A stretch of DNA of 64,000 nt. It comes from Aequorivita todarodis (GTDB lineage Bacteria; Bacteroidota; Bacteroidia; Flavobacteriales; Flavobacteriaceae). Of this stretch, positions 1-64,000 are shown piece after piece. The stretch is from the NCBI RefSeq assembly GCF_028561335.1, contig NZ_JAQQTG010000007.1, forward strand, positions 62,001-126,000. Reading direction: 5' to 3'. The translations under genes were made by a program, and so were the position numbers. The first letter of the stretch is position 1. The number at the start of each line of letters is the position of its first letter. The notes under the pieces were generated by a model. That model had not been told where the DNA came from. It saw only the letters and a list, made by a program, of their open reading frames with translations, and ran no database searches.

Positions 1-120
1 GAGAAATACGGACAAAAGAAATATATTAAAGTTTTTTGAAAATATTTTTTTAAAATATCAATCAAGAAACGCGATAAAAAATCTTTAAAATTGAAGAGGA
101 CAACCCCTTAAATACGTAGT

Positions 121-1107
121 ATGCACATTTTAATAGTAGATTGGTCGGGCCCAATTCCCGCGCTAAAATACGGCGGGACGGAACGCGTTATTTGGGGGCT
201 AGGCAAATGTCTCCACGAACTTGGCCACAAAGTTACTTTTTTGGTGCCCGATGGCTTTACGGGCGATTTTGCCGAAAGTATCCCGCTGGACCAAACCAAG
301 GATCTAAATGACCAAATTCCCGAAGATGTGGACGTGGTCCATCTCAACTATCCTCCCCATCAACCCATCCATAAGCCTTATATTATAACGATGCACGGCA
401 ATCCATGGCCAGACGAGCACATAGACCCTAACACCGTTTTTATTTCAAGAAACCAAGCGGAGCGCCATAATTCTGATGTGTTTGTACACAACGGTTTGTA
501 TTGGGACGACTATGGCACTCCCAATTTAGACAAGCCCCGCACCTATTTTCATTTCTTGGGAAAGGCTTCCCGAAGGGTGAAAAACGTATTCGGCGCCGCA
601 AAAATCGTTTTAAAAGCCAAAGGAAAGCTGATGGTTATGGGCGGGGAACGATGGAACTCCAGAAATTTCACACGGGGGTTCAAGTATATTTTCAATCCAA
701 ATATTACCTTTTTGGGAATGCTGGACGATGCCGAAAAAATGAAGGTTATGGAAAAATCGAAAGCGTTGGTCTTTCCGGTGGAATGGCACGAGCCCTTTGG
801 TTTGGTAATTATTGAAAGCCTTTATGCGGGTTGCGCCGTGTTTTGCACCACAAACGGTTCGCTGCCTGAACTTTTAAGTCCCGAAGTTGGCATGGCCTCC
901 AATGATTCCGATGCATTGGCGGAAGCCCTGCGCAATTTCAAATATGACCCGCAACGCTGTAATAGCTATGCAAAGGAACATTTCAATGCAAAAAAAATGA
1001 CTTTGGAATATTTAAAATTGTATAAAAAAGTAGCCAATGGCGAGAATTTGCACGCTGAAAATCCGCTTTACATACCAGAAAAGAACCAAGTAACCCCTTT
1101 GCTATGA
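121..1107 (+). CDS. Glycosyltransferase, GT4-like (GT-B fold)
   Basis: A 328-residue protein predicted to transfer a sugar from an activated donor onto a glycan or lipid acceptor; the substrate cannot be read from the sequence. The N-terminus has a Rossmann-type strand followed by GGTE (residues 18-21), the usual phosphate-binding entry of GT4 enzymes. The C-terminal half has EPFGLVIIES with the paired glutamates E224 and E232 (E-x7-E), typical of retaining GT-B enzymes. It is a little shorter than common GT4 proteins (350-400). The ATG is preceded by an AT-rich leader with no gene. Its stop overlaps the start of the next gene (ATGATGA), so the two are probably co-transcribed. Confidence 0.85.
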   Translation: MHILIVDWSGPIPALKYGGTERVIWGLGKCLHELGHKVTFLVPDGFTGDFAESIPLDQTKDLNDQIPEDVDVVHLNYPPHQPIHKPYIITMHGNPWPDEHIDPNTVFISRNQAERHNSDVFVHNGLYWDDYGTPNLDKPRTYFHFLGKASRRVKNVFGAAKIVLKAKGKLMVMGGERWNSRNFTRGFKYIFNPNITFLGMLDDAEKMKVMEKSKALVFPVEWHEPFGLVIIESLYAGCAVFCTTNGSLPELLSPEVGMASNDSDALAEALRNFKYDPQRCNSYAKEHFNAKKMTLEYLKLYKKVANGENLHAENPLYIPEKNQVTPLL

Positions 1108-1667
1108 TGAAAGAAGAAATTGAAAATGCACTGCTCGTTCTAAAAAAAGGCGGCCTCATCCTCTACCCTACGGACACGGTTTGGGGAATAGGCTGTGATG
1201 CCACCAACCCAGATGCCGTTGATAAAGTTTTTCAACTGAAAAAAAGAAGCGACGAAAAATCGCTGATCTGCTTGGTGAGCGATTTTAAAATGCTGAACGA
1301 ATACGTTGAAAATGTACCGGAAGTGGCGTATGATATTTTAAAATACGCAAGAAAACCCACGACCATCATTTACGATGACCCCATCCGGGTAGCAGAAAAT
1401 ATCATTGCCGCAGACAATTCACTGGCCATTCGCGTAACCAAGGACGAGTTCTGCAAAAAACTGATACAGCGGTTCCGCAGGCCATTGGTTTCCACATCCG
1501 CAAATATTTCGGGGGAAAAAACCCCGCAAAGCTATGCCGAAATAGACCCTTTAATTTTGGAGGGCGTGGACTATGTTGTAAATTTGCACCACGAAAAAAA
1601 ATCAGGAAAACCTTCGGCGATTATTAAGTTGAAGAATGATGGAAGCGTGAAGGTGATCCGGAAGTAA
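1104..1667 (+). CDS. tsaC: L-threonylcarbamoyladenylate synthase, short Sua5/YrdC form
   Basis: A 187-residue YrdC-domain protein. The family makes threonylcarbamoyl-AMP from threonine, bicarbonate and ATP for the t6A modification of ANN-decoding tRNAs. Visible motifs are PTDTVWGIGCDA near residues 21-32, a KKRSDEKSL basic loop and STSANISGEKTP around residues 131-142. It lacks the C-terminal Sua5 domain, so it is the short TsaC/YrdC form. Two in-frame ATGs (1104 and 1107) are possible. The first overlaps the glycosyltransferase stop, implying translational coupling. Confidence 0.92.
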   Translation: MMKEEIENALLVLKKGGLILYPTDTVWGIGCDATNPDAVDKVFQLKKRSDEKSLICLVSDFKMLNEYVENVPEVAYDILKYARKPTTIIYDDPIRVAENIIAADNSLAIRVTKDEFCKKLIQRFRRPLVSTSANISGEKTPQSYAEIDPLILEGVDYVVNLHHEKKSGKPSAIIKLKNDGSVKVIRK

Positions 1668-1809
1668 CTTTTGCCACGAATACACGAATGATTTTGTAGT
1701 ATGTGAAATTTAGAATGTGCACTAATGTTCAAGGATTATTTTATAAACGGTGGGGATAAACGTGGAAATATTAATAGACACGAATTTTCTGTAGTAAAAT
1801 TCAATAATT

Positions 1810-2184
1810 GTGGAAAACATAATTTATAAAGAAGAAAGTTATGCTATCGTAGGATGTTTGTTTGATGTGCATAATAATCTTGGAGGTGGATTTTCTGAAA
1901 TAGTTTATAAAGATGCGCTAGAATATGAATTCAAATTAAAAAGCATTGATTACGAAAGAGAAAAAATGTATTCCGTGAAATATAAGGATATAATTTTACC
2001 TCATAAATTCTATGCTGATTTTGTGGTTATGGACAAAATTATTCTCGAAATAAAGTCTATTAAAACCTTCCACGAGAAACATTTTGCCCAATGCATAAAT
2101 TATTTAAAAGTATCGGAATGTAAACTTGCATTTTTGATCAATTTTCATCGAGATTTTTTAAACTATAAAAGAATCGTACTCTAA
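1810..2184 (+). CDS. GxxExxY family protein (PD-(D/E)xK-like)
   Basis: A 124-residue protein starting at GTG. It carries the family signature G27-F-S-E30-I-V-Y33 and a nuclease-like core, D70 followed by E80-I-K82, which matches a PD-(D/E)xK arrangement. The family is common in Bacteroidota and other environmental bacteria and its function is not established; a nuclease-related role is inferred from the core only. It stands alone between intergenic stretches rich in 'cacgaat' type repeats and is more AT-rich than its neighbours, consistent with an accessory gene. Confidence 0.85.
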   Translation: MENIIYKEESYAIVGCLFDVHNNLGGGFSEIVYKDALEYEFKLKSIDYEREKMYSVKYKDIILPHKFYADFVVMDKIILEIKSIKTFHEKHFAQCINYLKVSECKLAFLINFHRDFLNYKRIVL

Positions 2185-2330
2185 ATTTTAATAGTATTAA
2201 AAGCCACTTCAATAATTAATATTAATGCACTTTATTCAAAATAAACCTATCGAAAGTTAAAAGAGTCATACATCTATTCTGGCGTAAAAGAGATTCGTGA
2301 AAATTCTCCCTTAAGCGGAAAATTAAAAAA

Positions 2331-2419
2331 TATTTGTGTATTTGTGGCGAAAATTATATTAGAGACAATTATTCTTTAACTACACAATTAAAGGTATTCG
2401 TGTATTTGTGGCGAAAATT
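2331..2419 (+). repeat. Two copies of the TTTGTGGCGAAAATTA repeat
   Basis: The string TTTGTGGCGAAAATTA occurs at about 2340-2355 and again at 2405-2420, both preceded by TGTAT or similar. Related TTCGTGGC and GCCACGAATACACGAAT strings recur near 1672, 3930, 4060, 11873, 12868 and 12960. The second copy ends at the ATG of the next gene and supplies an apparent upstream GTG start. Confidence 0.8.
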
Positions 2420-3868
2420 ATGACAAAACAAACCTACATATCCGCTTTAGAAAACCCAATCTTTAGAACCATTTCCAAAGCCGCTTCAAACTTAAATCTG
2501 GAAAGCTATGTAATTGGCGGCTACGTGCGTGATTTTCTTTTGAAACGTGGCGAAGCCAAAGACATTGATATAGTTGCAGTGGGAAGCGGAATCGAACTAG
2601 CTGAGGAGGTTTCAAAGCTCTTACCTGGAAACCCGAAAGTTTCCGTTTTTAAGACTTATGGCACTGCAATGCTAAAAAGTGGTGGCATTGAACTTGAATT
2701 TGTGGGAGCCCGAAAGGAATCCTATTCCGAGGAAAGCCGAAATCCCGCCGTTGAAAACGGTACTTTGGAAGACGACCAAAACCGAAGGGATTTTACAATA
2801 AATGCCTTGGCGCTTAGTCTGGGCGATGAAAATTTTGGCGAATTGCTCGATCCTTTCAACGGCATTGAAGATCTTCAGAAAAAAATAATCCGTACCCCCT
2901 TAGATCCAAATATTACCTATAGTGACGACCCGCTGCGGATGCTTCGCGCCATCCGGTTTGCAACGCAATTGGATTTCACTATTGAAAAAGATTCCTTGGA
3001 AGCTATTACACGAAATGCAGACCGCATAAAAATCATTTCCAAAGAACGGATTGTTGACGAATTAAACAAAATATTGCTTTCCGAAGTGCCTTCAAAGGGA
3101 TTTGCCCTGTTGCACAAAACGGGCCTATTGCCCTATATTTTGCCAGAATTGGTTGCGCTGCAAGGCATTGACGAAAAAGAAGGGCAAACCCATAAAGACA
3201 ATTTTTGGCATACCTTGGAAGTGGTCGATAATATTTCAAAAACCACGGACGATCTTTGGCTGCGGTGGGCGGCTTTGCTTCACGATATTGGGAAAGCGCC
3301 TACAAAAAAGTTCGATAAAAAACTGGGATGGACTTTTCACACCCACGAATTTGTGGGCGCGAAAATGGTTTACAAACTCTTCAAACGCCTCAAGATGCCT
3401 TTGAACGAAAAGATGAAGTTCGTCCAAAAAATGGTCTTGATGAGTTCCCGCCCTATCGCCCTGGCAAGCGATGTAACCGACAGTGCCGTACGCCGTTTGA
3501 TTTTTGACGCCGGCGAAAACGTGGAAGATCTAATGACCCTTTGCGAAGCAGATATTACCACAAAAAACCCAAAGAAATTTAAAAAATACCACGCTAATTT
3601 TCAGTTGGTGCGCGATAAAATTGTGGAGGTTGAGGAACGCGACCATGTTCGGAATTTTCAACCGCCGGTCACCGGGGAAGAAATTATGGAAACCTTCAAT
3701 TTAAAGCCCTCGCGTGAAATTGGCATTATAAAAGACGCAATTAAAGAGGCAATACTTGAGGGTGAAATTCCGAATGAATATGAAGCAGCACGGGAATTTA
3801 TGTTGAAAAAGGGAAATGAATTGGGGTTAAGCCCCCAAACCCCCAAAGGGGGAAAATCGAAACTGTAG
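2420..3868 (+). CDS. cca: CCA tRNA nucleotidyltransferase / poly(A) polymerase family with HD domain
   Basis: Class II nucleotidyltransferase of about 482 residues that should add or repair the 3' CCA of tRNAs. GGYVRD at residues 33-38 and DID at 48-50 form the catalytic head. A neck region with [14 protein letters not shown] follows, then an HD phosphohydrolase domain ([12 protein letters not shown], with HTLEVVDN upstream). A GTG at 2408 is in frame but sits wholly inside a dispersed repeat, so the ATG at 2420 is preferred. Poly(A) polymerase activity cannot be excluded by sequence, but the CCA enzyme is the usual assignment for a single HD-fused copy in Bacteroidota. Confidence 0.88.
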
Positions 3869-4062
3869 GCTCGCGATTTATCGCGTGCAAATTGATGTAA
3901 AAAATAATTCGTGAATTCGTAGTCAAAAATTCGCCACGAATACACGAATAAAAAATATTTAACCACAAAGAACACAAAGGTTTAATACAGAGATCACAAA
4001 GAAAACTCTGTGAACTTTGTGGTTAAAAAAACATAAGAATTAAATAAAAATTTAGAGAATTC
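3869..4062. repeat. Intergenic palindromes (CGCGAT/ATCGCG; CCACAAAG/CTTTGTGG)
   Basis: Holds a short hairpin at about 3871-3887 (TCGCGAT TT ATCGCG), GCCACGAATACACGAAT-type repeats near 3931, and a long inverted repeat with AACCACAAAG near 3961 pairing with CTTTGTGGTT near 4015. Similar CCACAAAG inverted repeats are at 22413-22510 and a GC-shifted version at 23720-23787. No gene is seen. Confidence 0.75.
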
Positions 4063-5082
4063 GTGGCAAAGAAAGACAACAAAAAAGTAATCTACTGGCT
4101 CTTAACGGGATGTTTCCTGATTTTTGTAATGGTCGTTGTAGGCGGAATAACACGCCTTACGCATTCGGGGCTTTCAATATCGAGCTATAAACTTATTTCG
4201 GGCACGCTGCCGCCAATGAACGAAGCACAATGGATCGCGGAGTTTGACCATTACAAACAATTTCCCGAATACCAAAAACTGAACAACCACTTCAGTTTAG
4301 AGGATTTTAAGGATATTTATTTCTGGGAATGGCTCCATCGCCTGCTGGGAAGGCTTTTAGGGGTGGTTTTTATTATTCCTTTCTTATATTTTCTTCTGAA
4401 AAAACAACTTACCAAGCCAACTATCAAAAAAGCAATTGTCCTAATGTGCTTGGGAGCGTTCCAAGGATTTTTGGGCTGGTATATGGTGAAAAGTGGTTTG
4501 GTGGACATTCCCGATGTGAGCCACTATCGGCTTGCCATGCACTTAACAACCGCCTTTATAACTTTTGCATACACCTTTTGGGTCGCGTTGGATTTGTGGT
4601 ATCCCGTTAAAAAGGAAGTTGACGGCCACATCCGGAATATCATCCGGTTTGGAATGGCAATCCTCTTAATCCAAATTATTTGGGGCGCATTCGTGGCGGG
4701 TCTCGACGCGGGCCTAATCCACAACCACTGGCCATTGATGAACGAAGGCAAATGGATGCACGAAACCGTATATACAGAACAGGTTCCATTGTGGAGAAAT
4801 TTCGTTGAAGGCAGAAGCGGAGTGCAGTTTTTCCATCGCTCTATGGCCTATGTGGTTGTTGCGATCATCTTTTTCATTTGGTACAGAACCAGAAAATTGC
4901 AGCTCACCCTTCCGCAAAAAAACGGAATAAACCTGTTATTGGTTTTGGTTTTGGTGCAATTCATATTGGGAATTTTCACCCTTATCCTGCACGTGCCCGT
5001 GGTTTTGGGCGTTCTGCATCAAGTAACGGCATTTTTTCTATTGGCAACGATGACTTTTGTGCTGCATCGTTTTTCAAAATAA
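4063..5082 (+). CDS. ctaA: Heme A synthase, COX15/CtaA family
   Basis: A 339-residue inner-membrane protein with about eight predicted transmembrane segments that oxidises heme O to heme A for cytochrome oxidases. Landmarks are GGITRLTHSGLS near residue 26, WEWLHRLLGR (histidine of the first bundle), GLDAGLIHNHWPLM, HRSMAYVVV and VLHQVTAFF, which contain the conserved heme-related histidines. The only plausible start is a GTG inside a copy of the TTCGTGGC intergenic repeat. No other cytochrome oxidase assembly genes are adjacent. Confidence 0.92.
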   Translation: MAKKDNKKVIYWLLTGCFLIFVMVVVGGITRLTHSGLSISSYKLISGTLPPMNEAQWIAEFDHYKQFPEYQKLNNHFSLEDFKDIYFWEWLHRLLGRLLGVVFIIPFLYFLLKKQLTKPTIKKAIVLMCLGAFQGFLGWYMVKSGLVDIPDVSHYRLAMHLTTAFITFAYTFWVALDLWYPVKKEVDGHIRNIIRFGMAILLIQIIWGAFVAGLDAGLIHNHWPLMNEGKWMHETVYTEQVPLWRNFVEGRSGVQFFHRSMAYVVVAIIFFIWYRTRKLQLTLPQKNGINLLLVLVLVQFILGIFTLILHVPVVLGVLHQVTAFFLLATMTFVLHRFSK

Positions 5083-5131
5083 ATTCCGAAGCAAAACTGA
5101 AAACTGCCACTAAAAACTGCATACTTTTCAA

Positions 5132-5139
5132 TAACTTTG
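5132..5139 (+). promoter_or_regulatory. Putative -7 promoter box TAACTTTG
   Basis: Matches the Bacteroidota -7 consensus TAnnTTTG, 21 bp before the ATG at 5161. No good -33 TTG is seen at the usual spacing. Its position rules out an in-frame TTG at 5137 as the start codon of the next gene. Confidence 0.5.
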
Positions 5140-5160
5140 CAGTCCAAAAATTTTAGACCC

Positions 5161-5676
5161 ATGATTTACCGTTTCAGAGTAATCCTCGATACCCACGAAG
5201 ATGTTTTCCGCGACATAGAAATAGAAGCAACGGCCACTTTGGAGGACTTTCACAATGCCATTACCCAGTCCTTCGGGTTTGATGGACAGGAAATGGCTTC
5301 GTTTTATACCACCAACGAACTGTGGGAAGAAGACGAGGAAATTTCCCTTTTCGATGTAAGCGACGAACCTGGCGGCGTTCGCATTATGGGCGAAACCTAT
5401 CTGGAAGACATCGTTGATGAAAAAAACACGCGACTGCTTTATGTGTACGATTTTCTGAATATGTGGACGTTTATGGTGGAACTTGCCGATATTGCCGAAG
5501 CTGAAGCCGGGCGTATTTACCCAAACTTGATGTATTCCCACGGCCAAATTCCCGAAGAAGCCCCTGAAAAGGAATTCATTTCGGAACCCATTGAAGGCGA
5601 AGAAGATTTCGACGAAGAATTTGATCTGGACCCGGAAGATTACGACAACCTTGATTTTGACGAAAACTGGAATTAG
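5161..5676 (+). CDS. IS1096 TnpR-like / pRiA4b ORF3-like protein
   Basis: About 171 residues. The opening MIYRFRVILDTHEDVFRDIE and the later FHNAITQSFGFDGQEMASFY resemble the plasmid pRiA4b ORF-3 family (annotated as IS1096 passenger TnpR), a beta-rich fold of unknown function. The last ~40 residues are strongly acidic, a tail often seen in Bacteroidota members. Despite the family label there is no transposon here; the gene sits among housekeeping genes. The ATG at 5161 is chosen because the upstream TTG overlaps the probable promoter box. Confidence 0.8.
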   Translation: MIYRFRVILDTHEDVFRDIEIEATATLEDFHNAITQSFGFDGQEMASFYTTNELWEEDEEISLFDVSDEPGGVRIMGETYLEDIVDEKNTRLLYVYDFLNMWTFMVELADIAEAEAGRIYPNLMYSHGQIPEEAPEKEFISEPIEGEEDFDEEFDLDPEDYDNLDFDENWN

Positions 5677-5748
5677 GTTCAGTGATCAGTCTCGGTCGCA
5701 GTCGCAGTCGCAGTTTTCAGTTTCGAAAAAGTAGAGGAAATTACCCAA

Positions 5749-5811
5749 CGCTTAACCCTTAACCCTTAACGCTTAACGCTTAACCCCTAACCCTTAACGC
5801 TTAACTCCTAA
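5749..5811 (+). repeat. Nine tandem heptamers (CNCTTAA/CCCTTAA type)
   Basis: Nine consecutive 7-bp units in perfect phase, alternating mostly between CGCTTAA and CCCTTAA with CCCCTAA and CTCCTAA variants, ending 5 bp before the ATG at 5817. A separate hexamer run (GTCGCA, three copies) is at about 5695-5713. Confidence 0.93.
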
Positions 5812-5816
5812 CCCCA

Positions 5817-6875
5817 ATGATCAACCTCTTCAATACCCACATTGCATCGCTTTCCATACACAGAGTGGGCAATAAAAGCCGAAATGAAGCCATTTTTCTT
5901 TCCGCGGAACCGTATAGAATGGATGATGAGATTACGCCATTGCTAAAAGAATTTTTTCTGAAACCGTTTCGCGATAAGGAAGAAAACTATTTCCATTTTT
6001 CGCACGAGGCCGATCTGGAATTCCACGAGCTCTTCAACAGCGCTTCCAAGATTTTTGACAACCAACAGAACATACACGAAGAAAGCCGAAAAATAACGAC
6101 TTATCTATATAACCAGTCTGAACATCCACATATTAAAAGTGGAGAGGTTTATGTGGCCTATCTCGAAAATGTGCAGTTGGACAATGTGAAGATGGACGCC
6201 ATCGGAATTTTCAAAAGTGAATTGAAACAGGATTTCCTTCAGTTTGCCGAGGAAGGAAACCAATTGGAAGCCTTGCTACAACATGGGGTAAATCTCAACA
6301 AATTGGATAAGGGCTGTATCATTTTCAATTCCCAAAAGGAAGAAGGCTATAAAATTCTTTCGGTGGACAGCAACCGTTACGATGCGCGCTACTGGCTGGA
6401 AAGCTTTTTAGGGGTTGAAGCACTTGCGGACGATAATTTCTACACAAAAAAGTACTTAAAGTTCTGTCAGGATTTTGCCAAGGACGTGGTTTTGCCAGCC
6501 GAGGACAAAAAGCAGGAAGTGCTATTTATGAACCGCGCCGTGAACCATTTTGCCAAAAACGACAATTTTGAGGAAACCGCCTTTATGAACGAGGTGATAG
6601 ACAATCCGGATTTATTGCCGGAATTCCGTCATTACAAAAGTGAAAAAGCACCCAAATACAGTATTGAGGATTTAACCACCTTTCCAATTGCGAATACTGC
6701 CGTAACTGCCGCCCGTAAAAAAATAAAAAACGTAATAAACCTGGATACCAACATCCAGATAAAACTGGATTTCATCAACCCTGAAAGTGCCGAAAAGTTT
6801 GTGGAAAAAGGCTGGGACGAGGAGAAGCAGATGTATTATTATTTGGTGTATTTTAACAAGGAACAGAAATCGTAG
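5817..6875 (+). CDS. Nucleoid-associated protein, NdpA/YejK-like
   Basis: A 352-residue protein matching the 37-kDa nucleoid-associated (NdpA/YejK) family. These DNA-binding proteins are widely conserved but poorly understood. Recognisable parts are the N-terminal LSIHRVGNKSRNE start, FLKPF, and the central segment with YVAYLENVQLDNVKMDAIG and DRYDARYW-like DSNRYDARYWLESFLG. Length is normal. Its start codon is almost directly preceded by the heptamer array, so any promoter must lie upstream of the array or inside it. Confidence 0.85.
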   Translation: MINLFNTHIASLSIHRVGNKSRNEAIFLSAEPYRMDDEITPLLKEFFLKPFRDKEENYFHFSHEADLEFHELFNSASKIFDNQQNIHEESRKITTYLYNQSEHPHIKSGEVYVAYLENVQLDNVKMDAIGIFKSELKQDFLQFAEEGNQLEALLQHGVNLNKLDKGCIIFNSQKEEGYKILSVDSNRYDARYWLESFLGVEALADDNFYTKKYLKFCQDFAKDVVLPAEDKKQEVLFMNRAVNHFAKNDNFEETAFMNEVIDNPDLLPEFRHYKSEKAPKYSIEDLTTFPIANTAVTAARKKIKNVINLDTNIQIKLDFINPESAEKFVEKGWDEEKQMYYYLVYFNKEQKS

Positions 6876-6899
6876 AGACGCACGGCCGTGCGTCTTTTT
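6876..6899 (+). terminator. Perfect 20-bp palindrome with T-run
   Basis: AGACGCACGG/CCGTGCGTCT directly abuts the stop codon at 6875 and is followed by TTTTT, a textbook intrinsic terminator shape. A second copy of the palindrome lies at 6985-7006, next to the end of the convergent recQ. Confidence 0.8.
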
Positions 6900-6908
6900 G
6901 GGTCAAAT

Positions 6909-7006
6909 ACGGCCGTAGATTGTTTCGGCGAGACGCACGGCTGTACATTGTTTCGGCGAGACGCACGACCATAAATTGTTTCGACGAGACGCACGGCCGT
7001 GCGTCT
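6909..7006. repeat. Three 28-bp tandem repeats ending in a palindrome
   Basis: Three units (6909-6936, 6937-6964, 6965-6992), each of the form ACGGCCGT..ATTGTTTCGGCGAGACGC with a few changes, then a final ACGGCCGTGCGTCTC that completes a 22-bp perfect palindrome. They fill the space between convergent genes. Confidence 0.9.
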
Positions 7007-7016
7007 CTACGTATGG

Positions 7017-9209
7017 TTAATTCCCAACTTCGCTGATGAATTTGATTCGGTACAGCCGCAGTTCCTCTTCGTCATAATCGCCGTCAAATTCGTCTAAGGC
7101 CTCTTCGATCTTATCCGTTTTTGCCTCCAAGAAATATTCGTGGATTTCTTCCTGCTGGTCTTCATCCAACACCTCATCAATCCAATAATCTATATTCAGC
7201 TTGGTGCCGCTATAAACAATGGCTTCCATTTCCTTAATAAATTCTGGCATCTCAAGGCCTTTGGCGTTGGCAATATCGGGCAGGGCAAGTTTGCGATCCA
7301 CGTTTTGAATAATGTATAATTTAAGGGAGCTATTGCTGCCGGTGGATTTCACAACAAAATCTTCCGGACGGATTATGTCGTTTTCCTCAACGTAGTCCTG
7401 GATGATCTTTAGGAAAGGTTTGCCATATTTTTTCGCCTTGCCCTCTCCCACTCCGTGGACGTTGGAGAGCTCATCCATTGTTATAGGATATTTAAGTGCC
7501 ATATCTTCCAACGAGGGCTCCTGAAAAATCACAAATGGGGGAAGGTCTAAATTGTGTGCTACTTTTTTCAACTCTGCTTTCAAAAGTTTGAAAAGATTTT
7601 CGTCAACAACTTCGCCACCTTTATTGGAGGCTACAATCACGTCGTCATTGGCGTCCTTAAACGAATGGTCCTCGGTCATCATAAAGGAGGTGGGCGATTT
7701 TATAAATTTCTTTCCCGCATCTGTTAAATGAATAACGCCATAGGTTTCAATATCCTTTTTCAAGTAGCCTGCCACCAATAACTGGCGCAACAGAGCCATC
7801 CAATAGGCCGCATCGTGCTTGGCGCCAGAGCCGAAATACGCTTGGGCATCCGTTCGGTGCGATTTTATAAGGGCATTTACCTTGCCGACCAAAACATTTA
7901 CAATTTCCTTACTTTTATATTGTTCATTGGTTTTAAAAACTACTTCCAAAAGCTGTTTTGCATCGTCTTTTGCCTCGTGTTTCTTTTTGGGGTGGCGCAT
8001 ATTGTCGTCCATCATGCCGCCTTCGCCGGTCTCGTTGTCAAATTCCTCCCCAAAATAATGGAGGATGAATTTTCTTCGGGATATTGAAGTTTCGGCAAAA
8101 GCGACCACTTCCTGCAAGAGGGCATGGCCTATTTCCTGTTCGGCAACAGGCTTGCCGCTCATAAATTTTTCGAGTTTCTCAATGTCTTTGTAACTATAAA
8201 AAGCAAGGCAGTGCCCTTCGCCCCCATCACGACCGGCGCGCCCGGTTTCTTGATAGTAGCTTTCAATACTTTTAGGGATATCGTTATGGATCACAAAACG
8301 AACGTCTGGTTTGTCAATTCCCATTCCGAAGGCTATGGTAGCCACGACCACATCTACGTCTTCCATCAAGAACATGTCTTGGTGCTTTACGCGGGTCTTG
8401 CCGTCGAGACCGGCGTGATAGGGAACGGCCTTTATACCGTTTACCTGCAGTGCCTGTGCAAGCTCTTCTACCCTTTTTCTGCTTAAGCAATAAATAATGC
8501 CGCTTTTGCCTTCATTCTGTTTTACAAAGCGAATGATGTCTGAATCCACATTTTTTGTTTTCGGCCTTATTTCATAATAAAGGTTTGGGCGATTGAAAGA
8601 TGCCTTAAAGGTGGTTGCATTCTGCATATTGAGGTTTTTCAGAATATCCTCCTGCACTTTTGGGGTGGCGGTGGCGGTAAGCCCAATTATTGGAATATCG
8701 TTTCCAATTCGTTGAATAATACTTTTAAGGTTTCGGTATTCCGGCCTAAAATCGTGGCCCCACTCACTGATGCAGTGGGCCTCATCTATGGCCATGAAAG
8801 AGATTTTCTGGGTTTGCAGAAAATTTACGTATTCTTCCTTGGTGAGCGATTCGGGCGCTACGTAGAGCAATTTTGTTACGCCGCTCACAATGTCGCTCTT
8901 TACTTTTTTTACTTCGGTTTTGTTGAGGGAGGAGTTTAGTACGTGGGCAATCCCTTCTTCCGAAGAAAGGGCACGCAGGGCATCCACTTGGTTTTTCATA
9001 AGCGCAATGAGTGGCGAAACCACTATGGCCGTTCCTTCCTGCATGAGCACCGGAAGTTGGTAACAAAGCGACTTTCCTCCGCCCGTGGGCATAACCACAA
9101 AGGTATTGTTACCGTTAAGGATGCTTTTTACGACTTCCTCCTGCAGACCCTTAAAACGGGTAAATCCAAAAAATTTCTTTAGTGCTGCATAAATGTCAAT
9201 CTCTGCCAC
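7017..9209 (-). CDS. recQ: ATP-dependent DNA helicase RecQ
   Basis: A 730-residue 3'-5' DNA helicase used in recombination and fork repair. It shows the RecQ motif 0/I region with PTGGGKSLCYQLP, the DEAH box in AIDEAHCISEWGHDFRPEY, LTATATPKVQ, and QETGRAGRDG (motif VI). An RQC/winged-helix region follows, then an HRDC domain near residues 530-600 and a C-terminal helical domain. The zinc-binding cysteines usual after LHYFGEE are absent: residues about 373-402 read EGGMMDDNM where CGxCDxC is expected. Divergent from the kdsD-like gene, with about 200 bp between. Confidence 0.95.
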   Translation of the reverse strand: MAEIDIYAALKKFFGFTRFKGLQEEVVKSILNGNNTFVVMPTGGGKSLCYQLPVLMQEGTAIVVSPLIALMKNQVDALRALSSEEGIAHVLNSSLNKTEVKKVKSDIVSGVTKLLYVAPESLTKEEYVNFLQTQKISFMAIDEAHCISEWGHDFRPEYRNLKSIIQRIGNDIPIIGLTATATPKVQEDILKNLNMQNATTFKASFNRPNLYYEIRPKTKNVDSDIIRFVKQNEGKSGIIYCLSRKRVEELAQALQVNGIKAVPYHAGLDGKTRVKHQDMFLMEDVDVVVATIAFGMGIDKPDVRFVIHNDIPKSIESYYQETGRAGRDGGEGHCLAFYSYKDIEKLEKFMSGKPVAEQEIGHALLQEVVAFAETSISRRKFILHYFGEEFDNETGEGGMMDDNMRHPKKKHEAKDDAKQLLEVVFKTNEQYKSKEIVNVLVGKVNALIKSHRTDAQAYFGSGAKHDAAYWMALLRQLLVAGYLKKDIETYGVIHLTDAGKKFIKSPTSFMMTEDHSFKDANDDVIVASNKGGEVVDENLFKLLKAELKKVAHNLDLPPFVIFQEPSLEDMALKYPITMDELSNVHGVGEGKAKKYGKPFLKIIQDYVEENDIIRPEDFVVKSTGSNSSLKLYIIQNVDRKLALPDIANAKGLEMPEFIKEMEAIVYSGTKLNIDYWIDEVLDEDQQEEIHEYFLEAKTDKIEEALDEFDGDYDEEELRLYRIKFISEVGN

Positions 9210-9254
9210 GCTTCTTCGTTTTTAATGGGCAATTCAGTTTTAGCCAACAATACA

Positions 9255-9284
9255 TTGTTTTACAGATTAACAATTGTAATTTTG
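9255..9284 (+). promoter_or_regulatory. Promoter TTG-N19-TAATTTTG
   Basis: A full match to the Bacteroidota promoter: TTG at 9255-9257, 19-bp spacer, TAATTTTG at 9277-9284. Transcription would start near 9291, giving a leader of about 120 nt before the kdsD-like gene. Confidence 0.65.
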
Positions 9285-9412
9285 CAACCGTATTGAGCTA
9301 ACTGCATCTTAAAAGAAAGGTATCTATATTTAAGATTACTGAATTTAATTAAATAGCATTCTAAATATACTAATTTCTGATACAGTTACAAACATTCAAA
9401 AGCATTAAAATT

Positions 9413-10378
9413 TTGAACAAGCAAGAAAGAATTATTTCCGTAGCCAAAAATACCATAGAAACTGAGAGTAAAGCCATTGCAAATTTGGCCCATTTGGTGG
9501 ACCGGGAGTTTGCAGGCGCAGTTGATTATATTTATCATTCCAAGGGGAGGGTTATTGTTACCGGCATTGGCAAAAGCGCAAATATTGCTACCAAAATTGT
9601 AGCTACGTTAAACTCAACGGGAACTCCCGCGATCTTTATGCATGCCGCAGATGCCATCCACGGTGATTTGGGGACCATTCAAGAAAACGATACGGTTATC
9701 TGTATTTCAAAAAGCGGGAACACCCCCGAAATAAAGGTGCTTGTGCCCCTCATAAAAGCCATTGACAACAAATTGATTGCCATTACCGGAAACCGTGAAT
9801 CTTTTTTGGGCCAACAAGCAGATTTTGTGCTCAACGCTTATGTGGAAAAAGAAGCCTGTCCCAATAATCTGGCGCCAACCACCAGCACCACCGCCCAATT
9901 GGTAATTGGCGACGCCTTGGCCATGTGCCTTTTGGACCTTCGCGGGTTTTCCAGCAAGGATTTTGCAAAATTCCATCCCGGTGGTTCTTTGGGGAAAAAA
10001 TTATATTTGCGGGTCAGCAATCTTACCTCGTTAAATGAAAAGCCACAGGTAAGCCCCGATACCGACGTAAAAAAAGTAATTGTTGAAATTTCCGAAAAAA
10101 TGCTGGGCGTAACGGCTGTGGTTGAAAACGATGAAATTGTGGGTATAATAACAGACGGCGACTTGCGACGCATGTTGACGAGAACCGATAACTTTGCAGG
10201 ACTCACCGCAAAGGATATTATGACCCAAAACCCAAAAAAAATAGCCAACAACGCCATGGCCGTTGAAGCAATGGAAATGATGGACAGCTACGGCATCACC
10301 CAGATTCTTGCTGAAGATAAAGGCAAGTACAGTGGGGTGGTCCATATTCATAACCTTACCAAAGAGGGCATTATTTGA
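9413..10378 (+). CDS. kdsD: D-arabinose-5-phosphate isomerase, KpsF/GutQ family
   Basis: A 321-residue enzyme interconverting ribulose 5-phosphate and arabinose 5-phosphate, the first committed step toward Kdo for lipopolysaccharide. A SIS domain fills residues about 35-170 (VTGIGKSANIATKIVATLNSTG, DLGTIQENDTVICISKSGNTPE), followed by two CBS domains (about 205-255 and 270-320). It starts at TTG; no upstream in-frame ATG exists. Its TGA overlaps the ATG of tatC, so the two form an operon. Confidence 0.92.
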   Translation: MNKQERIISVAKNTIETESKAIANLAHLVDREFAGAVDYIYHSKGRVIVTGIGKSANIATKIVATLNSTGTPAIFMHAADAIHGDLGTIQENDTVICISKSGNTPEIKVLVPLIKAIDNKLIAITGNRESFLGQQADFVLNAYVEKEACPNNLAPTTSTTAQLVIGDALAMCLLDLRGFSSKDFAKFHPGGSLGKKLYLRVSNLTSLNEKPQVSPDTDVKKVIVEISEKMLGVTAVVENDEIVGIITDGDLRRMLTRTDNFAGLTAKDIMTQNPKKIANNAMAVEAMEMMDSYGITQILAEDKGKYSGVVHIHNLTKEGII

Positions 10379-11217
10379 TGAAGAAAAAAGCTTCCCCAGA
10401 AAAAGAGATGTCCTTTTTGGACCATTTGGAAGAACTGCGCTGGCACTTGGTACGTTCCACCCTTGCGGTATTAATCGTAGCGGTTCTGGCTTTTATTTTT
10501 AAACGATTTATTTTTGACGTACTCATCTTTGGGCCTTCAAAACCCGATTTTGCTACCTATAGCATGTTTTGCGAAATCTCGCGCGCCCTGGGAATGGATA
10601 CCTTTTGCTTTCAGGAAATGCCCTTTAAAATTCAAAGTAGAACAATGGCAGGGCAGTTTTCAGCACATATGTGGACGTCTATCTACGCTGGGATCATTGT
10701 GGCATTTCCTTATATTCTATTTGAGTTTTGGAGATTTATAAGCCCCGGTCTAAAGGAAAACGAACGCAAGTCCAGTCGCGGTTTTATTGTGATTGCCTCC
10801 GTACTTTTCTTTATAGGGGTTTTGTTCGGGTATTATCTCATCACTCCACTATCCATCAACTTTTTGGGGAATTATCAAGTAAGCGATGAAGTGATAAACC
10901 AGTTTGATCTGGAAAGCTATATTGGCTTGGTCAGAACTTCAGTATTGGCCTGCGGAATTGTTTTTGAATTACCGATCTTAATGTACATCCTCACAAAAAT
11001 TGGGTTGGTAACGCCAGAAATTCTTCGGAAATACAGAAAATTCGCATTGATTATCGTTTTGGTGCTTTCGGCAGTAATTACGCCGCCGGATATCGTAAGC
11101 CAGATTATCGTAGCCATCCCGATACTTATCCTTTATGAGGTGAGCATTTATATTTCAAAAATTGTAATCAGGAACCAGAAGCGGGAGGAGCGAAGAAGGA
11201 AGATGGGCGCTGGGTGA
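10378..11217 (+). CDS. tatC: Sec-independent protein translocase TatC
   Basis: A 279-residue, six-helix inner-membrane protein that recognises twin-arginine signal peptides. Diagnostic sequences are MSFLDHLEELRWHL near the N-terminus, FEFWRFISPGLKENERK in the middle and the late helix with LSAVITPPDIVSQ. The ATG overlaps the kdsD stop (TGATG). An in-frame TTG three bases upstream is not needed. No tatA/tatB gene is adjacent, so those subunits must be elsewhere. Confidence 0.96.
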   Translation: MKKKASPEKEMSFLDHLEELRWHLVRSTLAVLIVAVLAFIFKRFIFDVLIFGPSKPDFATYSMFCEISRALGMDTFCFQEMPFKIQSRTMAGQFSAHMWTSIYAGIIVAFPYILFEFWRFISPGLKENERKSSRGFIVIASVLFFIGVLFGYYLITPLSINFLGNYQVSDEVINQFDLESYIGLVRTSVLACGIVFELPILMYILTKIGLVTPEILRKYRKFALIIVLVLSAVITPPDIVSQIIVAIPILILYEVSIYISKIVIRNQKREERRRKMGAG

Positions 11218-11370
11218 TGGTGCTGGGTGCGGGATGACGGTTGCTGGGTGTTTTGGAATAAAATTATGTATCAAGTAACAGGATTTAAGGGAAACGGGAC
11301 GGTTTTTCAAATTTATCCAAAACCTGTCTTGAGTCTTGATTCCCTTTAATCTTGGTTCAAATAAATAAAT

Positions 11371-11724
11371 ATGAAAAAGAATATAGTTGAAGAATTCAAT
11401 GCGTATCGCGAAAAGATGAACGAAAAAATGCTGGATGACAACAATAAAATCATCAAACGCATTTTCAATTTAGATACCAATGCCTATATGGAAGGGGTGC
11501 TTCCGAAGAAAACAAAGGAACTGCTCGGTTTGGGAAATTCGTTGGTGCTTCGTTGCGACGATTGCGTGCGCTACCATTTGGAGGAATGCCACAAACTTGG
11601 GTTGACCAAGGAAGAAGTGGTGGAAGGGATGAGCATTTCCCTTTTGATTGGTGGAACCATTGTAATTCCTCATTTAAGAAGAGCTTTTGAATATTGGGAA
11701 GCTTTGGAGGCGCAGCAAAATTAG
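11371..11724 (+). CDS. Carboxymuconolactone decarboxylase / AhpD-like protein
   Basis: A 117-residue alpha-helical protein of the CMD/AhpD family. It has the redox-type signature RCDDCVRYHLEECHKLG, with C-x-x-C followed by His, seen in AhpD-like peroxidase partners and many uncharacterised paralogues. Disulfide or peroxide-related chemistry is plausible but no substrate can be assigned. It is the third plus-strand gene after kdsD-tatC but 153 bp away, so it may have its own promoter. Confidence 0.85.
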   Translation: MKKNIVEEFNAYREKMNEKMLDDNNKIIKRIFNLDTNAYMEGVLPKKTKELLGLGNSLVLRCDDCVRYHLEECHKLGLTKEEVVEGMSISLLIGGTIVIPHLRRAFEYWEALEAQQN

Positions 11725-11909
11725 TTTTTACTTAAAGACTAAGAATTGAGTATATTGCGCAAATTAGTTGTAGAGGTTAATCGATAAATGATAGTTGCAC
11801 GACTAATGATTGAAATTATTAACCAAGAAAACGGATTTGTGGCAAACCATAAATTATTCGTGAACCTGCCTGACGATGGACGGATTCGTGGCTAAAAAAA
11901 TACATTTAG

Positions 11910-12650
11910 ATGAAGCTTAAAGCTGAAAATTTAATGAAATCCTATAAAGGCCGAAAGGTTGTTAAGGGCATCACCGTGGAAGTAAACCAAGGAGAAATTG
12001 TTGGTTTGCTTGGACCGAATGGAGCCGGAAAAACCACTTCTTTCTATATGATAGTGGGCTTAATCAAACCCAATGGCGGCAGGATTTTTTTGGAGGGCAC
12101 CGAAATTACAAAGTACCCCATGTACAAACGCGCCCAGCACGGGATTGGCTATTTGGCACAGGAAGCCTCCGTTTTTAGGAAATTGAGCGTTGAGGACAAT
12201 ATTTTGAGCGTTTTGCAGCTTACGAAGCTTTCCAAAAAAGAGCAGCGCGCCAAAATGGAATCGCTTATCGAGGAATTTGGGTTGGGCCATATCCGCAAAA
12301 ACCGCGGCGATCTTTTGAGCGGTGGGGAGCGAAGACGAACCGAGATTGCGCGTGCCCTTGCTACCGACCCGCATTTTATACTTTTGGACGAGCCCTTTGC
12401 GGGAGTGGACCCCGTTGCGGTTGAAGACATTCAGCGTATCGTGGCGCAGCTCAAAAACAAAAATATCGGGATTCTTATTACCGACCACAACGTACAGGAA
12501 ACGCTGGCCATTACCGATAGAACCTATTTGATGTTTGAAGGAAGCATCCTAAAACACGGAGTGCCGGAAGAACTGGCCGCAGACGAAATGGTGCGAAAAG
12601 TATATCTGGGGCAGAATTTTGAGCTTCGGAAGAAGAAGTTGGAGTTTTAA
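11910..12650 (+). CDS. lptB: LPS export ABC transporter ATP-binding protein LptB
   Basis: A 246-residue ABC ATPase that powers lipopolysaccharide extraction from the inner membrane with LptF/LptG. Visible are Walker [17 protein letters not shown] (from about residue 34), the signature [17 protein letters not shown], Walker [19 protein letters not shown] and the H-loop in [17 protein letters not shown] with [12 protein letters not shown] is characteristic of LptB within the ABC superfamily. The Kdo isomerase gene close by fits an envelope-biogenesis neighbourhood. Confidence 0.95.
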
Positions 12651-12983
12651 GCCCCCTGGCCCCCAAAGGGGGAAATCAGTTAGTATCTTATCCTCGAAAT
12701 TTACCAACAGAAAAGTTTACCAATATTTATTGACAACTTAAATTTCCCGAACTATGACGTAAGACCGCCTTGCTAAAGGACGTAAGACGTAGGACATGCT
12801 GTCCAAAAGCTAAGTGAAAGTATTCGTATAATGTCGATAAAAACTTAGACAGCAAGAAAAGCAAAACACAAATATTCGTGGCTACCAATTCGATTGAAGT
12901 AAAGGAAAAATTCGAGACATCATTGTCACTATGTTATCCGAGCGTAGCGAATGAAATTAATTCGTGAATTTGTGGTAAGTTTT
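12651..12983. other. Intergenic region with short repeats, no gene
   Basis: Between convergent lptB and pssA. Contains the CCCCC(T)GGCCCCCAAAGGGGG palindrome at about 12652-12672, GACGTAAGAC-type short tandem copies near 12757-12795 and two TTCGTGGC/TTTGTGG repeat pieces near 12868 and 12965. No coding signal is seen. Confidence 0.6.
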
Positions 12984-13733
12984 TCACTTCTCTACCTTTC
13001 CAAACAACGATAACAATATATAAAGCAGTATAATAAATGGTATCGCCAAAAACTTCAGCAGTACCAATAACACTACACAAAGAACCAAAAACACATAACG
13101 GACGGCATTACTTTTAAAATCCCAGGTTTTGAATTTTAAGGCGAAAAGGGATATTTCGGCATTCAGCAAAATGCAGCTTAGTAGCGTCATTCCTATCAAA
13201 AACCACTTATTGAGAATGATGCTTTCCGCTAATTCGGAATATTGAAACTGTAAAATAAGCGGCAGACTCAAAATCAACAGCGTGTTTGCGGGCGTTGGCA
13301 ACCCAATAAACCCAGAAGTCTGTCGTGTGTCAACATTAAATTTTGCCAAACGATAGGCCGAGGCAACTACAATCAGCAAGCCTAATAAAGGCATATAGCT
13401 CTTAAACCCAATATTCCATCCCTCCAAGGAAAATGTTTCGGTAAGCGTCTGCATTTGGTGGAAATAAGACAAATTCAACATTTGATACATTATGATACCC
13501 GGTGCAACGCCACTGGTGATTACGTCTGCCAAGGAATCAAGTTGGAGCCCGACTTCGCTTTGGGCTTTTAGCAAGCGCGCGGCAAGCCCATCAAAAAAGT
13601 CGAAGAAAATTCCGAGGAAAACAAAGAAGGAAGCCGTTATCAAATCTCCCGAGGTCGCAAAAAGTATAGCCACACAGCCACAGAGGATGTTTAGGGAGGT
13701 AATGATGTTTGGGATTTGTTTTATTATATTCAT
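12984..13733 (-). CDS. pssA: CDP-diacylglycerol--serine O-phosphatidyltransferase
   Basis: A 249-residue membrane enzyme that makes phosphatidylserine, the precursor of phosphatidylethanolamine. The CDP-alcohol phosphatidyltransferase signature is intact: DGLAARLLKAQSEVG followed by LQLDSLAD, matching D-G-x2-A-R-x8-G-x3-D-x3-D. About six to eight hydrophobic helices surround it. The N-terminus IIKQIPNIITSLNILCG is typical of the PssA subfamily. It stands alone, convergent with lptB. Confidence 0.94.
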   Translation of the reverse strand: MNIIKQIPNIITSLNILCGCVAILFATSGDLITASFFVFLGIFFDFFDGLAARLLKAQSEVGLQLDSLADVITSGVAPGIIMYQMLNLSYFHQMQTLTETFSLEGWNIGFKSYMPLLGLLIVVASAYRLAKFNVDTRQTSGFIGLPTPANTLLILSLPLILQFQYSELAESIILNKWFLIGMTLLSCILLNAEISLFALKFKTWDFKSNAVRYVFLVLCVVLLVLLKFLAIPFIILLYILLSLFGKVEK

Positions 13734-13777
13734 GGTCTTTATCGAGCAATTTGGATTCTATTTATTATTCAGGGACA

Positions 13778-13845
13778 ACATCCCCTCCCAGCCTCCTCCC
13801 GAATCGAGTTCGGGACAAGCTCTTCAAAGGGGAGGAGCCTAATAG
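13778..13845. repeat. Nested CTCC..GGAG / CCCGAA..TTCGGG hairpin
   Basis: Upstream of pssA, CCTCCTCCC pairs with GGGGAGGAG across an inner CCCGAATCGAGTTCGGG hairpin. Related CCCTCCC..GGGAGGG palindromes occur near 16453, 22287, 27241, 32903, 33189 and 57284, so this is a dispersed repeat family. Confidence 0.7.
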
Positions 13846-13960
13846 GAGTGGATTTTTTAATATCTATTAAGATTATGTGTAAAAATAACAAAGTATTTCC
13901 GTCCAAAGCTATCAAAACACAATATGTACATAAATTTAAAGTTTAGTATTCTGTAAAATA

Positions 13961-15058
13961 GTGCCATATTTGTCCAAAATTTTAAAAAACTTGAAAGAGA
14001 AATTACTGCTCCTTTTATTCCTTGTTTCGGCCACACTGGGCGCGCAGACCGTGCGTAAATATTCCAACGAATTTATGAATATAGGGGTGGATGCCGCGGC
14101 TTTCGGGATGAGCAATGCCGTGGTGGCTTCCTCAGCAGATGTAAACTCGGGGTATTGGAATCCGGCGGGCTTGGTAAATCTTGAGGACAAGCAGATTTCA
14201 CTGATGCACGCCTCCTATTTTGCCAATATTGCGAACTATGATTACGCCGCTTTTGCGATGCCCTTGGACGATAGGAGCGCGGTAGGACTTTCCGTTATCC
14301 GTTTTGGGGTGGATGATATCTTAAATACCACACAGTTGATAGATGCCCAAGGAAATATAGACTACAACCGTATCACTAAGTTTTCAACGGCAGATTATGG
14401 GGTTACGTTTTCCTACGCCCGAAGACTGCCGTTGGATGGTTTGAACTATGGGGTAAACGCAAAGGTAATCCGTCGCATTATCGGCGATTTTGCCTCTTCT
14501 TGGGGCTTTGGGTTGGATGCCGCCGTTCAATTTAGAACCGACAAGTGGATGTTTGGAATTATGGCGCGCGACATTACCACCACCTTCAACGCTTGGAGTA
14601 TTGACGAAGAAAAGTTTGCTGAAATACAGGGTGCGGTGGAAGGCCAAAACCAGGAACTACCTGAAACTACAGAAATTACCATCCCGAAACTTCAGTTGGG
14701 AATGGCCCGAAAATTTGTATATCGGTATGATTTTTCACTCTTGGCAGAAGTAGATCTCAATTTTAGATTTGCTGAAACCAACGATATTATTTCTTCTTCC
14801 TTTGCGAGCATTACCCCTTCCCTGGGGCTTGAATTTGCGTATATCGCTATGGTTTACGTTCGCGGCGGGGTGGGCAATTTTCAAAACATAAAACAATTGG
14901 ACGGCGGCGACTCCGTTGGTTTTCAGCCTAATATTGGCGTAGGGTTTCGATACAAAGGCATTCAAGTGGATTACGCCCTGACCGATATTGGCGACCAAAG
15001 CGCGGCGCTGTATTCCAATGTGTTTTCGTTGAAATTGGATTGGGAGATTTTTAGATGA
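13961..15058 (+). CDS. PorV/PorQ-family outer-membrane beta-barrel protein
   Basis: A 365-residue protein with a Sec signal peptide (hydrophobic LLLLLFLVSATLGAQ, cleavage near residue 29) and alternating beta-strand pattern to the end. NEFMNIGVDAAAFGMSNAVVA and NSGYWNPAGLV are hallmarks of the PorV/PorQ group, relatives of FadL that serve the type IX secretion system or related tasks. Which paralogue this is cannot be settled here. Start choice is uncertain: GTG at 13961 overlaps a possible -7 box (CATATTTG, 13965-13972), so TTG at 13991, just before the signal peptide, may be the true start. Confidence 0.85.
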   Translation: MPYLSKILKNLKEKLLLLLFLVSATLGAQTVRKYSNEFMNIGVDAAAFGMSNAVVASSADVNSGYWNPAGLVNLEDKQISLMHASYFANIANYDYAAFAMPLDDRSAVGLSVIRFGVDDILNTTQLIDAQGNIDYNRITKFSTADYGVTFSYARRLPLDGLNYGVNAKVIRRIIGDFASSWGFGLDAAVQFRTDKWMFGIMARDITTTFNAWSIDEEKFAEIQGAVEGQNQELPETTEITIPKLQLGMARKFVYRYDFSLLAEVDLNFRFAETNDIISSSFASITPSLGLEFAYIAMVYVRGGVGNFQNIKQLDGGDSVGFQPNIGVGFRYKGIQVDYALTDIGDQSAALYSNVFSLKLDWEIFR

Positions 15059-15062
15059 TGGA

Positions 15063-15090
15063 GGGTGCTGGGTGCTGGGTGCTGGATGAC
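15063..15090 (+). repeat. Heptamers GGGTGCT (x3) + variant
   Basis: Three exact GGGTGCT units and a GGATGAC variant immediately after the stop of the PorV-like gene. Similar GGGTGCT/GGGTGAT units appear at about 11205-11255. Confidence 0.85.
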
Positions 15091-15172
15091 AGGTGGTAAA
15101 TTCCAAATATGAAAGTTGCTATAAGAAAGTGGAAAGATGAAAGTGGAAATACGAAATTACATCCCGAATCAA

Positions 15173-15248
15173 CGAATCAACGAATCAAAATACAAAAACT
15201 CATACCCCATACCACAAACCTTGAATCTTGAATCTTGAATCTTGAATC
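15173..15248 (+). repeat. Octamer CGAATCAA (x3) and heptamer TTGAATC (x4) arrays
   Basis: CGAATCAA repeats from about 15165 to 15188, and four exact TTGAATC units occupy 15221-15248, ending 21 bp before the GTG start of the next gene. Confidence 0.85.
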
Positions 15249-15269
15249 TGAACCTGAAACCCAAAAAAC

Positions 15270-16451
15270 GTGACAAAAAAATACCTCCTCTTCCTTCTTC
15301 TATTAGCGACTGTTTCCGCAAAAGCACAGTTTGGGTCTTTATCGCCGGCAGCAGAAATTAGTATATTGACCATTGGCCCTGGGGCAGAACTATACGACAA
15401 GTTTGGGCATAGCGCTTTTAGGATCAAGGATACCCTTAGCGGGGTGGATGTGGTTTTTAACTACGGGAAGTTTGATTTCAATACACCAAATTTCTATACC
15501 AAGTTCGCCCGCGGAAAACTACTCTATGAACTGGGCGTAAGTTATTATCAACCCTTCCTTGAAAGCTATATAGCCCAAAACCGTTGGGTAAAAGAGCAAA
15601 CTTTAAATCTTAGCCACAGCGAAAAACAGGCGATTTCCGATTTTCTGTGGAACAATGCCTTACCCGAAAACAAAAAATACAAATACGATTTCTTTTTTGA
15701 TAACTGCGCCACCAAAATTCGCGACGTAATCCAAAAAGTATTGGGCGATAAGCTCGAATTTAAGGAAGACCATATAAAAGAAGAACTTACCTTCCGACAA
15801 CTTATACAGCAGAACCTACAGGCGAATACTTGGGGAAGTATGGGCATAGACATTGCCCTGGGAGCCGTAATAGATAGAAAAGCGAAGCCCATAGAATACC
15901 AATTTCTTCCGGAATATGTTTATGAAGGAGCTGCAAATGCAGTTATACATAGAAATGGAACTTCGGAAAGTTTGGTGAAACAAACAACCGTTCTTTTTGA
16001 GAACCGACCTACCCCACCCGATACCAATTTTTTACTGAGTCCGTTGTTTATATTGGGATTATTGGGGTTATTGATTGTTTTCGTAACCTTCCGCGATTAT
16101 AAAAGAAATGTGCGAAGTCGCTATTTGGACGCGTTCCTTTTCTTTTTTACAGGCTTGATTGGAATATTTCTTTTGTTGCTTTGGTTTGCCACAGACCACA
16201 CGGCTACTGCAAACAACTATAATTTGCTTTGGGCCTTTCCCATTTCAATTTTTCTCATTGTGGCGATCGCAAAAAAGCGTGTTATACCTAAACTAAAGCG
16301 ATATGTTCTTCTGCTAATATTGCTTTTAGTACTTCTCGCCATCCATTGGTTAACGGGGGTGCAGGTTTTTGCAATCGCTTTGTTGCCGCTGTTGCTTGCA
16401 TTGGCAGTGCGCTATGTTTATTTGATGTATTTTATTGGGAAAAAGGAATAA
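15270..16451 (+). CDS. Lnb N-terminal periplasmic domain protein (DUF4105), probable lipoprotein acylation enzyme
   Basis: A 393-residue protein: signal peptide (about 1-19), a periplasmic domain to about residue 245, then four or five transmembrane helices. The periplasmic part has FGHSAFR (H47) and DNCATKIRD (C146), a His/Cys pair fitting a thiol-based acyl-transfer fold. From memory, proteins of this family have been described as the Lnb lipoprotein N-acyltransferase in Bacteroides; the link here is by motif and topology only. GTG start, chosen because it directly precedes the signal peptide. It follows the PorV-like gene on the same strand. Confidence 0.8.
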   Translation: MTKKYLLFLLLLATVSAKAQFGSLSPAAEISILTIGPGAELYDKFGHSAFRIKDTLSGVDVVFNYGKFDFNTPNFYTKFARGKLLYELGVSYYQPFLESYIAQNRWVKEQTLNLSHSEKQAISDFLWNNALPENKKYKYDFFFDNCATKIRDVIQKVLGDKLEFKEDHIKEELTFRQLIQQNLQANTWGSMGIDIALGAVIDRKAKPIEYQFLPEYVYEGAANAVIHRNGTSESLVKQTTVLFENRPTPPDTNFLLSPLFILGLLGLLIVFVTFRDYKRNVRSRYLDAFLFFFTGLIGIFLLLLWFATDHTATANNYNLLWAFPISIFLIVAIAKKRVIPKLKRYVLLLILLLVLLAIHWLTGVQVFAIALLPLLLALAVRYVYLMYFIGKKE

Positions 16452-16527
16452 CATCCCTCCCCGGCCCTCCCTTCGAAGGGAGGGGGCGCTTATTTTGTGC
16501 TTAAGGGAAAGGCTATATTATCATCCA

Positions 16528-17035
16528 CCCCTTCCGGCCCCGGAATGGTTCCTTTGCGATCTTTAAGATTGATTTGATGCTATATTGAAGAAAGTGCGGC
16601 GGGGGCCACCTTCCCCTTGATTTGCATTCGTGCTTTTGATGTTGCTTTTTGCTGGGGGGAAGGAGCTGTTATGGTGAAACAAATAATAAGTGCCGTAAGT
16701 TTTGGCAGTTGGCGTTTTACCCCTTCCGGCCCCGGAATGGTTCCTTTGCGATCTTTAAGATTGATTTGATGCTATATTGAAGAAAGTGCGGCGGGGGCCA
16801 CCTTCCCCTTGATTTGCATTCGTGCTTTTGATGTTGCTTTTTGCGGAGGGGAAGGAACTGTTATGGTGAAACAAATAATAAGTACCGTAAGTTTTGGCAG
16901 TTGGCGTTTTACCCCTTCCGGCCCCCGAAAGATTGATTTGATACTATATTGAAGAAAGTGCGGCGGGGGCCACCTTCCCCTTGATTTGCATTCGTGCTTT
17001 TGATGTTGCCTTTTGCGGAGGGAAGGAGCATATAT
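16528..17035. repeat. 192-bp tandem repeat, about 2.6 copies
   Basis: Units begin at CCCCTTCCGGCC at 16528, 16720 and 16912, giving two full 192-bp copies that are nearly identical and a third with an internal deletion of roughly 20-25 bp just after its start. The region 16452-17102 otherwise holds a CCCTCCC..GGGAGGG palindrome (16453-16487) and a CGCGAT/ATCGCG hairpin (17070-17087). No credible gene is seen; an open frame on the minus strand simply runs through the repeat. Confidence 0.92.
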
Positions 17036-17102
17036 GCGAAAATAGAATAGCAAAATCCCCAATATCATTTGCGCGCGATAAATCGCGCCCCTACTGCGCC
17101 CT

Positions 17103-17151
17103 GAACACCGAACACCGAACACTGATTACTGATTACTGAATACTGAATCAC
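17103..17151 (-). repeat. Seven degenerate heptamers (GAACACC to GAATCAC)
   Basis: Units GAACACC, GAACACC, GAACACT, GATTACT, GATTACT, GAATACT and GAATCAC run in strict 7-bp phase and end in the last codons of the following minus-strand gene. The sequence drifts while the period is kept. Confidence 0.9.
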
Positions 17152-18539
17152 TGCCCCCTAAAAAACACAATGGTACTCAGCGTTTTGATGATGATGGTTA
17201 TATCCAGAAAAAGGCTACGGTGCTTTATGTAGTATAAATCGTATTGCAGCTTTTCAAGGGAATCCTCTTCACTGGAGCCGTATTTGGCGTTTACCTGCGC
17301 CCAGCCAGTTACGCCGGGTTTTACGAGGTGGCGTACTTCGTAAAAAGGTATTTTTTCCTTTAAGCCCTCAACAAATTCCGGACGTTCGGGGCGGGGGCCA
17401 ATGACGCTCATCTCGCCTTTTATTACATTCAAGAATTGGGGGATTTCATCAAAACGGGATTTTCGCAGGAAACGTCCAAATTTGGTGACACGGACATCCT
17501 TGGCCTCCGCAAACTGCGCCCCATCCTTCTCTGCATTTATTACCATGCTCCGCAGTTTGTATATCCTGAAATATTTGCCATTTTTTCCTACCCTTGTTTG
17601 GCTGTAAAACAATGGGCCCCGATTGGCCAATAAATTTCCTATTAATAAAATAGGCAATAGGATCAATCCAAATGCAAGGCCCAACACCGAAAAGAACAAA
17701 TCCAAAATTCTATTGAAAAAAAGATAGAGTTTGTTTTGGTTGCTTCGGCTAAATGGAAAATAGCGATAAAAATCCTTCTCCACATGCTGCACGGGAATGC
17801 GATGGGTAAGTTCCTCATAAACCTGGGTGTATTCGCGGATGGGGATTCCGTTCTCCAGCAGTTTTATCAACTGATTGTTCAGTTCTACGGTCATGCCTTC
17901 TGAAAGCGGGGAGCCCACAACAATTTCGGAAATGGTCATTTCTTCGGTCAACATCCCGATGTCTGCTATGGTTATGGCATCAATTTCAAGATTATTGATT
18001 ATTGTACCATTCTGGGGGCCTGTGTTGAAATATCCAATAACGCGATAATTGGGGTCAGATTTTTGTAGCGAGGCCACAATGGCCTCCACATCACCGGAGT
18101 GGGCAATCAGGAGTACCCGTTTGTAAAACCGCGGTGCCGAAACGAGAACGATATAGGCATAGCGCCAAGCCAGCATTGCCACGTTGATGGCCAAGAAGAA
18201 ATAGACTATCTGCAAACGATTGGAAGGCAGCATAGGGGTGTAAAAGGGCGTCAACAAATAGAACAGCACTGTTACCGAAGAGGTAATGATCACGTTTTTT
18301 ACGACCACATCAAACTTACTTGCCTTTTGAAGGTTATAAAGCTCGAAAATGGTCGCAAATACGGTAAGGTAGGTAGCCAGAACAATGGACCATACCCAGT
18401 GCTCGGAATTTATCTTGAAGTAATCGAAATTGAAAACGATACCCACTACATAGAGCAAAGCAAGCACACAGACAATATCCAGGATTCTGAGGAGAATCTT
18501 TCTTTCGGAAATATCAAAGTGGATGTTGTTTTTGGGCAT
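17148..18539 (-). CDS. Polyprenyl glycosylphosphotransferase (undecaprenyl-phosphate sugar-1-P transferase)
   Basis: A 463-residue WcaJ/WbaP-type initiating enzyme that loads the first sugar-phosphate onto undecaprenyl phosphate at the inner membrane. The N-terminus has four or five helices and a nucleotide-binding-like middle domain. The C-terminal catalytic part carries KLRSMVINAEKDGAQ, KFGRFLRKSRFDEIPQFLNV, GEMSVIGPRPERPEF and KPGVTGWAQVN. It is the last gene (promoter-distal) of the minus-strand polysaccharide cluster and marks that cluster as a lipid-linked assembly pathway. Confidence 0.95.
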   Translation of the reverse strand: MPKNNIHFDISERKILLRILDIVCVLALLYVVGIVFNFDYFKINSEHWVWSIVLATYLTVFATIFELYNLQKASKFDVVVKNVIITSSVTVLFYLLTPFYTPMLPSNRLQIVYFFLAINVAMLAWRYAYIVLVSAPRFYKRVLLIAHSGDVEAIVASLQKSDPNYRVIGYFNTGPQNGTIINNLEIDAITIADIGMLTEEMTISEIVVGSPLSEGMTVELNNQLIKLLENGIPIREYTQVYEELTHRIPVQHVEKDFYRYFPFSRSNQNKLYLFFNRILDLFFSVLGLAFGLILLPILLIGNLLANRGPLFYSQTRVGKNGKYFRIYKLRSMVINAEKDGAQFAEAKDVRVTKFGRFLRKSRFDEIPQFLNVIKGEMSVIGPRPERPEFVEGLKEKIPFYEVRHLVKPGVTGWAQVNAKYGSSEEDSLEKLQYDLYYIKHRSLFLDITIIIKTLSTIVFFRGQ

Positions 18540-18562
18540 TCGGGGGGTTGTTTTGTTTGTTA

Positions 18563-18668
18563 TTTGGGGTTTGGGGTTTGTTGTTTATTGTTTCTGGTTT
18601 CTGGTTTCTTGTTTGGGGTTTGGGTTACTGGGTTATTGAGTTATGGGTTAAGGGTTTGGGGTTAAGTG
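18563..18668 (+). repeat. 15-unit degenerate heptamer array (T/G-rich)
   Basis: Fifteen consecutive units such as TTTGGGG, TTTGTTG, TTTATTG, TTTCTGG, TACTGGG, TTATGGG and TTAAGGG keep a 7-bp period over 106 bp, with a single 8-bp unit (TTATTGAG). It lies just upstream of the start of the sugar transferase gene. Confidence 0.92.
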
Positions 18669-18701
18669 GGGGGGAGTGTTTATTTAACATACTCACATAC
18701 T

Positions 18702-18757
18702 CTACTCACTACCCACTACCACCTACCACCTACCACCTACAAACTACCAACTACCCT
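18702..18757 (-). repeat. 8-unit heptamer array (CTACCAC type)
   Basis: Eight units from CTACTCA to CTACCCT, three of them exactly CTACCAC, in perfect 7-bp phase. It is A/C-rich, opposite in polarity to the T/G-rich array 34 bp away. Confidence 0.92.
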
Positions 18758-18774
18758 CCAAATTTACTGAAATT

Positions 18775-19797
18775 TCATTCCCCTAAAAGTTTTATCCATT
18801 TATGTTTTATAATTTCCCAATCGAACCCTTCCATTTTGAGACGGGCATTTTTTGTGATTTCATGTGCCTTTATTGGATTTGCGCACAGATTTTCAATAGC
18901 ATCCACAAAAGCTTCCGCGTTGTTTGAGGGAACCAAAATACCGTCCACTCCATCATTAATCAAATGAGGTAAGCCCCCCACATTTGTAGAGATAACAAGA
19001 AGCCCAAGAGCCATTGCTTCCATTACGCTTATAGGCATATTGTCAAAATTGGTGGTATTAATAAAAATGTCATACTCTTTGGAAAGGGCAATCCATTCTT
19101 CTTTTTGCAACATTCCCGTAAAGGTAACAGGTAGATTTAGTGCTGTAGCCCTTCTCTTGCAGATTCCCAAAGCACCATCCTTGTCTGGGCCTACCATACA
19201 AAGCGAAGCATTTATTCCTTTTCCCTTAAGCATTTCCAATACTTTCAAGGCCAACAATGGGTTGTATATTTCTGAAAAGGAACGTACCCACAACAATTTT
19301 GCAGTTATTGACTCCCGATGCCTAAAAGAATAATTATCTATTTCAATGGTATTGGGTACATAGGTTATATTATTAATACCTGCTTCCTGAAATTGCTGCA
19401 TCATATATTTTGAAGGGGCCACATTGGTATGTGCTTCTCCAAAAAGTATGTTGCTCAAACTTTTACTGTTCCTCAATCGGTTTGGCAAATTGCCGCCGTG
19501 CAAGATTGGAATATAGGGCAATTTGAAAAGCCTGCAGAACATTGCAATAATTACCGCATAGTAAAAATTTTGGGTGCTGTAGGTATCGATCAAAACAAGT
19601 TTTACACGGTTCTTGTTTTGAATAGTGGTAAGCACCATATCGAGCATACGAAAGATTTTATTCTGTTTTGAAGATGCTGTTATAACGGAATATCCTTCCT
19701 CTATCAGTTTAAGGGATAAGGAGTCTATGGCAGCAGGAGGCTTTCCGTGGACGGCCAGTTTATTTCCTATGTAGAGCAGGCTTTTTCTTGGGCGCAT
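18775..19797 (-). CDS. Glycosyltransferase family 4
   Basis: A 340-residue GT-B enzyme for the polysaccharide cluster. The N-terminus has LYIGNKLAVHGKPPAAIDSL, and the C-terminal nucleotide-sugar site has NFDNMPISVMEAMALG followed by NVGGLPHLINDGVDG. The ATG lies 38 bp inside the upstream O-antigen ligase gene, an overlap that supports co-transcription. Donor and linkage cannot be deduced. Confidence 0.88.
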   Translation of the reverse strand: MRPRKSLLYIGNKLAVHGKPPAAIDSLSLKLIEEGYSVITASSKQNKIFRMLDMVLTTIQNKNRVKLVLIDTYSTQNFYYAVIIAMFCRLFKLPYIPILHGGNLPNRLRNSKSLSNILFGEAHTNVAPSKYMMQQFQEAGINNITYVPNTIEIDNYSFRHRESITAKLLWVRSFSEIYNPLLALKVLEMLKGKGINASLCMVGPDKDGALGICKRRATALNLPVTFTGMLQKEEWIALSKEYDIFINTTNFDNMPISVMEAMALGLLVISTNVGGLPHLINDGVDGILVPSNNAEAFVDAIENLCANPIKAHEITKNARLKMEGFDWEIIKHKWIKLLGE

Positions 19798-21061
19798 AAT
19801 CTAAGTTCAACAAACATAAGGCATATATAAAGGCTGGGGCGGCAATCCGCATGGAAGTATGGACTATAGTAAGGCCCCAAAAAAGAAGAAATGGATAAAA
19901 ATAGATATTTTTCCGACCACTCATTTTTGTAATAATAGGCGCAAAAATAAGAACCAACAACGCAAATATCCCAAACAAACCGTGTTCCGATAGCATACGG
20001 GAAATTTCATTATGGGAAGCGGATGTAATACCCATTTCTTCCCTGAATTGAAATTTACCTTGACCAACGCCAATACCAAATACCGGATTTTCTTTAAAAG
20101 CATCTATCTCAACAGCCAATAAATCAACACGACCTGTGGTTACATCATCTTTTTCCCTGCCCAAAGCGTCTTCATTGGCGTAGCGATTAGCTATTAATCC
20201 TCCCGTTTGGACAAGTGTATAAGACCAAACAAGCAAAACAACTCCGACAATGGCCAATACTTTTACAGAGACTTTAGCCTTAGTCTTTAAACCTGTGCTA
20301 AAATATATAATGAAAATAAAAACCAAGCACATGAAAACTGCGACCAAAACTCCACCTCTAGAGAAAGTAAGCAGTGCCCTATAGGTCATAACTATCATTA
20401 AGAACATCATTGTCCAATGAACAAGCATATTTTTATAGGGAATCAATAAACGGGAAAAAAGGATAAAAATACCGAGCCCCAATATTGTTGCCACTTGATT
20501 AGGTCCATATCCTCCAGACAAGGCCGAATTTGAAGCTGTTCCTGTTACTACATCCTGCACATTGGGAGTATAAAGCGATATGTAAACAACCATGCTTATT
20601 AAAGGATAAATAATATAATCAAGAAGCTTGAGAAAATCCTGAAACTGAATGCTTCTACCATAACAAAATATGGCCGCGAAACTTAAACATAAAGGGCCAC
20701 TCAAATTGAAAAGCACTGTATTTCTAAAATTGGCGTCAAAAGCGATAGCATCCAAGGATATCAAAACAGCTGGCAACAAAAGTAATAAGTATATTATATA
20801 GGGAAAGGCATTCTTTTTAAATCCTAAAAAAAACACTCCCAATAGCATGAAGAAAATTACCGCATATTTGCCAGTTTCATAAAAAATAAAGGCCTTGGTC
20901 ATTCTAAGAAAAACCTCGGCTCCAGTTATATATGCAGTAGCAAGGAGTACATATTTTACTTTATCTTTTGACGAAATAATCTTATAAATAAAATACCCAA
21001 ATATCCCCAACATATACCAAAACATTAAGGATCGATTGGTAAAGGCCAAAAAACCAATCAT
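19760..21061 (-). CDS. O-antigen ligase / polymerase family membrane protein
   Basis: A 433-residue polytopic inner-membrane protein with 10 or more hydrophobic segments and a periplasmic loop containing GVGQGKFQF and TSASHNEISRMLSEHGLFG, the signature of the Wzy/WaaL/RfaL superfamily. It may polymerise repeat units or ligate finished glycan; the two roles are not separable by sequence. Being in a cluster with an initiating transferase and no flippase in view, polymerase is the simpler guess. Confidence 0.88.
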   Translation of the reverse strand: MIGFLAFTNRSLMFWYMLGIFGYFIYKIISSKDKVKYVLLATAYITGAEVFLRMTKAFIFYETGKYAVIFFMLLGVFFLGFKKNAFPYIIYLLLLLPAVLISLDAIAFDANFRNTVLFNLSGPLCLSFAAIFCYGRSIQFQDFLKLLDYIIYPLISMVVYISLYTPNVQDVVTGTASNSALSGGYGPNQVATILGLGIFILFSRLLIPYKNMLVHWTMMFLMIVMTYRALLTFSRGGVLVAVFMCLVFIFIIYFSTGLKTKAKVSVKVLAIVGVVLLVWSYTLVQTGGLIANRYANEDALGREKDDVTTGRVDLLAVEIDAFKENPVFGIGVGQGKFQFREEMGITSASHNEISRMLSEHGLFGIFALLVLIFAPIITKMSGRKNIYFYPFLLFWGLTIVHTSMRIAAPAFIYALCLLNLDYAPKKKPALHRK

Positions 21062-21132
21062 AACATGAAAGATTATGGCTCTAAAGGGTTTAATATTTTG
21101 GAAAATTGAAGGTGTAATCGTTATTAGTATTT

Positions 21133-22251
21133 TTAAGATTTTATAATTTCCTCTTGTATTTTATAGCTGTAAATAGCAAACGTAAACTTTGAAGCCACAA
21201 GATAGCAATCGGATGCCATTTTTGTCAGTTCCTCCGTATTTTTTGATAAAGCTTCGTGCAGCACTTCTCGCAAGCGTTGCCCATTAATAGGATTTAAAAG
21301 AAATCCGTTGTCATCGGTAACGTACTGCCCAATGCTGGAAACATCAGATACAATAGGAATACAGCCATAATTCATAGCCTCTGCGATTACTTTTGGAAAG
21401 CCTTCGGAATCACTTGGCAACAAAATGAAATGAGAATTTTTATAAATCCCAAAAACCTCCTGTCTTTCCAAAAAGCCATGAAACACAACCGGTAGTTTTA
21501 AATTTTCACATTGCTGTTTGTAAAACTCCTTCTTTTCCCCATCCCCAATAAAATGAATCGTTTTTATTTTCGCTAAATTATCTAAAGCACCAAAGGCCTC
21601 AATGATTCGCTGCACCCCCTTGGCATCTTCCAATCTGCCCACAAAGCAGAAGGTAAAAGGAGGAACAAATGTTTTTGAATTTACAATTTGCAAACCTTCT
21701 TCTCTTTCTTCCGAAGTAAGGCAGGGATTTTCAAAAGTGAGGCAATGCCTGGGCTGTGTCGGCCAATTACCGTTGATGGTTACTTTTCGCTTTTGATTTT
21801 TTAGCATCCAACGCTGCAAGGCATAGCCCAAGGGTGGATTTTCTTGGTTCCAGTTGCCGGCATATTTGTACCAGCCTTTTTTATTGCTGAAAAGAGTGAG
21901 ATAGGGAATCAAAAAAACGCCTATTCCAGTGGGTGTCCGCAATTGAAAAACATCGACTTGTTTTAATGTTTTTTTTACCGCAGTTATTATTTTGGGAATA
22001 TTCAGTACAACTTCCAACTTGGCGCCTATCCCCTTTCCGCCGACTGGTTTTAAAGGAACAAATTTTATATTTGAAGAAGTGTAGGGCAAAGAACTCGGCG
22101 GCGGCGGGCCGGGATGCAAAAAGGCGATGTGCTGTATTTCCTCAAAATCCTGTGCCAGATGGTTGATTTCGCTAATCGTCGGTCCCCAACCTACGATTGT
22201 GCCGTCGGGCCTTTTGTAGTGTTCGGTATGGGAGATTATGGCGAGTTTCAT
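21133..22251 (-). CDS. Glycosyltransferase family 4
   Basis: A 372-residue GT-B protein. The donor-binding half contains CFVGRLEDAKGVQRIIEAF and PSDSEGFPKVIAEAMNYGC (E-x7-E), then SSIGQYVTDDNGFLL. It follows the usual GT4 length. It sits 71 bp upstream of the O-antigen ligase gene on the same strand. Confidence 0.9.
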   Translation of the reverse strand: MKLAIISHTEHYKRPDGTIVGWGPTISEINHLAQDFEEIQHIAFLHPGPPPPSSLPYTSSNIKFVPLKPVGGKGIGAKLEVVLNIPKIITAVKKTLKQVDVFQLRTPTGIGVFLIPYLTLFSNKKGWYKYAGNWNQENPPLGYALQRWMLKNQKRKVTINGNWPTQPRHCLTFENPCLTSEEREEGLQIVNSKTFVPPFTFCFVGRLEDAKGVQRIIEAFGALDNLAKIKTIHFIGDGEKKEFYKQQCENLKLPVVFHGFLERQEVFGIYKNSHFILLPSDSEGFPKVIAEAMNYGCIPIVSDVSSIGQYVTDDNGFLLNPINGQRLREVLHEALSKNTEELTKMASDCYLVASKFTFAIYSYKIQEEIIKS

Positions 22252-22589
22252 TGTTATTAAAAATTTTAAATTTGAATCATGAACATCCCCCTAGCCCCCT
22301 TCAAAGGGGGGATGAATTCAAATTCAAAGATTGTTATTTGCCTTGTTGTATTTTGTATTCCCTTCAAGAAATCTTCTTTGTTATGTGTCTATAAAATTAC
22401 AACTTTATCTTAACCACAAAGGACACGGTCCCGATAGCTATCGGGATACACAAAGACCACAAAGTATCTCTTTGTGCACTTTGTGCCTTCTTAGTGTTCT
22501 TTGTGGTTTTCTTGAGTATTTTTTTGTGTCCTGTGTCTTACGTCATGTTTCCTGTTTCTTTATTCTTTTTTTTCTTTTTTCTTTATTCT
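22252..22589. repeat. Intergenic palindromes and heptamer-like T/C tract
   Basis: No gene. Holds a CCCCCTAG..AAAGGGGG palindrome (22287-22311), a long inverted repeat with AACCACAAAGGACAC (22413) pairing with TGTTCTTTGTGGTT (22493), a CCCGATAGCTATCGGG perfect palindrome (22430-22446) inside it, and a T/C-rich run (about 22548-22600) with 7-bp periodicity (TTATTCT, CTTTATT). Confidence 0.7.
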
Positions 22590-23681
22590 TTATTCTTTTA
22601 AAATCTTCAAATAAGTCTCGATTACCTTGTCCCACGTGAAGTTTTTTGACCATTGTTCTGCACTTTGCGAATAGCTTTCATAATTATTCAAAATTTCTTC
22701 CAAGGCAGCTATAAACTGTTTTGGGTCTTTGTTGTTTATTAATTTTCCGGAAACTCCATCCTTTATTGCATCTTCTATTCCGCAGCCCAAGGAACCGATT
22801 GCCGGAATTCCCAAAGCATTTGCTTCCAAAATAGCAATCCCAAAACCTTCGGCATCGCCTGTTTGTGTGGTTTCGCTGAGCATTACGAAGACATCGGCTT
22901 GTTGTAGCCGTTCTATTTTCTCTTCTTCGGAAACCTTTCCGAAAAAATATACGGCATCGTCAACCCCCAAATCCAAGGTCAACCTTTCCAGTTTTGCTAT
23001 ATCGGTAGGAATACCAACCATATGATATTTAAGGTCTGGATATTTTCTTAAAAGCAGCGGCAACGCATTAATTACATTGTGTTGCCCCTTGCGTTGGGTT
23101 AGGTTGCCCACGGTTATTAAGACTGGTACTGGTTCGTTTTTATTTCGGGAGTCTGAAGGAACCTCCATTTTAAAACCATTGGGGACCACTTCAATATTTT
23201 TCAAGGCGAGATGGGAAACCAAGGATTTGGTATAATTGCTTACCGCTATCACTTTATCAAAGCGTTTTAACGATAGGTCCGTGAGCTTTCGAAGCATTTT
23301 ATTGGGCAGCCGCACTTCACTTCCATGAATGATGGCTATAAATTTCTTGTTAAAGAAAAAGGTGAGCAGCGCACCTAACCACAGTGAAAATTTGCCAGAA
23401 CATACTACGGTTTCAGTTTTTCGGCTTAAGGAAAAAGCAGTGCTGATGCGTTTTAAATAACTGAAAAGGATTATCTTTTTCCTTGGAATCCGAACCACTT
23501 CAAAAGGAAGATCTTTGTCAAATACATTTTCTACTTCTCCATTTGTTGAACGGATATCACATAGCAATCTCACTTCAAAACCATTGCCCTGCAACCCCTT
23601 TGCTAAATTATAGGCATGGTTACCTATACCGCCCGGTTGGGGAGGGAATTCAGAGGTTAGAATAAGAGTATTGGTTTTCAA
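22590..23681 (-). CDS. Glycosyltransferase family 4
   Basis: A 363-residue GT-B enzyme. N-terminal TSEFPPQPGGIGNHAYNLA is the typical acceptor-side glycine loop, and the donor site shows GNLTQRKGQHNVINAL and AEGFGIAILEANALGIPA. Functions within the cluster on an unknown acceptor. Separated from both neighbours by repeat-rich spacers, so it may not share a transcript with them. Confidence 0.9.
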   Translation of the reverse strand: MKTNTLILTSEFPPQPGGIGNHAYNLAKGLQGNGFEVRLLCDIRSTNGEVENVFDKDLPFEVVRIPRKKIILFSYLKRISTAFSLSRKTETVVCSGKFSLWLGALLTFFFNKKFIAIIHGSEVRLPNKMLRKLTDLSLKRFDKVIAVSNYTKSLVSHLALKNIEVVPNGFKMEVPSDSRNKNEPVPVLITVGNLTQRKGQHNVINALPLLLRKYPDLKYHMVGIPTDIAKLERLTLDLGVDDAVYFFGKVSEEEKIERLQQADVFVMLSETTQTGDAEGFGIAILEANALGIPAIGSLGCGIEDAIKDGVSGKLINNKDPKQFIAALEEILNNYESYSQSAEQWSKNFTWDKVIETYLKILKE

Positions 23682-23953
23682 GTTTTGGGATTAATTGATA
23701 GCGTATGTTAGTTTTACCGCAAAGGCGCAGAGGGCGCAAAGAAAAATAATGAGTAAGTATCTCTGCGTACTTCGCGCCTTTGCGGTTATATTTTATTGCA
23801 CATAGGTTTTATATTAAATATACTTTCGTTTGACCCCCGACCTACTTCGGCATGCTCAGCACATCGCCTAAAGGGGAGAAGTAAAGTTCATTTTCACAAC
23901 AAACGGACAACTGACACCCGATAACCGAAAACAGATAACCGAAAACAAAAAAT
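23682..23953. repeat. Repeat-rich spacer incl. six heptamers at 23906-23947
   Basis: Contains the inverted repeat TACCGCAAAGGCGC / GCGCCTTTGCGGTTA (23720-23787), a TACTTCGGCATGCTCAGCAC element (23841-23860; a diverged copy is near 33041) and six heptamers GACAACT, GACACCC, GATAACC, GAAAACA, GATAACC, GAAAACA at 23906-23947. Confidence 0.8.
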
Positions 23954-25282
23954 TCACAAGCTCTCAATCATCGCTCCTTCCCTCAACTTCCGCGTCGCTA
24001 ATCGCCATGAAATTACTACTTGCAAAATCACGAACGGAAACAAAAATAGCGAGATAAAAAGACCCAAGACCAACATTTTTTTGTTTTTCTTATAACGGTA
24101 CGGGATTATGGATTGGGGAACGGTTCTGAGAATGGCGAGCAGGGTTCTTTTTTTGCCGAAATATTTTCGGTATAAATATAGCACGCTTGGTATGGGCCGC
24201 GGAGCGAATAGTTTTTTAGGTCGGAAGGCATCCCAACTGCCCATTTCGCGTAAGCCGCCAGAGCCTACCTTTAGATGGATTCTTCCTGCATAAGGGTTTG
24301 AAATATTTGTATAGCCATTCAAATAAGCCCGAAGCCCATATTCCCCATCGCCCATGCGTTGCTTTTCAAATTGTCTGTCGAAAAGGCCCATTTCTCTAAA
24401 AACCCGTTTTTTCAGAAGTACGTTGCCGGTGTCAATTTGATCCGAAATTCTGAAAAAGGAGTAGTTCTGGGGAACTTCAGCCCCCACTGCCGAGATAGAA
24501 ACCCCTGAAGAAATATCGGCTTTAAAAAAATCGAGACATTTTAAATGATTGCTAATCCAGTTAGGTTCTACCCTACTGTCATCATCAAAAAGTAGCACAT
24601 ACTCCCCTTTTGAAATTTCAATGGCATGGTTTCTCGCAAGCCACAGGGCACGTTCCGTTTGTTGGACAAGCTTAATATCCAATTTAAACTTTTTGTAAAA
24701 ATCCTTTTGAAAAGGATTGGATTGGTCAACGATGATAACCTCAAAGTTTTTGCACTCCTGTTTTTCCAAATCCTCCAGCACATCTTTAAGGTATTCATAG
24801 CGGTTCAGCGTAGGAATCACAACGCTTACAAAGGGGTTTTTCTCAACAAGTGAGGATTTATAACTATTCCAATCATCATAAAGTATAGGGTTTTTTAAAT
24901 AATCGCCTCTCTGTACGTCGCCACTATTCTTCCAAGCACTTATTTCCCGAAACGGATTTTTAAAAGAGAGGATCCGCAAGATCAGAACATAAATAACCCA
25001 AACTAAATGGAAGTACTTTCGAAGAAAGCGGTATTCGTCAATTACGGGGAGTTTTTCAAAAGAAGTATAAACTTCTGAGCTTCCAATATAGCCTTTATTG
25101 ACAGCTTGCCACGACAGATCGTATTCTCGGGCCTTTTCACTTTTGAATTTTGGATCAGGTTCCAATTGTTCAACAACTTCCTTTGGTAGGTTTTCAATTA
25201 TTGGAAAAATAGAAGTTCCATCTTTCCGATATAGTTGAAAATAATGTGTGGGTTGGAGGTATTTTAGGAAATGGAAGAGCAT
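23954..25282 (-). CDS. Glycosyltransferase family 2
   Basis: A 442-residue GT-A enzyme. The catalytic domain starts near residue 148 with VSVVIPTLNRYEYLKDVL and carries the metal-binding LLFDDDSRVEPNW. An N-terminal region of about 145 residues of unknown role precedes it and a hydrophobic C-terminal stretch (LVLGLFISLFLFPFVILQVV) suggests membrane anchoring. Four bases separate it from the FkbM methyltransferase gene, so these two are coupled. Confidence 0.9.
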   Translation of the reverse strand: MLFHFLKYLQPTHYFQLYRKDGTSIFPIIENLPKEVVEQLEPDPKFKSEKAREYDLSWQAVNKGYIGSSEVYTSFEKLPVIDEYRFLRKYFHLVWVIYVLILRILSFKNPFREISAWKNSGDVQRGDYLKNPILYDDWNSYKSSLVEKNPFVSVVIPTLNRYEYLKDVLEDLEKQECKNFEVIIVDQSNPFQKDFYKKFKLDIKLVQQTERALWLARNHAIEISKGEYVLLFDDDSRVEPNWISNHLKCLDFFKADISSGVSISAVGAEVPQNYSFFRISDQIDTGNVLLKKRVFREMGLFDRQFEKQRMGDGEYGLRAYLNGYTNISNPYAGRIHLKVGSGGLREMGSWDAFRPKKLFAPRPIPSVLYLYRKYFGKKRTLLAILRTVPQSIIPYRYKKNKKMLVLGLFISLFLFPFVILQVVISWRLATRKLREGAMIESL

Positions 25283-25285
25283 TAC

Positions 25286-26122
25286 TTAATTTTTTGGGAT
25301 GCAAAAGATATTTGGGGGAAGTTGATTTTCAGATTGGAATGGATTTAACTCCATATCCAAAATCTGATAATTGTGCTGATTGAAAAAATTGATAATCTTT
25401 TCATCGCCATTGGTCTCTACGATAAAAATCGGGTTAAACTTTTCAATCAAATGGGTTGCGCCCATCAAAATATCCAATTCTATTCCGTCAACATCAATTT
25501 TAACAAGATCGCAACGGTCCATAACATTTCTTCTGGAGAAGGAATCGAGAGAAACCATTTCGATAGGTGTACTTTTATTGTTGAGCCTATCTGCGTGCAA
25601 GGTATTTGATGTGGTGGAGCTTAAAAAGAGTTCTATGTTGCCATCTTTTTTCCCAACGGCGAGGTTATTCAATTCAACGTTTGATTCCAAACTATTGGAT
25701 TGAATGGAGTTTCTAAAACTGTTATATACGTTCAAATTTGGTTCAAAAGCTATGACCTTTCCATTTAGGGAAATTGAGTTGGCCCATACCAAGCTTAAAT
25801 ATCCAAAATTTGCCCCAACATCCAAAACTACGGCATCATTTTCCTTTGTCCTCAAGTTGATAAGTTGGATGGAGTTTCTCAAAATTGTATTTTCAATTCC
25901 ACTTTTTGTCGCTTTTGAAGCTATCTTCATAGATGCAAAAAAATAGAAATGGACCATATAACCCAAATAATTTCTTTTTACCAAAACCTTGGTTTCCCTA
26001 TAACTTCCTTGAGAGCGGAGAAGGATGTCCCTTAAGGGCTTTAAAAACCGGGACTGACCAATTCCATTTCGAACTTTAGACGGCAATATTCTGTATAATC
26101 CCAAAATGATTTTATTGAGCAT
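25286..26122 (-). CDS. FkbM family methyltransferase
   Basis: A 278-residue SAM-dependent methyltransferase. VVLDVGANFGYLSLVWA is the SAM-binding motif I, followed by VIAFEPNLNVYNSFRN and the FkbM-typical VSLDSF.. VKIDVDGIELDILMGA. In glycan clusters such enzymes usually O-methylate a sugar hydroxyl, a reasonable inference here. Overlaps the upstream gene by 11 bp. Confidence 0.9.
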   Translation of the reverse strand: MLNKIILGLYRILPSKVRNGIGQSRFLKPLRDILLRSQGSYRETKVLVKRNYLGYMVHFYFFASMKIASKATKSGIENTILRNSIQLINLRTKENDAVVLDVGANFGYLSLVWANSISLNGKVIAFEPNLNVYNSFRNSIQSNSLESNVELNNLAVGKKDGNIELFLSSTTSNTLHADRLNNKSTPIEMVSLDSFSRRNVMDRCDLVKIDVDGIELDILMGATHLIEKFNPIFIVETNGDEKIINFFNQHNYQILDMELNPFQSENQLPPNIFCIPKN

Positions 26123-27167
26123 TGAGCATAGTTTTAAAGAATCCCGATAGTGTTAAGCGTTCTTCAAATAGTTTTCTATTTGCCAGTTGTAAATCTATAA
26201 AATCCTCCTTAGATAGGGCCTCGTGAAACTCCTTTACTTTTTGCGCTACTTGATTCCGATCTTTATACTCCACCCAAACCACATGATTTTTCCAATCGAT
26301 TTCGTTGTCAAAGGGCAATGCGCAATCCGTATTTATAAAAACAGGAATTCGTCCCATAGCCAAGGTTTCATAAAAACGGACGGAGAAATTACCTGCCCCG
26401 CGAACACAGACCACATAATCGGAATCCTTTAGGTTGTTGTAAAATTCCAAGGTGGTTTTATGGGAATCCTTATCGCTTGTAACACCCGCTCGATATTTTT
26501 TTCGGAATATGAAATTTGTTTTAACATCCTTTGATTTCTGGAGTGTTTTTAAGACAGTTGCCCTCAAAAAGGAAGTGGAAAGCAGTTGCTGGGGTTCCTC
26601 TTTGGAAAACCCCAGAAAGCATTTTGTATTTCGGAGCAATGTTTTGAATACTTCCTTAATGGCATTCAGGCGGGAAAGGTTGGCCTGGCCACAGAAACCA
26701 ATAATAGCTTTGGGTTGATAGGGCCTTTGGAGTACCATATCTATGTCAAAATATTTCTTTAGTGGATCTGCAATAATAGCCGGAAACGCATATTCATTCT
26801 CAGTAAATTTTGATTTATATCCACTGGGGCGAAGGACAAGTAGATTGCCATAATACGGAATCCGCACCCCAAAGTCGCCCGCGTTAAAGGCAATTACCTT
26901 TTTGTTTAGGGCTCCACATTCATTTACAAAAGCAATTGCAAGGCTTTCTTGCTTTGTTCTTACGTAATAGTTCCAAGCCATGGTTAGAATAACTACATCT
27001 GCCTCTTCCAGATATTCCGTAAACTCGAAATCCTTTTCTGAAACCCCATAGGTAGCCACGCGCTCTGCATCGGTGTATCCCTCAGCTTTAAGGAAGGGCT
27101 TCAATAATGGAAAGAGCAGGCCGCGATGGGCTTTGTTGTAATGGGATTTTGGGTAGTAGAGTTTCAA
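26112..27167 (-). CDS. Exostosin-like (GT47-type) glycosyltransferase
   Basis: A 351-residue protein resembling bacterial exostosin-family transferases. The C-terminal half contains YVVCVRGAGNFSVRFYETLAMGRIPVFI, which fits the GAGNxSxRxYExLxxGxIPV signature of the family. The N-terminal half has no motif I recognise. Overlaps the FkbM gene, part of the same transcription unit. Confidence 0.82.
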   Translation of the reverse strand: MKLYYPKSHYNKAHRGLLFPLLKPFLKAEGYTDAERVATYGVSEKDFEFTEYLEEADVVILTMAWNYYVRTKQESLAIAFVNECGALNKKVIAFNAGDFGVRIPYYGNLLVLRPSGYKSKFTENEYAFPAIIADPLKKYFDIDMVLQRPYQPKAIIGFCGQANLSRLNAIKEVFKTLLRNTKCFLGFSKEEPQQLLSTSFLRATVLKTLQKSKDVKTNFIFRKKYRAGVTSDKDSHKTTLEFYNNLKDSDYVVCVRGAGNFSVRFYETLAMGRIPVFINTDCALPFDNEIDWKNHVVWVEYKDRNQVAQKVKEFHEALSKEDFIDLQLANRKLFEERLTLSGFFKTMLNAQ

Positions 27168-27271
27168 ACTTGGTTAATTGGTTAATTGGGGTCCCGATAG
27201 CTATCGGAACGGGATTCGTTAATTTGGGATTTGGGAAAACATCCCCCTAAATCCCCCTTCGAAGGGGGACT
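27168..27271. repeat. Octamer TTGGTTAA, CCGATAGCTATCGG palindrome and CCCC..GGGG palindrome
   Basis: Short spacer made entirely of repeats: TTGGTTAA x2 near 27172-27187, CCCGATAGCTATCGG near 27194, TTAATTTGGGATTTGGG, and a CCCCCT..CGAAGGGGG palindrome near 27243-27267. Confidence 0.7.
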
Positions 27272-28447
27272 TCACATTTCGTAAAAATTTATGAATTCAG
27301 ATTGCTGCTTTTCGATATTAAATTCCTCCATTACCCTTTTCTGGGCATTTTGGGAGATTGTTTTTTTATCAGTTTCACTTAAAGCCAAGACCCTTTCTAC
27401 TTGTTGTGCCAAGGATTCCGGTGAAAGATTTTCAAACAGCCATCCGGTTTTACCATCCACAATGTTTTCCGGCAAGCCTCCCACATTTGAGGCTATGGTA
27501 AGTTTTCCCATGGCCTGTGCTTCCAACACGGCATTGCAGAAACCTTCGTTAAGGCTTGGTTGCACATATAGATCAGCAGTAGTTAAATGTTCCAAGACTT
27601 CCTTATGGGATAGTTTTCCGCAGAAAACGACTTCTTCTTTTAGACCCAACTCATAAGCCATAAATTTATAGCGTTCCGTGTAATTTTGATCCCCATCGCC
27701 AATAATATAATAGGTGAAGTTTATGTCTTTCTCCTTTAGTATGCCCATTGCCGCAATGGCCACGTCCAATCCTTTTATCCAAGTGAGCCGGGCAATTGTA
27801 ACTATTTTAATGCTTTCTGAGGCTGATGTGATTGTTTTGGGCATAGGCAAAGCATCCAATTGCACCGCTGGGGTGATAATAGCAAAGGGAGTTTCTACTG
27901 AAAGACCCAAGGATATTGCTTTGTGCAAAAGATATTGGGAGATACTGTGCACCTTATCAACCTGTTTCCAAAGGTTTTTATAACATTCTGGGTGTTTTAT
28001 GGGATACACATTTATATCGAAGCCCCGAAAGCTCACCGCCATTTTTGCGCCAATGGCCTTTGCCACCGTCTCGCTGCCCAAGGCCATGGTGGCGAAACCA
28101 AAGTGCAGCCAGTCCAAGTTGGCTTTTAATAAATGCGCGTTGAGATATGTTTTTTTAAAAAGTTGAAGAATACCAGTGCCCTCTTTGCGTTCCAGGTTTA
28201 TATAGCGGATAACGGCAGATAGATGTGGTAACAGTAAAAAGAATTCTTTTAAAAAAAACCAAGGTTGCAAGAGCGGATTGCTGCTTACCCTTGGGCTTAG
28301 TATTACGGGGCAAAGGTTAAAGTCGTCCTTTTTGCTTTGACTATACAAACGGATGTCCACGCCACTGCGCTGTAACCCTCTAATTTTAGAATTAAAAAAG
28401 GTTTCGGAATAACCGGGGGTTTGGGAGAGGACGAGGCCTATTTTCAT
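27272..28447 (-). CDS. Glycosyltransferase family 4
   Basis: A 391-residue GT-B enzyme. N-terminal GLVLSQTPGYSETFFNSKI is typical of the colanic-acid-type GT4 group; the donor site has VTIARLTWIKGLDVAIAAM and SLNEGFCNAVLEAQAMG, then SNVGGLPENIVDGKTGWLF. Its ATG overlaps the upstream glycosyltransferase stop by 4 bp. Confidence 0.92.
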   Translation of the reverse strand: MKIGLVLSQTPGYSETFFNSKIRGLQRSGVDIRLYSQSKKDDFNLCPVILSPRVSSNPLLQPWFFLKEFFLLLPHLSAVIRYINLERKEGTGILQLFKKTYLNAHLLKANLDWLHFGFATMALGSETVAKAIGAKMAVSFRGFDINVYPIKHPECYKNLWKQVDKVHSISQYLLHKAISLGLSVETPFAIITPAVQLDALPMPKTITSASESIKIVTIARLTWIKGLDVAIAAMGILKEKDINFTYYIIGDGDQNYTERYKFMAYELGLKEEVVFCGKLSHKEVLEHLTTADLYVQPSLNEGFCNAVLEAQAMGKLTIASNVGGLPENIVDGKTGWLFENLSPESLAQQVERVLALSETDKKTISQNAQKRVMEEFNIEKQQSEFINFYEM

Positions 28448-29562
28448 TTTCTTACTATTGATTTATATAGATTCCCATGTCTTTCAATCTCTTTTTCAAT
28501 AGGGTATTCTGAATTTACATGCTGGTAAAAAGAATTCCCCAACATTTTTAATTCTTCCTGTGATTTACCCATATAATATTCAAGTTTTAAGCTCAATTCA
28601 TCAATATTGGACGCGTCAAATAATGAGTTAGGAAATTTTTCCAGTTGGTCTCTAATACCAGGTATATTAGACCCTAAAACAATCTTTCCATTTGCCATTG
28701 CCTCCAAAAGGGCCACAGGAGATCCCTCACCCTTTTCTTTAGTTGGCAACACAAAGATTTCAGCACGATTTAAAAAGGAGCGAACATCCTGTTGTTTTCC
28801 AGTAAAATTGACTCTTTGGCTTAATCTTAGTTCTTTTACAAGTTTCTTAAGCTCATTTCCATAACTATTAGTATCATCACCTACTAATAAAAGATTCCAA
28901 AACGGAAATTTATCATGCAATTTATAAAAAGCCTGAACCAGAGTTTCTATTCCCTTAATTGGAACGATATTGGCAACACAAATCAAAAATCGCCTGTCAT
29001 GTTCAAGCTCAGATTTATTATAAAAATTTCCGTGCAATGCTAATGATTGAAAATACATAACATCTACACCTCTGGGAATCAATATGGCTTTATTAGATTC
29101 CTTATAGAATTTACTCAACATATCGCTGTTTTGAACAGCAATCTTTTTCGCCAAAAAAGATCTGAGTTTCCAGGCGTTTTTGGATTTTCCACCCCAATTC
29201 ATGTTTTTCTTAGTAAACACCCACGGAATCCCCGCCATTCGTGCAGCTATAGCTTCTGTATAATCTGGACCGTAATGATAACTGTGAATAACATTGGGAG
29301 CTATTTCCTTAAATTTTCTTGATATCCGCCAACATTCTTTAATCATTCTCATTAATGGCCTGGCAGGGGATGTAAAATTATAAATATGTATGTGTAAACC
29401 AGAATTTTCAACTACTTTATAGAAAGTGCCCTTATTGTGTAAACACATAATATGGGCTTCAAAAGCTTCAGGATTCAATCCATTGGCAATATTTAGAAGT
29501 GCTTTTCCACTACCAGCCGTATCAAAATTGGGAATTGTAAATAAAATTTTTATCTTTTTCAT
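28444..29562 (-). CDS. Glycosyltransferase family 4
   Basis: A 372-residue GT-B enzyme. FTIPNFDTAGSGKALLNIAN opens the acceptor domain; PTKEKGEGSPVALLEAMANG and SNIPGIRDQLEKFPN mark the donor domain. It overlaps both neighbours by 4 bp (ATGA), so it forms a tightly coupled block with the adjoining glycosyltransferase and the asparagine synthetase. Confidence 0.9.
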   Translation of the reverse strand: MKKIKILFTIPNFDTAGSGKALLNIANGLNPEAFEAHIMCLHNKGTFYKVVENSGLHIHIYNFTSPARPLMRMIKECWRISRKFKEIAPNVIHSYHYGPDYTEAIAARMAGIPWVFTKKNMNWGGKSKNAWKLRSFLAKKIAVQNSDMLSKFYKESNKAILIPRGVDVMYFQSLALHGNFYNKSELEHDRRFLICVANIVPIKGIETLVQAFYKLHDKFPFWNLLLVGDDTNSYGNELKKLVKELRLSQRVNFTGKQQDVRSFLNRAEIFVLPTKEKGEGSPVALLEAMANGKIVLGSNIPGIRDQLEKFPNSLFDASNIDELSLKLEYYMGKSQEELKMLGNSFYQHVNSEYPIEKEIERHGNLYKSIVRK

Positions 29563-31394
29563 CTAAATCGCGTTAGTGCATAAAGAGTAAATATGGGCCA
29601 TTTCAAATCTTCTTTCTTTTCGGAATGACTTTGCAACATTTTCTCAATAGCTCTTTTTTCAAAACCAAAATCGGAAATAGCGGAACTTAATAATTGGTCA
29701 CTTATTATTTCTTTAAGGTCTTGGCGTAGCCAGCTCGTCAAAGGAATTGAAAACCCCTTTTTTACCGATTCTTCTTTAACAGTTGGAATCCGTTTGGATA
29801 GTAAATATTTTAAAAGTTGTTTTTGCCGTCCACCGCCATAACTCAAAAGAGGATCTATCTTTAAAGCAGTCTCAATCATGTTTTTATCTAAAAATGGCAC
29901 TCTAACTTCAAGACTGTTCTCCATACTAGCTAGATCAACCTTCCGCAATGTTTTTTGCATCATTCCATAAAATTCCGCATATCGCACATTATAAAGCAAT
30001 TGGCGAATATCCTTTGTGTTTGAGTAATTATATATGGAGAAATTTTCTGGCAAGGTGGTTTCAGATAAACTAGGTGCAATTTCATCCAACAAATTCTTTC
30101 TAAATCTTGAATGAAGACCTTGTTGCGCACTTCCCTGACTGGGTGATAACAATACACTATTCACTCGTTTGTTGCTTGATGTGTATTTATCAATACCATA
30201 AATAGCCTTTTTTAAAATACTCGGATAGTGTTGAAAAGAAATATTTTTGCCAATGCTCCAAAATCTTTCATATCCAAAAAACAGTTCATCTCCCCCATCT
30301 CCACTTAGAGCAACCCCAACTTTTTTCTTGGCAAGTTTTGACACCAAATAGGTCGGTAAAATACTGAAATCGGCAAAAGGCTCATGTAAAGCATTCATGG
30401 CTTCATCCCAAAAACCCAGTACCTCCTTCGCCGATAATTTCCATATTTCCTGCTGTACATCCAATGCCTCTGCAAACTGTCTTGCACGCTCTGATTCGTC
30501 ATGATTCTTACTATCGGAACCAATGGTAAAAACCTGAGGATTGGCTTTATATTCCTTCATAAAGGAGGTTGTCAAACTGGAATCAACCCCTCCAGATAAA
30601 AAAGCTCCAAGAGGAATGTCAGAAAGCATTTGACGTTGCACCGAATTGCCAAGTGCTTTTTCCACAAATCTTATCGCTTCCATTTTGTTTGAAACAGAAT
30701 AATCAACGTCAGTTGGAAGTTCCCAGTATTTACTTTTTCTAATACTGCCGTTCTTTTTTAAAATAACTATTTCTCCCGGTGCCACCTGATAAGTATCCAT
30801 ATATAGACCAAATGGGGCAGGCATGTAATGCTGCTCTATATACAGTTTCAGTACCTGGGGATCTATTGATTTTGTTTTGTATTCTGGATGTGAAAGGATT
30901 TGGTCATATTGGCTAGCGGCAACCATTGTTTTGCCATTCCAACCGTAGAAAAGGGGTTTAATTCCAGCAAAATCTCTAATTAAATAGATACTTTCTTCCA
31001 ACTTATCGTAAACGACCAGCGAAAACATACCATTTAGCTCATTAACAGTTTTTTCAACACCCCATTCTGCCATACAGGCAGTAACGGTTTCCGAATCACT
31101 TAATCCCCTATAATTTGAAAATTCCAGTCTTTTCCTTAATTCAAGGTGATTGTATATTTCGCCGTTAAACACCAAGATATACCTGTCATTATGACTTTTC
31201 ATGGGTTGTGCTCCCGCTTCGGAGAGTTCTAATATGGCAAGCCTATTAAACCCTACTTGTAAGTTGACATCATTGGAAAAGTAGCCCTGAGAATCAGGTC
31301 CTCTCATTGTAGATTTATTAAGCAACCTGATAAAGTCGTACTTAGCCAATCCTTTTTTATTATCGAGTGAATATTCTACTAAGAATCCACACAT
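29559..31394 (-). CDS. asnB: Asparagine synthetase (glutamine-hydrolysing), AsnB type
   Basis: A 611-residue two-domain enzyme. Residues 1-200 are a class II glutamine amidotransferase with the N-terminal nucleophile Cys2 (MCGFLVEYS); residues about 220-610 are the synthetase domain with the PP-loop GAFLSGGVDSSL. The complete catalytic set suggests real glutamine-dependent amidation. Location inside a glycan cluster suggests amidation of a uronic acid or an attached amino acid rather than bulk asparagine supply, an inference from context. Overlaps the following glycosyltransferase by 4 bp. Confidence 0.93.
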   Translation of the reverse strand: MCGFLVEYSLDNKKGLAKYDFIRLLNKSTMRGPDSQGYFSNDVNLQVGFNRLAILELSEAGAQPMKSHNDRYILVFNGEIYNHLELRKRLEFSNYRGLSDSETVTACMAEWGVEKTVNELNGMFSLVVYDKLEESIYLIRDFAGIKPLFYGWNGKTMVAASQYDQILSHPEYKTKSIDPQVLKLYIEQHYMPAPFGLYMDTYQVAPGEIVILKKNGSIRKSKYWELPTDVDYSVSNKMEAIRFVEKALGNSVQRQMLSDIPLGAFLSGGVDSSLTTSFMKEYKANPQVFTIGSDSKNHDESERARQFAEALDVQQEIWKLSAKEVLGFWDEAMNALHEPFADFSILPTYLVSKLAKKKVGVALSGDGGDELFFGYERFWSIGKNISFQHYPSILKKAIYGIDKYTSSNKRVNSVLLSPSQGSAQQGLHSRFRKNLLDEIAPSLSETTLPENFSIYNYSNTKDIRQLLYNVRYAEFYGMMQKTLRKVDLASMENSLEVRVPFLDKNMIETALKIDPLLSYGGGRQKQLLKYLLSKRIPTVKEESVKKGFSIPLTSWLRQDLKEIISDQLLSSAISDFGFEKRAIEKMLQSHSEKKEDLKWPIFTLYALTRFR

Positions 31395-31474
31395 TATTTT
31401 ATTTCAGGTTTGAGAGTTATGTTATTTATATTCAATTGAAGAAGAGCTTATTCATAGAATGCCTCCTCTTGGAT

Positions 31475-32860
31475 CTATTTCTTATGTTTACTATACCAAA
31501 CTGCCAAAGTAAGCAACATACTCAAAGGATGCGAATATTTAACGGCATCCCCGGTTTTAAAGCTATTGTAAAACTTAGCCAGCAAGGATTTTGAAATAAA
31601 AGGATGCAGATTTTTAGCAAATAGTTGTTCCTGCAGCTTTTCGTCGTTTTCCATTCCCAAAAACTGAAGTTCCCAATTGCGCTGAATGTAAGGTTTCCCC
31701 ATTTTATTCATCACTTCCCTTTTTAGCTTGTTTCCTATTCTGTATGGTAGGTTGTATGGTGTTTTGTTGTTTTCAAAAGTATATAGATTGAATGGTTTAT
31801 GGTCCTGCCAAGTTATTTTGGCCAAGGCCGGGTTCTGCAGTTTTATATAAGCTATTTGTAGCTTCCTGTCTGCAAGATACTCCTCTGGAATAGTACAGAT
31901 AAATTCACACATCCTATCGTCATAATAGGGTACCGTTATTGGGTATGCGGCCTCAAAGACGGAAAGATTGACTGAGGTCCAGCGCGGCGCCCAATACAAA
32001 CTCTTAAAGGCCCGCAGTTTTGCACTTGGGTTTTCAATGTCAATTTTTTTGAGCAATCCAGCAATTCTTTCGCGCAAATAGCTTTCAAAGTCGTCTTCCA
32101 ACTCCCACTCCTGCCACAGGGCGGTGGCGAGTTCCATCCCGCCTTTTTTGACAATTTTCTTGATAATAATATCCAACAGATCTTCTTCCCTTGTCCCTTC
32201 GGGAGCTCCCCGGTCGAACAAGACATCGCCCCAATGCCCCAGGGAAAACAAGCCTTCCATTTTTTTGAATTCTTCCAAAACCGCCATTTGCCGGGGATGC
32301 GTAAAATCGGAATAACATTGGTTTATGGAAGCCAGTTCTTCCAGTTTTGGCCAAAGATATCCTGATTCTATTGTAAACTCCTTAAAGTCAAAGCCACACG
32401 CCTTCGCAATTCTCTTACCGATCCCACTTTCTGAAAAACCACCTTTAAAGGAATAGCTATACGCTGTAACGGGTTTCTTGAGCTTTGCCAGCGCAACTGC
32501 TTGGGTGCGGCTGTCCAATCCCCCAGAAAGAGGGAGGATTACTTTGTGGGTCTTAGTCTGTTCTGAGATAATCTGTTCAAAGAGTGTAGTGAATTCTTCC
32601 AATGCCGTTTCAAAACTGATTTTCCGCAGTTTGTAATGCCATTGGAACCAGGGTTTGCTTTCAATTAAGAAACCGTTATCATCCAATATATTATCGGAAG
32701 CGGCAGGCAATACTTTTTTGTTTTTCCAATAGGTATCAGAATCCAAAAAGAACCCGGTGGCGGCAAAGATGCATATCGCTTTTTTGTCCAGTTCGCGCGG
32801 CGCATTTACCTTAACGAATTGTTGGTGGGTTGGGATTATTGGGGTTTTGATTGTGGGCAT
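31475..32860 (-). CDS. Asparagine-synthetase-related protein lacking the glutaminase nucleophile
   Basis: A 461-residue protein with a PP-loop, ILPLSGGLDSRTQAVALAK, near residue 105, and a C-terminal synthetase-like domain (TVPYYDDRMCEFICTIPEEY). The N-terminal ~100 residues are shorter than a full GATase domain and have no Cys2, so glutamine hydrolysis is not expected. It may adenylate a substrate and use ammonia or another amine. Its partner could be the complete AsnB encoded next, 80 bp downstream. Confidence 0.82.
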   Translation of the reverse strand: MPTIKTPIIPTHQQFVKVNAPRELDKKAICIFAATGFFLDSDTYWKNKKVLPAASDNILDDNGFLIESKPWFQWHYKLRKISFETALEEFTTLFEQIISEQTKTHKVILPLSGGLDSRTQAVALAKLKKPVTAYSYSFKGGFSESGIGKRIAKACGFDFKEFTIESGYLWPKLEELASINQCYSDFTHPRQMAVLEEFKKMEGLFSLGHWGDVLFDRGAPEGTREEDLLDIIIKKIVKKGGMELATALWQEWELEDDFESYLRERIAGLLKKIDIENPSAKLRAFKSLYWAPRWTSVNLSVFEAAYPITVPYYDDRMCEFICTIPEEYLADRKLQIAYIKLQNPALAKITWQDHKPFNLYTFENNKTPYNLPYRIGNKLKREVMNKMGKPYIQRNWELQFLGMENDEKLQEQLFAKNLHPFISKSLLAKFYNSFKTGDAVKYSHPLSMLLTLAVWYSKHKK

Positions 32861-33228
32861 TTGAGTTTATGTGTAAATCGTAAAAGTAATTAAATATTAC
32901 ATCCCTCCCAACCTCCCTTCAAAGGGAGGGGTTTGCTTTGGAGAAAAAATAAAATTCTGAGTTTAATCAATAGTTTTCGTTTAAAATAATCAATGGGGGC
33001 TATTGGCAATAACTGCTATACCCCCCCCTATTATATCTTACTTTGAGATGTTCAGTACATCGCCATAAAAGAGAGGAGTTAAAATTTTAACTAAAATTAA
33101 AAATTGGGAGTTCTATCAAAAAATCTTCATTTCAATGGCTAGTATATGCTAATAACCACAAATCAAAGATAAAAACGAAAATTTGCTCCCTCCCTTTGAA
33201 GGGAGGGCTGGGAGGGATTTTTTCAAGC
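32861..33228. repeat. Intergenic region with CCCTCC..GGAGGG palindromes
   Basis: No gene. Two CCTCCCTTCAAAGGGAGGG-type palindromes (about 32903-32932 and 33189-33222) flank the space, with a copy of the TACTT..ATGTTCAGTACATCGCC element at 33038-33063 related to that at 23841. Confidence 0.7.
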
Positions 33229-34425
33229 TTATTTCATTTCAACCACCTCATAAAACAACTCTTCCATCCCCCGAACCATCTGCGCCTCATTATGTTGCTG
33301 CTCCACTTTTCTCCGAGCCTCGATTCTTACTTTTTCAATCATATCTAAAGGTAATTCCATAAAATGAATAATTGCCGCTGCAATAGCTTCCGGCTTTCTA
33401 GTAGGCACCATCCACCCATTCACACCCTCCTCAATCAATTCTGGCACACCCCCACAATCCGTACTGATTACCGGTAGCCCGATAGCCATAGCCTCCACCA
33501 CCACATTTGGAATCCCCTCTTCCAGACTTGGCATCAATAGCAGCGAAGCTTCCTGTATTAACCTGAATACTTCTTTTTGAGGGATTCGTTTTTCCAAGTT
33601 CACATAATCCTGCAATCCGAGATCGTCCACTAAAAACTGTAACTCCTCATCTCCCGCCCCGCCTATGATTGTATATTGAAATGAAATGTTTTTTTCTTTT
33701 AATAATTTACAGGCCCGCAAGGCGTAATCATAGCCCTTTTTCCAATGTGTTCGGCCTACCGAAACTATTCTCAATGGCCTTGACAAAAAGTAGGCTTCAG
33801 AAAAGGGCATTTCTTCCAAAGGCAAGCCTGTATAAACTACTTTATCAATCTTCTCTGATGAAGTCCAAATTTTATCGCCATTGGCTGCAATAGCTTTGGA
33901 AACGGAATGGAAGCCTGCCATTTTGGGATACCACTTTTTTAGATATTCAAAATTTTCTCCATCAACAAAAGGGCGGACATTGTTATGAAACCCTCTTTGA
34001 CTCAATATTACTGGAATTTCCTGTTTTAAAAGCACTACTTCAAACCAAGGGATTACAGAGGGCCATTGTAAATGTATTAGGTCTGGGGCAATATTTTTAA
34101 GGGCCAATTCCAGGTTTAGCTTTTGTAATGCTTGGCGCTTTCCCTGTATTAATTTTTTTAGTGTAGGGAGCAATAAATTAAATTTTTTTGACTGAAAAAG
34201 CTTGCCCAATGTAGCAACGGTGAATTTCAACTTGCTTTGGTTGCTACCTAGCGACACATAATTTACTCCGCTTATAGGGTTGGTCAACTTTTCATTGAAA
34301 CCTAGGATATATATCTGATGGTTTAAAGCCAGCCCTTTTACCAAACGATTAATAAAGGGCGTGGTTTTAAAACTGCCGTCGAAAATGATTATTTTTACAT
34401 TATGAAGCTTTGATTCTACCGACAT
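33229..34425 (-). CDS. Glycosyltransferase family 4
   Basis: A 398-residue GT-B enzyme. Donor-site motifs are VSVGRTHWKKGYDYALRAC, MPSLEEGIPNVVVEAMAIG and STDCGGVPELIEEGVNGWM. The N-terminal half carries LQWPSVIPWFEVVLL near the domain junction. It overlaps the next upstream gene by 10 bp. Confidence 0.9.
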   Translation of the reverse strand: MSVESKLHNVKIIIFDGSFKTTPFINRLVKGLALNHQIYILGFNEKLTNPISGVNYVSLGSNQSKLKFTVATLGKLFQSKKFNLLLPTLKKLIQGKRQALQKLNLELALKNIAPDLIHLQWPSVIPWFEVVLLKQEIPVILSQRGFHNNVRPFVDGENFEYLKKWYPKMAGFHSVSKAIAANGDKIWTSSEKIDKVVYTGLPLEEMPFSEAYFLSRPLRIVSVGRTHWKKGYDYALRACKLLKEKNISFQYTIIGGAGDEELQFLVDDLGLQDYVNLEKRIPQKEVFRLIQEASLLLMPSLEEGIPNVVVEAMAIGLPVISTDCGGVPELIEEGVNGWMVPTRKPEAIAAAIIHFMELPLDMIEKVRIEARRKVEQQHNEAQMVRGMEELFYEVVEMK

Positions 34426-35531
34426 AGTTGTTCATAAAAATTATCCCATTTCTGTAATTCTCCTTGTCTAGAAAATAAATTTTGGACTATTTTATATCCT
34501 GACTGCCCCATCTGATAACGTAAATCTTTATTTTCCATTAATCTTATAAAATTTAGGGCATAACCCTCAGGATTACAAGGAGCACTCAAAAAGCCCGAAA
34601 CATTATTTTTAACTACTTCAGGAATGCCTCCTATTTCTGAGGAAATGATTGGAAGGCCATAATAAGATGCTTCAATTAATGATAATGACAAAGCTTCAGA
34701 AAGTGAAGGTTGAAAATATATCTGTGCTGCCTGAAGCTTCTTTTTTACATCGACCCGAGACAACTCTCCTAATAAACTTACTTCATTTTCTATACGCAAT
34801 CTTTTTATATGATAATTAATCATCTCCCGATCAATTCCTGAACCAGCAATTTGATATTGAAAATCAAAACCTTTATTTTTTAAAATTGACATTGTTTCCA
34901 GAGCATATAAAAACCCTTTTTCCCATACTAACCTACCAACTGATAAAATTAATAAACGATGATCTTCCGGTAAGTCATTTATCTGTAAACCATTTGCTTT
35001 ATCGATTTGTATCGACCTATATATAACCATACATTTATCCGGATTTGCCCCTAATTTTATGGCGCTATCCCGTAGTGCATAACTAATAAAATGTAGCTTA
35101 TCAGCTCTTTCAAAAATTTTTCTCGTCAATTTTAAATTTTCTTCAGATTGATATGGAAAAACGTTAATATCAAAACCCCTAAAACTCACTATTAGTTGGA
35201 TTTTTTTATTTTCCAATATAGGTTCAATAGCTTGAAAGGCATTTGAGGTAATAAGATGTATTATTTCAGGCTTATAGTTTATTAAAGGTTGAATTCTATT
35301 TTGCTTTTCGGAAAACCTTCTACTTTGGAAGAGATTATAGAATTGATATTTATAAAATTCCCTCTTATTATTTATTTTATAGTTTTTAGCTATAGGTATT
35401 TTGTTAGATTTAGAACCCAAGAATAAGCTTACGGTTTTTCTATTTGACGAGAAATCTATGTACCAATCAATCAAATGCTTTTGCCTAATTGGATGAAGAT
35501 AAGATGCAATAATAGCAATTTTTTTATCCAT
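34416..35531 (-). CDS. Glycosyltransferase family 4
   Basis: A 371-residue GT-B enzyme. FRGFDINVFPYQSEENLKL, LSVGRLVWEKGFLYALETM and QPSLSEALSLSLIEASYYGL (E-x7-E type) are visible, followed by SEIGGIPEVVKNNVSGFL. Clearly more AT-rich than the core genes, as is the rest of 34.4-40.9 kb, suggesting this end of the cluster has a different origin. Overlaps the upstream gene by 8 bp. Confidence 0.9.
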   Translation of the reverse strand: MDKKIAIIASYLHPIRQKHLIDWYIDFSSNRKTVSLFLGSKSNKIPIAKNYKINNKREFYKYQFYNLFQSRRFSEKQNRIQPLINYKPEIIHLITSNAFQAIEPILENKKIQLIVSFRGFDINVFPYQSEENLKLTRKIFERADKLHFISYALRDSAIKLGANPDKCMVIYRSIQIDKANGLQINDLPEDHRLLILSVGRLVWEKGFLYALETMSILKNKGFDFQYQIAGSGIDREMINYHIKRLRIENEVSLLGELSRVDVKKKLQAAQIYFQPSLSEALSLSLIEASYYGLPIISSEIGGIPEVVKNNVSGFLSAPCNPEGYALNFIRLMENKDLRYQMGQSGYKIVQNLFSRQGELQKWDNFYEQLCR

Positions 35532-36459
35532 TTAATAGGGATTTTAATTGACGAATGGTTGTTCTCAGTTTGTTTTTAATTTGATATAGAGAACCTTCCC
35601 AAATCCAAGAAAAGGGCCTTTTTACCGAGAGTTTTTTTAAGATTACATCTAATTCAATAACAAAAACCAGTTTTTGTATTTCTTTGAACAAAGGGTCATT
35701 TGAGTATTCTACTAAATAAGCTCGTATTTCATCTATAGATAAGCTTGAATTCTGAATTATGATTTTCTCATCAATTCCCTTATTCCCCCTTGTTATGCCC
35801 AGATGCAAACCATGCCATGGTCTTTGAGCGTGTGAAAGTACTTCATCATCAAAATTAAATGCTTCCTTATTTAGTTTATACAAAAAATTTTCATCTCTTT
35901 CCAGTCCTTTTAAATATTGATTTCTGTATAACTTATCATTTTTAAGACGGATTAAAATTGGGTCAATTTTTTCAAAATATTCTTTTGTTTTAAAGAAATG
36001 TAGGCCTGTAAGTCGATTTGTATAATTTCCTTTTTCATCTATCCGTACTTTATTAGAGAAAGGAACATTGAGAGATTTTAACTGTTCTGTATGAAATTTA
36101 AGAAGTGCTTGTTTTTCTTTTAAAAATAAAATGTCTATATCTCCAATATACACATAATTAAACTCTTTAAAATAACTAGAATCTACCAGCCATCGAATAA
36201 GCTTGCCACCACCACCCTTAATTTTATATGAAGTAAATTCTAAAATATTCTTTTCTAATGGAATAATTTCGAAATTCGTGATTTTATGGTCACTCATAAT
36301 TTTAATTGCCTCTTTTACTTTTGAGTCTATATGCTGATAAACGAATATCTTAATGAAGGCATCAGGATAGTTTTTATTTATTGAAAAAATATAATAAGGA
36401 ATATACTTTGTGTAACTACCAAAAACAAATGATGAAAAACATAAGGATTTTAATTTCAT
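35524..36459 (-). CDS. Putative GT-A type glycosyltransferase
   Basis: A 311-residue protein without a motif that names a family outright. It opens with FSSFVFGSYTKYIPYYIFSIN and contains YVYIGDIDILFL near residue 100, a DxD-like element placed as in GT8-type nucleotide-sugar transferases, plus TGLHFFKTKEYFEKI and later HGLHLG. The arrangement fits a small GT-A transferase. Neighbours 1 bp and 8 bp away are glycosyltransferases. Confidence 0.65.
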   Translation of the reverse strand: MKLKSLCFSSFVFGSYTKYIPYYIFSINKNYPDAFIKIFVYQHIDSKVKEAIKIMSDHKITNFEIIPLEKNILEFTSYKIKGGGGKLIRWLVDSSYFKEFNYVYIGDIDILFLKEKQALLKFHTEQLKSLNVPFSNKVRIDEKGNYTNRLTGLHFFKTKEYFEKIDPILIRLKNDKLYRNQYLKGLERDENFLYKLNKEAFNFDDEVLSHAQRPWHGLHLGITRGNKGIDEKIIIQNSSLSIDEIRAYLVEYSNDPLFKEIQKLVFVIELDVILKKLSVKRPFSWIWEGSLYQIKNKLRTTIRQLKSLLNG

Positions 36460-36460
36460 A

Positions 36461-37402
36461 CTAATTTAAAATTGATTTAAACTGAGAAGAACCTTTGCCT
36501 ATAAAAATTTGGGTAGTAACACAGAATAGCAGATAAACTTTTTGCTCAAAGTTTAAATATTTAAAATTTAGAAGATTTATAACAACCAATCTGTAATTTT
36601 TATTTTCTAACATTCTTTTTAAGTCGAGTAGGCATTGCGCTTTATATTTGAGCATTGCTTTCTGAGATTGTTGCTTTGAAAAGTATTCTAGGATTCGTTT
36701 ATTAACAATAAATCTTGAATTCAATTTAATGCCGGATTTGTCCTTGTCTGAACTAATTGCGTTTTCGTGTTTTCTCACTTTAAATAAAACCTCAGAAGTA
36801 TGCCGAATTTGGATATTTTTTAATGTTGTGAATATTCTAAAAAAGAAATCCAAATCCTGTGCCCTACGTAATGTTTCATCAAATTTCAGATTATCTAGAA
36901 TTTCTTTTTTTAAAATATATGATAAAGGACTAAATGATATGTTTTTTTCTATTAAATCGTCAATAATATTTCCATTAAAAGATTTGTTTGTTATCCTATC
37001 TTGTACTCCATTTTCATCGAAATAAGTAAAGGCACAAAAAACAACATCGGTATCTGGATAATTACTAAATATTTCAAAACGCTTTTTCAAAAAATCTGGA
37101 AACATTATATCATCACTATCAAACCATTGAATGTAATGCCCCTTGCTCATTTCAAATCCATAATTACGGGCGGCATTTCCGCCTTTTAATCTATTCTTCG
37201 GACATTCATAATATTTAAAACGAGAATCTTCTTTTACATATGAATTTATAACTTCTTTTGTTTTATCTATACTGCCATCATCAATTACTATACATTCCCA
37301 ATTTTGGTAGGATTGAGCTTTAACACTATTTAATGTTTCGCCAATTATATGACCACGGTTGAATGTAGGTATAATGATAGAAACTAAGGAATTTTGAGAC
37401 AT
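36461..37402 (-). CDS. Glycosyltransferase family 2
   Basis: A 313-residue GT-A enzyme: VSIIIPTFNRGHIIGETLNS at the N-terminus, IDDGSIDKTKEVI, then YIQWFDSDDIMFPDFL, with the metal-binding DSDD. It resembles the cluster's first gene (40040-40975), including the shared TFNRxHxIGETL start, so the two are likely paralogues. Strongly AT-rich. Confidence 0.92.
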   Translation of the reverse strand: MSQNSLVSIIIPTFNRGHIIGETLNSVKAQSYQNWECIVIDDGSIDKTKEVINSYVKEDSRFKYYECPKNRLKGGNAARNYGFEMSKGHYIQWFDSDDIMFPDFLKKRFEIFSNYPDTDVVFCAFTYFDENGVQDRITNKSFNGNIIDDLIEKNISFSPLSYILKKEILDNLKFDETLRRAQDLDFFFRIFTTLKNIQIRHTSEVLFKVRKHENAISSDKDKSGIKLNSRFIVNKRILEYFSKQQSQKAMLKYKAQCLLDLKRMLENKNYRLVVINLLNFKYLNFEQKVYLLFCVTTQIFIGKGSSQFKSILN

Positions 37403-37460
37403 TTAATCTAGTTTTTAACGCAAAAGAATTGTATCTTATAGAAAAACCATAACAGTTTAT

Positions 37461-38387
37461 TTACTTTTCAACTGTATTTAGTATATTGATTAATTCATTA
37501 TTAAATATTTCTACTCCGTTTTGATTTAAATGATGAGAATCATAAAAATGCAAAGTATCGTTTAAGGTTAATATCTCATTGAAGTCGTATAAGGTTCCAA
37601 GCTTTTTTATTCTTTCTTTGATTTCATCTATATTAAGAAATGAATTATATAATTTACTGTCAATGGGCGCCATGACATATAATGGTAAAATTCCTCTTTC
37701 TTTAATTAACTTATCAATCTCCTGTAAAGATTTAAATTGTTTATCTACAAAACTAAGGTTTGCAGGTTTATATTTTCTATCTTTATTAAAAGCTAATTTT
37801 CTTTCAACATATCCTCCATCTACATAAACATCATTTGAAGATAGAATAAGATTATTTTGATTATCATTTAATAGAAAGTATTCAAAAAATCTTGAATATA
37901 TAAAAGTATTTAAAACTTTAAAATTTGTATGCTCCAGAGTTAAGAAAAGTCCATTAATATCAAAGTTATTGGATAAAATATCGAGAGTGGATTCAATACC
38001 ATCTATTGTAAAAACTTTTGGATAGACCTCTATAACTACAATTTTCGGATTGAGTTTTTCAAGATATTGTTCAAGGAGACATTCTGTTTGTAGTGGTGTT
38101 TGGGCTGTTGACCCTAAATTAAAAGACGAGTATCCAGCATTATCAAATAAGCGTGTATCAAAACCTCGATATGCGTGAGAAGAGCCAGCAAAAAGGATGT
38201 CTATATTCTCATATTTCTTAACCTCCTGAAATCTAATAAAACTACTTCCCATTTTAAAATTTAGATTTTTGGAATATTTTACTGGAAGGAAATAGCCCCA
38301 AATACAAACTAATTGAGTGTAAATTAAGGCGCATATAAATACAAACGCGGTAAATCTCTTAAAGAATTTAATAAATTGAACATCCAT
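37461..38387 (-). CDS. SGNH/AlgX-like acyl-transfer partner of the MBOAT protein
   Basis: A 308-residue protein with one N-terminal membrane helix (about 12-34). LFAGSSHAYRGFD provides the GxSx nucleophile block and YDSHHLNQNGVEIFNNEL near the C-terminus provides the D-x-x-H pair, giving an SGNH-hydrolase-type catalytic triad. It is 2 bp from the MBOAT gene, the arrangement seen for AlgI with AlgJ/AlgX, so it probably transfers acetyl groups to the polysaccharide in the periplasm. Confidence 0.78.
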   Translation of the reverse strand: MDVQFIKFFKRFTAFVFICALIYTQLVCIWGYFLPVKYSKNLNFKMGSSFIRFQEVKKYENIDILFAGSSHAYRGFDTRLFDNAGYSSFNLGSTAQTPLQTECLLEQYLEKLNPKIVVIEVYPKVFTIDGIESTLDILSNNFDINGLFLTLEHTNFKVLNTFIYSRFFEYFLLNDNQNNLILSSNDVYVDGGYVERKLAFNKDRKYKPANLSFVDKQFKSLQEIDKLIKERGILPLYVMAPIDSKLYNSFLNIDEIKERIKKLGTLYDFNEILTLNDTLHFYDSHHLNQNGVEIFNNELINILNTVEK

Positions 38388-38389
38388 GC

Positions 38390-39841
38390 TTAAAACTGAA
38401 AATAAATAAATGGACTTTCATCTGTTTCCATATACATTCCTATTAAAAAAATCACAAAGGCATAGAAGCCCCATCTTGCCACCAAAGATGTTTTTTCCTT
38501 TATTCCTTCGATTGCGTATTTATGATTCCTTCCCAACCATTCAACAATAAAGAAAAAAACAAGTAACAATACAGTAGGATATACTTTTTTACGAATTATA
38601 TACTCTGGAAGAGTAAATAAATCAAAGCTCGTCAAGCCTTCTATGTAATTAAAAGCATGCGACAAATTTTCAGATCTAAAGAAGATCCAAGCAAATACTG
38701 TCAACAAAAATGTAAAAATAATTGATGACATTTCCTTAATTGAAGGTAATAATTTATTTCTTGCCACAATATTTAGATGACTTCTATTTTTATTAAAAAT
38801 TAATAATGGTAGAAAATAAAGTGCATTTAATGCCCCCCAAGCAAGAAAGGTCCAATTAGCTCCATGCCAAAAACCACTTACAATAAAAACAATAAAAACA
38901 TTCCTAATCTGAATCCATTTAGTTCCTTTACTACCACCTAGGGGGATATATACATAATCCCTAAACCAAGTAGATAAAGATATATGCCATCTTCTCCAAA
39001 ATTCAGCCATATCTCTTGAAAAATAAGGATAAGCAAAGTTTTGCCTTAAGTCAAAACCAAACAAACGGGAAGTACCTATAGCAATGTCACTATATCCAGA
39101 AAAATCTCCATAAATCTGAAATGCAAAAAACACCGCCCCCATAAATAACGTACTTGCGGAATATTCGCCATAATTATTAAAAATTTCATTGGCAAATCGA
39201 GCACAGTTATCGGCAATTACCATTTTTTTAAATAAGCCCCATAAAATTTGTCTTAACCCATCAATAGCAGAATCATAGCTGAATTTTCTCGCTTTATGAA
39301 ATTGTGGTAATAAATGGGTTGCTCTTTCAATAGGACCAGCTACTAGCTGAGGGAAAAAACACACAAATGCTGAAAATCCAATTAAATCTGAAGTAGGCTC
39401 CAATTTCCTACGATATACATCAATAGTATAACTGAGTGTTTGAAAAGTATAAAAGCTAATCCCCACCGGCAAAATTATATTTAGTGTATTGGCATTTACA
39501 GTATGACCAAATAGACTAAACGCATCAATAAAACTATCTATAAAGAAGTTGTAGTATTTAAAAAAGCCCAAAAAACCAATGTTCACAATTATGCTTATCC
39601 ATAGCAACGCCTTTCTTGTACTAGGTTTTTTTTTGTTTTTTAAAGATAGGCCAATGGTATAATCCACCAATGTGCTAAACAGTATAAGACTTAAAAATCG
39701 ATAATCCCACCATCCATAAAAAACATAACTCGCTATAACAATAAATGCATTTTGCCATTTTATATTCTTATGGCCAATTGTCCAATAAAGGGCAAAAACA
39801 ATTGGCAAGAAAATCGCAAAGTCTAAAGAGTTAAAAAGCAT
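38390..39841 (-). CDS. MBOAT family O-acyltransferase (AlgI-like)
   Basis: A 483-residue polytopic membrane protein. FFPQLVAGPIERATHLLPQF, FQIYGDFSGYSDIAIGTSRLFG, RRWHISLSTWFRDYVYIPLGG and FWHGANWTFLAWG (catalytic His) are all AlgI-type MBOAT landmarks. It should move an acyl group, usually acetyl, across the inner membrane for delivery to the polysaccharide by the SGNH protein encoded next. Confidence 0.95.
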   Translation of the reverse strand: MLFNSLDFAIFLPIVFALYWTIGHKNIKWQNAFIVIASYVFYGWWDYRFLSLILFSTLVDYTIGLSLKNKKKPSTRKALLWISIIVNIGFLGFFKYYNFFIDSFIDAFSLFGHTVNANTLNIILPVGISFYTFQTLSYTIDVYRRKLEPTSDLIGFSAFVCFFPQLVAGPIERATHLLPQFHKARKFSYDSAIDGLRQILWGLFKKMVIADNCARFANEIFNNYGEYSASTLFMGAVFFAFQIYGDFSGYSDIAIGTSRLFGFDLRQNFAYPYFSRDMAEFWRRWHISLSTWFRDYVYIPLGGSKGTKWIQIRNVFIVFIVSGFWHGANWTFLAWGALNALYFLPLLIFNKNRSHLNIVARNKLLPSIKEMSSIIFTFLLTVFAWIFFRSENLSHAFNYIEGLTSFDLFTLPEYIIRKKVYPTVLLLVFFFIVEWLGRNHKYAIEGIKEKTSLVARWGFYAFVIFLIGMYMETDESPFIYFQF

Positions 39842-40039
39842 TTAATGAAAACATTTTATAAATATTCTATTAAGGAAAGTGTATAGTTTTACCATTTTTA
39901 CAATATTTAATATATAGTATTGATATCAGCTGCTCCTTAAATTAAATTTTTTTTGGTATTCACTGGATAATAAAAAAAACTGATTTTATTTGATTTCATT
40001 TTATAATGTTGGCAACTAATGAAGAAAGTTTGAAAAATA

Positions 40040-40975
40040 TCATGAAGTCAGTTTTTTATAAAAAAAATAACCTTTCCCAAATAATCTAAGATTGAGCAAC
40101 ATCAATAAAAAGTAAATTCCGCGGCCTCCATATTCTTTAAAAATCGCCATGGTAAAAGATCTATTATTCGAATTCCAAATTCTTTTATTTTGATAAATTA
40201 AAGAGATACATTTATTCAACAATACAAGTCTGGTTTCTTGATCGGCAATTTCCATTAAATCACAATATGTAAACCACTTAGCTCTAAAAGAACTTTCCAA
40301 TAATTTTTGAGAAGTGTTTAGATTGCCGCGAATCGTGTCTTTATGGTATCTTCTTAATGTGACAGTCTTATCTATAAATTTAGCATTTATAGATTTATGA
40401 ACTAATTTAGAGAAATAGTTATACTCTTGTCCAGAATGTAAATCTTCGTTAAATTGGATTGATTGTGCAACATTTTTTTTTATACAAACATCATATGTCA
40501 GCCAGTTTATAGCTTGGGAAACATAATTATAAGAGGTGAGAGGATACAAATGAAACCTATAATTATTTTTACCAACTTTCTTTTCGCTACCAATAAATTC
40601 TGTTTTCGTTATAACGTAATCACAATCATGTAATAAAATTTCTGATATTTTAACCTTTAAATGATCTGATATCATTATATCATCACTATCAAAAAAAACA
40701 ATAAATTCACCCATTACAAGGTTTAGACCTATATTACGGCAAGAATTGGCGCCTTTTACTTTATGGGCTGGCCTACTATAGTATCTAAACCGAGAATCCC
40801 TTGCCATATATCCTGCCATTACCTCCTCGGTATTATCTGTACTGCCATCATCTATTACAATACACTCCCAATTTTGATACGTCTGAGCCAATATAGAAGC
40901 CAGTGTCTCCCCTATTAAATGGGCACGGTTAAAGGTGGGGATAATGATGGAGACTAAGGGGGTATCGGTAGGCAC
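40040..40975 (-). CDS. Glycosyltransferase family 2
   Basis: A 311-residue GT-A enzyme: VSIIIPTFNRAHLIGETLAS, IDDGSTDNTEEVMAG and FIVFFDSDDIMISDHLK. First gene of the minus-strand cluster; a possible promoter box lies 20 bp before its ATG. Close paralogue of the gene at 36461-37402. About 200 bp of AT-rich spacer separates it from the MBOAT gene. Confidence 0.92.
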   Translation of the reverse strand: MPTDTPLVSIIIPTFNRAHLIGETLASILAQTYQNWECIVIDDGSTDNTEEVMAGYMARDSRFRYYSRPAHKVKGANSCRNIGLNLVMGEFIVFFDSDDIMISDHLKVKISEILLHDCDYVITKTEFIGSEKKVGKNNYRFHLYPLTSYNYVSQAINWLTYDVCIKKNVAQSIQFNEDLHSGQEYNYFSKLVHKSINAKFIDKTVTLRRYHKDTIRGNLNTSQKLLESSFRAKWFTYCDLMEIADQETRLVLLNKCISLIYQNKRIWNSNNRSFTMAIFKEYGGRGIYFLLMLLNLRLFGKGYFFYKKLTS

Positions 40976-40994
40976 GGGACTGTTTGTTTGGCTC

Positions 40995-41002
40995 CAAAAA
41001 TA
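40995..41002 (-). promoter_or_regulatory. Possible -7 box TATTTTTG for the polysaccharide cluster
   Basis: On the minus strand TATTTTTG fits TAnnTTTG and lies 20 bp before the ATG of the first cluster gene. No TTG is found at the usual -33 distance. Confidence 0.35.
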
Positions 41003-41369
41003 GGGAAAAGACTGAAGAAAATTCTATTGGAATTGTTCTTATTTTGGAATTGTTGCTGGGTGGGGGATTTGGGATTTGTGATTTGTTAATCGGGGATTTG
41101 TTAATCTGGGATTTGGAAACAGGACTAAAGGGAATCAAGAAACAAGACTGAAAGAAAACTCTCTTCCCTTTGGGGCCAGGGGTTATTGGAGTTTAGGTAT
41201 TTGCTAATTGTTAATTCGTAACCTAGTGAGAAAGCAAGAACCAAAACTGACCCACATTTTCATTTCCCCTTTAGGGGTCAGGGAGTTATTGGGATTTGGG
41301 ATTTTAACTTGAAGGGCGCCCAAGCGCTTGCTTCGACTGCATATGGCGGAGCAATAACGAATGGGTTTT
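41003..41369. repeat. Repeat-rich spacer with heptamers at 41064-41114
   Basis: Units GGGATTT, GGGATTT, GTGATTT, GTTAATC, GGGGATTT, GTTAATC and TGGGATTT (mostly 7 bp, two of 8) at 41064-41114, plus a CCCTTTGGGGCCAGGGG palindrome-like run near 41166 and CCCCTTTAGGGGTCAGGGAG near 41268. No credible gene in 40976-41369. Confidence 0.75.
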
Positions 41370-41612
41370 TTATTTGATATGGTTGCGGATAATATCTGGG
41401 CTGATGCCTGTATAGTCGGCGAATTCGTATATAGTGAGGAGTTGGTGTTTTTTCTTCTTGAAATAATCCCGAATTTCTTTATTTAGATAGAGTGCATGGC
41501 GGTATGATTTCCCTGTAAGTAGCTGTATATCCTTTGGATAAATAACTACCCGGCAGCTTTTAAAATTTTTCCTTTGGGGTTGACCGACGTTATTTTCTTC
41601 TTCACTCTGCAT
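41370..41612 (-). CDS. Small HTH-like hypothetical protein
   Basis: An 80-residue basic protein. I do not recognise a named family, but the C-terminal half (LLTIYEFADYTGISPDIIRNHIK) reads like a DNA-binding helix-turn-helix of the excisionase/MerR-like kind, and the middle has SYRHALYLNKEIRDYF. Such small proteins are frequent in Flavobacteriia. Upstream (41757-41920) lies an 11-bp-period array that could be its operator. Confidence 0.65.
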   Translation of the reverse strand: MQSEEENNVGQPQRKNFKSCRVVIYPKDIQLLTGKSYRHALYLNKEIRDYFKKKKHQLLTIYEFADYTGISPDIIRNHIK

Positions 41613-41756
41613 ACGAAATCGATTTCGTTTATTTTGTCCTTTATTAACATAAGAGGATTATTTGTTAATTGTCGAAGTTTGCTATAAATTATGCAAAAGA
41701 ACCTTTTACATCCTCAGGAATACATATTGTTTTATGTATCACGAAATAAGGAGATT

Positions 41757-41920
41757 TAGTTTAATACTAGCATGATAGTAGGGGTTTAGTAGGGAAACAC
41801 TAGCATGAATGTAGCATTAGAGTGGCATGGAACCTATATGAACCATATATAGAAACGGGGTGAACGGTACATTAAGACACCTTGAACCATACATAGACAA
41901 TTTTGAACGGTACATTAAAA
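41757..41920. repeat. 15-unit array with 11-bp period
   Basis: Consecutive 11-bp units from TAGTTTAATAC (41757), TAGCATGATAG, TAGGGGTTTAG, TAGGGAAACAC, TAGCATGAATG, TAGCATTAGAG and so on to GTACATTAAAA (41910-41920), with one 10-bp unit. In the second half the repeat becomes a 22-bp one, with TGAACC or TGAACG at 41839, 41861, 41883 and 41904. No gene in 41613-41981. Confidence 0.88.
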
Positions 41921-41981
41921 GGGGTTTGGTTGTCGGTTTGGTGTATTTGTTAATTTATGGGAAGCTTTAGGTTTTATTTTT

Positions 41982-42599
41982 TTAGTTAAAAGATTTAAAA
42001 TGAATTAAGTGTTTTAATTCATCTAGGGGCATGAACCGAATACTGGAGAATTTGCGGCGCACTATTCTGTATTTGCCGATATGTTTTTGGTAATATGCAT
42101 CGCCTAAAAACCAAAGCAAGATTGTGCCCATGGCGTCGTGGAGGTCAGATTTTGAATGTTTTTTATCCATTTCTATATATATGAGCAGGTGTAGTTTGTT
42201 TGAGGTTTTGTAAAGCTTGTGAACGGCAAAATAAATTTGATGGATGACAGTGTGCTGGTCTATAAAATTATTGTTTTTGCATAGGGAAGTTATTGAACGC
42301 TTATATTGCTTGATGCCGATTTGATATTGCCACATTGCCAATTGTGGTTTTGACACCAGCATTTGTTTAACAATTGCATTTAATTTATACTTCCCCTTCG
42401 TAATGAAAATTAATTTTGCAAAATCACCCCCACTAAATTGAAAGACCAAGGTCAATTCAGAGTGAATATTTTTTGCCTTGCACTGCAGCCTATTAATAAG
42501 ATCCGTACTTAATTCTAAATTACCAGTGTTATTTGCATAAACTAGATCCATTTGTATGGATAGAAAGTAATTCCAAAATTTTGTTATTTCTGTTTTCAT
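41982..42599 (-). CDS. Hypothetical protein
   Basis: About 205 residues from the ATG at 42599; a longer frame to 42674 would run through a TTGTTGAG octamer repeat and is not favoured. The opening FWNYFLSIQMDLVYA, followed by LTLVFQFSGGDFAKLIFITKGKYKL and then QLAMWQYQIGIKQ, resembles small proteins that start FWxWF and contain a VITAxG segment, but the resemblance is from memory and weak. No catalytic motif is seen. The gene is AT-rich. Confidence 0.6.
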   Translation of the reverse strand: MKTEITKFWNYFLSIQMDLVYANNTGNLELSTDLINRLQCKAKNIHSELTLVFQFSGGDFAKLIFITKGKYKLNAIVKQMLVSKPQLAMWQYQIGIKQYKRSITSLCKNNNFIDQHTVIHQIYFAVHKLYKTSNKLHLLIYIEMDKKHSKSDLHDAMGTILLWFLGDAYYQKHIGKYRIVRRKFSSIRFMPLDELKHLIHFKSFN

Positions 42600-42843
42600 G
42601 GTTTTGATATTTAAATTATTATTTTGGGATTCGTTGTTGAGTTGTTGAGTTATTGGAAATTTGGTTTTGCCCACGAATGCAAAAAAATTTTTTGGGGATA
42701 GGTTTTATTCGTGATTAGAACAGACCTCATGGGGTTGCTTCGCCCACCTATGGCAGACCCGCAATGACGATACTATTTTAACGAGCACTTGCTTTTACCG
42801 CCTGTCATGAGATTGAAATGACGTGTTTGCTATGCTATGACTG

Positions 42844-45261
42844 TTAGCGCATTGTTTCCAGCCTCTCCAACGCATAGTTGTCATCAGCCTGAATATAGGC
42901 ATGCATGGGAATTATACTGGCTCCAAGTTTTTTCTTTTCAAAGCTTGCCGAGATTCCAAAATCAATTGTTCTAAAATTTTGCGAGCACGCCGCTAAAATA
43001 CTTTGGTAGAGCAACTGCCGGTAGGTTTGATAGGTTTCCAGATATTGGTAATCCATACCCACCAAGGAGGGAACGTATATTTCCTTCCGGTTTTTATAAC
43101 AAAACATCACGCCCAAAAGTGTTCTTGAAATAGTTCCGCTAATTTCCTCTTTGGGATAGAGCAGGATAAATTCCCAATTGTCGCTTTGGTTCATTTCCCT
43201 GAACAGCTTCAACGGATAGGTAAAAGTATTGATGGCCAAATTGTTGTTCTTCACATTCTTATAAAGCTGCCAACATTCCTGTAAGGTAGTCTCCGAAAGA
43301 TTGGATTCTATCTCTACCACCACTTTATCAATAAAGGGGGCTATGTCTTTTCGAAAATGTCTTGCCGATCTTTTGGAGAGCTGTTTTATATACTCCTCAT
43401 TGCTGTTCCAACTGCTATCACGGATTATACACACGTCTGGCATTTGAATTTTTACAAAGCCTTGCTCCCCAAAAAAATTGTTCAAAAATGTATCCTCTCG
43501 CAAAAAGTCCCTAAGAACCGTAAGCTGGCTCTTGAATTTCTGGGATACATCCTCAAGGTGCAATAATATCTTACGCCACGCTTGCTTCCAGGCCTTATGG
43601 CCAATATTGGTATAATGATGGTTCCCGGCTGAAAACAGCGAACCCATTGCAGTTACGGTCTGGGTAGCATAATAAGTGTCGGTTTTCCGCACTTCCTCCA
43701 TCTTCCGGGATATGGGGATTGGCGACAACATATCGTCCTTCCAAATCCCGGTAGTAAAAAATGTAATAACCACGGGCACATTTTTTTCATCGAAAACGAT
43801 ATAGAAATGAAATTTCCAATTGTGCTCCTTTTCCTTATTCCCGGAAAATGCTTTTTGGAGAAATTTTATTCCCTTCCAATTACAACAGCCACTGTCGCCC
43901 ATATAGGTATTCCAAAACTTTTTGTCAATCGTTTCAATGTCGTTTTGATAGGACAGATATAACTGTGAGACATCTTGGATTGGCATATTGGGAGAGGCAG
44001 CCTTTATATTAAAAAGCTTAAAGACCCGTTCCGGTACGGTATGCGTTTCCCTTAGTGCCTCTGGATAATGATGTTCCATGGCTGCCACCAATTGTTCCAT
44101 ATCCTCATTTTGGTTATGTCTGGCAATCGTAATCCGAACCCCCGTATTTTTAACGGGAACCGCAGGGAAAAGCCCGAGATTTACAAAAAATCCGTCATTC
44201 ATCAAGCGTTTTACAAAATTATAGCCTGTGGCCGGCATCCCGGTACCGATATAAAATACAGGAGAATTGTTTCTATCCACTAATGGCAACTGCGTTTTAC
44301 CCAACAAATCGTTGAAGTATTCTATCCTTTGGCTCAACTGGTCCTGAAGCATGTATATCTCCCCGGAAAGATGTATGTCTGCCGAGGCTATGGCAGCTGC
44401 TACTGATGCAGGTTCCAACTGGGCAGAAAAAGTGAGCGGACCCCCAAAGTTCTTGATGGTTTGATGGAATTTTTTATTTGGGCATACCAAAACGGCCCCA
44501 CTGGCCCCAAAGGTTTTGCTGAGGGTAGTAAATAAGAGAATATTTTCTGGTAGGGTTTCAAAATTACTTGCTACGAATCCCGTACCGTACTTCCCCCTCC
44601 AGCTCATCCCGTGCACATCGTCTATATAGAGGTGAAGTTGTGGATATTTATGGGACAGGACCATTAACTCGGCAATGGGGGCAAAATCGCCAAACATGGA
44701 ATAGACCCCATCCGCCATGTACCAAATTTTCTTGGCCTTATTGGTGAGCTCCTTAATTTTCGATTCGAGCATTTCCAAATTGTTATGACGGATCATTTCT
44801 ACGGGAATGCCCCTTACTTTTAATAGCTGGGCGGCACTTTGAACAGACCAATGCACTTGGTGGTCCAAAATAACCGCATCCTCATCCCTTACCACTGTAG
44901 GAATAACGGCCAAATGGCCAAGCGTACTGTTTTTGGTTACAATAATGGGCTGCCTGTACATTGCCCCCAATTTTTCTTCCAAGGAAGCATAAAGTGGATG
45001 CGATATGTAGGTCTTTGACAAGGGAAATTGGGTGCCATAATCGAAGATAGCCTTTGCCGCGGCCTCCTTTAAACGCATATCCTGCTCAAGTCCGAGGTAA
45101 CCCGTCGTGCCAAAATGGAACATTAGCTTGCCATCAATACTTATTTTCCGGCCACTTAGGGTCTTCCCATCTGCATATAGATGTATTACTCCTTCTTTTT
45201 TAGCATTGCTTATTACTTCATCTATCGAATCCATAAAGTTGTTGTGTTTGATTTTTGCCAT
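42844..45261 (-). CDS. Alpha-oxoamine synthase fused to a GNAT-like N-acyltransferase domain
   Basis: An 805-residue two-domain protein. Residues about 25-400 are a PLP enzyme of the KBL/AONS/serine-palmitoyltransferase class: FGTTGYLGLEQD, DHQVHWSVQ near 132-140, DDVHGMSWRGKYGTG near 213-227 and the PLP-lysine motif TTLSKTFGASGAV (lysine near 249). Residues about 430-805 form a GNAT-type acyltransferase (SARHFRKDI, IDFGISASFEKKKLG). Oxoamine synthases decarboxylatively condense an amino acid with an acyl-CoA or acyl-ACP. Having an N-acyltransferase in the same chain suggests synthesis of an N-acylated long-chain amino ketone, such as a sphingoid or sulfonolipid precursor; that product is inferred. 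Confidence 0.8.
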   Translation of the reverse strand: MAKIKHNNFMDSIDEVISNAKKEGVIHLYADGKTLSGRKISIDGKLMFHFGTTGYLGLEQDMRLKEAAAKAIFDYGTQFPLSKTYISHPLYASLEEKLGAMYRQPIIVTKNSTLGHLAVIPTVVRDEDAVILDHQVHWSVQSAAQLLKVRGIPVEMIRHNNLEMLESKIKELTNKAKKIWYMADGVYSMFGDFAPIAELMVLSHKYPQLHLYIDDVHGMSWRGKYGTGFVASNFETLPENILLFTTLSKTFGASGAVLVCPNKKFHQTIKNFGGPLTFSAQLEPASVAAAIASADIHLSGEIYMLQDQLSQRIEYFNDLLGKTQLPLVDRNNSPVFYIGTGMPATGYNFVKRLMNDGFFVNLGLFPAVPVKNTGVRITIARHNQNEDMEQLVAAMEHHYPEALRETHTVPERVFKLFNIKAASPNMPIQDVSQLYLSYQNDIETIDKKFWNTYMGDSGCCNWKGIKFLQKAFSGNKEKEHNWKFHFYIVFDEKNVPVVITFFTTGIWKDDMLSPIPISRKMEEVRKTDTYYATQTVTAMGSLFSAGNHHYTNIGHKAWKQAWRKILLHLEDVSQKFKSQLTVLRDFLREDTFLNNFFGEQGFVKIQMPDVCIIRDSSWNSNEEYIKQLSKRSARHFRKDIAPFIDKVVVEIESNLSETTLQECWQLYKNVKNNNLAINTFTYPLKLFREMNQSDNWEFILLYPKEEISGTISRTLLGVMFCYKNRKEIYVPSLVGMDYQYLETYQTYRQLLYQSILAACSQNFRTIDFGISASFEKKKLGASIIPMHAYIQADDNYALERLETMR

Positions 45262-45292
45262 GACTTTGGGGTTTTGGGGTTCTTATTTTAGG

Positions 45293-45362
45293 TTTCAGGT
45301 TGTAGGTTCAAGGTTTGAGGTATGAGGTCATATTTCGTATTTCAGTTTTGGAATTTGGGACC
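45293..45362 (+). repeat. Ten degenerate heptamers (TTTCAGG type)
   Basis: TTTCAGG, TTGTAGG, TTCAAGG, TTTGAGG, TATGAGG and five further units hold a strict 7-bp phase just upstream of the fused synthase gene. The CCTGCCTG/CAGGCAGG hairpin follows at once. Confidence 0.88.
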
Positions 45363-45389
45363 TGCCTGCCAGAGGCACGACAGGCAGGT
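45361..45389. repeat. CCTGCCTG..CAGGCAGG hairpin element, copy 1
   Basis: CCTGCCTG pairs with CAGGCAGG around a CCAGAGGCACGA loop, flanked by TTTGGAAT on both sides. Other copies are at 47136-47163 and 62715-62740; all lie in intergenic DNA with heptamers alongside. Confidence 0.85.
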
Positions 45390-45657
45390 TTGGAATCTTG
45401 AATCTTGAATTTACAACAGCGCTAAACGATTGTAAACAAGCCCCTCCCGCCGAATTCCTATTTAAAGTTTGGGAAAATAAACAGCATATACAAATTTGAG
45501 TTATGTATATCTTGGCAATAATCCCTGATATTCTTTTTTTAATCCCTCTAAGTAAATTTTTACGATTTTCATCTCATTTTTGTAAGACAAACTGGGATAT
45601 ACCGTAAGAATTTTTCAAAATATTTCTTAATTTAGACTTGGGAGAAATACGAATTAT

Positions 45658-46038
45658 ATGGAACGGTCTAGCGAAACTGCCTTCTGCAGGTTATGGATAG
45701 AAAATGGGTTATTATATGTGATCTACAAGCCCATATCCTATCTCGATGAGAAAATGGCAAAATCAATAGTATCCAGTAGGATACTCTTTCAGGAAAATGA
45801 ACCTTATCCAATATTCTGCGATACCCGCGGTATAATGGATAGTAGTAAGGCTGCGCGTGATTATCTCGCACAGGAAGGTTCTACCCTGGCCAAAGCAATA
45901 GCTATTTACGACGACCGGGATGTGGGAGGACTCATGCTTAACTACTATCTATTGAGGAACAAGCCACTGGTACCATCAGCTATATTCAACGATAGGGATC
46001 TGGCCATAAACTTTCTTAGGGGGCAAGAAGGATTATAG
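45658..46038 (+). CDS. DUF7793-like small protein (STAS-like)
   Basis: A 126-residue protein: VIYKPISYLDEKMAKSIV, PIFCDTRGIMDSSKAARDYLA, then AIYDDRDVGGLMLNYYL. The alternating strand-helix order resembles the DUF7793/STAS-like proteins found beside regulators in Flavobacteriia. No enzymatic residues stand out. It is divergent from the fused synthase and 23 bp upstream of the AraC-type regulator, so it is probably a regulatory partner of the same locus. Confidence 0.7.
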   Translation: MERSSETAFCRLWIENGLLYVIYKPISYLDEKMAKSIVSSRILFQENEPYPIFCDTRGIMDSSKAARDYLAQEGSTLAKAIAIYDDRDVGGLMLNYYLLRNKPLVPSAIFNDRDLAINFLRGQEGL

Positions 46039-46061
46039 CTATTTGATTATATACATTAATT

Positions 46062-46991
46062 ATGCAAGCGAAGGATGTAGAGAGATTGAAGGCCGTAAAA
46101 AATATGCTGTATGCAATGGCCCAAGGCAACTTTAATTCCCGGATTCCACGCACCGGGGAAGACGATCTTATTGAATCCATTACCGTCCTGCTTAATATGA
46201 TGGCGGAGGAAATGAAGGAAACATTAAAGTTATATACCGACCTCCATATCCAATCCACCCCATCAGCACATATAAACATGGCATTCATTCTCAATCAAGA
46301 GTTTAGGATACAATATATTAGTGCCGATGTTTTGGCAGAATTGGGCTATAAAGATGAGGACTTAATAAATGAGTCCTTTTCAAAATTGCTGTCCAACAGC
46401 CACAAACGTCTATGGCGCTCAATTGGCAATAAAATGCTCGATACCGTTGGATATAATGAACAACATCGCCTAATCTTAAACTGCAAGAACAAAATGGAAC
46501 GCCCGTGCTTTTGCTCCATTTCTTCCCTTTATAACGTTAGCTCCCCAAAGCAGTACATAATGGTAAACATTTACGAACCCCTTGTGAAAAGTAGAATGTT
46601 GGAGGACAAACCCTTGAACGTACAAACCGCAAAAGACCCGAAAAACAAACTTCCTAAAGTATTGATGCGGGCAAAGGACAGAAAGATATTACAGGAAATC
46701 CACCACCATATTTCCCAGAATTTGGATAAACCGTTGCCCCATTTGGAAACCCTGGCCCATAACTTCGGCACCAACGAGTTTAAGTTAAAATATGGCTTCA
46801 AACAACTGTACAACACTACCGTCTTTCGTTTTTTGAAAAGTGAACGCCTAAAAAAAGGCAGACTTCTTTTGGAAAATACCAGTCTTCCAGTTAAAACTAT
46901 CGCTCCTATGTGCGGGTACACTAGTTCCTCCCACTTTACAAAGGATTTCAAAATAGAATATGGGGTCTCCCCAAAAAAAGTAAGGGAATAA
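46062..46991 (+). CDS. HAMP/PAS-like AraC-type transcriptional regulator
   Basis: A 309-residue cytoplasmic regulator. Residues about 5-55 look like a HAMP linker (AQGNFNSRIPRTGEDDLIES); 65-175 look like a PAS sensor (SAHINMAFILNQEFRIQYIS, ADVLAELGYKDEDLI); the last ~100 are an AraC-type double HTH with LAHNFGTNEFKLKYGFKQLY and CGYTSSSHFTKDFKIEYGVS. It follows the DUF7793-like gene by 23 bp, and the pair diverges from the fused synthase gene, the natural target. Confidence 0.85.
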   Translation: MQAKDVERLKAVKNMLYAMAQGNFNSRIPRTGEDDLIESITVLLNMMAEEMKETLKLYTDLHIQSTPSAHINMAFILNQEFRIQYISADVLAELGYKDEDLINESFSKLLSNSHKRLWRSIGNKMLDTVGYNEQHRLILNCKNKMERPCFCSISSLYNVSSPKQYIMVNIYEPLVKSRMLEDKPLNVQTAKDPKNKLPKVLMRAKDRKILQEIHHHISQNLDKPLPHLETLAHNFGTNEFKLKYGFKQLYNTTVFRFLKSERLKKGRLLLENTSLPVKTIAPMCGYTSSSHFTKDFKIEYGVSPKKVRE

Positions 46992-47093
46992 GGATTTTTA
47001 TAGGTGTGGAATTTTGAATCTATCCCCCTTTAGGGGGCAGGGGGTCCGCTCGAATTTTCAATGGTATCAAGTTTTCATAGTTCCGATTTGGTA

Positions 47094-47237
47094 TTTCTAC
47101 TTTCGTATTTCGTATTTGTTTTTTGGAATTTGAAACCTGCCTGCCAGAGGCACGACAGGCAGGTTTGGAATTTCAGGTTTCAGGTTTCAGGTTTCTTAAA
47201 TCTTGAACCTTGAATCTTGAATCTTGAATCTTGAATC
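47094..47237 (+). repeat. Heptamer arrays around hairpin copy 2
   Basis: TTTCTAC, TTTCGTA, TTTCGTA, TTTGTTT, TTTGGAA, TTTGAAA (47094-47135), the CCTGCCTG/CAGGCAGG hairpin (47136-47163), then eleven more units at 47161-47237 including three AGGTTTC and four TTGAATC, each set in 7-bp phase. Fills most of the 46992-47371 spacer, which also starts with CCCCCTTTAGGGGGCAGGGG near 47022; no gene is seen there. Confidence 0.9.
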
Positions 47238-47371
47238 TTAGAAAAAAGCCAAAATTTTAAAAATCCTTTACGGGAAATTAGAAATCCTTTGGGGTAAACT
47301 TTTTTTTACCCAGTTTTTATAGTTTTAGTAACGCAATATAATTGTTGTTATAAAAAGGAATAGAAAACGAT

Positions 47372-48052
47372 ATGGAAAAGAGAACATTCAATATTTTGAT
47401 TGTTGAGGACCATCCTATTCTTATGGAGAGTTATAAGTCTATTTTTGATGAATTAGAAGAAGAAAATTCAAGTTGGAAATTCAATATAAAGAATGGAGAT
47501 ACCTGCGATATCGCAATTTTTATCTTGGAGAACCAGGCACCCATGGAAGGTTTTGATTTGGTTTTTTTGGATTTTAGGATACCGCCTTCCACTGATGGGA
47601 AATATATTTCTGGGGAGGATATTGGATTGTATATTCGAAAAAAGTTTCCACAAACCAAAATAATGTTTGCTACTTCAGAAAGCCATCAACTTAAAATACA
47701 GAGTATCTTTAGAAGTTTAGATCCAGAAGGATTTATCTATAAAGGCGATAGCAGTCGAGAGATTTTTATGACTGCCATCAAAGAAATTCTAAATGAGGGT
47801 TTTTACTACAGTAAATCTGTGCTTCAAACCATGCGAACAAATATCGCGATGGATCTTTTTTTGGACGAGTGGGATAGAAAGATTTTATTCGAACTGGAGC
47901 GAGGTACGAAAACAACACATTTACCACAAATTCTACCGCTATCCTTGTCTTCAGTGGGGAGACGAAAGCGAAAACTTAAGGAGCTTTTTGAGGTGGAAGG
48001 TGATGATGATAGGGAACTCATTGAAAAGGCGAGGGAACTTGGGTTTATTTAA
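47372..48052 (+). CDS. Orphan response regulator with C-terminal HTH
   Basis: A 226-residue two-domain regulator. The receiver domain has the acidic pocket VEDHP (residues 10-14), the phosphoacceptor in LVFLDFRIPP near residue 68 and KIMFATSESH. The C-terminal ~65 residues (LPQILPLSLSSVGRRKRKLKELF) form a helix-turn-helix. No histidine kinase is in the window. It lies 104 bp before the MauE-propeller gene and may control that locus. Confidence 0.85.
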   Translation: MEKRTFNILIVEDHPILMESYKSIFDELEEENSSWKFNIKNGDTCDIAIFILENQAPMEGFDLVFLDFRIPPSTDGKYISGEDIGLYIRKKFPQTKIMFATSESHQLKIQSIFRSLDPEGFIYKGDSSREIFMTAIKEILNEGFYYSKSVLQTMRTNIAMDLFLDEWDRKILFELERGTKTTHLPQILPLSLSSVGRRKRKLKELFEVEGDDDRELIEKARELGFI

Positions 48053-48155
48053 CTACAACAAAAAATGAATCGGTTCTTGTCAAAACTGACATTTAAAAGG
48101 TCATAGCTTACTATTTATGTCTTTTAGTTTTGTTAGGTAACCCATACCTAATAAA

Positions 48156-49685
48156 ATGGTAACCGCAATAAATAGAAAAAGCCTATCTACTTTTATAATA
48201 AATGGCATACGCTATTTATTTATCCTTCTCTTTATTTATGCTGCGGTAAGTAAAGTTATGGATTTTGAGACTTTTAGACTTCAACTTGCCCAATCTCCAC
48301 TATTAAGTGCGTTTGCTGGAATAATTGCTCGCTTGATCCCTAGTGTTGAAATAGGTATCACTGCACTCTTAATGTTTCCCCGTTATAATATTAAAGCGCT
48401 TTACTACTCCTTTCTACTGATGGTGATGTTTACGACCTATATTTTTATCATCCTTAATTTCTCGGACTTTATTCCCTGCTCTTGTGGGGGCGTACTTGAA
48501 AAACTAAGTTGGACACAGCACCTCATCTTTAATGTGGTATTTATATTTTTGGCTGGGTTAGCAATCTTTATATCCAAGCCCTGGAAATTTCAAGGGAAAC
48601 TATTAGTACTTGCAGCATTGGCAATAATTGGGATAAGTATTGTGGGTTTGCTGTTTGCATTTTCGGAGAAAAAGATGCACCGAAACAATGCGTTTCAAAG
48701 AAGGTATATGCCCCACCCACTTACAAAGATAGGGGAATACGATCTTAAAAACAATGCACACTATATTGCCGGAATAGCAAATGACACCATCTATTTGGGG
48801 AATTACGGAGCACCGCTATATTTAAAGGAAGTTGATACCGCTTTAAAGCATATTCGGGATTTTAAGGTTTCCATTTCAAATGCCTATTTACCCTATAGAC
48901 GGGCAATAATCACAGTAAACCCACCCTATTTTTACTTGGGGGATGGGACGGTGCCCATACTTTTTAGAGGCAAAATAAAAGATTGGAGAGCCACTCCCCT
49001 GTCCTATAAAGAAGCCTATTTTACACAATATACCGTAGCCGATTCCCTATTAATTGGGTTTGTTACAACCAGTAGCAAAACCGGCTCTAATGCCATTGGA
49101 AAATTCGACAAAAGAAATAACAATGAGAGTCTCCAATTAAACACTGAGCTACTGGGACAAGAAAAATTCGGTAGGATAGCTACAGATGGCGCGCTGCTTT
49201 ATAATTCAAAATTTCAAAAATTCATCTACCTATATTATTATAAGAACGAATACAAGATTATAAGTAAACAGCTGACTCAAGAAGCTGTGGGAAAAACTAT
49301 TGATACCATATCAACCCCTGTTTTGGATGTAGCGCATCATAGCACAAAAGGAGAAACTAAGGTTGGCGGGAAATCTGTTCTTGTCAATCTGCAAAGTTCC
49401 ACAAGTGGGAACTATTTGTTTATCCACAGCAACAGATTGGGAAAATTTGAGGATGATAGGATATTAAATACTGCCTCCATTATTGATGTATATGATTTAA
49501 GAAATTATACATATGTCTTTAGTTTTTATCTCTTCCATCAACGGGATGAAAACCTAACGGAATTTAAGGTAAAAAACGATTTATTGATAGCTATCGTGGG
49601 TGATAAACTATGGTTATATAGGTTGAAGCCAGCGTATTTTCACGCTGGCCCCAACCCAACACATACTGCGCAGTATCAGGAATAA
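48156..49685 (+). CDS. MauE/DoxX-type redox membrane protein fused to a propeller-like domain
   Basis: A 509-residue protein. The first ~165 residues have four membrane helices with FIPCSCGGVLEKLSW (C108 and C110), as in MauE-like quinone- or disulfide-linked proteins; the helix starting with KVMDFETFRLQL is typical. Residues about 195-500 are soluble and repeat-like, consistent with a beta-propeller of the six-bladed, TolB-like kind found in Bacteroidota peptide loci. It is predicted to sit in the inner membrane with the propeller outside. Two neighbours (regulator and four-Cys peptide) are on the same strand. Confidence 0.75.
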   Translation: MVTAINRKSLSTFIINGIRYLFILLFIYAAVSKVMDFETFRLQLAQSPLLSAFAGIIARLIPSVEIGITALLMFPRYNIKALYYSFLLMVMFTTYIFIILNFSDFIPCSCGGVLEKLSWTQHLIFNVVFIFLAGLAIFISKPWKFQGKLLVLAALAIIGISIVGLLFAFSEKKMHRNNAFQRRYMPHPLTKIGEYDLKNNAHYIAGIANDTIYLGNYGAPLYLKEVDTALKHIRDFKVSISNAYLPYRRAIITVNPPYFYLGDGTVPILFRGKIKDWRATPLSYKEAYFTQYTVADSLLIGFVTTSSKTGSNAIGKFDKRNNNESLQLNTELLGQEKFGRIATDGALLYNSKFQKFIYLYYYKNEYKIISKQLTQEAVGKTIDTISTPVLDVAHHSTKGETKVGGKSVLVNLQSSTSGNYLFIHSNRLGKFEDDRILNTASIIDVYDLRNYTYVFSFYLFHQRDENLTEFKVKNDLLIAIVGDKLWLYRLKPAYFHAGPNPTHTAQYQE

Positions 49686-49738
49686 GACCGAACACCTGTA
49701 GAAAAAAGTAGGTCGCTAATTACATTAAAATTTATAGT

Positions 49739-49996
49739 ATGAAAACAAAAATTTTAAAATTCGGTATGCCATTGATGGCATTTTTACTGGCAATCGTGTT
49801 TGCTTTTGCCACGAACTCCAAACCAGCATCGGAAGATGTGGCTTTGGTGGATGGATACATTTTTCAAAATGGAAAATGTGAATTTGTAACAAAATGTAGT
49901 ACAATCCCTGGACCTAGTTGTATGGTTGGTGCCACTCTACGCACCAAGATCAATGAAACCCAATGTGGCTCGGAATTGTACCACTGGAGTAATTAA
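49739..49996 (+). CDS. Exported small four-cysteine protein, DUF6520-like
   Basis: An 85-residue precursor. Residues 1-24 form a signal-like hydrophobic segment (KFGMPLMAFLLAIVFAFAT), as in DUF6520 proteins of Flavobacteriia, followed by a short mature part with cysteines at 47, 53, 61 and 76. It is 53 bp after the MauE-propeller gene, so probably one transcript; the redox protein could oxidise its cysteines. The function of the family is unknown to me. An intrinsic hairpin closes the unit. Confidence 0.82.
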   Translation: MKTKILKFGMPLMAFLLAIVFAFATNSKPASEDVALVDGYIFQNGKCEFVTKCSTIPGPSCMVGATLRTKINETQCGSELYHWSN

Positions 49997-50005
49997 TTTT
50001 AATTT

Positions 50006-50050
50006 CCTCTCCAAAACATAGAGCCTGTGTATTGGAGAGGTTTATTATTT
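50006..50050. terminator. CCTCTCCAA/TTGGAGAGG hairpin between convergent genes
   Basis: A 9-bp perfect stem with a 17-nt loop followed on the plus strand by TTTATTATTTT, placed 10 bp after the small four-Cys gene and just past the end of the convergent S9 peptidase gene. Works best as the plus-strand terminator. Confidence 0.75.
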
Positions 50051-52600
50051 TAAATAAGAGTCGAACCACTCCTTTATTTTTTCTGATAAATCTTTTCTAT
50101 TTTCCTTTTTGTGAAGCACATGGCCTTCACCTTGATAATAATATAGTGTTGCAGGTTTTCTAAGTCGTCTTAATGCTAAATAGCCTTGAAGGCTTTGATC
50201 GGGATTCACATTATTATCCTCCTTTCCAGCCCATAGCAAGATTGGGGTATTTATGTTAGACGCCTGATGCAATGGAGAATTTGCTATATAAACTTGAGGA
50301 TTTTGGAAATAGGAATTCTGCATTTTAAAAATATTTTGTTCTACTCTGGTCATTTCTGACTGTCCCGTTGTTTTAAAAATATCAAAATAAAAACTTACAA
50401 GGTTAAGTATCCCACAGCCTGATACCGCTGTGGTAAACCTATCGGTTTGCGTAATTATAAATGCAGTTTCATACCCACCAAGCGAATGTCCAATCAGCCC
50501 TATTCTTTTTTCGTCTATAGCCGCTGTTTTTAATGCTGTATCAACGGCTTTTTCAACGCAAATAACAGCGGAAATACCGGGGGCATTATGTTCGGATTGA
50601 ATGTCTGGCAAGAGAACAAAATAACCATTTAGGGCATAGTTCATAAAATTGAAACCAACATCGTCATAGGGCGAAGGGGGAGTGAACTGATGATACAAAA
50701 AGGATTGTTCTTGATAAATATGAACGACCATAGGATATTTTTTATTAGTATCATAATTAAGGGGATAAATCAAGACCCCTTTTAAGGAATCGGCTATTTC
50801 AGTATTGTATGTAATAAGTTCCCTTTTTGGCCATTTGAATTGATCCCATTCGGGATTGCTTTTATAAATAGTCTTTACAGAGTCTGTTTTTAAATCAACA
50901 TATTCAATAGAGATAGGGTCTGTAAAGCTTTGCTGCGCGAAAAGAAAACTGTTTTTGTCCAGTTGAAGCAATTTGGAAAGACGTTTGTCTTTCCAAGCGA
51001 TTTTACGGATATTATTGTCTTGCCAGTGATAGTAGCCTGTTTTGAGGGTTTGATAATTTTTAGCACTCAAAATTAGGCCTTCTTGATTATCTATTTTATA
51101 GGTATTGAACCCAAAATCGCCATAATTCATTCTTTGATCCTTAGTTCCATAGACAATGCGAAATACAGTTTTTGAATCTCTGCCGTTTGTGAGCTTTTCC
51201 CTATGCCTCCCATCGCAACTTATTTTCCATACATCAAATTCATCGTAAAGAAAAAGTTCGGTCTCATCTTTGGTCCAGCCAGCCAGTCCATATGGATGAG
51301 GGGTGTTAAGGCTAGGGGATTTTTTATTGAATACGGAATGGGGCAGATTTATGGTAATATTACTATGTTTTCTTTCCTTGATATCATAAATCCACCAATG
51401 GCGATCTTTAAAATAGGTCACATATCTACCTCCTGGAGAGAAATGGACAAAATTTATAGCTGTGAATTGGTTGGGTACAACCAGTTCCTTTTTGCCGCTT
51501 TTTAAATTTATGGCATAGATATCCACAAAGGTATTGGAACCGAATTGGGGCTCCCTTGCATAAGCATCAAAGTTGAGGGCATAGTTAGAATTGGGATTGA
51601 ACAGCACTTGGGGCATTTCCCTGTTTCCCAATGGCACCACCCTACTCTCATTTGTAAACCAAACTTGCTGCCAGGGCCCTTTCTTTCCTGAAGTTATAAA
51701 ATTGTTTTGCGTATATAAGGCAGTGTCAAAGGTGTCCCAAATTTCAGGACCTGAATTAGCTTGCGCAAGGGTTTCTGGCAGATTAACATTGAAGAATACT
51801 TTATCGCCTGTATCTGAAACGGAAATTTTAGTATTTGCAATGGATACTTCTTCATTAGAATACGTATCGACATCCAAAAATTTGGAAGTCCTGGATTTAA
51901 GGTCGAATAGGGCTACATTATACGTTTTTCCATTATCGCGGCTATAGAGAAAAGTCAATTTTTCTCCATTGGCACTCCATGTAAATCTTTGGAAGCTCAC
52001 ATTTTTACCTTCCATAATCTCGAAGCTGTTTAACGATTCCAAATTCAAAATTTGCAGGGATTCTCCATAGTTGTTTACAATGGCCATAGCCACAAGGTTT
52101 TTTAGTGGGTTTATTTCAAATCCATTGCTTTTTCCCAGATTATAAATTTTCTTGGTATCAAGAGCGGTAACGGTTAATGAATCTTCCATTGACTGGGTTA
52201 ACCAATAATCTCCCGAAGGGGCGAAATGATTGATTTTTACATTGGGAATGGTGTCAGATAAATTTTTTTCGATATTGACAAGAATCAAGGAATCTGACGC
52301 TAAGGGCAAGGCGAACCATTTATTGTTACTACTGAACTTACCCCAATTTCCATTCGGAAAATTGAACATATTATCCGTTTTTAAATTTATAATAGAGGCC
52401 GTATATGTGCCATCCAAATAATAATTCATGTAGTGGGCCCACTCTCCGTTTTCGGAGGCACTAACTAAATAGGTGTGGGACCAATCTTTTTCTTCCGCGG
52501 AATCCGGAAAGGCTGTTTGGGCGTAAGCTATATGGATCAATATAAGAAAGAAAAGACTCATCCCTGATTTCGCATTATTTTTGAAAAAATGCATTTCCAT
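50045..52600 (-). CDS. S9 family peptidase (prolyl oligopeptidase / DPP-IV-like)
   Basis: An 851-residue exported serine peptidase that would cleave short peptides in the periplasm. A signal peptide (SLFFLILIHIAYAQ, ending near residue 28) is followed by a long beta-propeller-like region and a C-terminal alpha/beta-hydrolase domain with the nucleophile elbow LIGHSLGGYETA, the acid in WAGKEDNNVNPDQS and the histidine in YQGEGHVLHKKEN. Third gene of a SusC-SusD-peptidase operon (12 bp after SusD). Confidence 0.92.
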   Translation of the reverse strand: MEMHFFKNNAKSGMSLFFLILIHIAYAQTAFPDSAEEKDWSHTYLVSASENGEWAHYMNYYLDGTYTASIINLKTDNMFNFPNGNWGKFSSNNKWFALPLASDSLILVNIEKNLSDTIPNVKINHFAPSGDYWLTQSMEDSLTVTALDTKKIYNLGKSNGFEINPLKNLVAMAIVNNYGESLQILNLESLNSFEIMEGKNVSFQRFTWSANGEKLTFLYSRDNGKTYNVALFDLKSRTSKFLDVDTYSNEEVSIANTKISVSDTGDKVFFNVNLPETLAQANSGPEIWDTFDTALYTQNNFITSGKKGPWQQVWFTNESRVVPLGNREMPQVLFNPNSNYALNFDAYAREPQFGSNTFVDIYAINLKSGKKELVVPNQFTAINFVHFSPGGRYVTYFKDRHWWIYDIKERKHSNITINLPHSVFNKKSPSLNTPHPYGLAGWTKDETELFLYDEFDVWKISCDGRHREKLTNGRDSKTVFRIVYGTKDQRMNYGDFGFNTYKIDNQEGLILSAKNYQTLKTGYYHWQDNNIRKIAWKDKRLSKLLQLDKNSFLFAQQSFTDPISIEYVDLKTDSVKTIYKSNPEWDQFKWPKRELITYNTEIADSLKGVLIYPLNYDTNKKYPMVVHIYQEQSFLYHQFTPPSPYDDVGFNFMNYALNGYFVLLPDIQSEHNAPGISAVICVEKAVDTALKTAAIDEKRIGLIGHSLGGYETAFIITQTDRFTTAVSGCGILNLVSFYFDIFKTTGQSEMTRVEQNIFKMQNSYFQNPQVYIANSPLHQASNINTPILLWAGKEDNNVNPDQSLQGYLALRRLRKPATLYYYQGEGHVLHKKENRKDLSEKIKEWFDSYLK

Positions 52601-52612
52601 CTATTGTTTAAA

Positions 52613-54028
52613 TTAATATCCTGGATTTTGTGGTGCTAAATTTGGATTCAGCAAAAGGTCTGATTCTGGAATTGGCAGCAGCACGTCTGTTGGTTTCCAA
52701 GCCGTTTTTATCGGACTGAGAATCTCGTTTGCCATTCCAAAACGGCGAATATCAAACCATCTATGGCCATGTTCGGCAAAGAGCTCGAAACGCCTTTCCT
52801 GTAGAATGGCAAGCCTTAATTGTTCTGGGGTATTGGCCTGGGTATTATCCAACCCAGCACGAAGGCGGATGGCATTAATATCTTGCTGTGCGCCGGCAAT
52901 ATTATTTTGGTTGGCTCTTGCCTCTGCCCTTATAAGATATTGCTCTGCCAAACGGAGCACAATGGAATATTCCATACTGCTGCCCGTATTAAATTGTTGT
53001 TTGTATTTATAAGCATAATACCAAGACTGGGAGCCATCACTCACTTCCCCGATCCATTGGGTTTTCCGCAGATCGTTTGGTTGCATGCTTGCTACCAGTG
53101 CACTGGAAAGGGCGACAAAAGGGGGTGGTGGGGAATCGAAGATATAGGTTGATGCCTCTTGAGAGTTTGAGCCAGGATTTTGTGGTTTCAGCTGTAGTAT
53201 TGCAGAGCGGCTTTCCTTTAAAAAAACATTGTTTAGCTCCGTCTCCAAAGTGAAGAGGGAGGCATTGTTTATTATCCTGCCACTTTCGGCCTCAGCCTCT
53301 TGCCATCGCCCAAGGTATAGGTAAACCCGAGCAATTAGCGCAGAAACTGCCCAGCTGTTGGCTCGGGTTCGTTCCCCTGTTATATAGCTATCGCCCAATA
53401 GACCCTTAGCGTTGCTTAAATCATCCAATATAGCATCATAGACCATGGCCTCTGGTATTTTCTTTATTTTACCGTTTGATTGATAGTCCGTTGTTTTGGG
53501 ATAAGGTATGTCGCCAAAAAGGTTGACAAGGTAAAAATGCACCAAGCCTCTAACAAAGAGCGCCTCTCCCCTTAAGTGCTGCTTGAATTCTGCGGGAAGC
53601 TGGTCTGCGTTTTCCAGACCTTCCAGCACTGCATTGCACATATAAATTAGATTATAAGCATTGTCCCAAATACTTTGAACCGCAGGATCCGTGGCGAGGA
53701 CATTATGGAAATATAAAGTTTGGGCGGTGTCCCAAGGCATGCCGTAAAAATCCAGTTCATCAGCATATAAACCCATTAATACGCCCATACCAGAGTTTGA
53801 GCCAGAGACCATTACCAGGTCTCTCAATTTTCCATATAATGAAGTGGTGGCGGCAGTAGCCGTAGCCTCATCGGTGAATACTTCCTGGTGGGGAATTTGC
53901 CCTAGGGGGGCATCAACCTCCAAAAAATCATCGCAGCCAGAGAAAGAAACCGAAAGCAATAGTATTAAAAGAACTCCTGTTTTATTTTGGTGTGTAAACC
54001 AATTTTTTAGTGTTGTTTTCATTATCAT
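52613..54028 (-). CDS. SusD/RagB family nutrient-binding lipoprotein
   Basis: A 471-residue outer-membrane lipoprotein. The lipobox is SVSFSGCDDF (Cys near 31), with D-D at +2/+3 fitting surface export in Bacteroidota. LRGEALFVRGLVHFYLVNLFGDIPY and ERRFELFAEHGHRWFDIRRF are standard SusD landmarks. It should cap the TonB-dependent channel encoded just upstream. The paired peptidase suggests peptide rather than glycan uptake, an inference. 13 bp from SusC. Confidence 0.95.
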   Translation of the reverse strand: MIMKTTLKNWFTHQNKTGVLLILLLSVSFSGCDDFLEVDAPLGQIPHQEVFTDEATATAATTSLYGKLRDLVMVSGSNSGMGVLMGLYADELDFYGMPWDTAQTLYFHNVLATDPAVQSIWDNAYNLIYMCNAVLEGLENADQLPAEFKQHLRGEALFVRGLVHFYLVNLFGDIPYPKTTDYQSNGKIKKIPEAMVYDAILDDLSNAKGLLGDSYITGERTRANSWAVSALIARVYLYLGRWQEAEAESGRIINNASLFTLETELNNVFLKESRSAILQLKPQNPGSNSQEASTYIFDSPPPPFVALSSALVASMQPNDLRKTQWIGEVSDGSQSWYYAYKYKQQFNTGSSMEYSIVLRLAEQYLIRAEARANQNNIAGAQQDINAIRLRAGLDNTQANTPEQLRLAILQERRFELFAEHGHRWFDIRRFGMANEILSPIKTAWKPTDVLLPIPESDLLLNPNLAPQNPGY

Positions 54029-54041
54029 TGATTTTTGAAGT

Positions 54042-57026
54042 TTATAAGTTCAATTGAAAGCCGAAGGTGAGCCGGGTAAGTGGAGGTAAATTGCCATCCA
54101 TTTGTTCAGGGTCGCCACCTTCGAATTTGGTAATTGTGAGTAGGTTTTGGCCTGTGAGCAAGAGGCGACAAGAGGTATTGGATGCTTTGCCAAGGGAAAG
54201 GGTATATGCAAGAGCCAAGGATTTTAGACGAATAAAGGAGGCATCAGAGATGATGCCGTTGCTTTGGATAAATTTATAATACGCAGTATAGGCATCTGGA
54301 TCGGCTCCGGTGGTAAAGCGTTGCATATTAGCAACATCGCCTGGCTGCTGCCATCTATCCAGTACACTCACAGACTGATTGGCCATCGTTCCAACTGGTT
54401 CAGTTGCTCGATATTGGTTATAGCCCTTTTTCTTTACAAACTGAAAAAAAATGTCCAGTTCCCAGTTTTTATAGCTAAGGAAGTTTGAAAACCCACCAAA
54501 ATATTTTGGAGTAAGGTCGGCGACATACTCCCGGTCATCTGTTCCCGTTAGCTGTCCGTCGTTGTTATAATCCTCAAATTCAAAGAGCCCAGTTTGTGGA
54601 TTCACTCCTTTAAGTTTGTAAAGTTTTACAATATACAGGGACTCCCCTATTACATATTTATTGGCATAGGCAGAGGTTTCGAGCCCTGGGAATGCAAGCA
54701 GTTTATTTTTTGAAAGGGAAAGGTTAATGGAGCTTGTCCATTTAAAATTTTCTGTTTGGAGGGGTGTCATTTTTAGGTCAAATTCCCAACCCTTATTTTC
54801 TACTTCCGCATCGAGATTCGCCAAGATGGAACTGAAGCCCGTGGTTGTGGGGAGGGAATAATTGATGAGCTGATTGGAGGAACGGTTGTTATAATATGCA
54901 ACAGATAGGGCTATTTTATTTTTCAGAAAGCCCATTTCTAGGGCAATCTCGCTTTTTCTGTTTTCTTCCCATTTAAAATTTGGGTTGTACAATCTGGCGG
55001 GTTGCAGCCCAATATTGCCATCATAGGGCTGGCCTGTAATGGTATAGGTTTGCAAATATTGGTAATCGCCTATCTGGTCATTGCCCGTAATGCCATAGCT
55101 GCCCCGGATTTTTCCAAAATTGAGCCAGTCAAGATTTAAATCATCCGAAAAAACGTAGGCTGCTCCAAGGGCCCCAAAGTTCCCATATTTATTTCCGGAG
55201 CCAAAACGACTGGAACCGTCCCGTCTTCCCGTGATATTAAGAAAAAGCTTATTCTTGAGCGCATAATTGATTCTTGTAAACCATGATTGGGTGTTATATT
55301 GGGTGCTTACCTCATTGTTTACCAGAATCGTGGTTGCGGCACTTAAATTGGTTATAAAACTATTGGTAGGGAAACCGATTCCATATACACCGTATTGGTC
55401 AAATTGCTGCTTTTGGAAGGTGCCGCCGAGCAAAATATTTAGCACCCCATTTTCCCAAGTCTGTTTCCAATTTAATTGCGGTTCCAGAATCCAATACTTT
55501 TTGTTCCCCTCATTGGTGGTAACCATAGAATTGGCGCTGGTCATTCCCCAAGCGGGGTTAAATGCTGTATGGGGTGCAGTTACATGGTCCTTTAAGCTAC
55601 TGGCACCATAGCCTGAGTTCAATTTAACATCCAGTTGTTCCACAAGCTTATAGGATAATGACAAACTGGTAAACAGAGTATTGGATTTATTTTTGTACTT
55701 GTTTTCAAACTGAGCCAAGGGATTGTTCCAAGTACCGTCCTCCCAGTTGAGGTTGCCCGAGGTATCATATAGTGCAGGGGCATTGGGCGCTAAGGATACT
55801 GCATAATCGGACAAATCGCTCCCCGGGAGGAAATTGTCTTCCAGGGTATAACCAGCATTGAAATCCAATTTAAATTTATCTTGCCTGTCTTTGTGTTGCA
55901 GGCTTGAGTTGACTGTGATACGGTCATAATTAAAACTTCCCGGAAAGACGCTGGTTTCATTTTGGTACATTCCAGTGAGCAAAAAGCGCGTACCTTCGGA
56001 ACCTCCAGAAACCGAGCCCTGCACTTTATGGATATTGGCGGTATGGCCAATAAGCACGTCCTGCCAGTCGGTATATCTGTTTAAATTCCACCTGCCATTA
56101 ACATCATAGGCATATTCGGGATATTCGGTAATGCCATCATTGGCAAAGGCCTCCCTCCGCATTTCGAGGTATTGTTCTGTATTTAAAAGCTCCCTTTTTT
56201 GGGTAATATGGGCAATGCCCGTACTACTGCTGAAGGAAAATTTAGTTTTGCCTGCCTTTCCTTTTTTTGTGGTTATCAATACCACGCCGTTCGCCCCGCG
56301 GGAACCATAAATGGCGGTCGCGTCTGCATCCTTTAGTACCTCTATGGATTCAATGGATGCGGGATTAATGGCGTTGAGGGGACTGATGGCACCCACCGGG
56401 ATTATTCCGGCAGAGGAGAGTGGAGAACCCAAGCTTTGCGAATCGAAGGGAATGCCATCAATAATATACAGTGGTTCATTACCCGCCATAATGCTATTTT
56501 GGCCACGGATGCGAACGTTAAAACCGCCGCCGGGAACCCCTGAGGTTGCCATAATGTTGACTCCTGCCATTCTGCCTTGAAGGGCCTCCAAGGGATTGTT
56601 GACGGGCTGGTTTTCTATTTCCTTGGCGGTCATGCGGGCAATACTCCCCGTTCTCTCCTTATCGGAAACTTTGTAATAGCCAGCATTAATAACCACCTGA
56701 TCCAGGGCAGTGGCATCTGCCTGCATATTAACATTTAGAATCCTGCTGCTGCCAACTGCCACTTCTTGGGTCTTATACCCCAAGTACGTAAACACAAGTG
56801 TATCACTTGAATTTGCCAACAAGGCATACCGCCCCTCTAGGTCGCTAACGCTACCACGGGAGGTGTTTTTTACCAACACATTTACCCCATTTAGCGGGCC
56901 ATCGGCATCGGTAATTGTTCCACTGATGGTTTTAAGCGGAAGGTTCTGGGAAAAAATTGGGGAGGTGTAGGTTAATAGGGCAAAAGTAACTGCAAGCGCA
57001 AAGCGATGCCTGTAATTATTTTTCAT
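54042..57026 (-). CDS. SusC/RagA family TonB-linked outer-membrane protein
   Basis: A 994-residue outer-membrane channel. After the signal peptide come a carboxypeptidase-D-like domain (SGTITDADGPLNGVNVLVKN), the plug with LEALQGRMAGVNIM, YIIDGIPFD and YGSRGANGVVLITTKKGK, then the beta-barrel ending in FGFQLNL. First gene of the SusC-SusD-S9 peptidase operon. No ECF sigma/anti-sigma gene pair is adjacent, so regulation may come from the orphan response regulator or from elsewhere. Confidence 0.96.
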   Translation of the reverse strand: MKNNYRHRFALAVTFALLTYTSPIFSQNLPLKTISGTITDADGPLNGVNVLVKNTSRGSVSDLEGRYALLANSSDTLVFTYLGYKTQEVAVGSSRILNVNMQADATALDQVVINAGYYKVSDKERTGSIARMTAKEIENQPVNNPLEALQGRMAGVNIMATSGVPGGGFNVRIRGQNSIMAGNEPLYIIDGIPFDSQSLGSPLSSAGIIPVGAISPLNAINPASIESIEVLKDADATAIYGSRGANGVVLITTKKGKAGKTKFSFSSSTGIAHITQKRELLNTEQYLEMRREAFANDGITEYPEYAYDVNGRWNLNRYTDWQDVLIGHTANIHKVQGSVSGGSEGTRFLLTGMYQNETSVFPGSFNYDRITVNSSLQHKDRQDKFKLDFNAGYTLEDNFLPGSDLSDYAVSLAPNAPALYDTSGNLNWEDGTWNNPLAQFENKYKNKSNTLFTSLSLSYKLVEQLDVKLNSGYGASSLKDHVTAPHTAFNPAWGMTSANSMVTTNEGNKKYWILEPQLNWKQTWENGVLNILLGGTFQKQQFDQYGVYGIGFPTNSFITNLSAATTILVNNEVSTQYNTQSWFTRINYALKNKLFLNITGRRDGSSRFGSGNKYGNFGALGAAYVFSDDLNLDWLNFGKIRGSYGITGNDQIGDYQYLQTYTITGQPYDGNIGLQPARLYNPNFKWEENRKSEIALEMGFLKNKIALSVAYYNNRSSNQLINYSLPTTTGFSSILANLDAEVENKGWEFDLKMTPLQTENFKWTSSINLSLSKNKLLAFPGLETSAYANKYVIGESLYIVKLYKLKGVNPQTGLFEFEDYNNDGQLTGTDDREYVADLTPKYFGGFSNFLSYKNWELDIFFQFVKKKGYNQYRATEPVGTMANQSVSVLDRWQQPGDVANMQRFTTGADPDAYTAYYKFIQSNGIISDASFIRLKSLALAYTLSLGKASNTSCRLLLTGQNLLTITKFEGGDPEQMDGNLPPLTRLTFGFQLNL

Positions 57027-57469
57027 AATTTTGCATGGTTAAGGTTATACAATAATTTTAACGTTCTGGCCTGCTCCTCGGGTCCTGCAAAACTTGGGAG
57101 CGGGTCTTTTCATTGCGAGTGAAACGAAGCAATCTTTCGAATAGCTAGGCGTCCTCCACATTGCGAGCGAAGCAAGCTACACGCCAATCTCTACTTCTCT
57201 ACTTCTCTAGTCTCAAGTCTCAAATCTCAAGTCTCAAGTCTCTTTTCAAATTTCTAATTCAGTAAGTAAAAAAAATCCCTTCAACCCTCCCGAAACAGTA
57301 TCGGGAGGAGGTTCTAACTGGGAGAGTTTGGAACGGCCCAAGTTGAAGGGACAAGGTCATTGCGAGCATAGCGCAGCAATCCCGTAATAAAAACTAAATC
57401 ATCCCATAAAAATCATAATGTTGGGTTGCGAGAACTAACGCAAAAGGAAGAAGCCGATAGCTTTGAAGA
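57027..57469. repeat. Repeat-rich spacer: CATTGCGAG repeats, heptamers 57211-57259
   Basis: Contains CATTGCGAGYG-type repeats at about 57111, 57159 and 57359 (a related GCATTGAGAAGATTGCTTCGC string is at 63808), octamer TCTACTTC, heptamers TCTCAAG/TCTCAAA with TCTCTTT, TCAAATT and TCTAATT in phase at 57211-57259, and a CCCGAAACAGTATCGGGAGG hairpin near 57288-57307. No gene. Confidence 0.75.
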
Positions 57470-57674
57470 AAGTTGAGAAGAAAAAACCGACCAAGCCAAA
57501 TACAAAAAGGCGCGGAACTCAACTTACCGAACAGAGGTACTGGTATACCCACACACGAATAAGAGAGCCCACGCCCGGGTCGTGAGCATCTTGCTTATCC
57601 TCTCGTGTGTAAAAAATTACCAGTTTTCTGTCCGAGATTCAAAACGAGTGCTTCTAATTTTTTGCTCTTAGAAG
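57470..57674. ncRNA. Candidate structured RNA with a long interrupted stem
   Basis: Several nested complementary blocks: AAGTTGAG (57470-57477) with CTCAACTT (57518-57525); ACAGA/TCTGT (57531/57627), ACTGGTA/TACCAGT (57539/57618), ACACACGA/TCGTGTGT (57551/57603) and ATAAG/CTTAT (57559/57594) stacked coaxially around a CACG/CGTG tip; and CTTCTAA/TTAGAAG (57651/57668). TAnnTTTG boxes exist on both sides: TAGCTTTG at 57458 (plus) and TAAATTTG at 57680-57687 (minus). The minus reading gives about 190 nt ending in TTTTTT near 57481. Rod shape and length recall 6S RNA, but I cannot confirm a family. Confidence 0.55.
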
Positions 57675-57771
57675 AATCGCAAATTTAAAATATTGCCTGC
57701 AATATAATAAAATATTTATTCAATACAAATATGTATCGAATAAAATTCTGTTTTATTACAACTTTTACTTA

Positions 57772-58137
57772 ATGAATGAGGATGAAAAAAAATATTTAGG
57801 ATTATTAAATATCCAAATCGGCTGTCTTCTGAAAGTAAATCGATTAAGAAAAGATATATCGCAACATTATTTAGCTGCAGCAATTGATTCAACTTCTACA
57901 ACAGTCGGAAGGATAGAGCGTGCAGAAGTTATGAGTGGATGGGATAAAATATACATTTTGAGCCAAGAATTAAATATTGATTTTAACACCTTATTTCAAC
58001 CCTTACCTCAAAACGAACTGCTTTTAATTGTTGAGGAAATAGTCAGACTTGATCAAAAATTAAATAATGAAAAAAAGGAATACTATCGGAATTTAAAAGC
58101 AACAATAAAAAATAAGTATAATTCATTAAAAAAGTAA
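57772..58137 (+). CDS. XRE-type helix-turn-helix regulator
   Basis: A 121-residue protein. Residues about 12-70 form a Cro/C1-type HTH (RKDISQHYLAAAID, TTVGRIERAEVM), and the rest is a charged helical tail that may dimerise. Very AT-rich (AAAAA-rich codons), unlike the core genes, suggesting recent acquisition. Its partner gene is not evident; the next gene is on the same strand about 250 bp on. Confidence 0.82.
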   Translation: MNEDEKKYLGLLNIQIGCLLKVNRLRKDISQHYLAAAIDSTSTTVGRIERAEVMSGWDKIYILSQELNIDFNTLFQPLPQNELLLIVEEIVRLDQKLNNEKKEYYRNLKATIKNKYNSLKK

Positions 58138-58169
58138 GATAAGAAAATTAGAATTCATTTATTTAAAAT

Positions 58170-58203
58170 CCCTATGCTGGTGTGCGATTGCATCGCGTAC
58201 CCA
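58170..58203 (+). repeat. REP-like palindrome, copy 1
   Basis: CTGGTGTGCGATTGCATCGCGTA... with the CGAT-TGC-ATCG hairpin core. Copies 2-5 are at about 58931, 60106, 62823 and 63630, all in the same orientation. Confidence 0.85.
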
Positions 58204-58350
58204 GACTATTTGGCTTTTATAAAGCTTGCTCCACATTAATACCCCACTGGCGCGTTATAGCCTGTACTAAACGAAGTAAAAGTGTACAATGTATATTTAT
58301 TGTTTCAACCGTTATTGGCACCGTCTCATTTTAAAACCAGTAAAAAACTT

Positions 58351-58358
58351 TATATTTG
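58351..58358 (+). promoter_or_regulatory. -7 box TATATTTG
   Basis: Matches TAnnTTTG 36 bp before the ATG at 58394; no TTG at a suitable -33 distance. Transcription would begin near 58365. Confidence 0.45.
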
Positions 58359-58393
58359 ATATTGACCCCGAATAAATTTTATTAAATCTGACA

Positions 58394-58912
58394 ATGAGTT
58401 TTTTAAAAAAAATAACCAAAGGAATTACGGCTTTCAAAAATGAAGTTAATAAGCCAAACTCTTTTATAAAAGGCGAAGCATTTGAGGAATATGTTAGAAA
58501 ATATATTTTTCCAAAGTCTGATTATGACCTGGTTCACAGAACTCACGATTACAATGCAAACAACGGAGATTATATTGAGTCAAGTTTAAAACCGGACTTT
58601 AAGTTTCGGGATAAGAAGAATGGCAAGGAATTTTATGTGGAAGTTAAATGGCGAATGGGCATTTATAACAGGGAAAACAAAATAGAATGGTGCAATCCAA
58701 AACAGTTGAAAAGATATAAGGCTATTGATAAAAACGAAAGTGCAGTTTTTATTGTCCTTGGTTTTGGGGATAAAGCAACAAAGCCTAAAGAAATAGTTCT
58801 ATTTCCGGTGAGCGGCTGCCATTATACCGGTTTGTATGATTCTTTTCTTGACAGGTATTTGTTTTATGTGAACAAACCTGTTTTCTCTGGCTATTTGTGG
58901 AAGTTGAAATAA
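58394..58912 (+). CDS. PD-(D/E)xK-like nuclease-fold protein
   Basis: A 172-residue protein with FIKGEAFEEYVRKYIFP at the start and SSLKPDFKFRDKKNGKEFYVEVKWR (about residues 65-90 in the whole segment), i.e. a D followed by E-x-K, the core of restriction-like nucleases and Holliday-resolvase-like folds. GEAFEEYV supplies the usual first-helix glutamate. A nuclease or nuclease-fold role is inferred. It lies between two REP-like copies in an accessory stretch. Confidence 0.75.
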   Translation: MSFLKKITKGITAFKNEVNKPNSFIKGEAFEEYVRKYIFPKSDYDLVHRTHDYNANNGDYIESSLKPDFKFRDKKNGKEFYVEVKWRMGIYNRENKIEWCNPKQLKRYKAIDKNESAVFIVLGFGDKATKPKEIVLFPVSGCHYTGLYDSFLDRYLFYVNKPVFSGYLWKLK

Positions 58913-58928
58913 ATGGTTATTTCCCTTA

Positions 58929-58962
58929 GGCTGGTGCGCGATTGCATCGCGTTCCCAGACTT
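58929..58962 (+). repeat. REP-like palindrome, copy 2
   Basis: GCTGGTGCGCGATTGCATCG followed by CGTTCCCAGAC; perfect CGCGAT-TGC-ATCGCG stem. Confidence 0.88.
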
Positions 58963-59029
58963 ACTACCAACCGCAAGAACTTCTGGATTTTCCGTTTGAT
59001 ATTAAAAAGGACGATATTCGAGAATAGCA
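58963..59029 (+). pseudogene. Possible C-terminal gene remnant
   Basis: Directly after REP-like copy 2, one frame reads a short protein-like tail ending ELLDFPFDIKKDDIRE then a stop. It has no start codon and is cut off exactly at the repeat boundary. Family unknown; it may equally be chance. Confidence 0.3.
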
Positions 59030-59055
59030 TCTTTATTTCCCACCCCCTGGCGCTT

Positions 59056-59964
59056 TTATAAAGCATGCCTATCCCAAGCGGCATTTTCCCTCCAATTATC
59101 GGGAAACCCCATAAAGCGAGTATTTATACTAGCATAGTCATCAATTAAATTTACTACATTTTCCACAAACCTATTATTGGGATTAATATTCAAAAGTAAC
59201 CTGTCTATCATTGCTGTTACACCATAGAAACTCCTATTAAAATCATTAGGTAAATTACCATTGAAACTATATTGTTTTCTTGTAGGAATAGTCGGCCTAT
59301 CGGCAGTAATACCCCGATTCCATAAACGGCCGTGATGAGCACAGATATTTCTTACGTTATTTAAATAAATAAACCAAGTTGATAAAACAGAGCTGGGGAG
59401 CCCAAAGTCTTTGGCGATAGTCATTTTTTCAACATTGTTACTTAATCCCTTATATAATCTTGCTAGTTTCCCCAAACTTAAAACTTCCAAAGCCATATTT
59501 GAGGGCGGAATACTTTCCAAGGTATATTTTGCTTTAAACGATTTTAAAAATAGTTCTTGCGGATTTTCAAACCTCTCTGCAATTTCAGTATTTATTAATC
59601 GATAAATATCCTTATCGTCATATAAATCAACCTGATTGAACCAGAAAAAACCATAATTAACGGCAAAATAATCAGTAAGCCGTGCGCGCAATGCCACCTC
59701 AATACGCTCAAGATATTCAATTGTTAGGGCTCTAAGTTTTTTATCGAATTGATAGTGAAGAATAATATCATTAAAAGATACTTTAGCTTTAAATTCGTGT
59801 GAACCATCATTTTCCTGCAAATGATACATATATCCCGTTAAACGATAGTAACCAATATTTCTAAGATATATTTTAGCACGTGCTGGTCTAGGAATATTGA
59901 GACCTCGTTTGATTAAAACTTCAATATGTTCTTCCACCGTTTTCGGCTGTTTTTCATATTTCAT
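59056..59964 (-). CDS. Abi_2 / AbiF-AbiD family abortive-infection protein (HEPN)
   Basis: A 302-residue protein of the Abi_2 family, linked to phage resistance in lactococcal AbiD/AbiF. It opens KTVEEHIEVLIKRGL and LRNIGYYRLTGYMYHLQ, and carries the HEPN-type RNase signature R-x4-H in VRNICAHHGRLWNRG, then DRLLLNINP. RNA cleavage is inferred from that motif. Its leader contains a promoter and a strong hairpin-T-run (59984-60034), matching the small RNA described next to abiF genes. Confidence 0.88.
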   Translation of the reverse strand: MKYEKQPKTVEEHIEVLIKRGLNIPRPARAKIYLRNIGYYRLTGYMYHLQENDGSHEFKAKVSFNDIILHYQFDKKLRALTIEYLERIEVALRARLTDYFAVNYGFFWFNQVDLYDDKDIYRLINTEIAERFENPQELFLKSFKAKYTLESIPPSNMALEVLSLGKLARLYKGLSNNVEKMTIAKDFGLPSSVLSTWFIYLNNVRNICAHHGRLWNRGITADRPTIPTRKQYSFNGNLPNDFNRSFYGVTAMIDRLLLNINPNNRFVENVVNLIDDYASINTRFMGFPDNWRENAAWDRHAL

Positions 59965-59983
59965 TTTATCTTGGGTTTATTGC

Positions 59984-60034
59984 AAAAAAAAAGCCCCGCA
60001 AATTGCGCTTGAATCAGAGGCGTGCGGGGGATTA
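59984..60034 (-). ncRNA. abiF-type small RNA / leader hairpin
   Basis: Transcribed leftward from the promoter at 60041-60071, the RNA would start near 60034, immediately form a CCCCGCA/TGCGGGG stem (60029-60023 with 60000-59994) and end in nine T's (59992-59984), about 50 nt in all. Read-through would give the Abi mRNA, whose ATG is 20 bp further. From memory, an 'abiF RNA' motif with this placement was reported by comparative genomics in Bacteroidota; I cannot align it here. Confidence 0.65.
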
Positions 60035-60040
60035 ATGTGG

Positions 60041-60071
60041 CAAATATAGCTGATATTTTGGTTTAAAACAA
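60041..60071 (-). promoter_or_regulatory. Promoter TTG-N20-TATATTTG
   Basis: On the minus strand TTG at 60071-60069, 20-bp spacer, TATATTTG at 60048-60041, a full Bacteroidota promoter driving the small hairpin RNA and the Abi gene. Confidence 0.65.
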
Positions 60072-60103
60072 AATATTTTAGCTATAATTATTTAACCTTC
60101 CCT

Positions 60104-60136
60104 ATGCTGGTGCGCGATTGCATTGCGTTCCCACAC
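60104..60136 (+). repeat. REP-like palindrome, copy 3
   Basis: GGTGCGCGATTGCATTGCGT, one mismatch in the stem (ATTGCG for ATCGCG), in the space between the Abi promoter and the XRE remnant. Confidence 0.85.
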
Positions 60137-60149
60137 GTACTATCAAAGT

Positions 60150-60316
60150 TTCAACTTGGATTGAAATTGGAAAATTTGCCAATCAGATGGGACGTATTGA
60201 GAGAGCGGAAAGTAATCCTAACTGTTGCAACCTTAGTTGCCTTAGCCGAATTTTTTAAGATCGATATTAAGGAATTTTTTAATCCAAAAACTTTTGAATT
60301 AGAATTTACGGGATGA
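60150..60316 (+). pseudogene. Frameshifted remnant of an XRE-type regulator
   Basis: One frame reads FANQMGRIERAESNPN (about 60172-60220), the HTH recognition part; the next frame continues TVATLVALAEFFKIDIKEFFN to a stop at 60316, the usual C-terminal part of such regulators. Together they reconstruct a normal XRE domain broken by a +/-1 shift near 60221. The N-terminal half is missing upstream, where REP-like copy 3 lies. Confidence 0.75.
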
Positions 60317-60743
60317 TAAAAATCAGTATTTCAATAGGAATTTCCCCTGAAATAGTGTACAACACCGTATTGTAATCCCCCTTTCCCTGTCGCAGATATT
60401 TTCCATCATAGGTGTAGAGCACTGTTTCATAATTGCCTTTTCCCTGTCTTATATATTTCCCGTCCCAGGTATATAGCACTGGGTTATAATCTCCTTTGCC
60501 CTGTCGCAGATATTTTCCGTCCCAAGTTGCCAAAACCGTATTGTAATCTCCTTTGCCCTGCCGGATGTACTTATCGGTCAAGGTGTATAATACCGTTTCA
60601 TAATTCCCTTTGCCCTGCCTTAGGTATTTGCCATCCCAAGTAGCCAAAACCGTATTATAATCGCCTTTTCCCTCCCTGATGTAGCTTTGTGCTTTTGCGA
60701 ATAGCGAAAAAATGAGGAAGAGGGATATTATAACATATTTCAT
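60306..60743 (-). CDS. Exported protein of six 19-residue repeats
   Basis: A 145-residue protein with a signal peptide (VIISLFLIFSLFAKAQ, cleaved near 18) and then six tandem 19-residue units of the form DGKYLRQGKGDYNTVLYTW, alternating GDYNTVLATW and GNYETVLYT variants. The pattern of Tyr, Gly and Thr at fixed places predicts a beta-hairpin solenoid or small propeller. It is presumably periplasmic or surface located. I do not recognise a named family. It overlaps the XRE remnant end to end by 11 bp. Confidence 0.8.
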   Translation of the reverse strand: MKYVIISLFLIFSLFAKAQSYIREGKGDYNTVLATWDGKYLRQGKGNYETVLYTLTDKYIRQGKGDYNTVLATWDGKYLRQGKGDYNPVLYTWDGKYIRQGKGNYETVLYTYDGKYLRQGKGDYNTVLYTISGEIPIEILIFIIP

Positions 60744-60891
60744 GGCTTTAGTTTTATCGTGTTAATCTATTAAAATTGGAAAAATAAATGATAAGGGAGG
60801 TTATTTGAATGTTTAATAGGTAAATTATTGGAAACGTTATTATTAGCATAAAAATAGAATATTTGTAATAGAAACGCACTCAAATAGCCTT

Positions 60892-60922
60892 TTGGATACT
60901 TTATTTTAAACCATTACATTTG
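60892..60922 (+). promoter_or_regulatory. Promoter TTG-N20-TACATTTG
   Basis: TTG at 60892-60894, 20-bp spacer, TACATTTG at 60915-60922. The start would be near 60929, giving a 103-nt leader for the Cys-rich/TerB-like gene. Confidence 0.6.
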
Positions 60923-61031
60923 ATAAGAATACCCTTATTGTAGGGTACATAATTTAGTTATTCCCGCTACAAGTATTTGATTGTGTCGGGAATTCTAATG
61001 TTTAGTTCAACTAAAAAAGGCAACCAATTAA

Positions 61032-62630
61032 ATGAGTAATCAACCCAAATTATCTGATATTAAGAATATTATAAAAAACCAAAATCCCGAACTATATGAC
61101 AAAATAATCATTGCAGACGAACTTAAAAAGAATGACTATGCAATTGTATCATACAGTTATAAAACAATTAGCAGAACACTTTGCAATACAAACATTCCTT
61201 TTTTTAAGGATCTGCACAGGTCTTTTGAAAAGTTATCTAATGAACCTGCTTCATTTCAAAACAAAAATTTTTTAAATGACAATGTTCTTGACGAAAACTA
61301 CATAAACCCATATTCTACTGTAATAGATTTTAATTCTAATAGCAAGGAATTGGAATTTCCAATCCAAGAAAAAAACAGTGAGGTATTGGAAGCGCAAGGT
61401 TTATTTTACTTAACTGATAGCATTAAAAAATATAGTTGTGAAAGTTGTAATGGAGATGGTCTAGTAACCTGTGATTCCAGCCCCTGTTATGGCAAGCATA
61501 AATGGGAATGCGATGAATGTATCGGAGAGGGAAAAATATATTGTAACAGTTGCAACGGAGAAGGCTGGAATACTTGCGGAGGGTGGTTTTCAGGATGCGA
61601 TGGTTCTGGTAAAGTAAAAAAAAGAGTCAAATTGGCTAACGGAAAAGAATCGGAAAAGTTAGTCAATTGCTCCACTTGTTCCGGCAAAGGAAAAGTAAAT
61701 TGCAAAACCTGTAATACTTCTGGAAAAGTTACCTGTCCTAAATGTTCTGGAAAAAGATTGCTAACTTGTTCAAAATGCTATCCAGATAGAAAAAGGTATG
61801 GCTTAATTGATTGTAGCACTTGTAGTGCTCAAGGAGAATTTATAACCTTTGATTATGTAAATTCTAAAATAGAAGAGAATAGTGTAAGACGTATCATTCC
61901 AAATGGGGATAATCTATTGTTAAAGAAAACAGAATTAGAAAATTTTTATTCTCAATTAGAACAAGAACAGGTTGTATTTCATCAGATTAATGATGTTCTC
62001 ACTAACAGCTATGATGGTTTATTGAAACCACATTGCAGTTCTTTTCATAAGGAATTCAATTTAAAAAAAGATTCTTTTCCAAAACTGTTAAAAGAACAAA
62101 TTTCGTGTAAAACAGTTTCTTGCGTTGAGTTTAGTTATACCCACATTATTTCAAATGAAGTCCATAAGGGCGTAATCATAAATATTAATGAAGCTCCAGA
62201 ACTAAAATTTTATACGAACCCAGAATTAATAAAGACAGATTTAAATAGCATATCTAAATCTGCCGTAAATATTTTCTCAAAAATATTAAAGACAAAAAGA
62301 AGCAAATTAAAAAATGACCGTTTCATTGAAATTAAACTAATGATTTATTTAGCAAAAGCTGATGGGGTAATGGAGGAAGCTGAGAAAAAATACTTGTCGA
62401 GTCAAATTCAAGATTTAAAAGAATTCACAAACGCTGAGAAGAAAACATTATTTAACTTAATGAATATGCATACCTTGCCAGAATTATCAAAAAAGGACTT
62501 AAAATTTTCTTCTAATCAGACTGGATTGGAAATCATTGAAAAACTTAAAGAACTTGCTTTAATAGATGGAGAAAAGGAATATAGCGAAATTGAATTTATT
62601 AACAAAATAAAATCTCACCTAGACATTTAG
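61032..62630 (+). CDS. Cys-rich zinc-ribbon (DnaJ-like) protein with TerB-like C-terminus
   Basis: A 532-residue protein. Residues about 138-275 hold many CxxCxGxG-type modules (CESCNGDG, CDECIGEG, CNSCNGEG, CSTCSGKG, CPKCSGKR), as in the DnaJ zinc region but longer and with no J-domain. Residues about 435-530 look like a TerB domain (IEIKLMIYLAKADGVMEEAEKKYL and LALIDGEKEYSE). No signal peptide, so cytoplasmic. Substrate binding or stress/defence adaptor roles are possible; function unknown. AT-rich, flanked by repeats. Confidence 0.78.
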   Translation: MSNQPKLSDIKNIIKNQNPELYDKIIIADELKKNDYAIVSYSYKTISRTLCNTNIPFFKDLHRSFEKLSNEPASFQNKNFLNDNVLDENYINPYSTVIDFNSNSKELEFPIQEKNSEVLEAQGLFYLTDSIKKYSCESCNGDGLVTCDSSPCYGKHKWECDECIGEGKIYCNSCNGEGWNTCGGWFSGCDGSGKVKKRVKLANGKESEKLVNCSTCSGKGKVNCKTCNTSGKVTCPKCSGKRLLTCSKCYPDRKRYGLIDCSTCSAQGEFITFDYVNSKIEENSVRRIIPNGDNLLLKKTELENFYSQLEQEQVVFHQINDVLTNSYDGLLKPHCSSFHKEFNLKKDSFPKLLKEQISCKTVSCVEFSYTHIISNEVHKGVIININEAPELKFYTNPELIKTDLNSISKSAVNIFSKILKTKRSKLKNDRFIEIKLMIYLAKADGVMEEAEKKYLSSQIQDLKEFTNAEKKTLFNLMNMHTLPELSKKDLKFSSNQTGLEIIEKLKELALIDGEKEYSEIEFINKIKSHLDI

Positions 62631-62697
62631 ACTATTCCAGATATTTATCTTGAATTAAATTAAATTCTTCCGCTAAACCCAGGATGGCTTTTATGCT

Positions 62698-62798
62698 TTT
62701 TGGAATTTGGGACCAGCCTGCCAGGGGCACGACAGGCAGGTTTGGAATTTGAAATTTCAGCTTTCAAGTTACAGTTTTCTTGAATTATGAATCTTGAA
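62698..62798. repeat. CCTGCC..GGCAGG hairpin copy 3 with heptamers
   Basis: CAGCCTGCC pairs imperfectly with GGCAGG around GGGGCACGACA at 62714-62740, followed by 7-bp-phased TTTGGAA, TTTGAAA, TTTCAGC, TTTCAAG and related units to about 62798. Together with REP-like copy 4 it fills the 62631-63008 spacer; no gene is seen there. Confidence 0.8.
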
Positions 62799-62820
62799 TC
62801 TCAAAATCCATTCCCCTAGC

Positions 62821-62852
62821 TAGGCTGGTGCGCGATTGCATCGCGTTCCCAT
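62821..62852 (+). repeat. REP-like palindrome, copy 4
   Basis: GCTGGTGCGCGATTGCATCG then CGTTCCCATAC, perfect stem. Confidence 0.88.
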
Positions 62853-63008
62853 ACCGTTCAAATAAAAAATTTGAAAAATGAATATGGCTTACACCGAGAT
62901 TTCCTTTTTAGATAGTCCTAAATCCCACAATTTCTTATATTTAGCGTGTCTTTCGTTATATTCATAAGGTTTGATCCATTCGTTTTGATTATTAATTCTA
63001 TAAGAAAA

Positions 63009-63599
63009 ATGACCCCCAAGCGAGAGCAAAGAATCAGGAACAAAATAAAGAAAATAAAAGCTGCCTTGGCGGCCGACAAAAAGCATTGGGGCGGCTATCA
63101 TCACGATGGACAAGGCCTTAGATACTTACCCCCCAGCCTTTACCTGCAATTAAATGACTTTACCGGTGGGCTTCGGTATCTGAATTGGTTCAACAAAAAC
63201 TTTCCCGATGATATCGGTTATCCCGACTTTTTGTTTGAGTGTACGGTCATTCTATATAAAACAGGCCGACTAAAAGAGGCAGCAAGGAACGCATTTAAGA
63301 CTTTTACGGGAAATACGTACCTTTTCGATAAGTTTTTCGGCAGACCCTCTGTAGCAATCGACAAATGGGAAGGTTCAAATTGGGAACGTGCCTCACACAC
63401 CGCCCATTTTCAATATAACCACCAGCAAGAAAATTTATCCGACTTTGGAATATGGTTGGAAGATTTGATCCAAACGGAACAATTTAGCGCTTTGGCCGCT
63501 AAATATATAGATATTCATAAAAGACTTAAAAACGAAGACAATAGGGAAACCAGAGGTTATTTAACAGAACAAGCACGTCAGTTGGAAAACAAATTATAA
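63009..63599 (+). CDS. Hypothetical protein
   Basis: About 196 residues from the ATG at 63009 (TPKREQRIRNKIKKIKAALA, a basic helical start). A longer frame to 62946 adds an improbable hydrophobic lead and is not preferred. The middle has GGYHHDGQGLRYLPPSLYLQL and FLFECTVILYKTGRLKEAARNAF, which reads like a tetratricopeptide-type helical pair. No catalytic motif. It lies between REP-like copies 4 and 5. Confidence 0.65.
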   Translation: MTPKREQRIRNKIKKIKAALAADKKHWGGYHHDGQGLRYLPPSLYLQLNDFTGGLRYLNWFNKNFPDDIGYPDFLFECTVILYKTGRLKEAARNAFKTFTGNTYLFDKFFGRPSVAIDKWEGSNWERASHTAHFQYNHQQENLSDFGIWLEDLIQTEQFSALAAKYIDIHKRLKNEDNRETRGYLTEQARQLENKL

Positions 63600-63627
63600 A
63601 GGCCAAGAAATATATCTTTACTTCTCT

Positions 63628-63659
63628 GCCGGTGCGCGATTGCATCGCGTTTCCCGACA
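63628..63659 (+). repeat. REP-like palindrome, copy 5
   Basis: CCGGTGCGCGATTGCATCGC then GTTTCCCGAC, perfect CGCGAT/ATCGCG stem. Confidence 0.88.
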
Positions 63660-63749
63660 TTGCCAATCTCAAGAAGTATTTGACCTTTTAAGGTTCTTTT
63701 ATATTGTCGGTCTAAATGTTTAGTGATATTGGGAAGGAGCGACAATGCT

Positions 63750-64000
63750 AATCCACAAATTCCAAATAACAAATAACAAATCCCGAATAACAAAAAATAT
63801 TTTGCGCATTGAGAAGATTGCTTCGCTGCGCTCCCAATGACGGGGCTTTGCCGTGTTTTCTTGGACGATGGTGTGTGCAATTATATGCAGGAATATGAAC
63901 TAATGTGCCTTTGTATGCAAAATTGTGCAAGAAAGGGTAGTCTGTGCTTTGAGGTTTTGGATAAGGGATTTCGGATTGTAGGTTTGGGGTATTGTTTAAC
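63750..64000. repeat. Terminal spacer with two heptamer arrays
   Basis: Six A/C-rich heptamers (AATCCAC, AAATTCC, AAATAAC twice, AAATCCC, GAATAAC) at 63750-63791, a GATTGCTTCGCTGCGCTC repeat near 63815 and seven T/G-rich heptamers (TTTGAGG, TTTTGGA, TAAGGGA, TTTCGGA, TTGTAGG, TTTGGGG, TATTGTT) at 63948-63996. No gene in 63600-64000. Confidence 0.82.

What the first reader, a model, noticed from the sequence alone, without database searches (positions are those of the whole stretch)
1..64000. Heptamer arrays recur at a dozen or more intergenic sites with different unit sequences
Besides 18563-18668, 7-bp-phased arrays are at 5749-5811, 15063-15090, 15221-15248, 17103-17151, 18702-18757, 23906-23947, 41064-41114, 45293-45362, 47094-47237, 57211-57259, 62741-62798, 63750-63791 and 63948-63996. 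Unit families (TTGAATC, TTTSAGG, CCCTTAA, CTACCAC, GAACACC) differ yet period 7 is shared. None lies inside a confident gene. This looks like a genome-wide, possibly undescribed, repeat architecture.
Basis: seen in the sequence. Interest (0 to 1): 0.75.

Follow-up and report, generated by a model that had tools for sequence, protein, structure and literature searches.

The report
Seven-base tandem repeats between genes
The spaces between genes in this bacterium (an Aequorivita) hold many short tandem repeats seven bases long; repeats of this kind are already known from many bacteria, but here it can be seen that small seven-base duplications turn up in every kind of spacer while long arrays are kept mainly just behind gene ends.

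Summary
13 of the 14 named sites are period-7 stretches (p<=0.005 against shuffles); 63948-63996 is not (p=0.20). In 1.26 Mb sampled from the same genome, and in stretches of 22 other genomes of the genus, intergenic period 7 far exceeds periods 6, 8 and 9. "Undescribed" does not hold. A survey of 7,006 prokaryotic genomes found tandem heptamers the most abundant repeats in intergenic regions of many species, with no clue to function (PMC6344855). The same layout was described in Xanthomonas and Nostoc (PMC4692102), and heptamer arrays in an Aequorivita species (PMC4679880). What I add: arrays start right behind stop codons and are rare in divergent spacers of this genome. One orthologous spacer carries arrays of different units in 11 of 20 species. 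Two-copy 7-bp duplications are equally dense in all spacer types, but long arrays are not. Best explanation: a bias towards 7-nt duplication, followed by selection that removes growing arrays from promoters and leaders. Why 7 remains open. A 7-bp excess among between-species indels vanished when only independent pairs were counted. Three named sites contain or adjoin a dispersed REP-like palindrome.

The parts
5747..5814 (+). heptamer array CTTAACC/CTTAACG, ends about 4 bp before the start codon at 5817
   Evidence: same unit with fewer copies in L010 and L013 (read by eye)
15063..15090 (+). heptamer array GGGTGCT, begins 4 bp after the stop codon of the gene ending at 15058
   Evidence: same unit in L013
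15165..15188 (+). octamer array CGAATCAA x3 in the same spacer
15201..15249 (+). heptamer array TTGAATC, 20 bp before the start codon at 15270
17103..17151 (-). heptamer array (sense AGTATTC), reaches into the stop codon of the sugar transferase gene 17148-18539
18563..18668 (-). heptamer array (sense CCACAAA family), begins 23 bp upstream of the start of gene 17148-18539
18702..18757 (-). heptamer array (sense TTGGTAG), 19 bp after the stop of gene 18775-19797
23906..23947 (-). heptamer/14-mer array (sense GGTTATC/TGTTTTC), 6 bp after the stop of gene 23954-25282
   Evidence: below the array threshold
41064..41114 (.). short, partly 15-bp array GGGATTT, upstream of the gene 40040-40975(-)
   Evidence: below the array threshold
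45286..45362 (.). degenerate TTTSAGG array beside a REP-like palindrome
   Evidence: below the array threshold
45361..45388 (+). 28-bp REP-like palindrome CCTGCCTGCC-N10-CAGGCAGG
47086..47240 (.). composite: TTTCGTA array, 28-bp palindrome at 47136-47163, TTTCAGG array, AATCTTG array
57188..57259 (.). octamer array TCTCTACT running into heptamer array TCTCAAG, in a divergent spacer
62713..62801 (.). REP-like palindrome (62713-62740) followed by a degenerate TTTSAAG/AATCTTG array
   Evidence: array below the array threshold
63750..63794 (.). AAATAAC/AAATCCC array downstream of gene 62946-63599

Best explanation
These are intergenic heptameric simple sequence repeats. Step 1 (inferred from the spectrum of two-copy duplications): in this genus replication or repair makes tandem duplications with a preferred step of 7 nt between genes, from whatever sequence is there. 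This is why unit sequences are unrelated while the period is shared. Step 2 (inferred from unit similarity falling with distance and from a whole-unit length difference between two sister species): once copies exist, slippage grows, shrinks and homogenises the array. Step 3 (the pattern is shown, the selection is inferred): long arrays survive where a growing insert does least harm, directly behind stop codons and in tandem or convergent spacers. They are removed from divergent, promoter-bearing spacers and from genes, where 7 bp shifts the frame. Those next to start codons are almost free of G, as leaders lean to be in general. No function of the arrays themselves is required. Why the step is 7 is not explained; [quoted passage not shown]
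For: Period 7 excess replicated in separate data sets. Two-copy exact 7-bp duplications outside arrays: 69 against 37.0 expected in the own sample and 53 against 32.7 in other genus stretches; 5, 6 and 9 bp show no excess. 59 loci of other Flavobacteriaceae show none at 7 bp (27 against 32.5) and also have fewer arrays per spacer base. Short 7-bp duplications are equally dense in tandem, convergent and divergent own spacers (excess 0.220, 0.238, 0.228 per kb) but long arrays are not (0.450, 0.223, 0.092 per kb). Unit identity falls with distance: 0.906 at one unit to 0.831 at six. L010 and L013 differ by 7 bp in the array orthologous to 5747. Arrays within 10 bp of a stop: 39 of 102 (16.4 expected), 9 of 29 (1.6), 30 of 61 (11.9), 6 of 17 (1.8). 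Divergent spacers hold 12 of 132 arrays but 25.2% of spacer bp, p=4.6e-6.
Against: Between-species indels do not independently support the 7-nt step: 24 close pairs gave 24 of 7 bp against 11 of 6 and 9 of 8, 19 against 9 and 7 after removing double counts, with only 5 of the 19 in or near arrays; in 7 pairs sharing no species it was 6 against 4, 5 and 6 at 6, 8 and 9 bp, that is no peak. Octamers do not follow the birth-everywhere pattern: short 8-bp duplications are in excess in own tandem spacers (0.206 per kb) but not in divergent ones (-0.099). A few 13-16-bp two-copy duplications are also in excess (own 10 in all against about 1.2). Two-copy duplications could partly be decayed arrays. 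Tolerance alone does not obviously predict arrays starting within a few bases of the stop. In the other genomes the divergent depletion is absent per spacer (5 of 150 against 18 of 524 tandem, p=1.0). One unit, CTTGAAT, recurs at 7 places in this genome but at 0-2 in each of 27 others, which unit-blind birth does not explain. No within-species polymorphism could be tested.
Confidence: 0.55

Rival explanations
1. The arrays are functional 3' elements: their position behind stop codons, period and base bias are selected, while the unit sequence is free. They might keep inter-cistronic RNA unstructured or bind an RNA-binding or termination factor.
For: Stop-codon abutment replicated in four sets. 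The spacer 5677-5816 has an array in this genome and in 11 of 20 relatives, with different units, against 0 of 16 in spacer 5083-5160 (Fisher p=6e-4). Stop-proximal arrays have G over C 38:20 against 373:523 in array-free spacers, p=5e-4. Array spacers are less folded than array-free ones, p=0.006, 40 against a random sample of 120.
Against: Other orthologous spacers carry arrays in a minority of species (5 of 19, 4 of 14, 3 of 15, 2 of 16, 2 of 10). The G/T-rich rule seen at two spacers did not replicate in fresh own data (17 against 18). In own arrays more than 20 bp from the stop the G-over-C bias is reversed (3:8). No dominant unit and no systematic pairing of arrays was found.
Confidence: 0.22
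2. The units place stop codons in all three frames behind the true stop (7 mod 3 = 1), a fail-safe against readthrough.
For: Arrays abut stop codons, and periods 7 and 8 both cycle through all frames.
Against: Tested: stop trinucleotides are no commoner on the sense strand than on the antisense strand of stop-proximal arrays (own, offset 0-20: 16 against 16 of 28; overlapping the stop: 12 against 15 of 19).
Confidence: 0.03
3. The arrays are spread by a mobile element: the dispersed 28-bp palindrome (REP-like, possibly moved by a Y1/RAYT transposase) carries flanking heptamers.
For: Three window sites are composites of palindrome plus TTTGGAA/TTTCAGG/AATCTTG heptamers. One of the Y1 transposase hits (C7:5320-5565) lies about 300 bp from a related palindrome (C7:5005).
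Against: The palindrome is far rarer than the arrays in the sampled DNA (15 pattern rows, against 93 own arrays of 56 unit families). Palindromes also occur where no heptamers are evident by eye (L194, L200).
Confidence: 0.1
4. Phase-variation switches.
For: Array length differs by whole units between two sister species, and 7 bp shifts a reading frame.
Against: Arrays lie mainly behind stops and are scarce in divergent spacers. The gene functions next to the arrays were not surveyed.
Confidence: 0.04

Closest known systems
Intergenic tandem heptamer repeats of prokaryotes (SPADE survey, PMC6344855, passages seen; long SSRs of Mrazek 2007, not seen, as cited in PMC4679880 and PMC4692102)
   Same: Period 7 dominant, intergenic, no known function
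   Different: Here the duplication spectrum, spacer type, stop abutment and orthologous spacers were examined in one genus
GGGAATC / GGGGA(C/T)T heptamer repeats of Xanthomonas and Nostoc (PMC4692102, sections 10, 11, 16 seen)
   Same: Mostly intergenic, close to ORF ends, G-rich strand reading away from the ORF, under-represented between divergent ORFs, majority between the same genes in two species but with variable length and sequence
   Different: There one G-quadruplex-forming unit type; here 56 unit families among 93 arrays, only 15 of 93 with a GGG or CCC run in the unit
TAACTGA direct repeats of Beggiatoaceae, Cyanobacteria and some Bacteroidetes (PMC4679880, abstract and sections 3, 8, 10, 23 seen)
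   Same: Heptamer, intergenic; Aequorivita sublithincola is one of its hosts, with other heptamers in the same spacers
   Different: Single favoured unit, mostly just upstream of start codons in the Guaymas Beggiatoaceae genome; here many units, most strongly placed just after stops; TAACTGA x3 is absent from this genome and present in 8 of 28 genus genomes
Cyanobacterial STRR heptanucleotide repeats (recalled; here only a search term and a mention in PMC4692102)
   Same: Heptanucleotide, tandem
   Different: Not compared by sequence

Membership tests
Intergenic heptameric simple sequence repeats of prokaryotes | Unit length 7 in excess over neighbouring lengths | tested here: met
Intergenic heptameric simple sequence repeats of prokaryotes | Predominantly intergenic | tested here: met
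   period-7 arrays intergenic/coding: own 25/1 and other Aequorivita loci 48/7, 24/5, own fresh 39/6 and G007 11/0
Intergenic heptameric simple sequence repeats of prokaryotes | Copy number changes by slippage within a species | not testable with these tools
   one genome per species is held; between species, one whole-unit difference at the 5747 array and no 7-bp indel peak in independent pairs
Xanthomonas/Nostoc G-quadruplex heptamers | GGG or GGGG run in each unit, one unit type | tested here: not met
   GGG or CCC in 15 of 93 own array units; 56 unit families, commonest CTTGAAT/ATTCAAG
Xanthomonas/Nostoc G-quadruplex heptamers | G-rich strand reads outward from the ORF; divergent spacers under-represented | tested here: met
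   within 20 bp of an edge: stop-side G>C 38:20 against background 373:523; start-side C>G on the sense strand 21:3 against 749:354; divergent 12 of 132 arrays; not met for own arrays farther than 20 bp from stops (3:8) or per spacer in other genomes
TAACTGA repeats | Unit TAACTGA | tested here: not met
   0 matches of three exact units in this genome
REP/RAYT elements | Dispersed short palindrome with a Y1 transposase gene near copies | tested here: inconclusive
   palindrome dispersed; 4 Y1_Tnp matches, 3 over cut-off, one beside a related palindrome; applies to three composite sites only
Phase-variation loci | Repeat number switches expression of the adjacent gene | not testable with these tools
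   no strain or expression data

The most novel reading that the evidence does not exclude
The period itself is functional: a stop-proximal element whose 7-nt step, position and strand bias are kept across the genus while its letters turn over freely, read by some factor or process with a 7-nt step and not by a sequence-specific protein. The same would hold for the Xanthomonas and Nostoc heptamers.
Probability: 0.12. Interest if true: 0.8.

Novelty: new member of a known kind. Interest (0 to 1): 0.4.

Why it matters
Tandem heptamers are reported as the most abundant repeats in intergenic regions of many prokaryotes, and why the number is 7 is an open question in print (PMC6344855, PMC4692102). 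Aequorivita gives a tractable case: the genus has a 7-bp duplication excess and many arrays, and other Flavobacteriaceae sampled here have less of both. Birth (even over spacer types) and survival (behind stops) can be told apart, so the polymerase-step idea and a functional idea make different, testable predictions.

Tried and rejected
Cyanobacterial origin: rejected, no Photo_RC hit in the genome; TatC is 76-93% identical to that of named Aequorivita. Stop codons in all frames: not supported. Stop-proximal units always G/T-rich: suggested by two orthologous spacers and not replicated in fresh own data, 17 against 18; only the milder G-over-C bias near stops stands. Paired arrays forming hairpins: of 63 same-spacer pairs 14 are within 2 mismatches of inverted and 22 of direct, but 28 of the 63 come from one spacer of L013; array spacers are less, not more, folded. 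Descent of units at orthologous spacers: within-site distance 3.04 against 3.69 between sites (0 of 5,000 permutations as low), but after-stop units of two different spacers are as alike (2.73) as within a spacer (2.66), so base bias of the zone can explain it; 33 heptamer units were used, octamers left out. Depletion of the promoter word TANNTTTG in array spacers: 7 of 47 against 74 of 266, p=0.07, not significant; the motif is recalled, not taken from a call. Units with both G and C: 64 of 132 against 72.9 (sd 4.6) expected, weak. Density per genome: too few bases to rank species. A viral-contig scan with a glycosyltransferase gave no relative. Rfam: 0 matches in the window. Gene ends throughout come from a simple ORF finder of my own (longest ORFs of at least 90 or 100 aa, ATG preferred), not from curated annotation; stops are exact for real genes, starts are approximate.
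Full report
Organism. The window is contig 49, 62001-126000, of a 3.33-Mb, 51-contig genome. TatC from the window is 76-93% identical to TatC of named Aequorivita, and the tool places the genome in a genus of which 28 genomes, this one included, are held. This is a flavobacterium, not a cyanobacterium.

Observation. 13 of the 14 named sites are significant period-7 stretches and 63948-63996 is not. At one array threshold the window plus 20 stretches of the same genome (54,641 intergenic bp) give 25 period-7, 6 period-8, 2 period-13 and 2 period-15 arrays and none at periods 4-6, 9-12 or 14; one round of shuffled spacers gives none. Intergenic self-match by distance peaks at 7 (0.313, against 0.293 at 6 and 8), with further peaks at 14, 21 and 28; coding DNA does not show it. 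Fresh data agree: 39 period-7, 11 period-8 and at most 2 of any other period in 40 more own stretches; 11 period-7, 4 period-8 and 2 period-11 in 20 stretches of G007. In 40 stretches of 22 other genus genomes there were 24 period-7, 6 period-14, 2 period-8, 2 period-11 and 1 each at 6, 10 and 15. 59 loci of other Flavobacteriaceae had 14 period-7 and 3 period-8 arrays in 113 kb of spacer, a lower density.

Anatomy. In the own sample (1.264 Mb) 71 heptamer arrays have a median of 5.7 copies and 22 octamer arrays a median of 4.6. There are 56 unit families among these 93 arrays; the commonest, CTTGAAT/ATTCAAG, has 9. In exact triple form it occurs at 7 places in this genome and 0-2 places in each of 27 other genus genomes. 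Unit identity falls from 0.906 for neighbours to 0.831 six units apart, as local duplication would leave it.

Where they sit. Arrays lie within 10 bp of a stop codon in 39 of 102 cases (16.4 expected if placed at random in the same spacers), and in new data 9 of 29 (1.6), 30 of 61 (11.9) and 6 of 17 (1.8). At start codons the excess is small: 19 of 78 (13.8), 2 of 17 (1.0), 12 of 55 (9.2), 3 of 15 (2.0). The first set includes the same region of 21 species, so its cases are not independent. Divergent spacers, 25.2% of spacer bases, hold 12 of 132 arrays (p=4.6e-6). Per spacer the depletion is clear in the own genome (6 of 140 against 64 of 571 tandem, p=0.011) but absent in the other genomes (5 of 150 against 18 of 524, p=1.0). 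Near starts the sense strand of own arrays is almost free of G (0.061 G, 0.269 C), and near stops G exceeds C (0.228 against 0.137). Array-free leaders share the first bias; array-free 3' regions lean the other way. Own arrays farther than 20 bp from the stop also lean the other way (3:8).

Orthologous spacers. Over 18 neighbouring gene pairs around TatC, compared with 21 named relatives (each pair counted only where both genes are still neighbours), the spacer 5677-5816 carries an array in 11 of 20 species as well as in this one. The units differ: TCGGTAG, TAAGTAG, TTCAGTG, AGGCTTT and others after the stop; CATAACC and TTAACAA before the start; only L013 shares this genome's AACGCTT at that threshold. 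Spacer 5083-5160, of similar length, has none in 16 (Fisher p=6e-4). Spacer 18540-18774 has arrays in 4 of 7, 11218-11370 in 5 of 19, 15059-15269 in 4 of 14, 11725-11909 in 3 of 15, 3869-4128 in 2 of 16 and 6876-7016 in 2 of 10. The divergent spacers 9093-9637 and 13734-14074 have none in 21 and 16; two pairs are neighbours in no relative (sequences of two spacers). In L010 and L013 the array at 5747 has the same unit and fewer copies. So sites recur while letters do not; I could not show that units descend from one another, because base bias of the zone can explain their similarity.

Birth against survival. This is the most telling result. Exact two-copy 7-bp duplications outside arrays are in excess (69 against 37.0 expected; other genus stretches 53 against 32.7). 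5-, 6- and 9-bp ones are not; 8-bp ones are slightly so in the own genome (23 against 17.7) and not elsewhere (5 against 12.5); a few at 13-16 bp are (own 10 in all against about 1.2). Other Flavobacteriaceae show no 7-bp excess (27 against 32.5). In the own genome the 7-bp excess is the same in tandem, convergent and divergent spacers (0.220, 0.238, 0.228 per kb), whereas long arrays are about five times denser in tandem than in divergent spacers (0.450 against 0.092). In the other genomes the short-duplication excess is 0.114, 0.304 and 0.104 per kb and the long-array excess 0.176, 0.297 and 0.057. Octamers differ: their short duplications are in excess in own tandem spacers (0.206 per kb) but not in divergent ones (-0.099). 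Between-species gaps were meant as an independent test. Over 24 close pairs, beyond the usual decline from 1 bp (201) they showed a second peak at 7 bp in spacers (24, against 11 at 6 and 9 at 8) and none of 7 bp in coding DNA. After removing double counts it was 19 against 9 and 7, only 5 of the 19 in or near arrays, and in 7 pairs sharing no species there was no peak (6, against 4, 5 and 6 at 6, 8 and 9 bp). That test is therefore inconclusive.

Mechanism. I read the data as a 7-nt duplication bias acting between genes, with selection against growth in promoters, leaders and frames. The bias is shown only as a spectrum of two-copy duplications; that replication slippage causes it, and that selection does the filtering, is inferred. 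A functional role for stop-proximal arrays is not excluded: abutment to within a few bases of the stop is sharper than tolerance alone would suggest.

Known or new. [quoted passage not shown] PMC4692102 (sections 10, 11, 16 and passages seen) describes, for G-rich units in Xanthomonas and Nostoc, the same outward-G layout, scarcity between divergent ORFs, and shared sites with variable sequence; it cites Mrazek 2007 (not seen) for the polymerase idea. PMC4679880 (abstract and sections 3, 8, 10, 23 seen) reports TAACTGA repeats and other heptamer direct repeats in Aequorivita sublithincola; here TAACTGA x3 occurs in 8 of 28 genus genomes and not in this one. Passages only were seen of PMC4060949, PMC9426551 and PMC9723704, which added nothing decisive. 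My literature searches listed no paper whose title or abstract start shows such a separation of birth from survival, or the stop abutment for Bacteroidota; the library lacks most subscription journals. Hence: a new member of a known kind, with an open and now more testable question.

Composite sites. At 45361, 47136 and 62713 a 28-bp palindrome sits among TTTGGAA/TTTCAGG/AATCTTG heptamers. The palindrome family is dispersed through the genome (40 pattern matches on both strands, overlapping and related forms counted apart), and there are Y1 transposase genes (4 matches, 3 over the cut-off). So some of the shared unit families in the window may travel with, or have been built around, a repeated element.

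Noticed in passing
window 58176-58215, 58930-58969, 60106-60145, 62824-62863, 63628-63667: Five same-strand copies of a 40-nt element with the palindromic core GCGATTGCATCGC, 754-2718 bp apart, among an Abi_2 gene, a gene with a sub-threshold McrBC match and a gene with a TerB match and a sub-threshold DnaJ zinc-finger match. The 25-nt form (up to 2 mismatches) occurs only here in this genome; a 22-nt core has 1-4 matches in 8 other genus genomes and two more in this one. Possibly a cassette-like defence cluster.
   Followed up: partly
window 45361-45388, 47136-47163, 62713-62740: REP-like 28-bp palindrome CCTGCCTGCC-N10-CAGGCAGG, exactly four times 7 bp and flanked by direct TTTGGAAT-like repeats on both sides; dispersed in the genome, with Y1 transposase genes present.
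   Followed up: partly
window 16527-17029: 2.7 copies of a 192-bp tandem repeat between gene 15270-16451 and the heptamer array at 17103.
   Followed up: no
window 6870-7012: 28-bp tandem repeats bounded by a perfect 25-bp inverted repeat (6871-6895 / 6987-7011) around ACGGCCGT, between the gene ending at 6875 and the gene 7017-9209(-), RecQ-like by eye.
   Followed up: no
window 60359-60673: 57-bp tandem repeat, 5.5 copies, inside a small minus-strand ORF 60306-60743.
   Followed up: no
own genome, L085, L098, L099 and others: Octamer arrays with related A/T-rich units (AAACTCAT, AACTCAAT, AAAAGTTT) form a second repeat class; unlike heptamers, their short two-copy duplications are in excess in own tandem spacers but not in divergent ones.
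   Followed up: partly
L013:16441-17102 (Aequorivita vladivostokensis): A 955-bp convergent spacer holding eight heptamer arrays, mainly AAACCTG and GATTCAA types.
   Followed up: no
L076:4537-4778 (Aequorivita lipolytica): In the spacer orthologous to 5677-5816, several tandem copies of a longer unit containing the palindrome CCCGATAGCTATCGGG lie between the heptamer array and the start codon.
   Followed up: no
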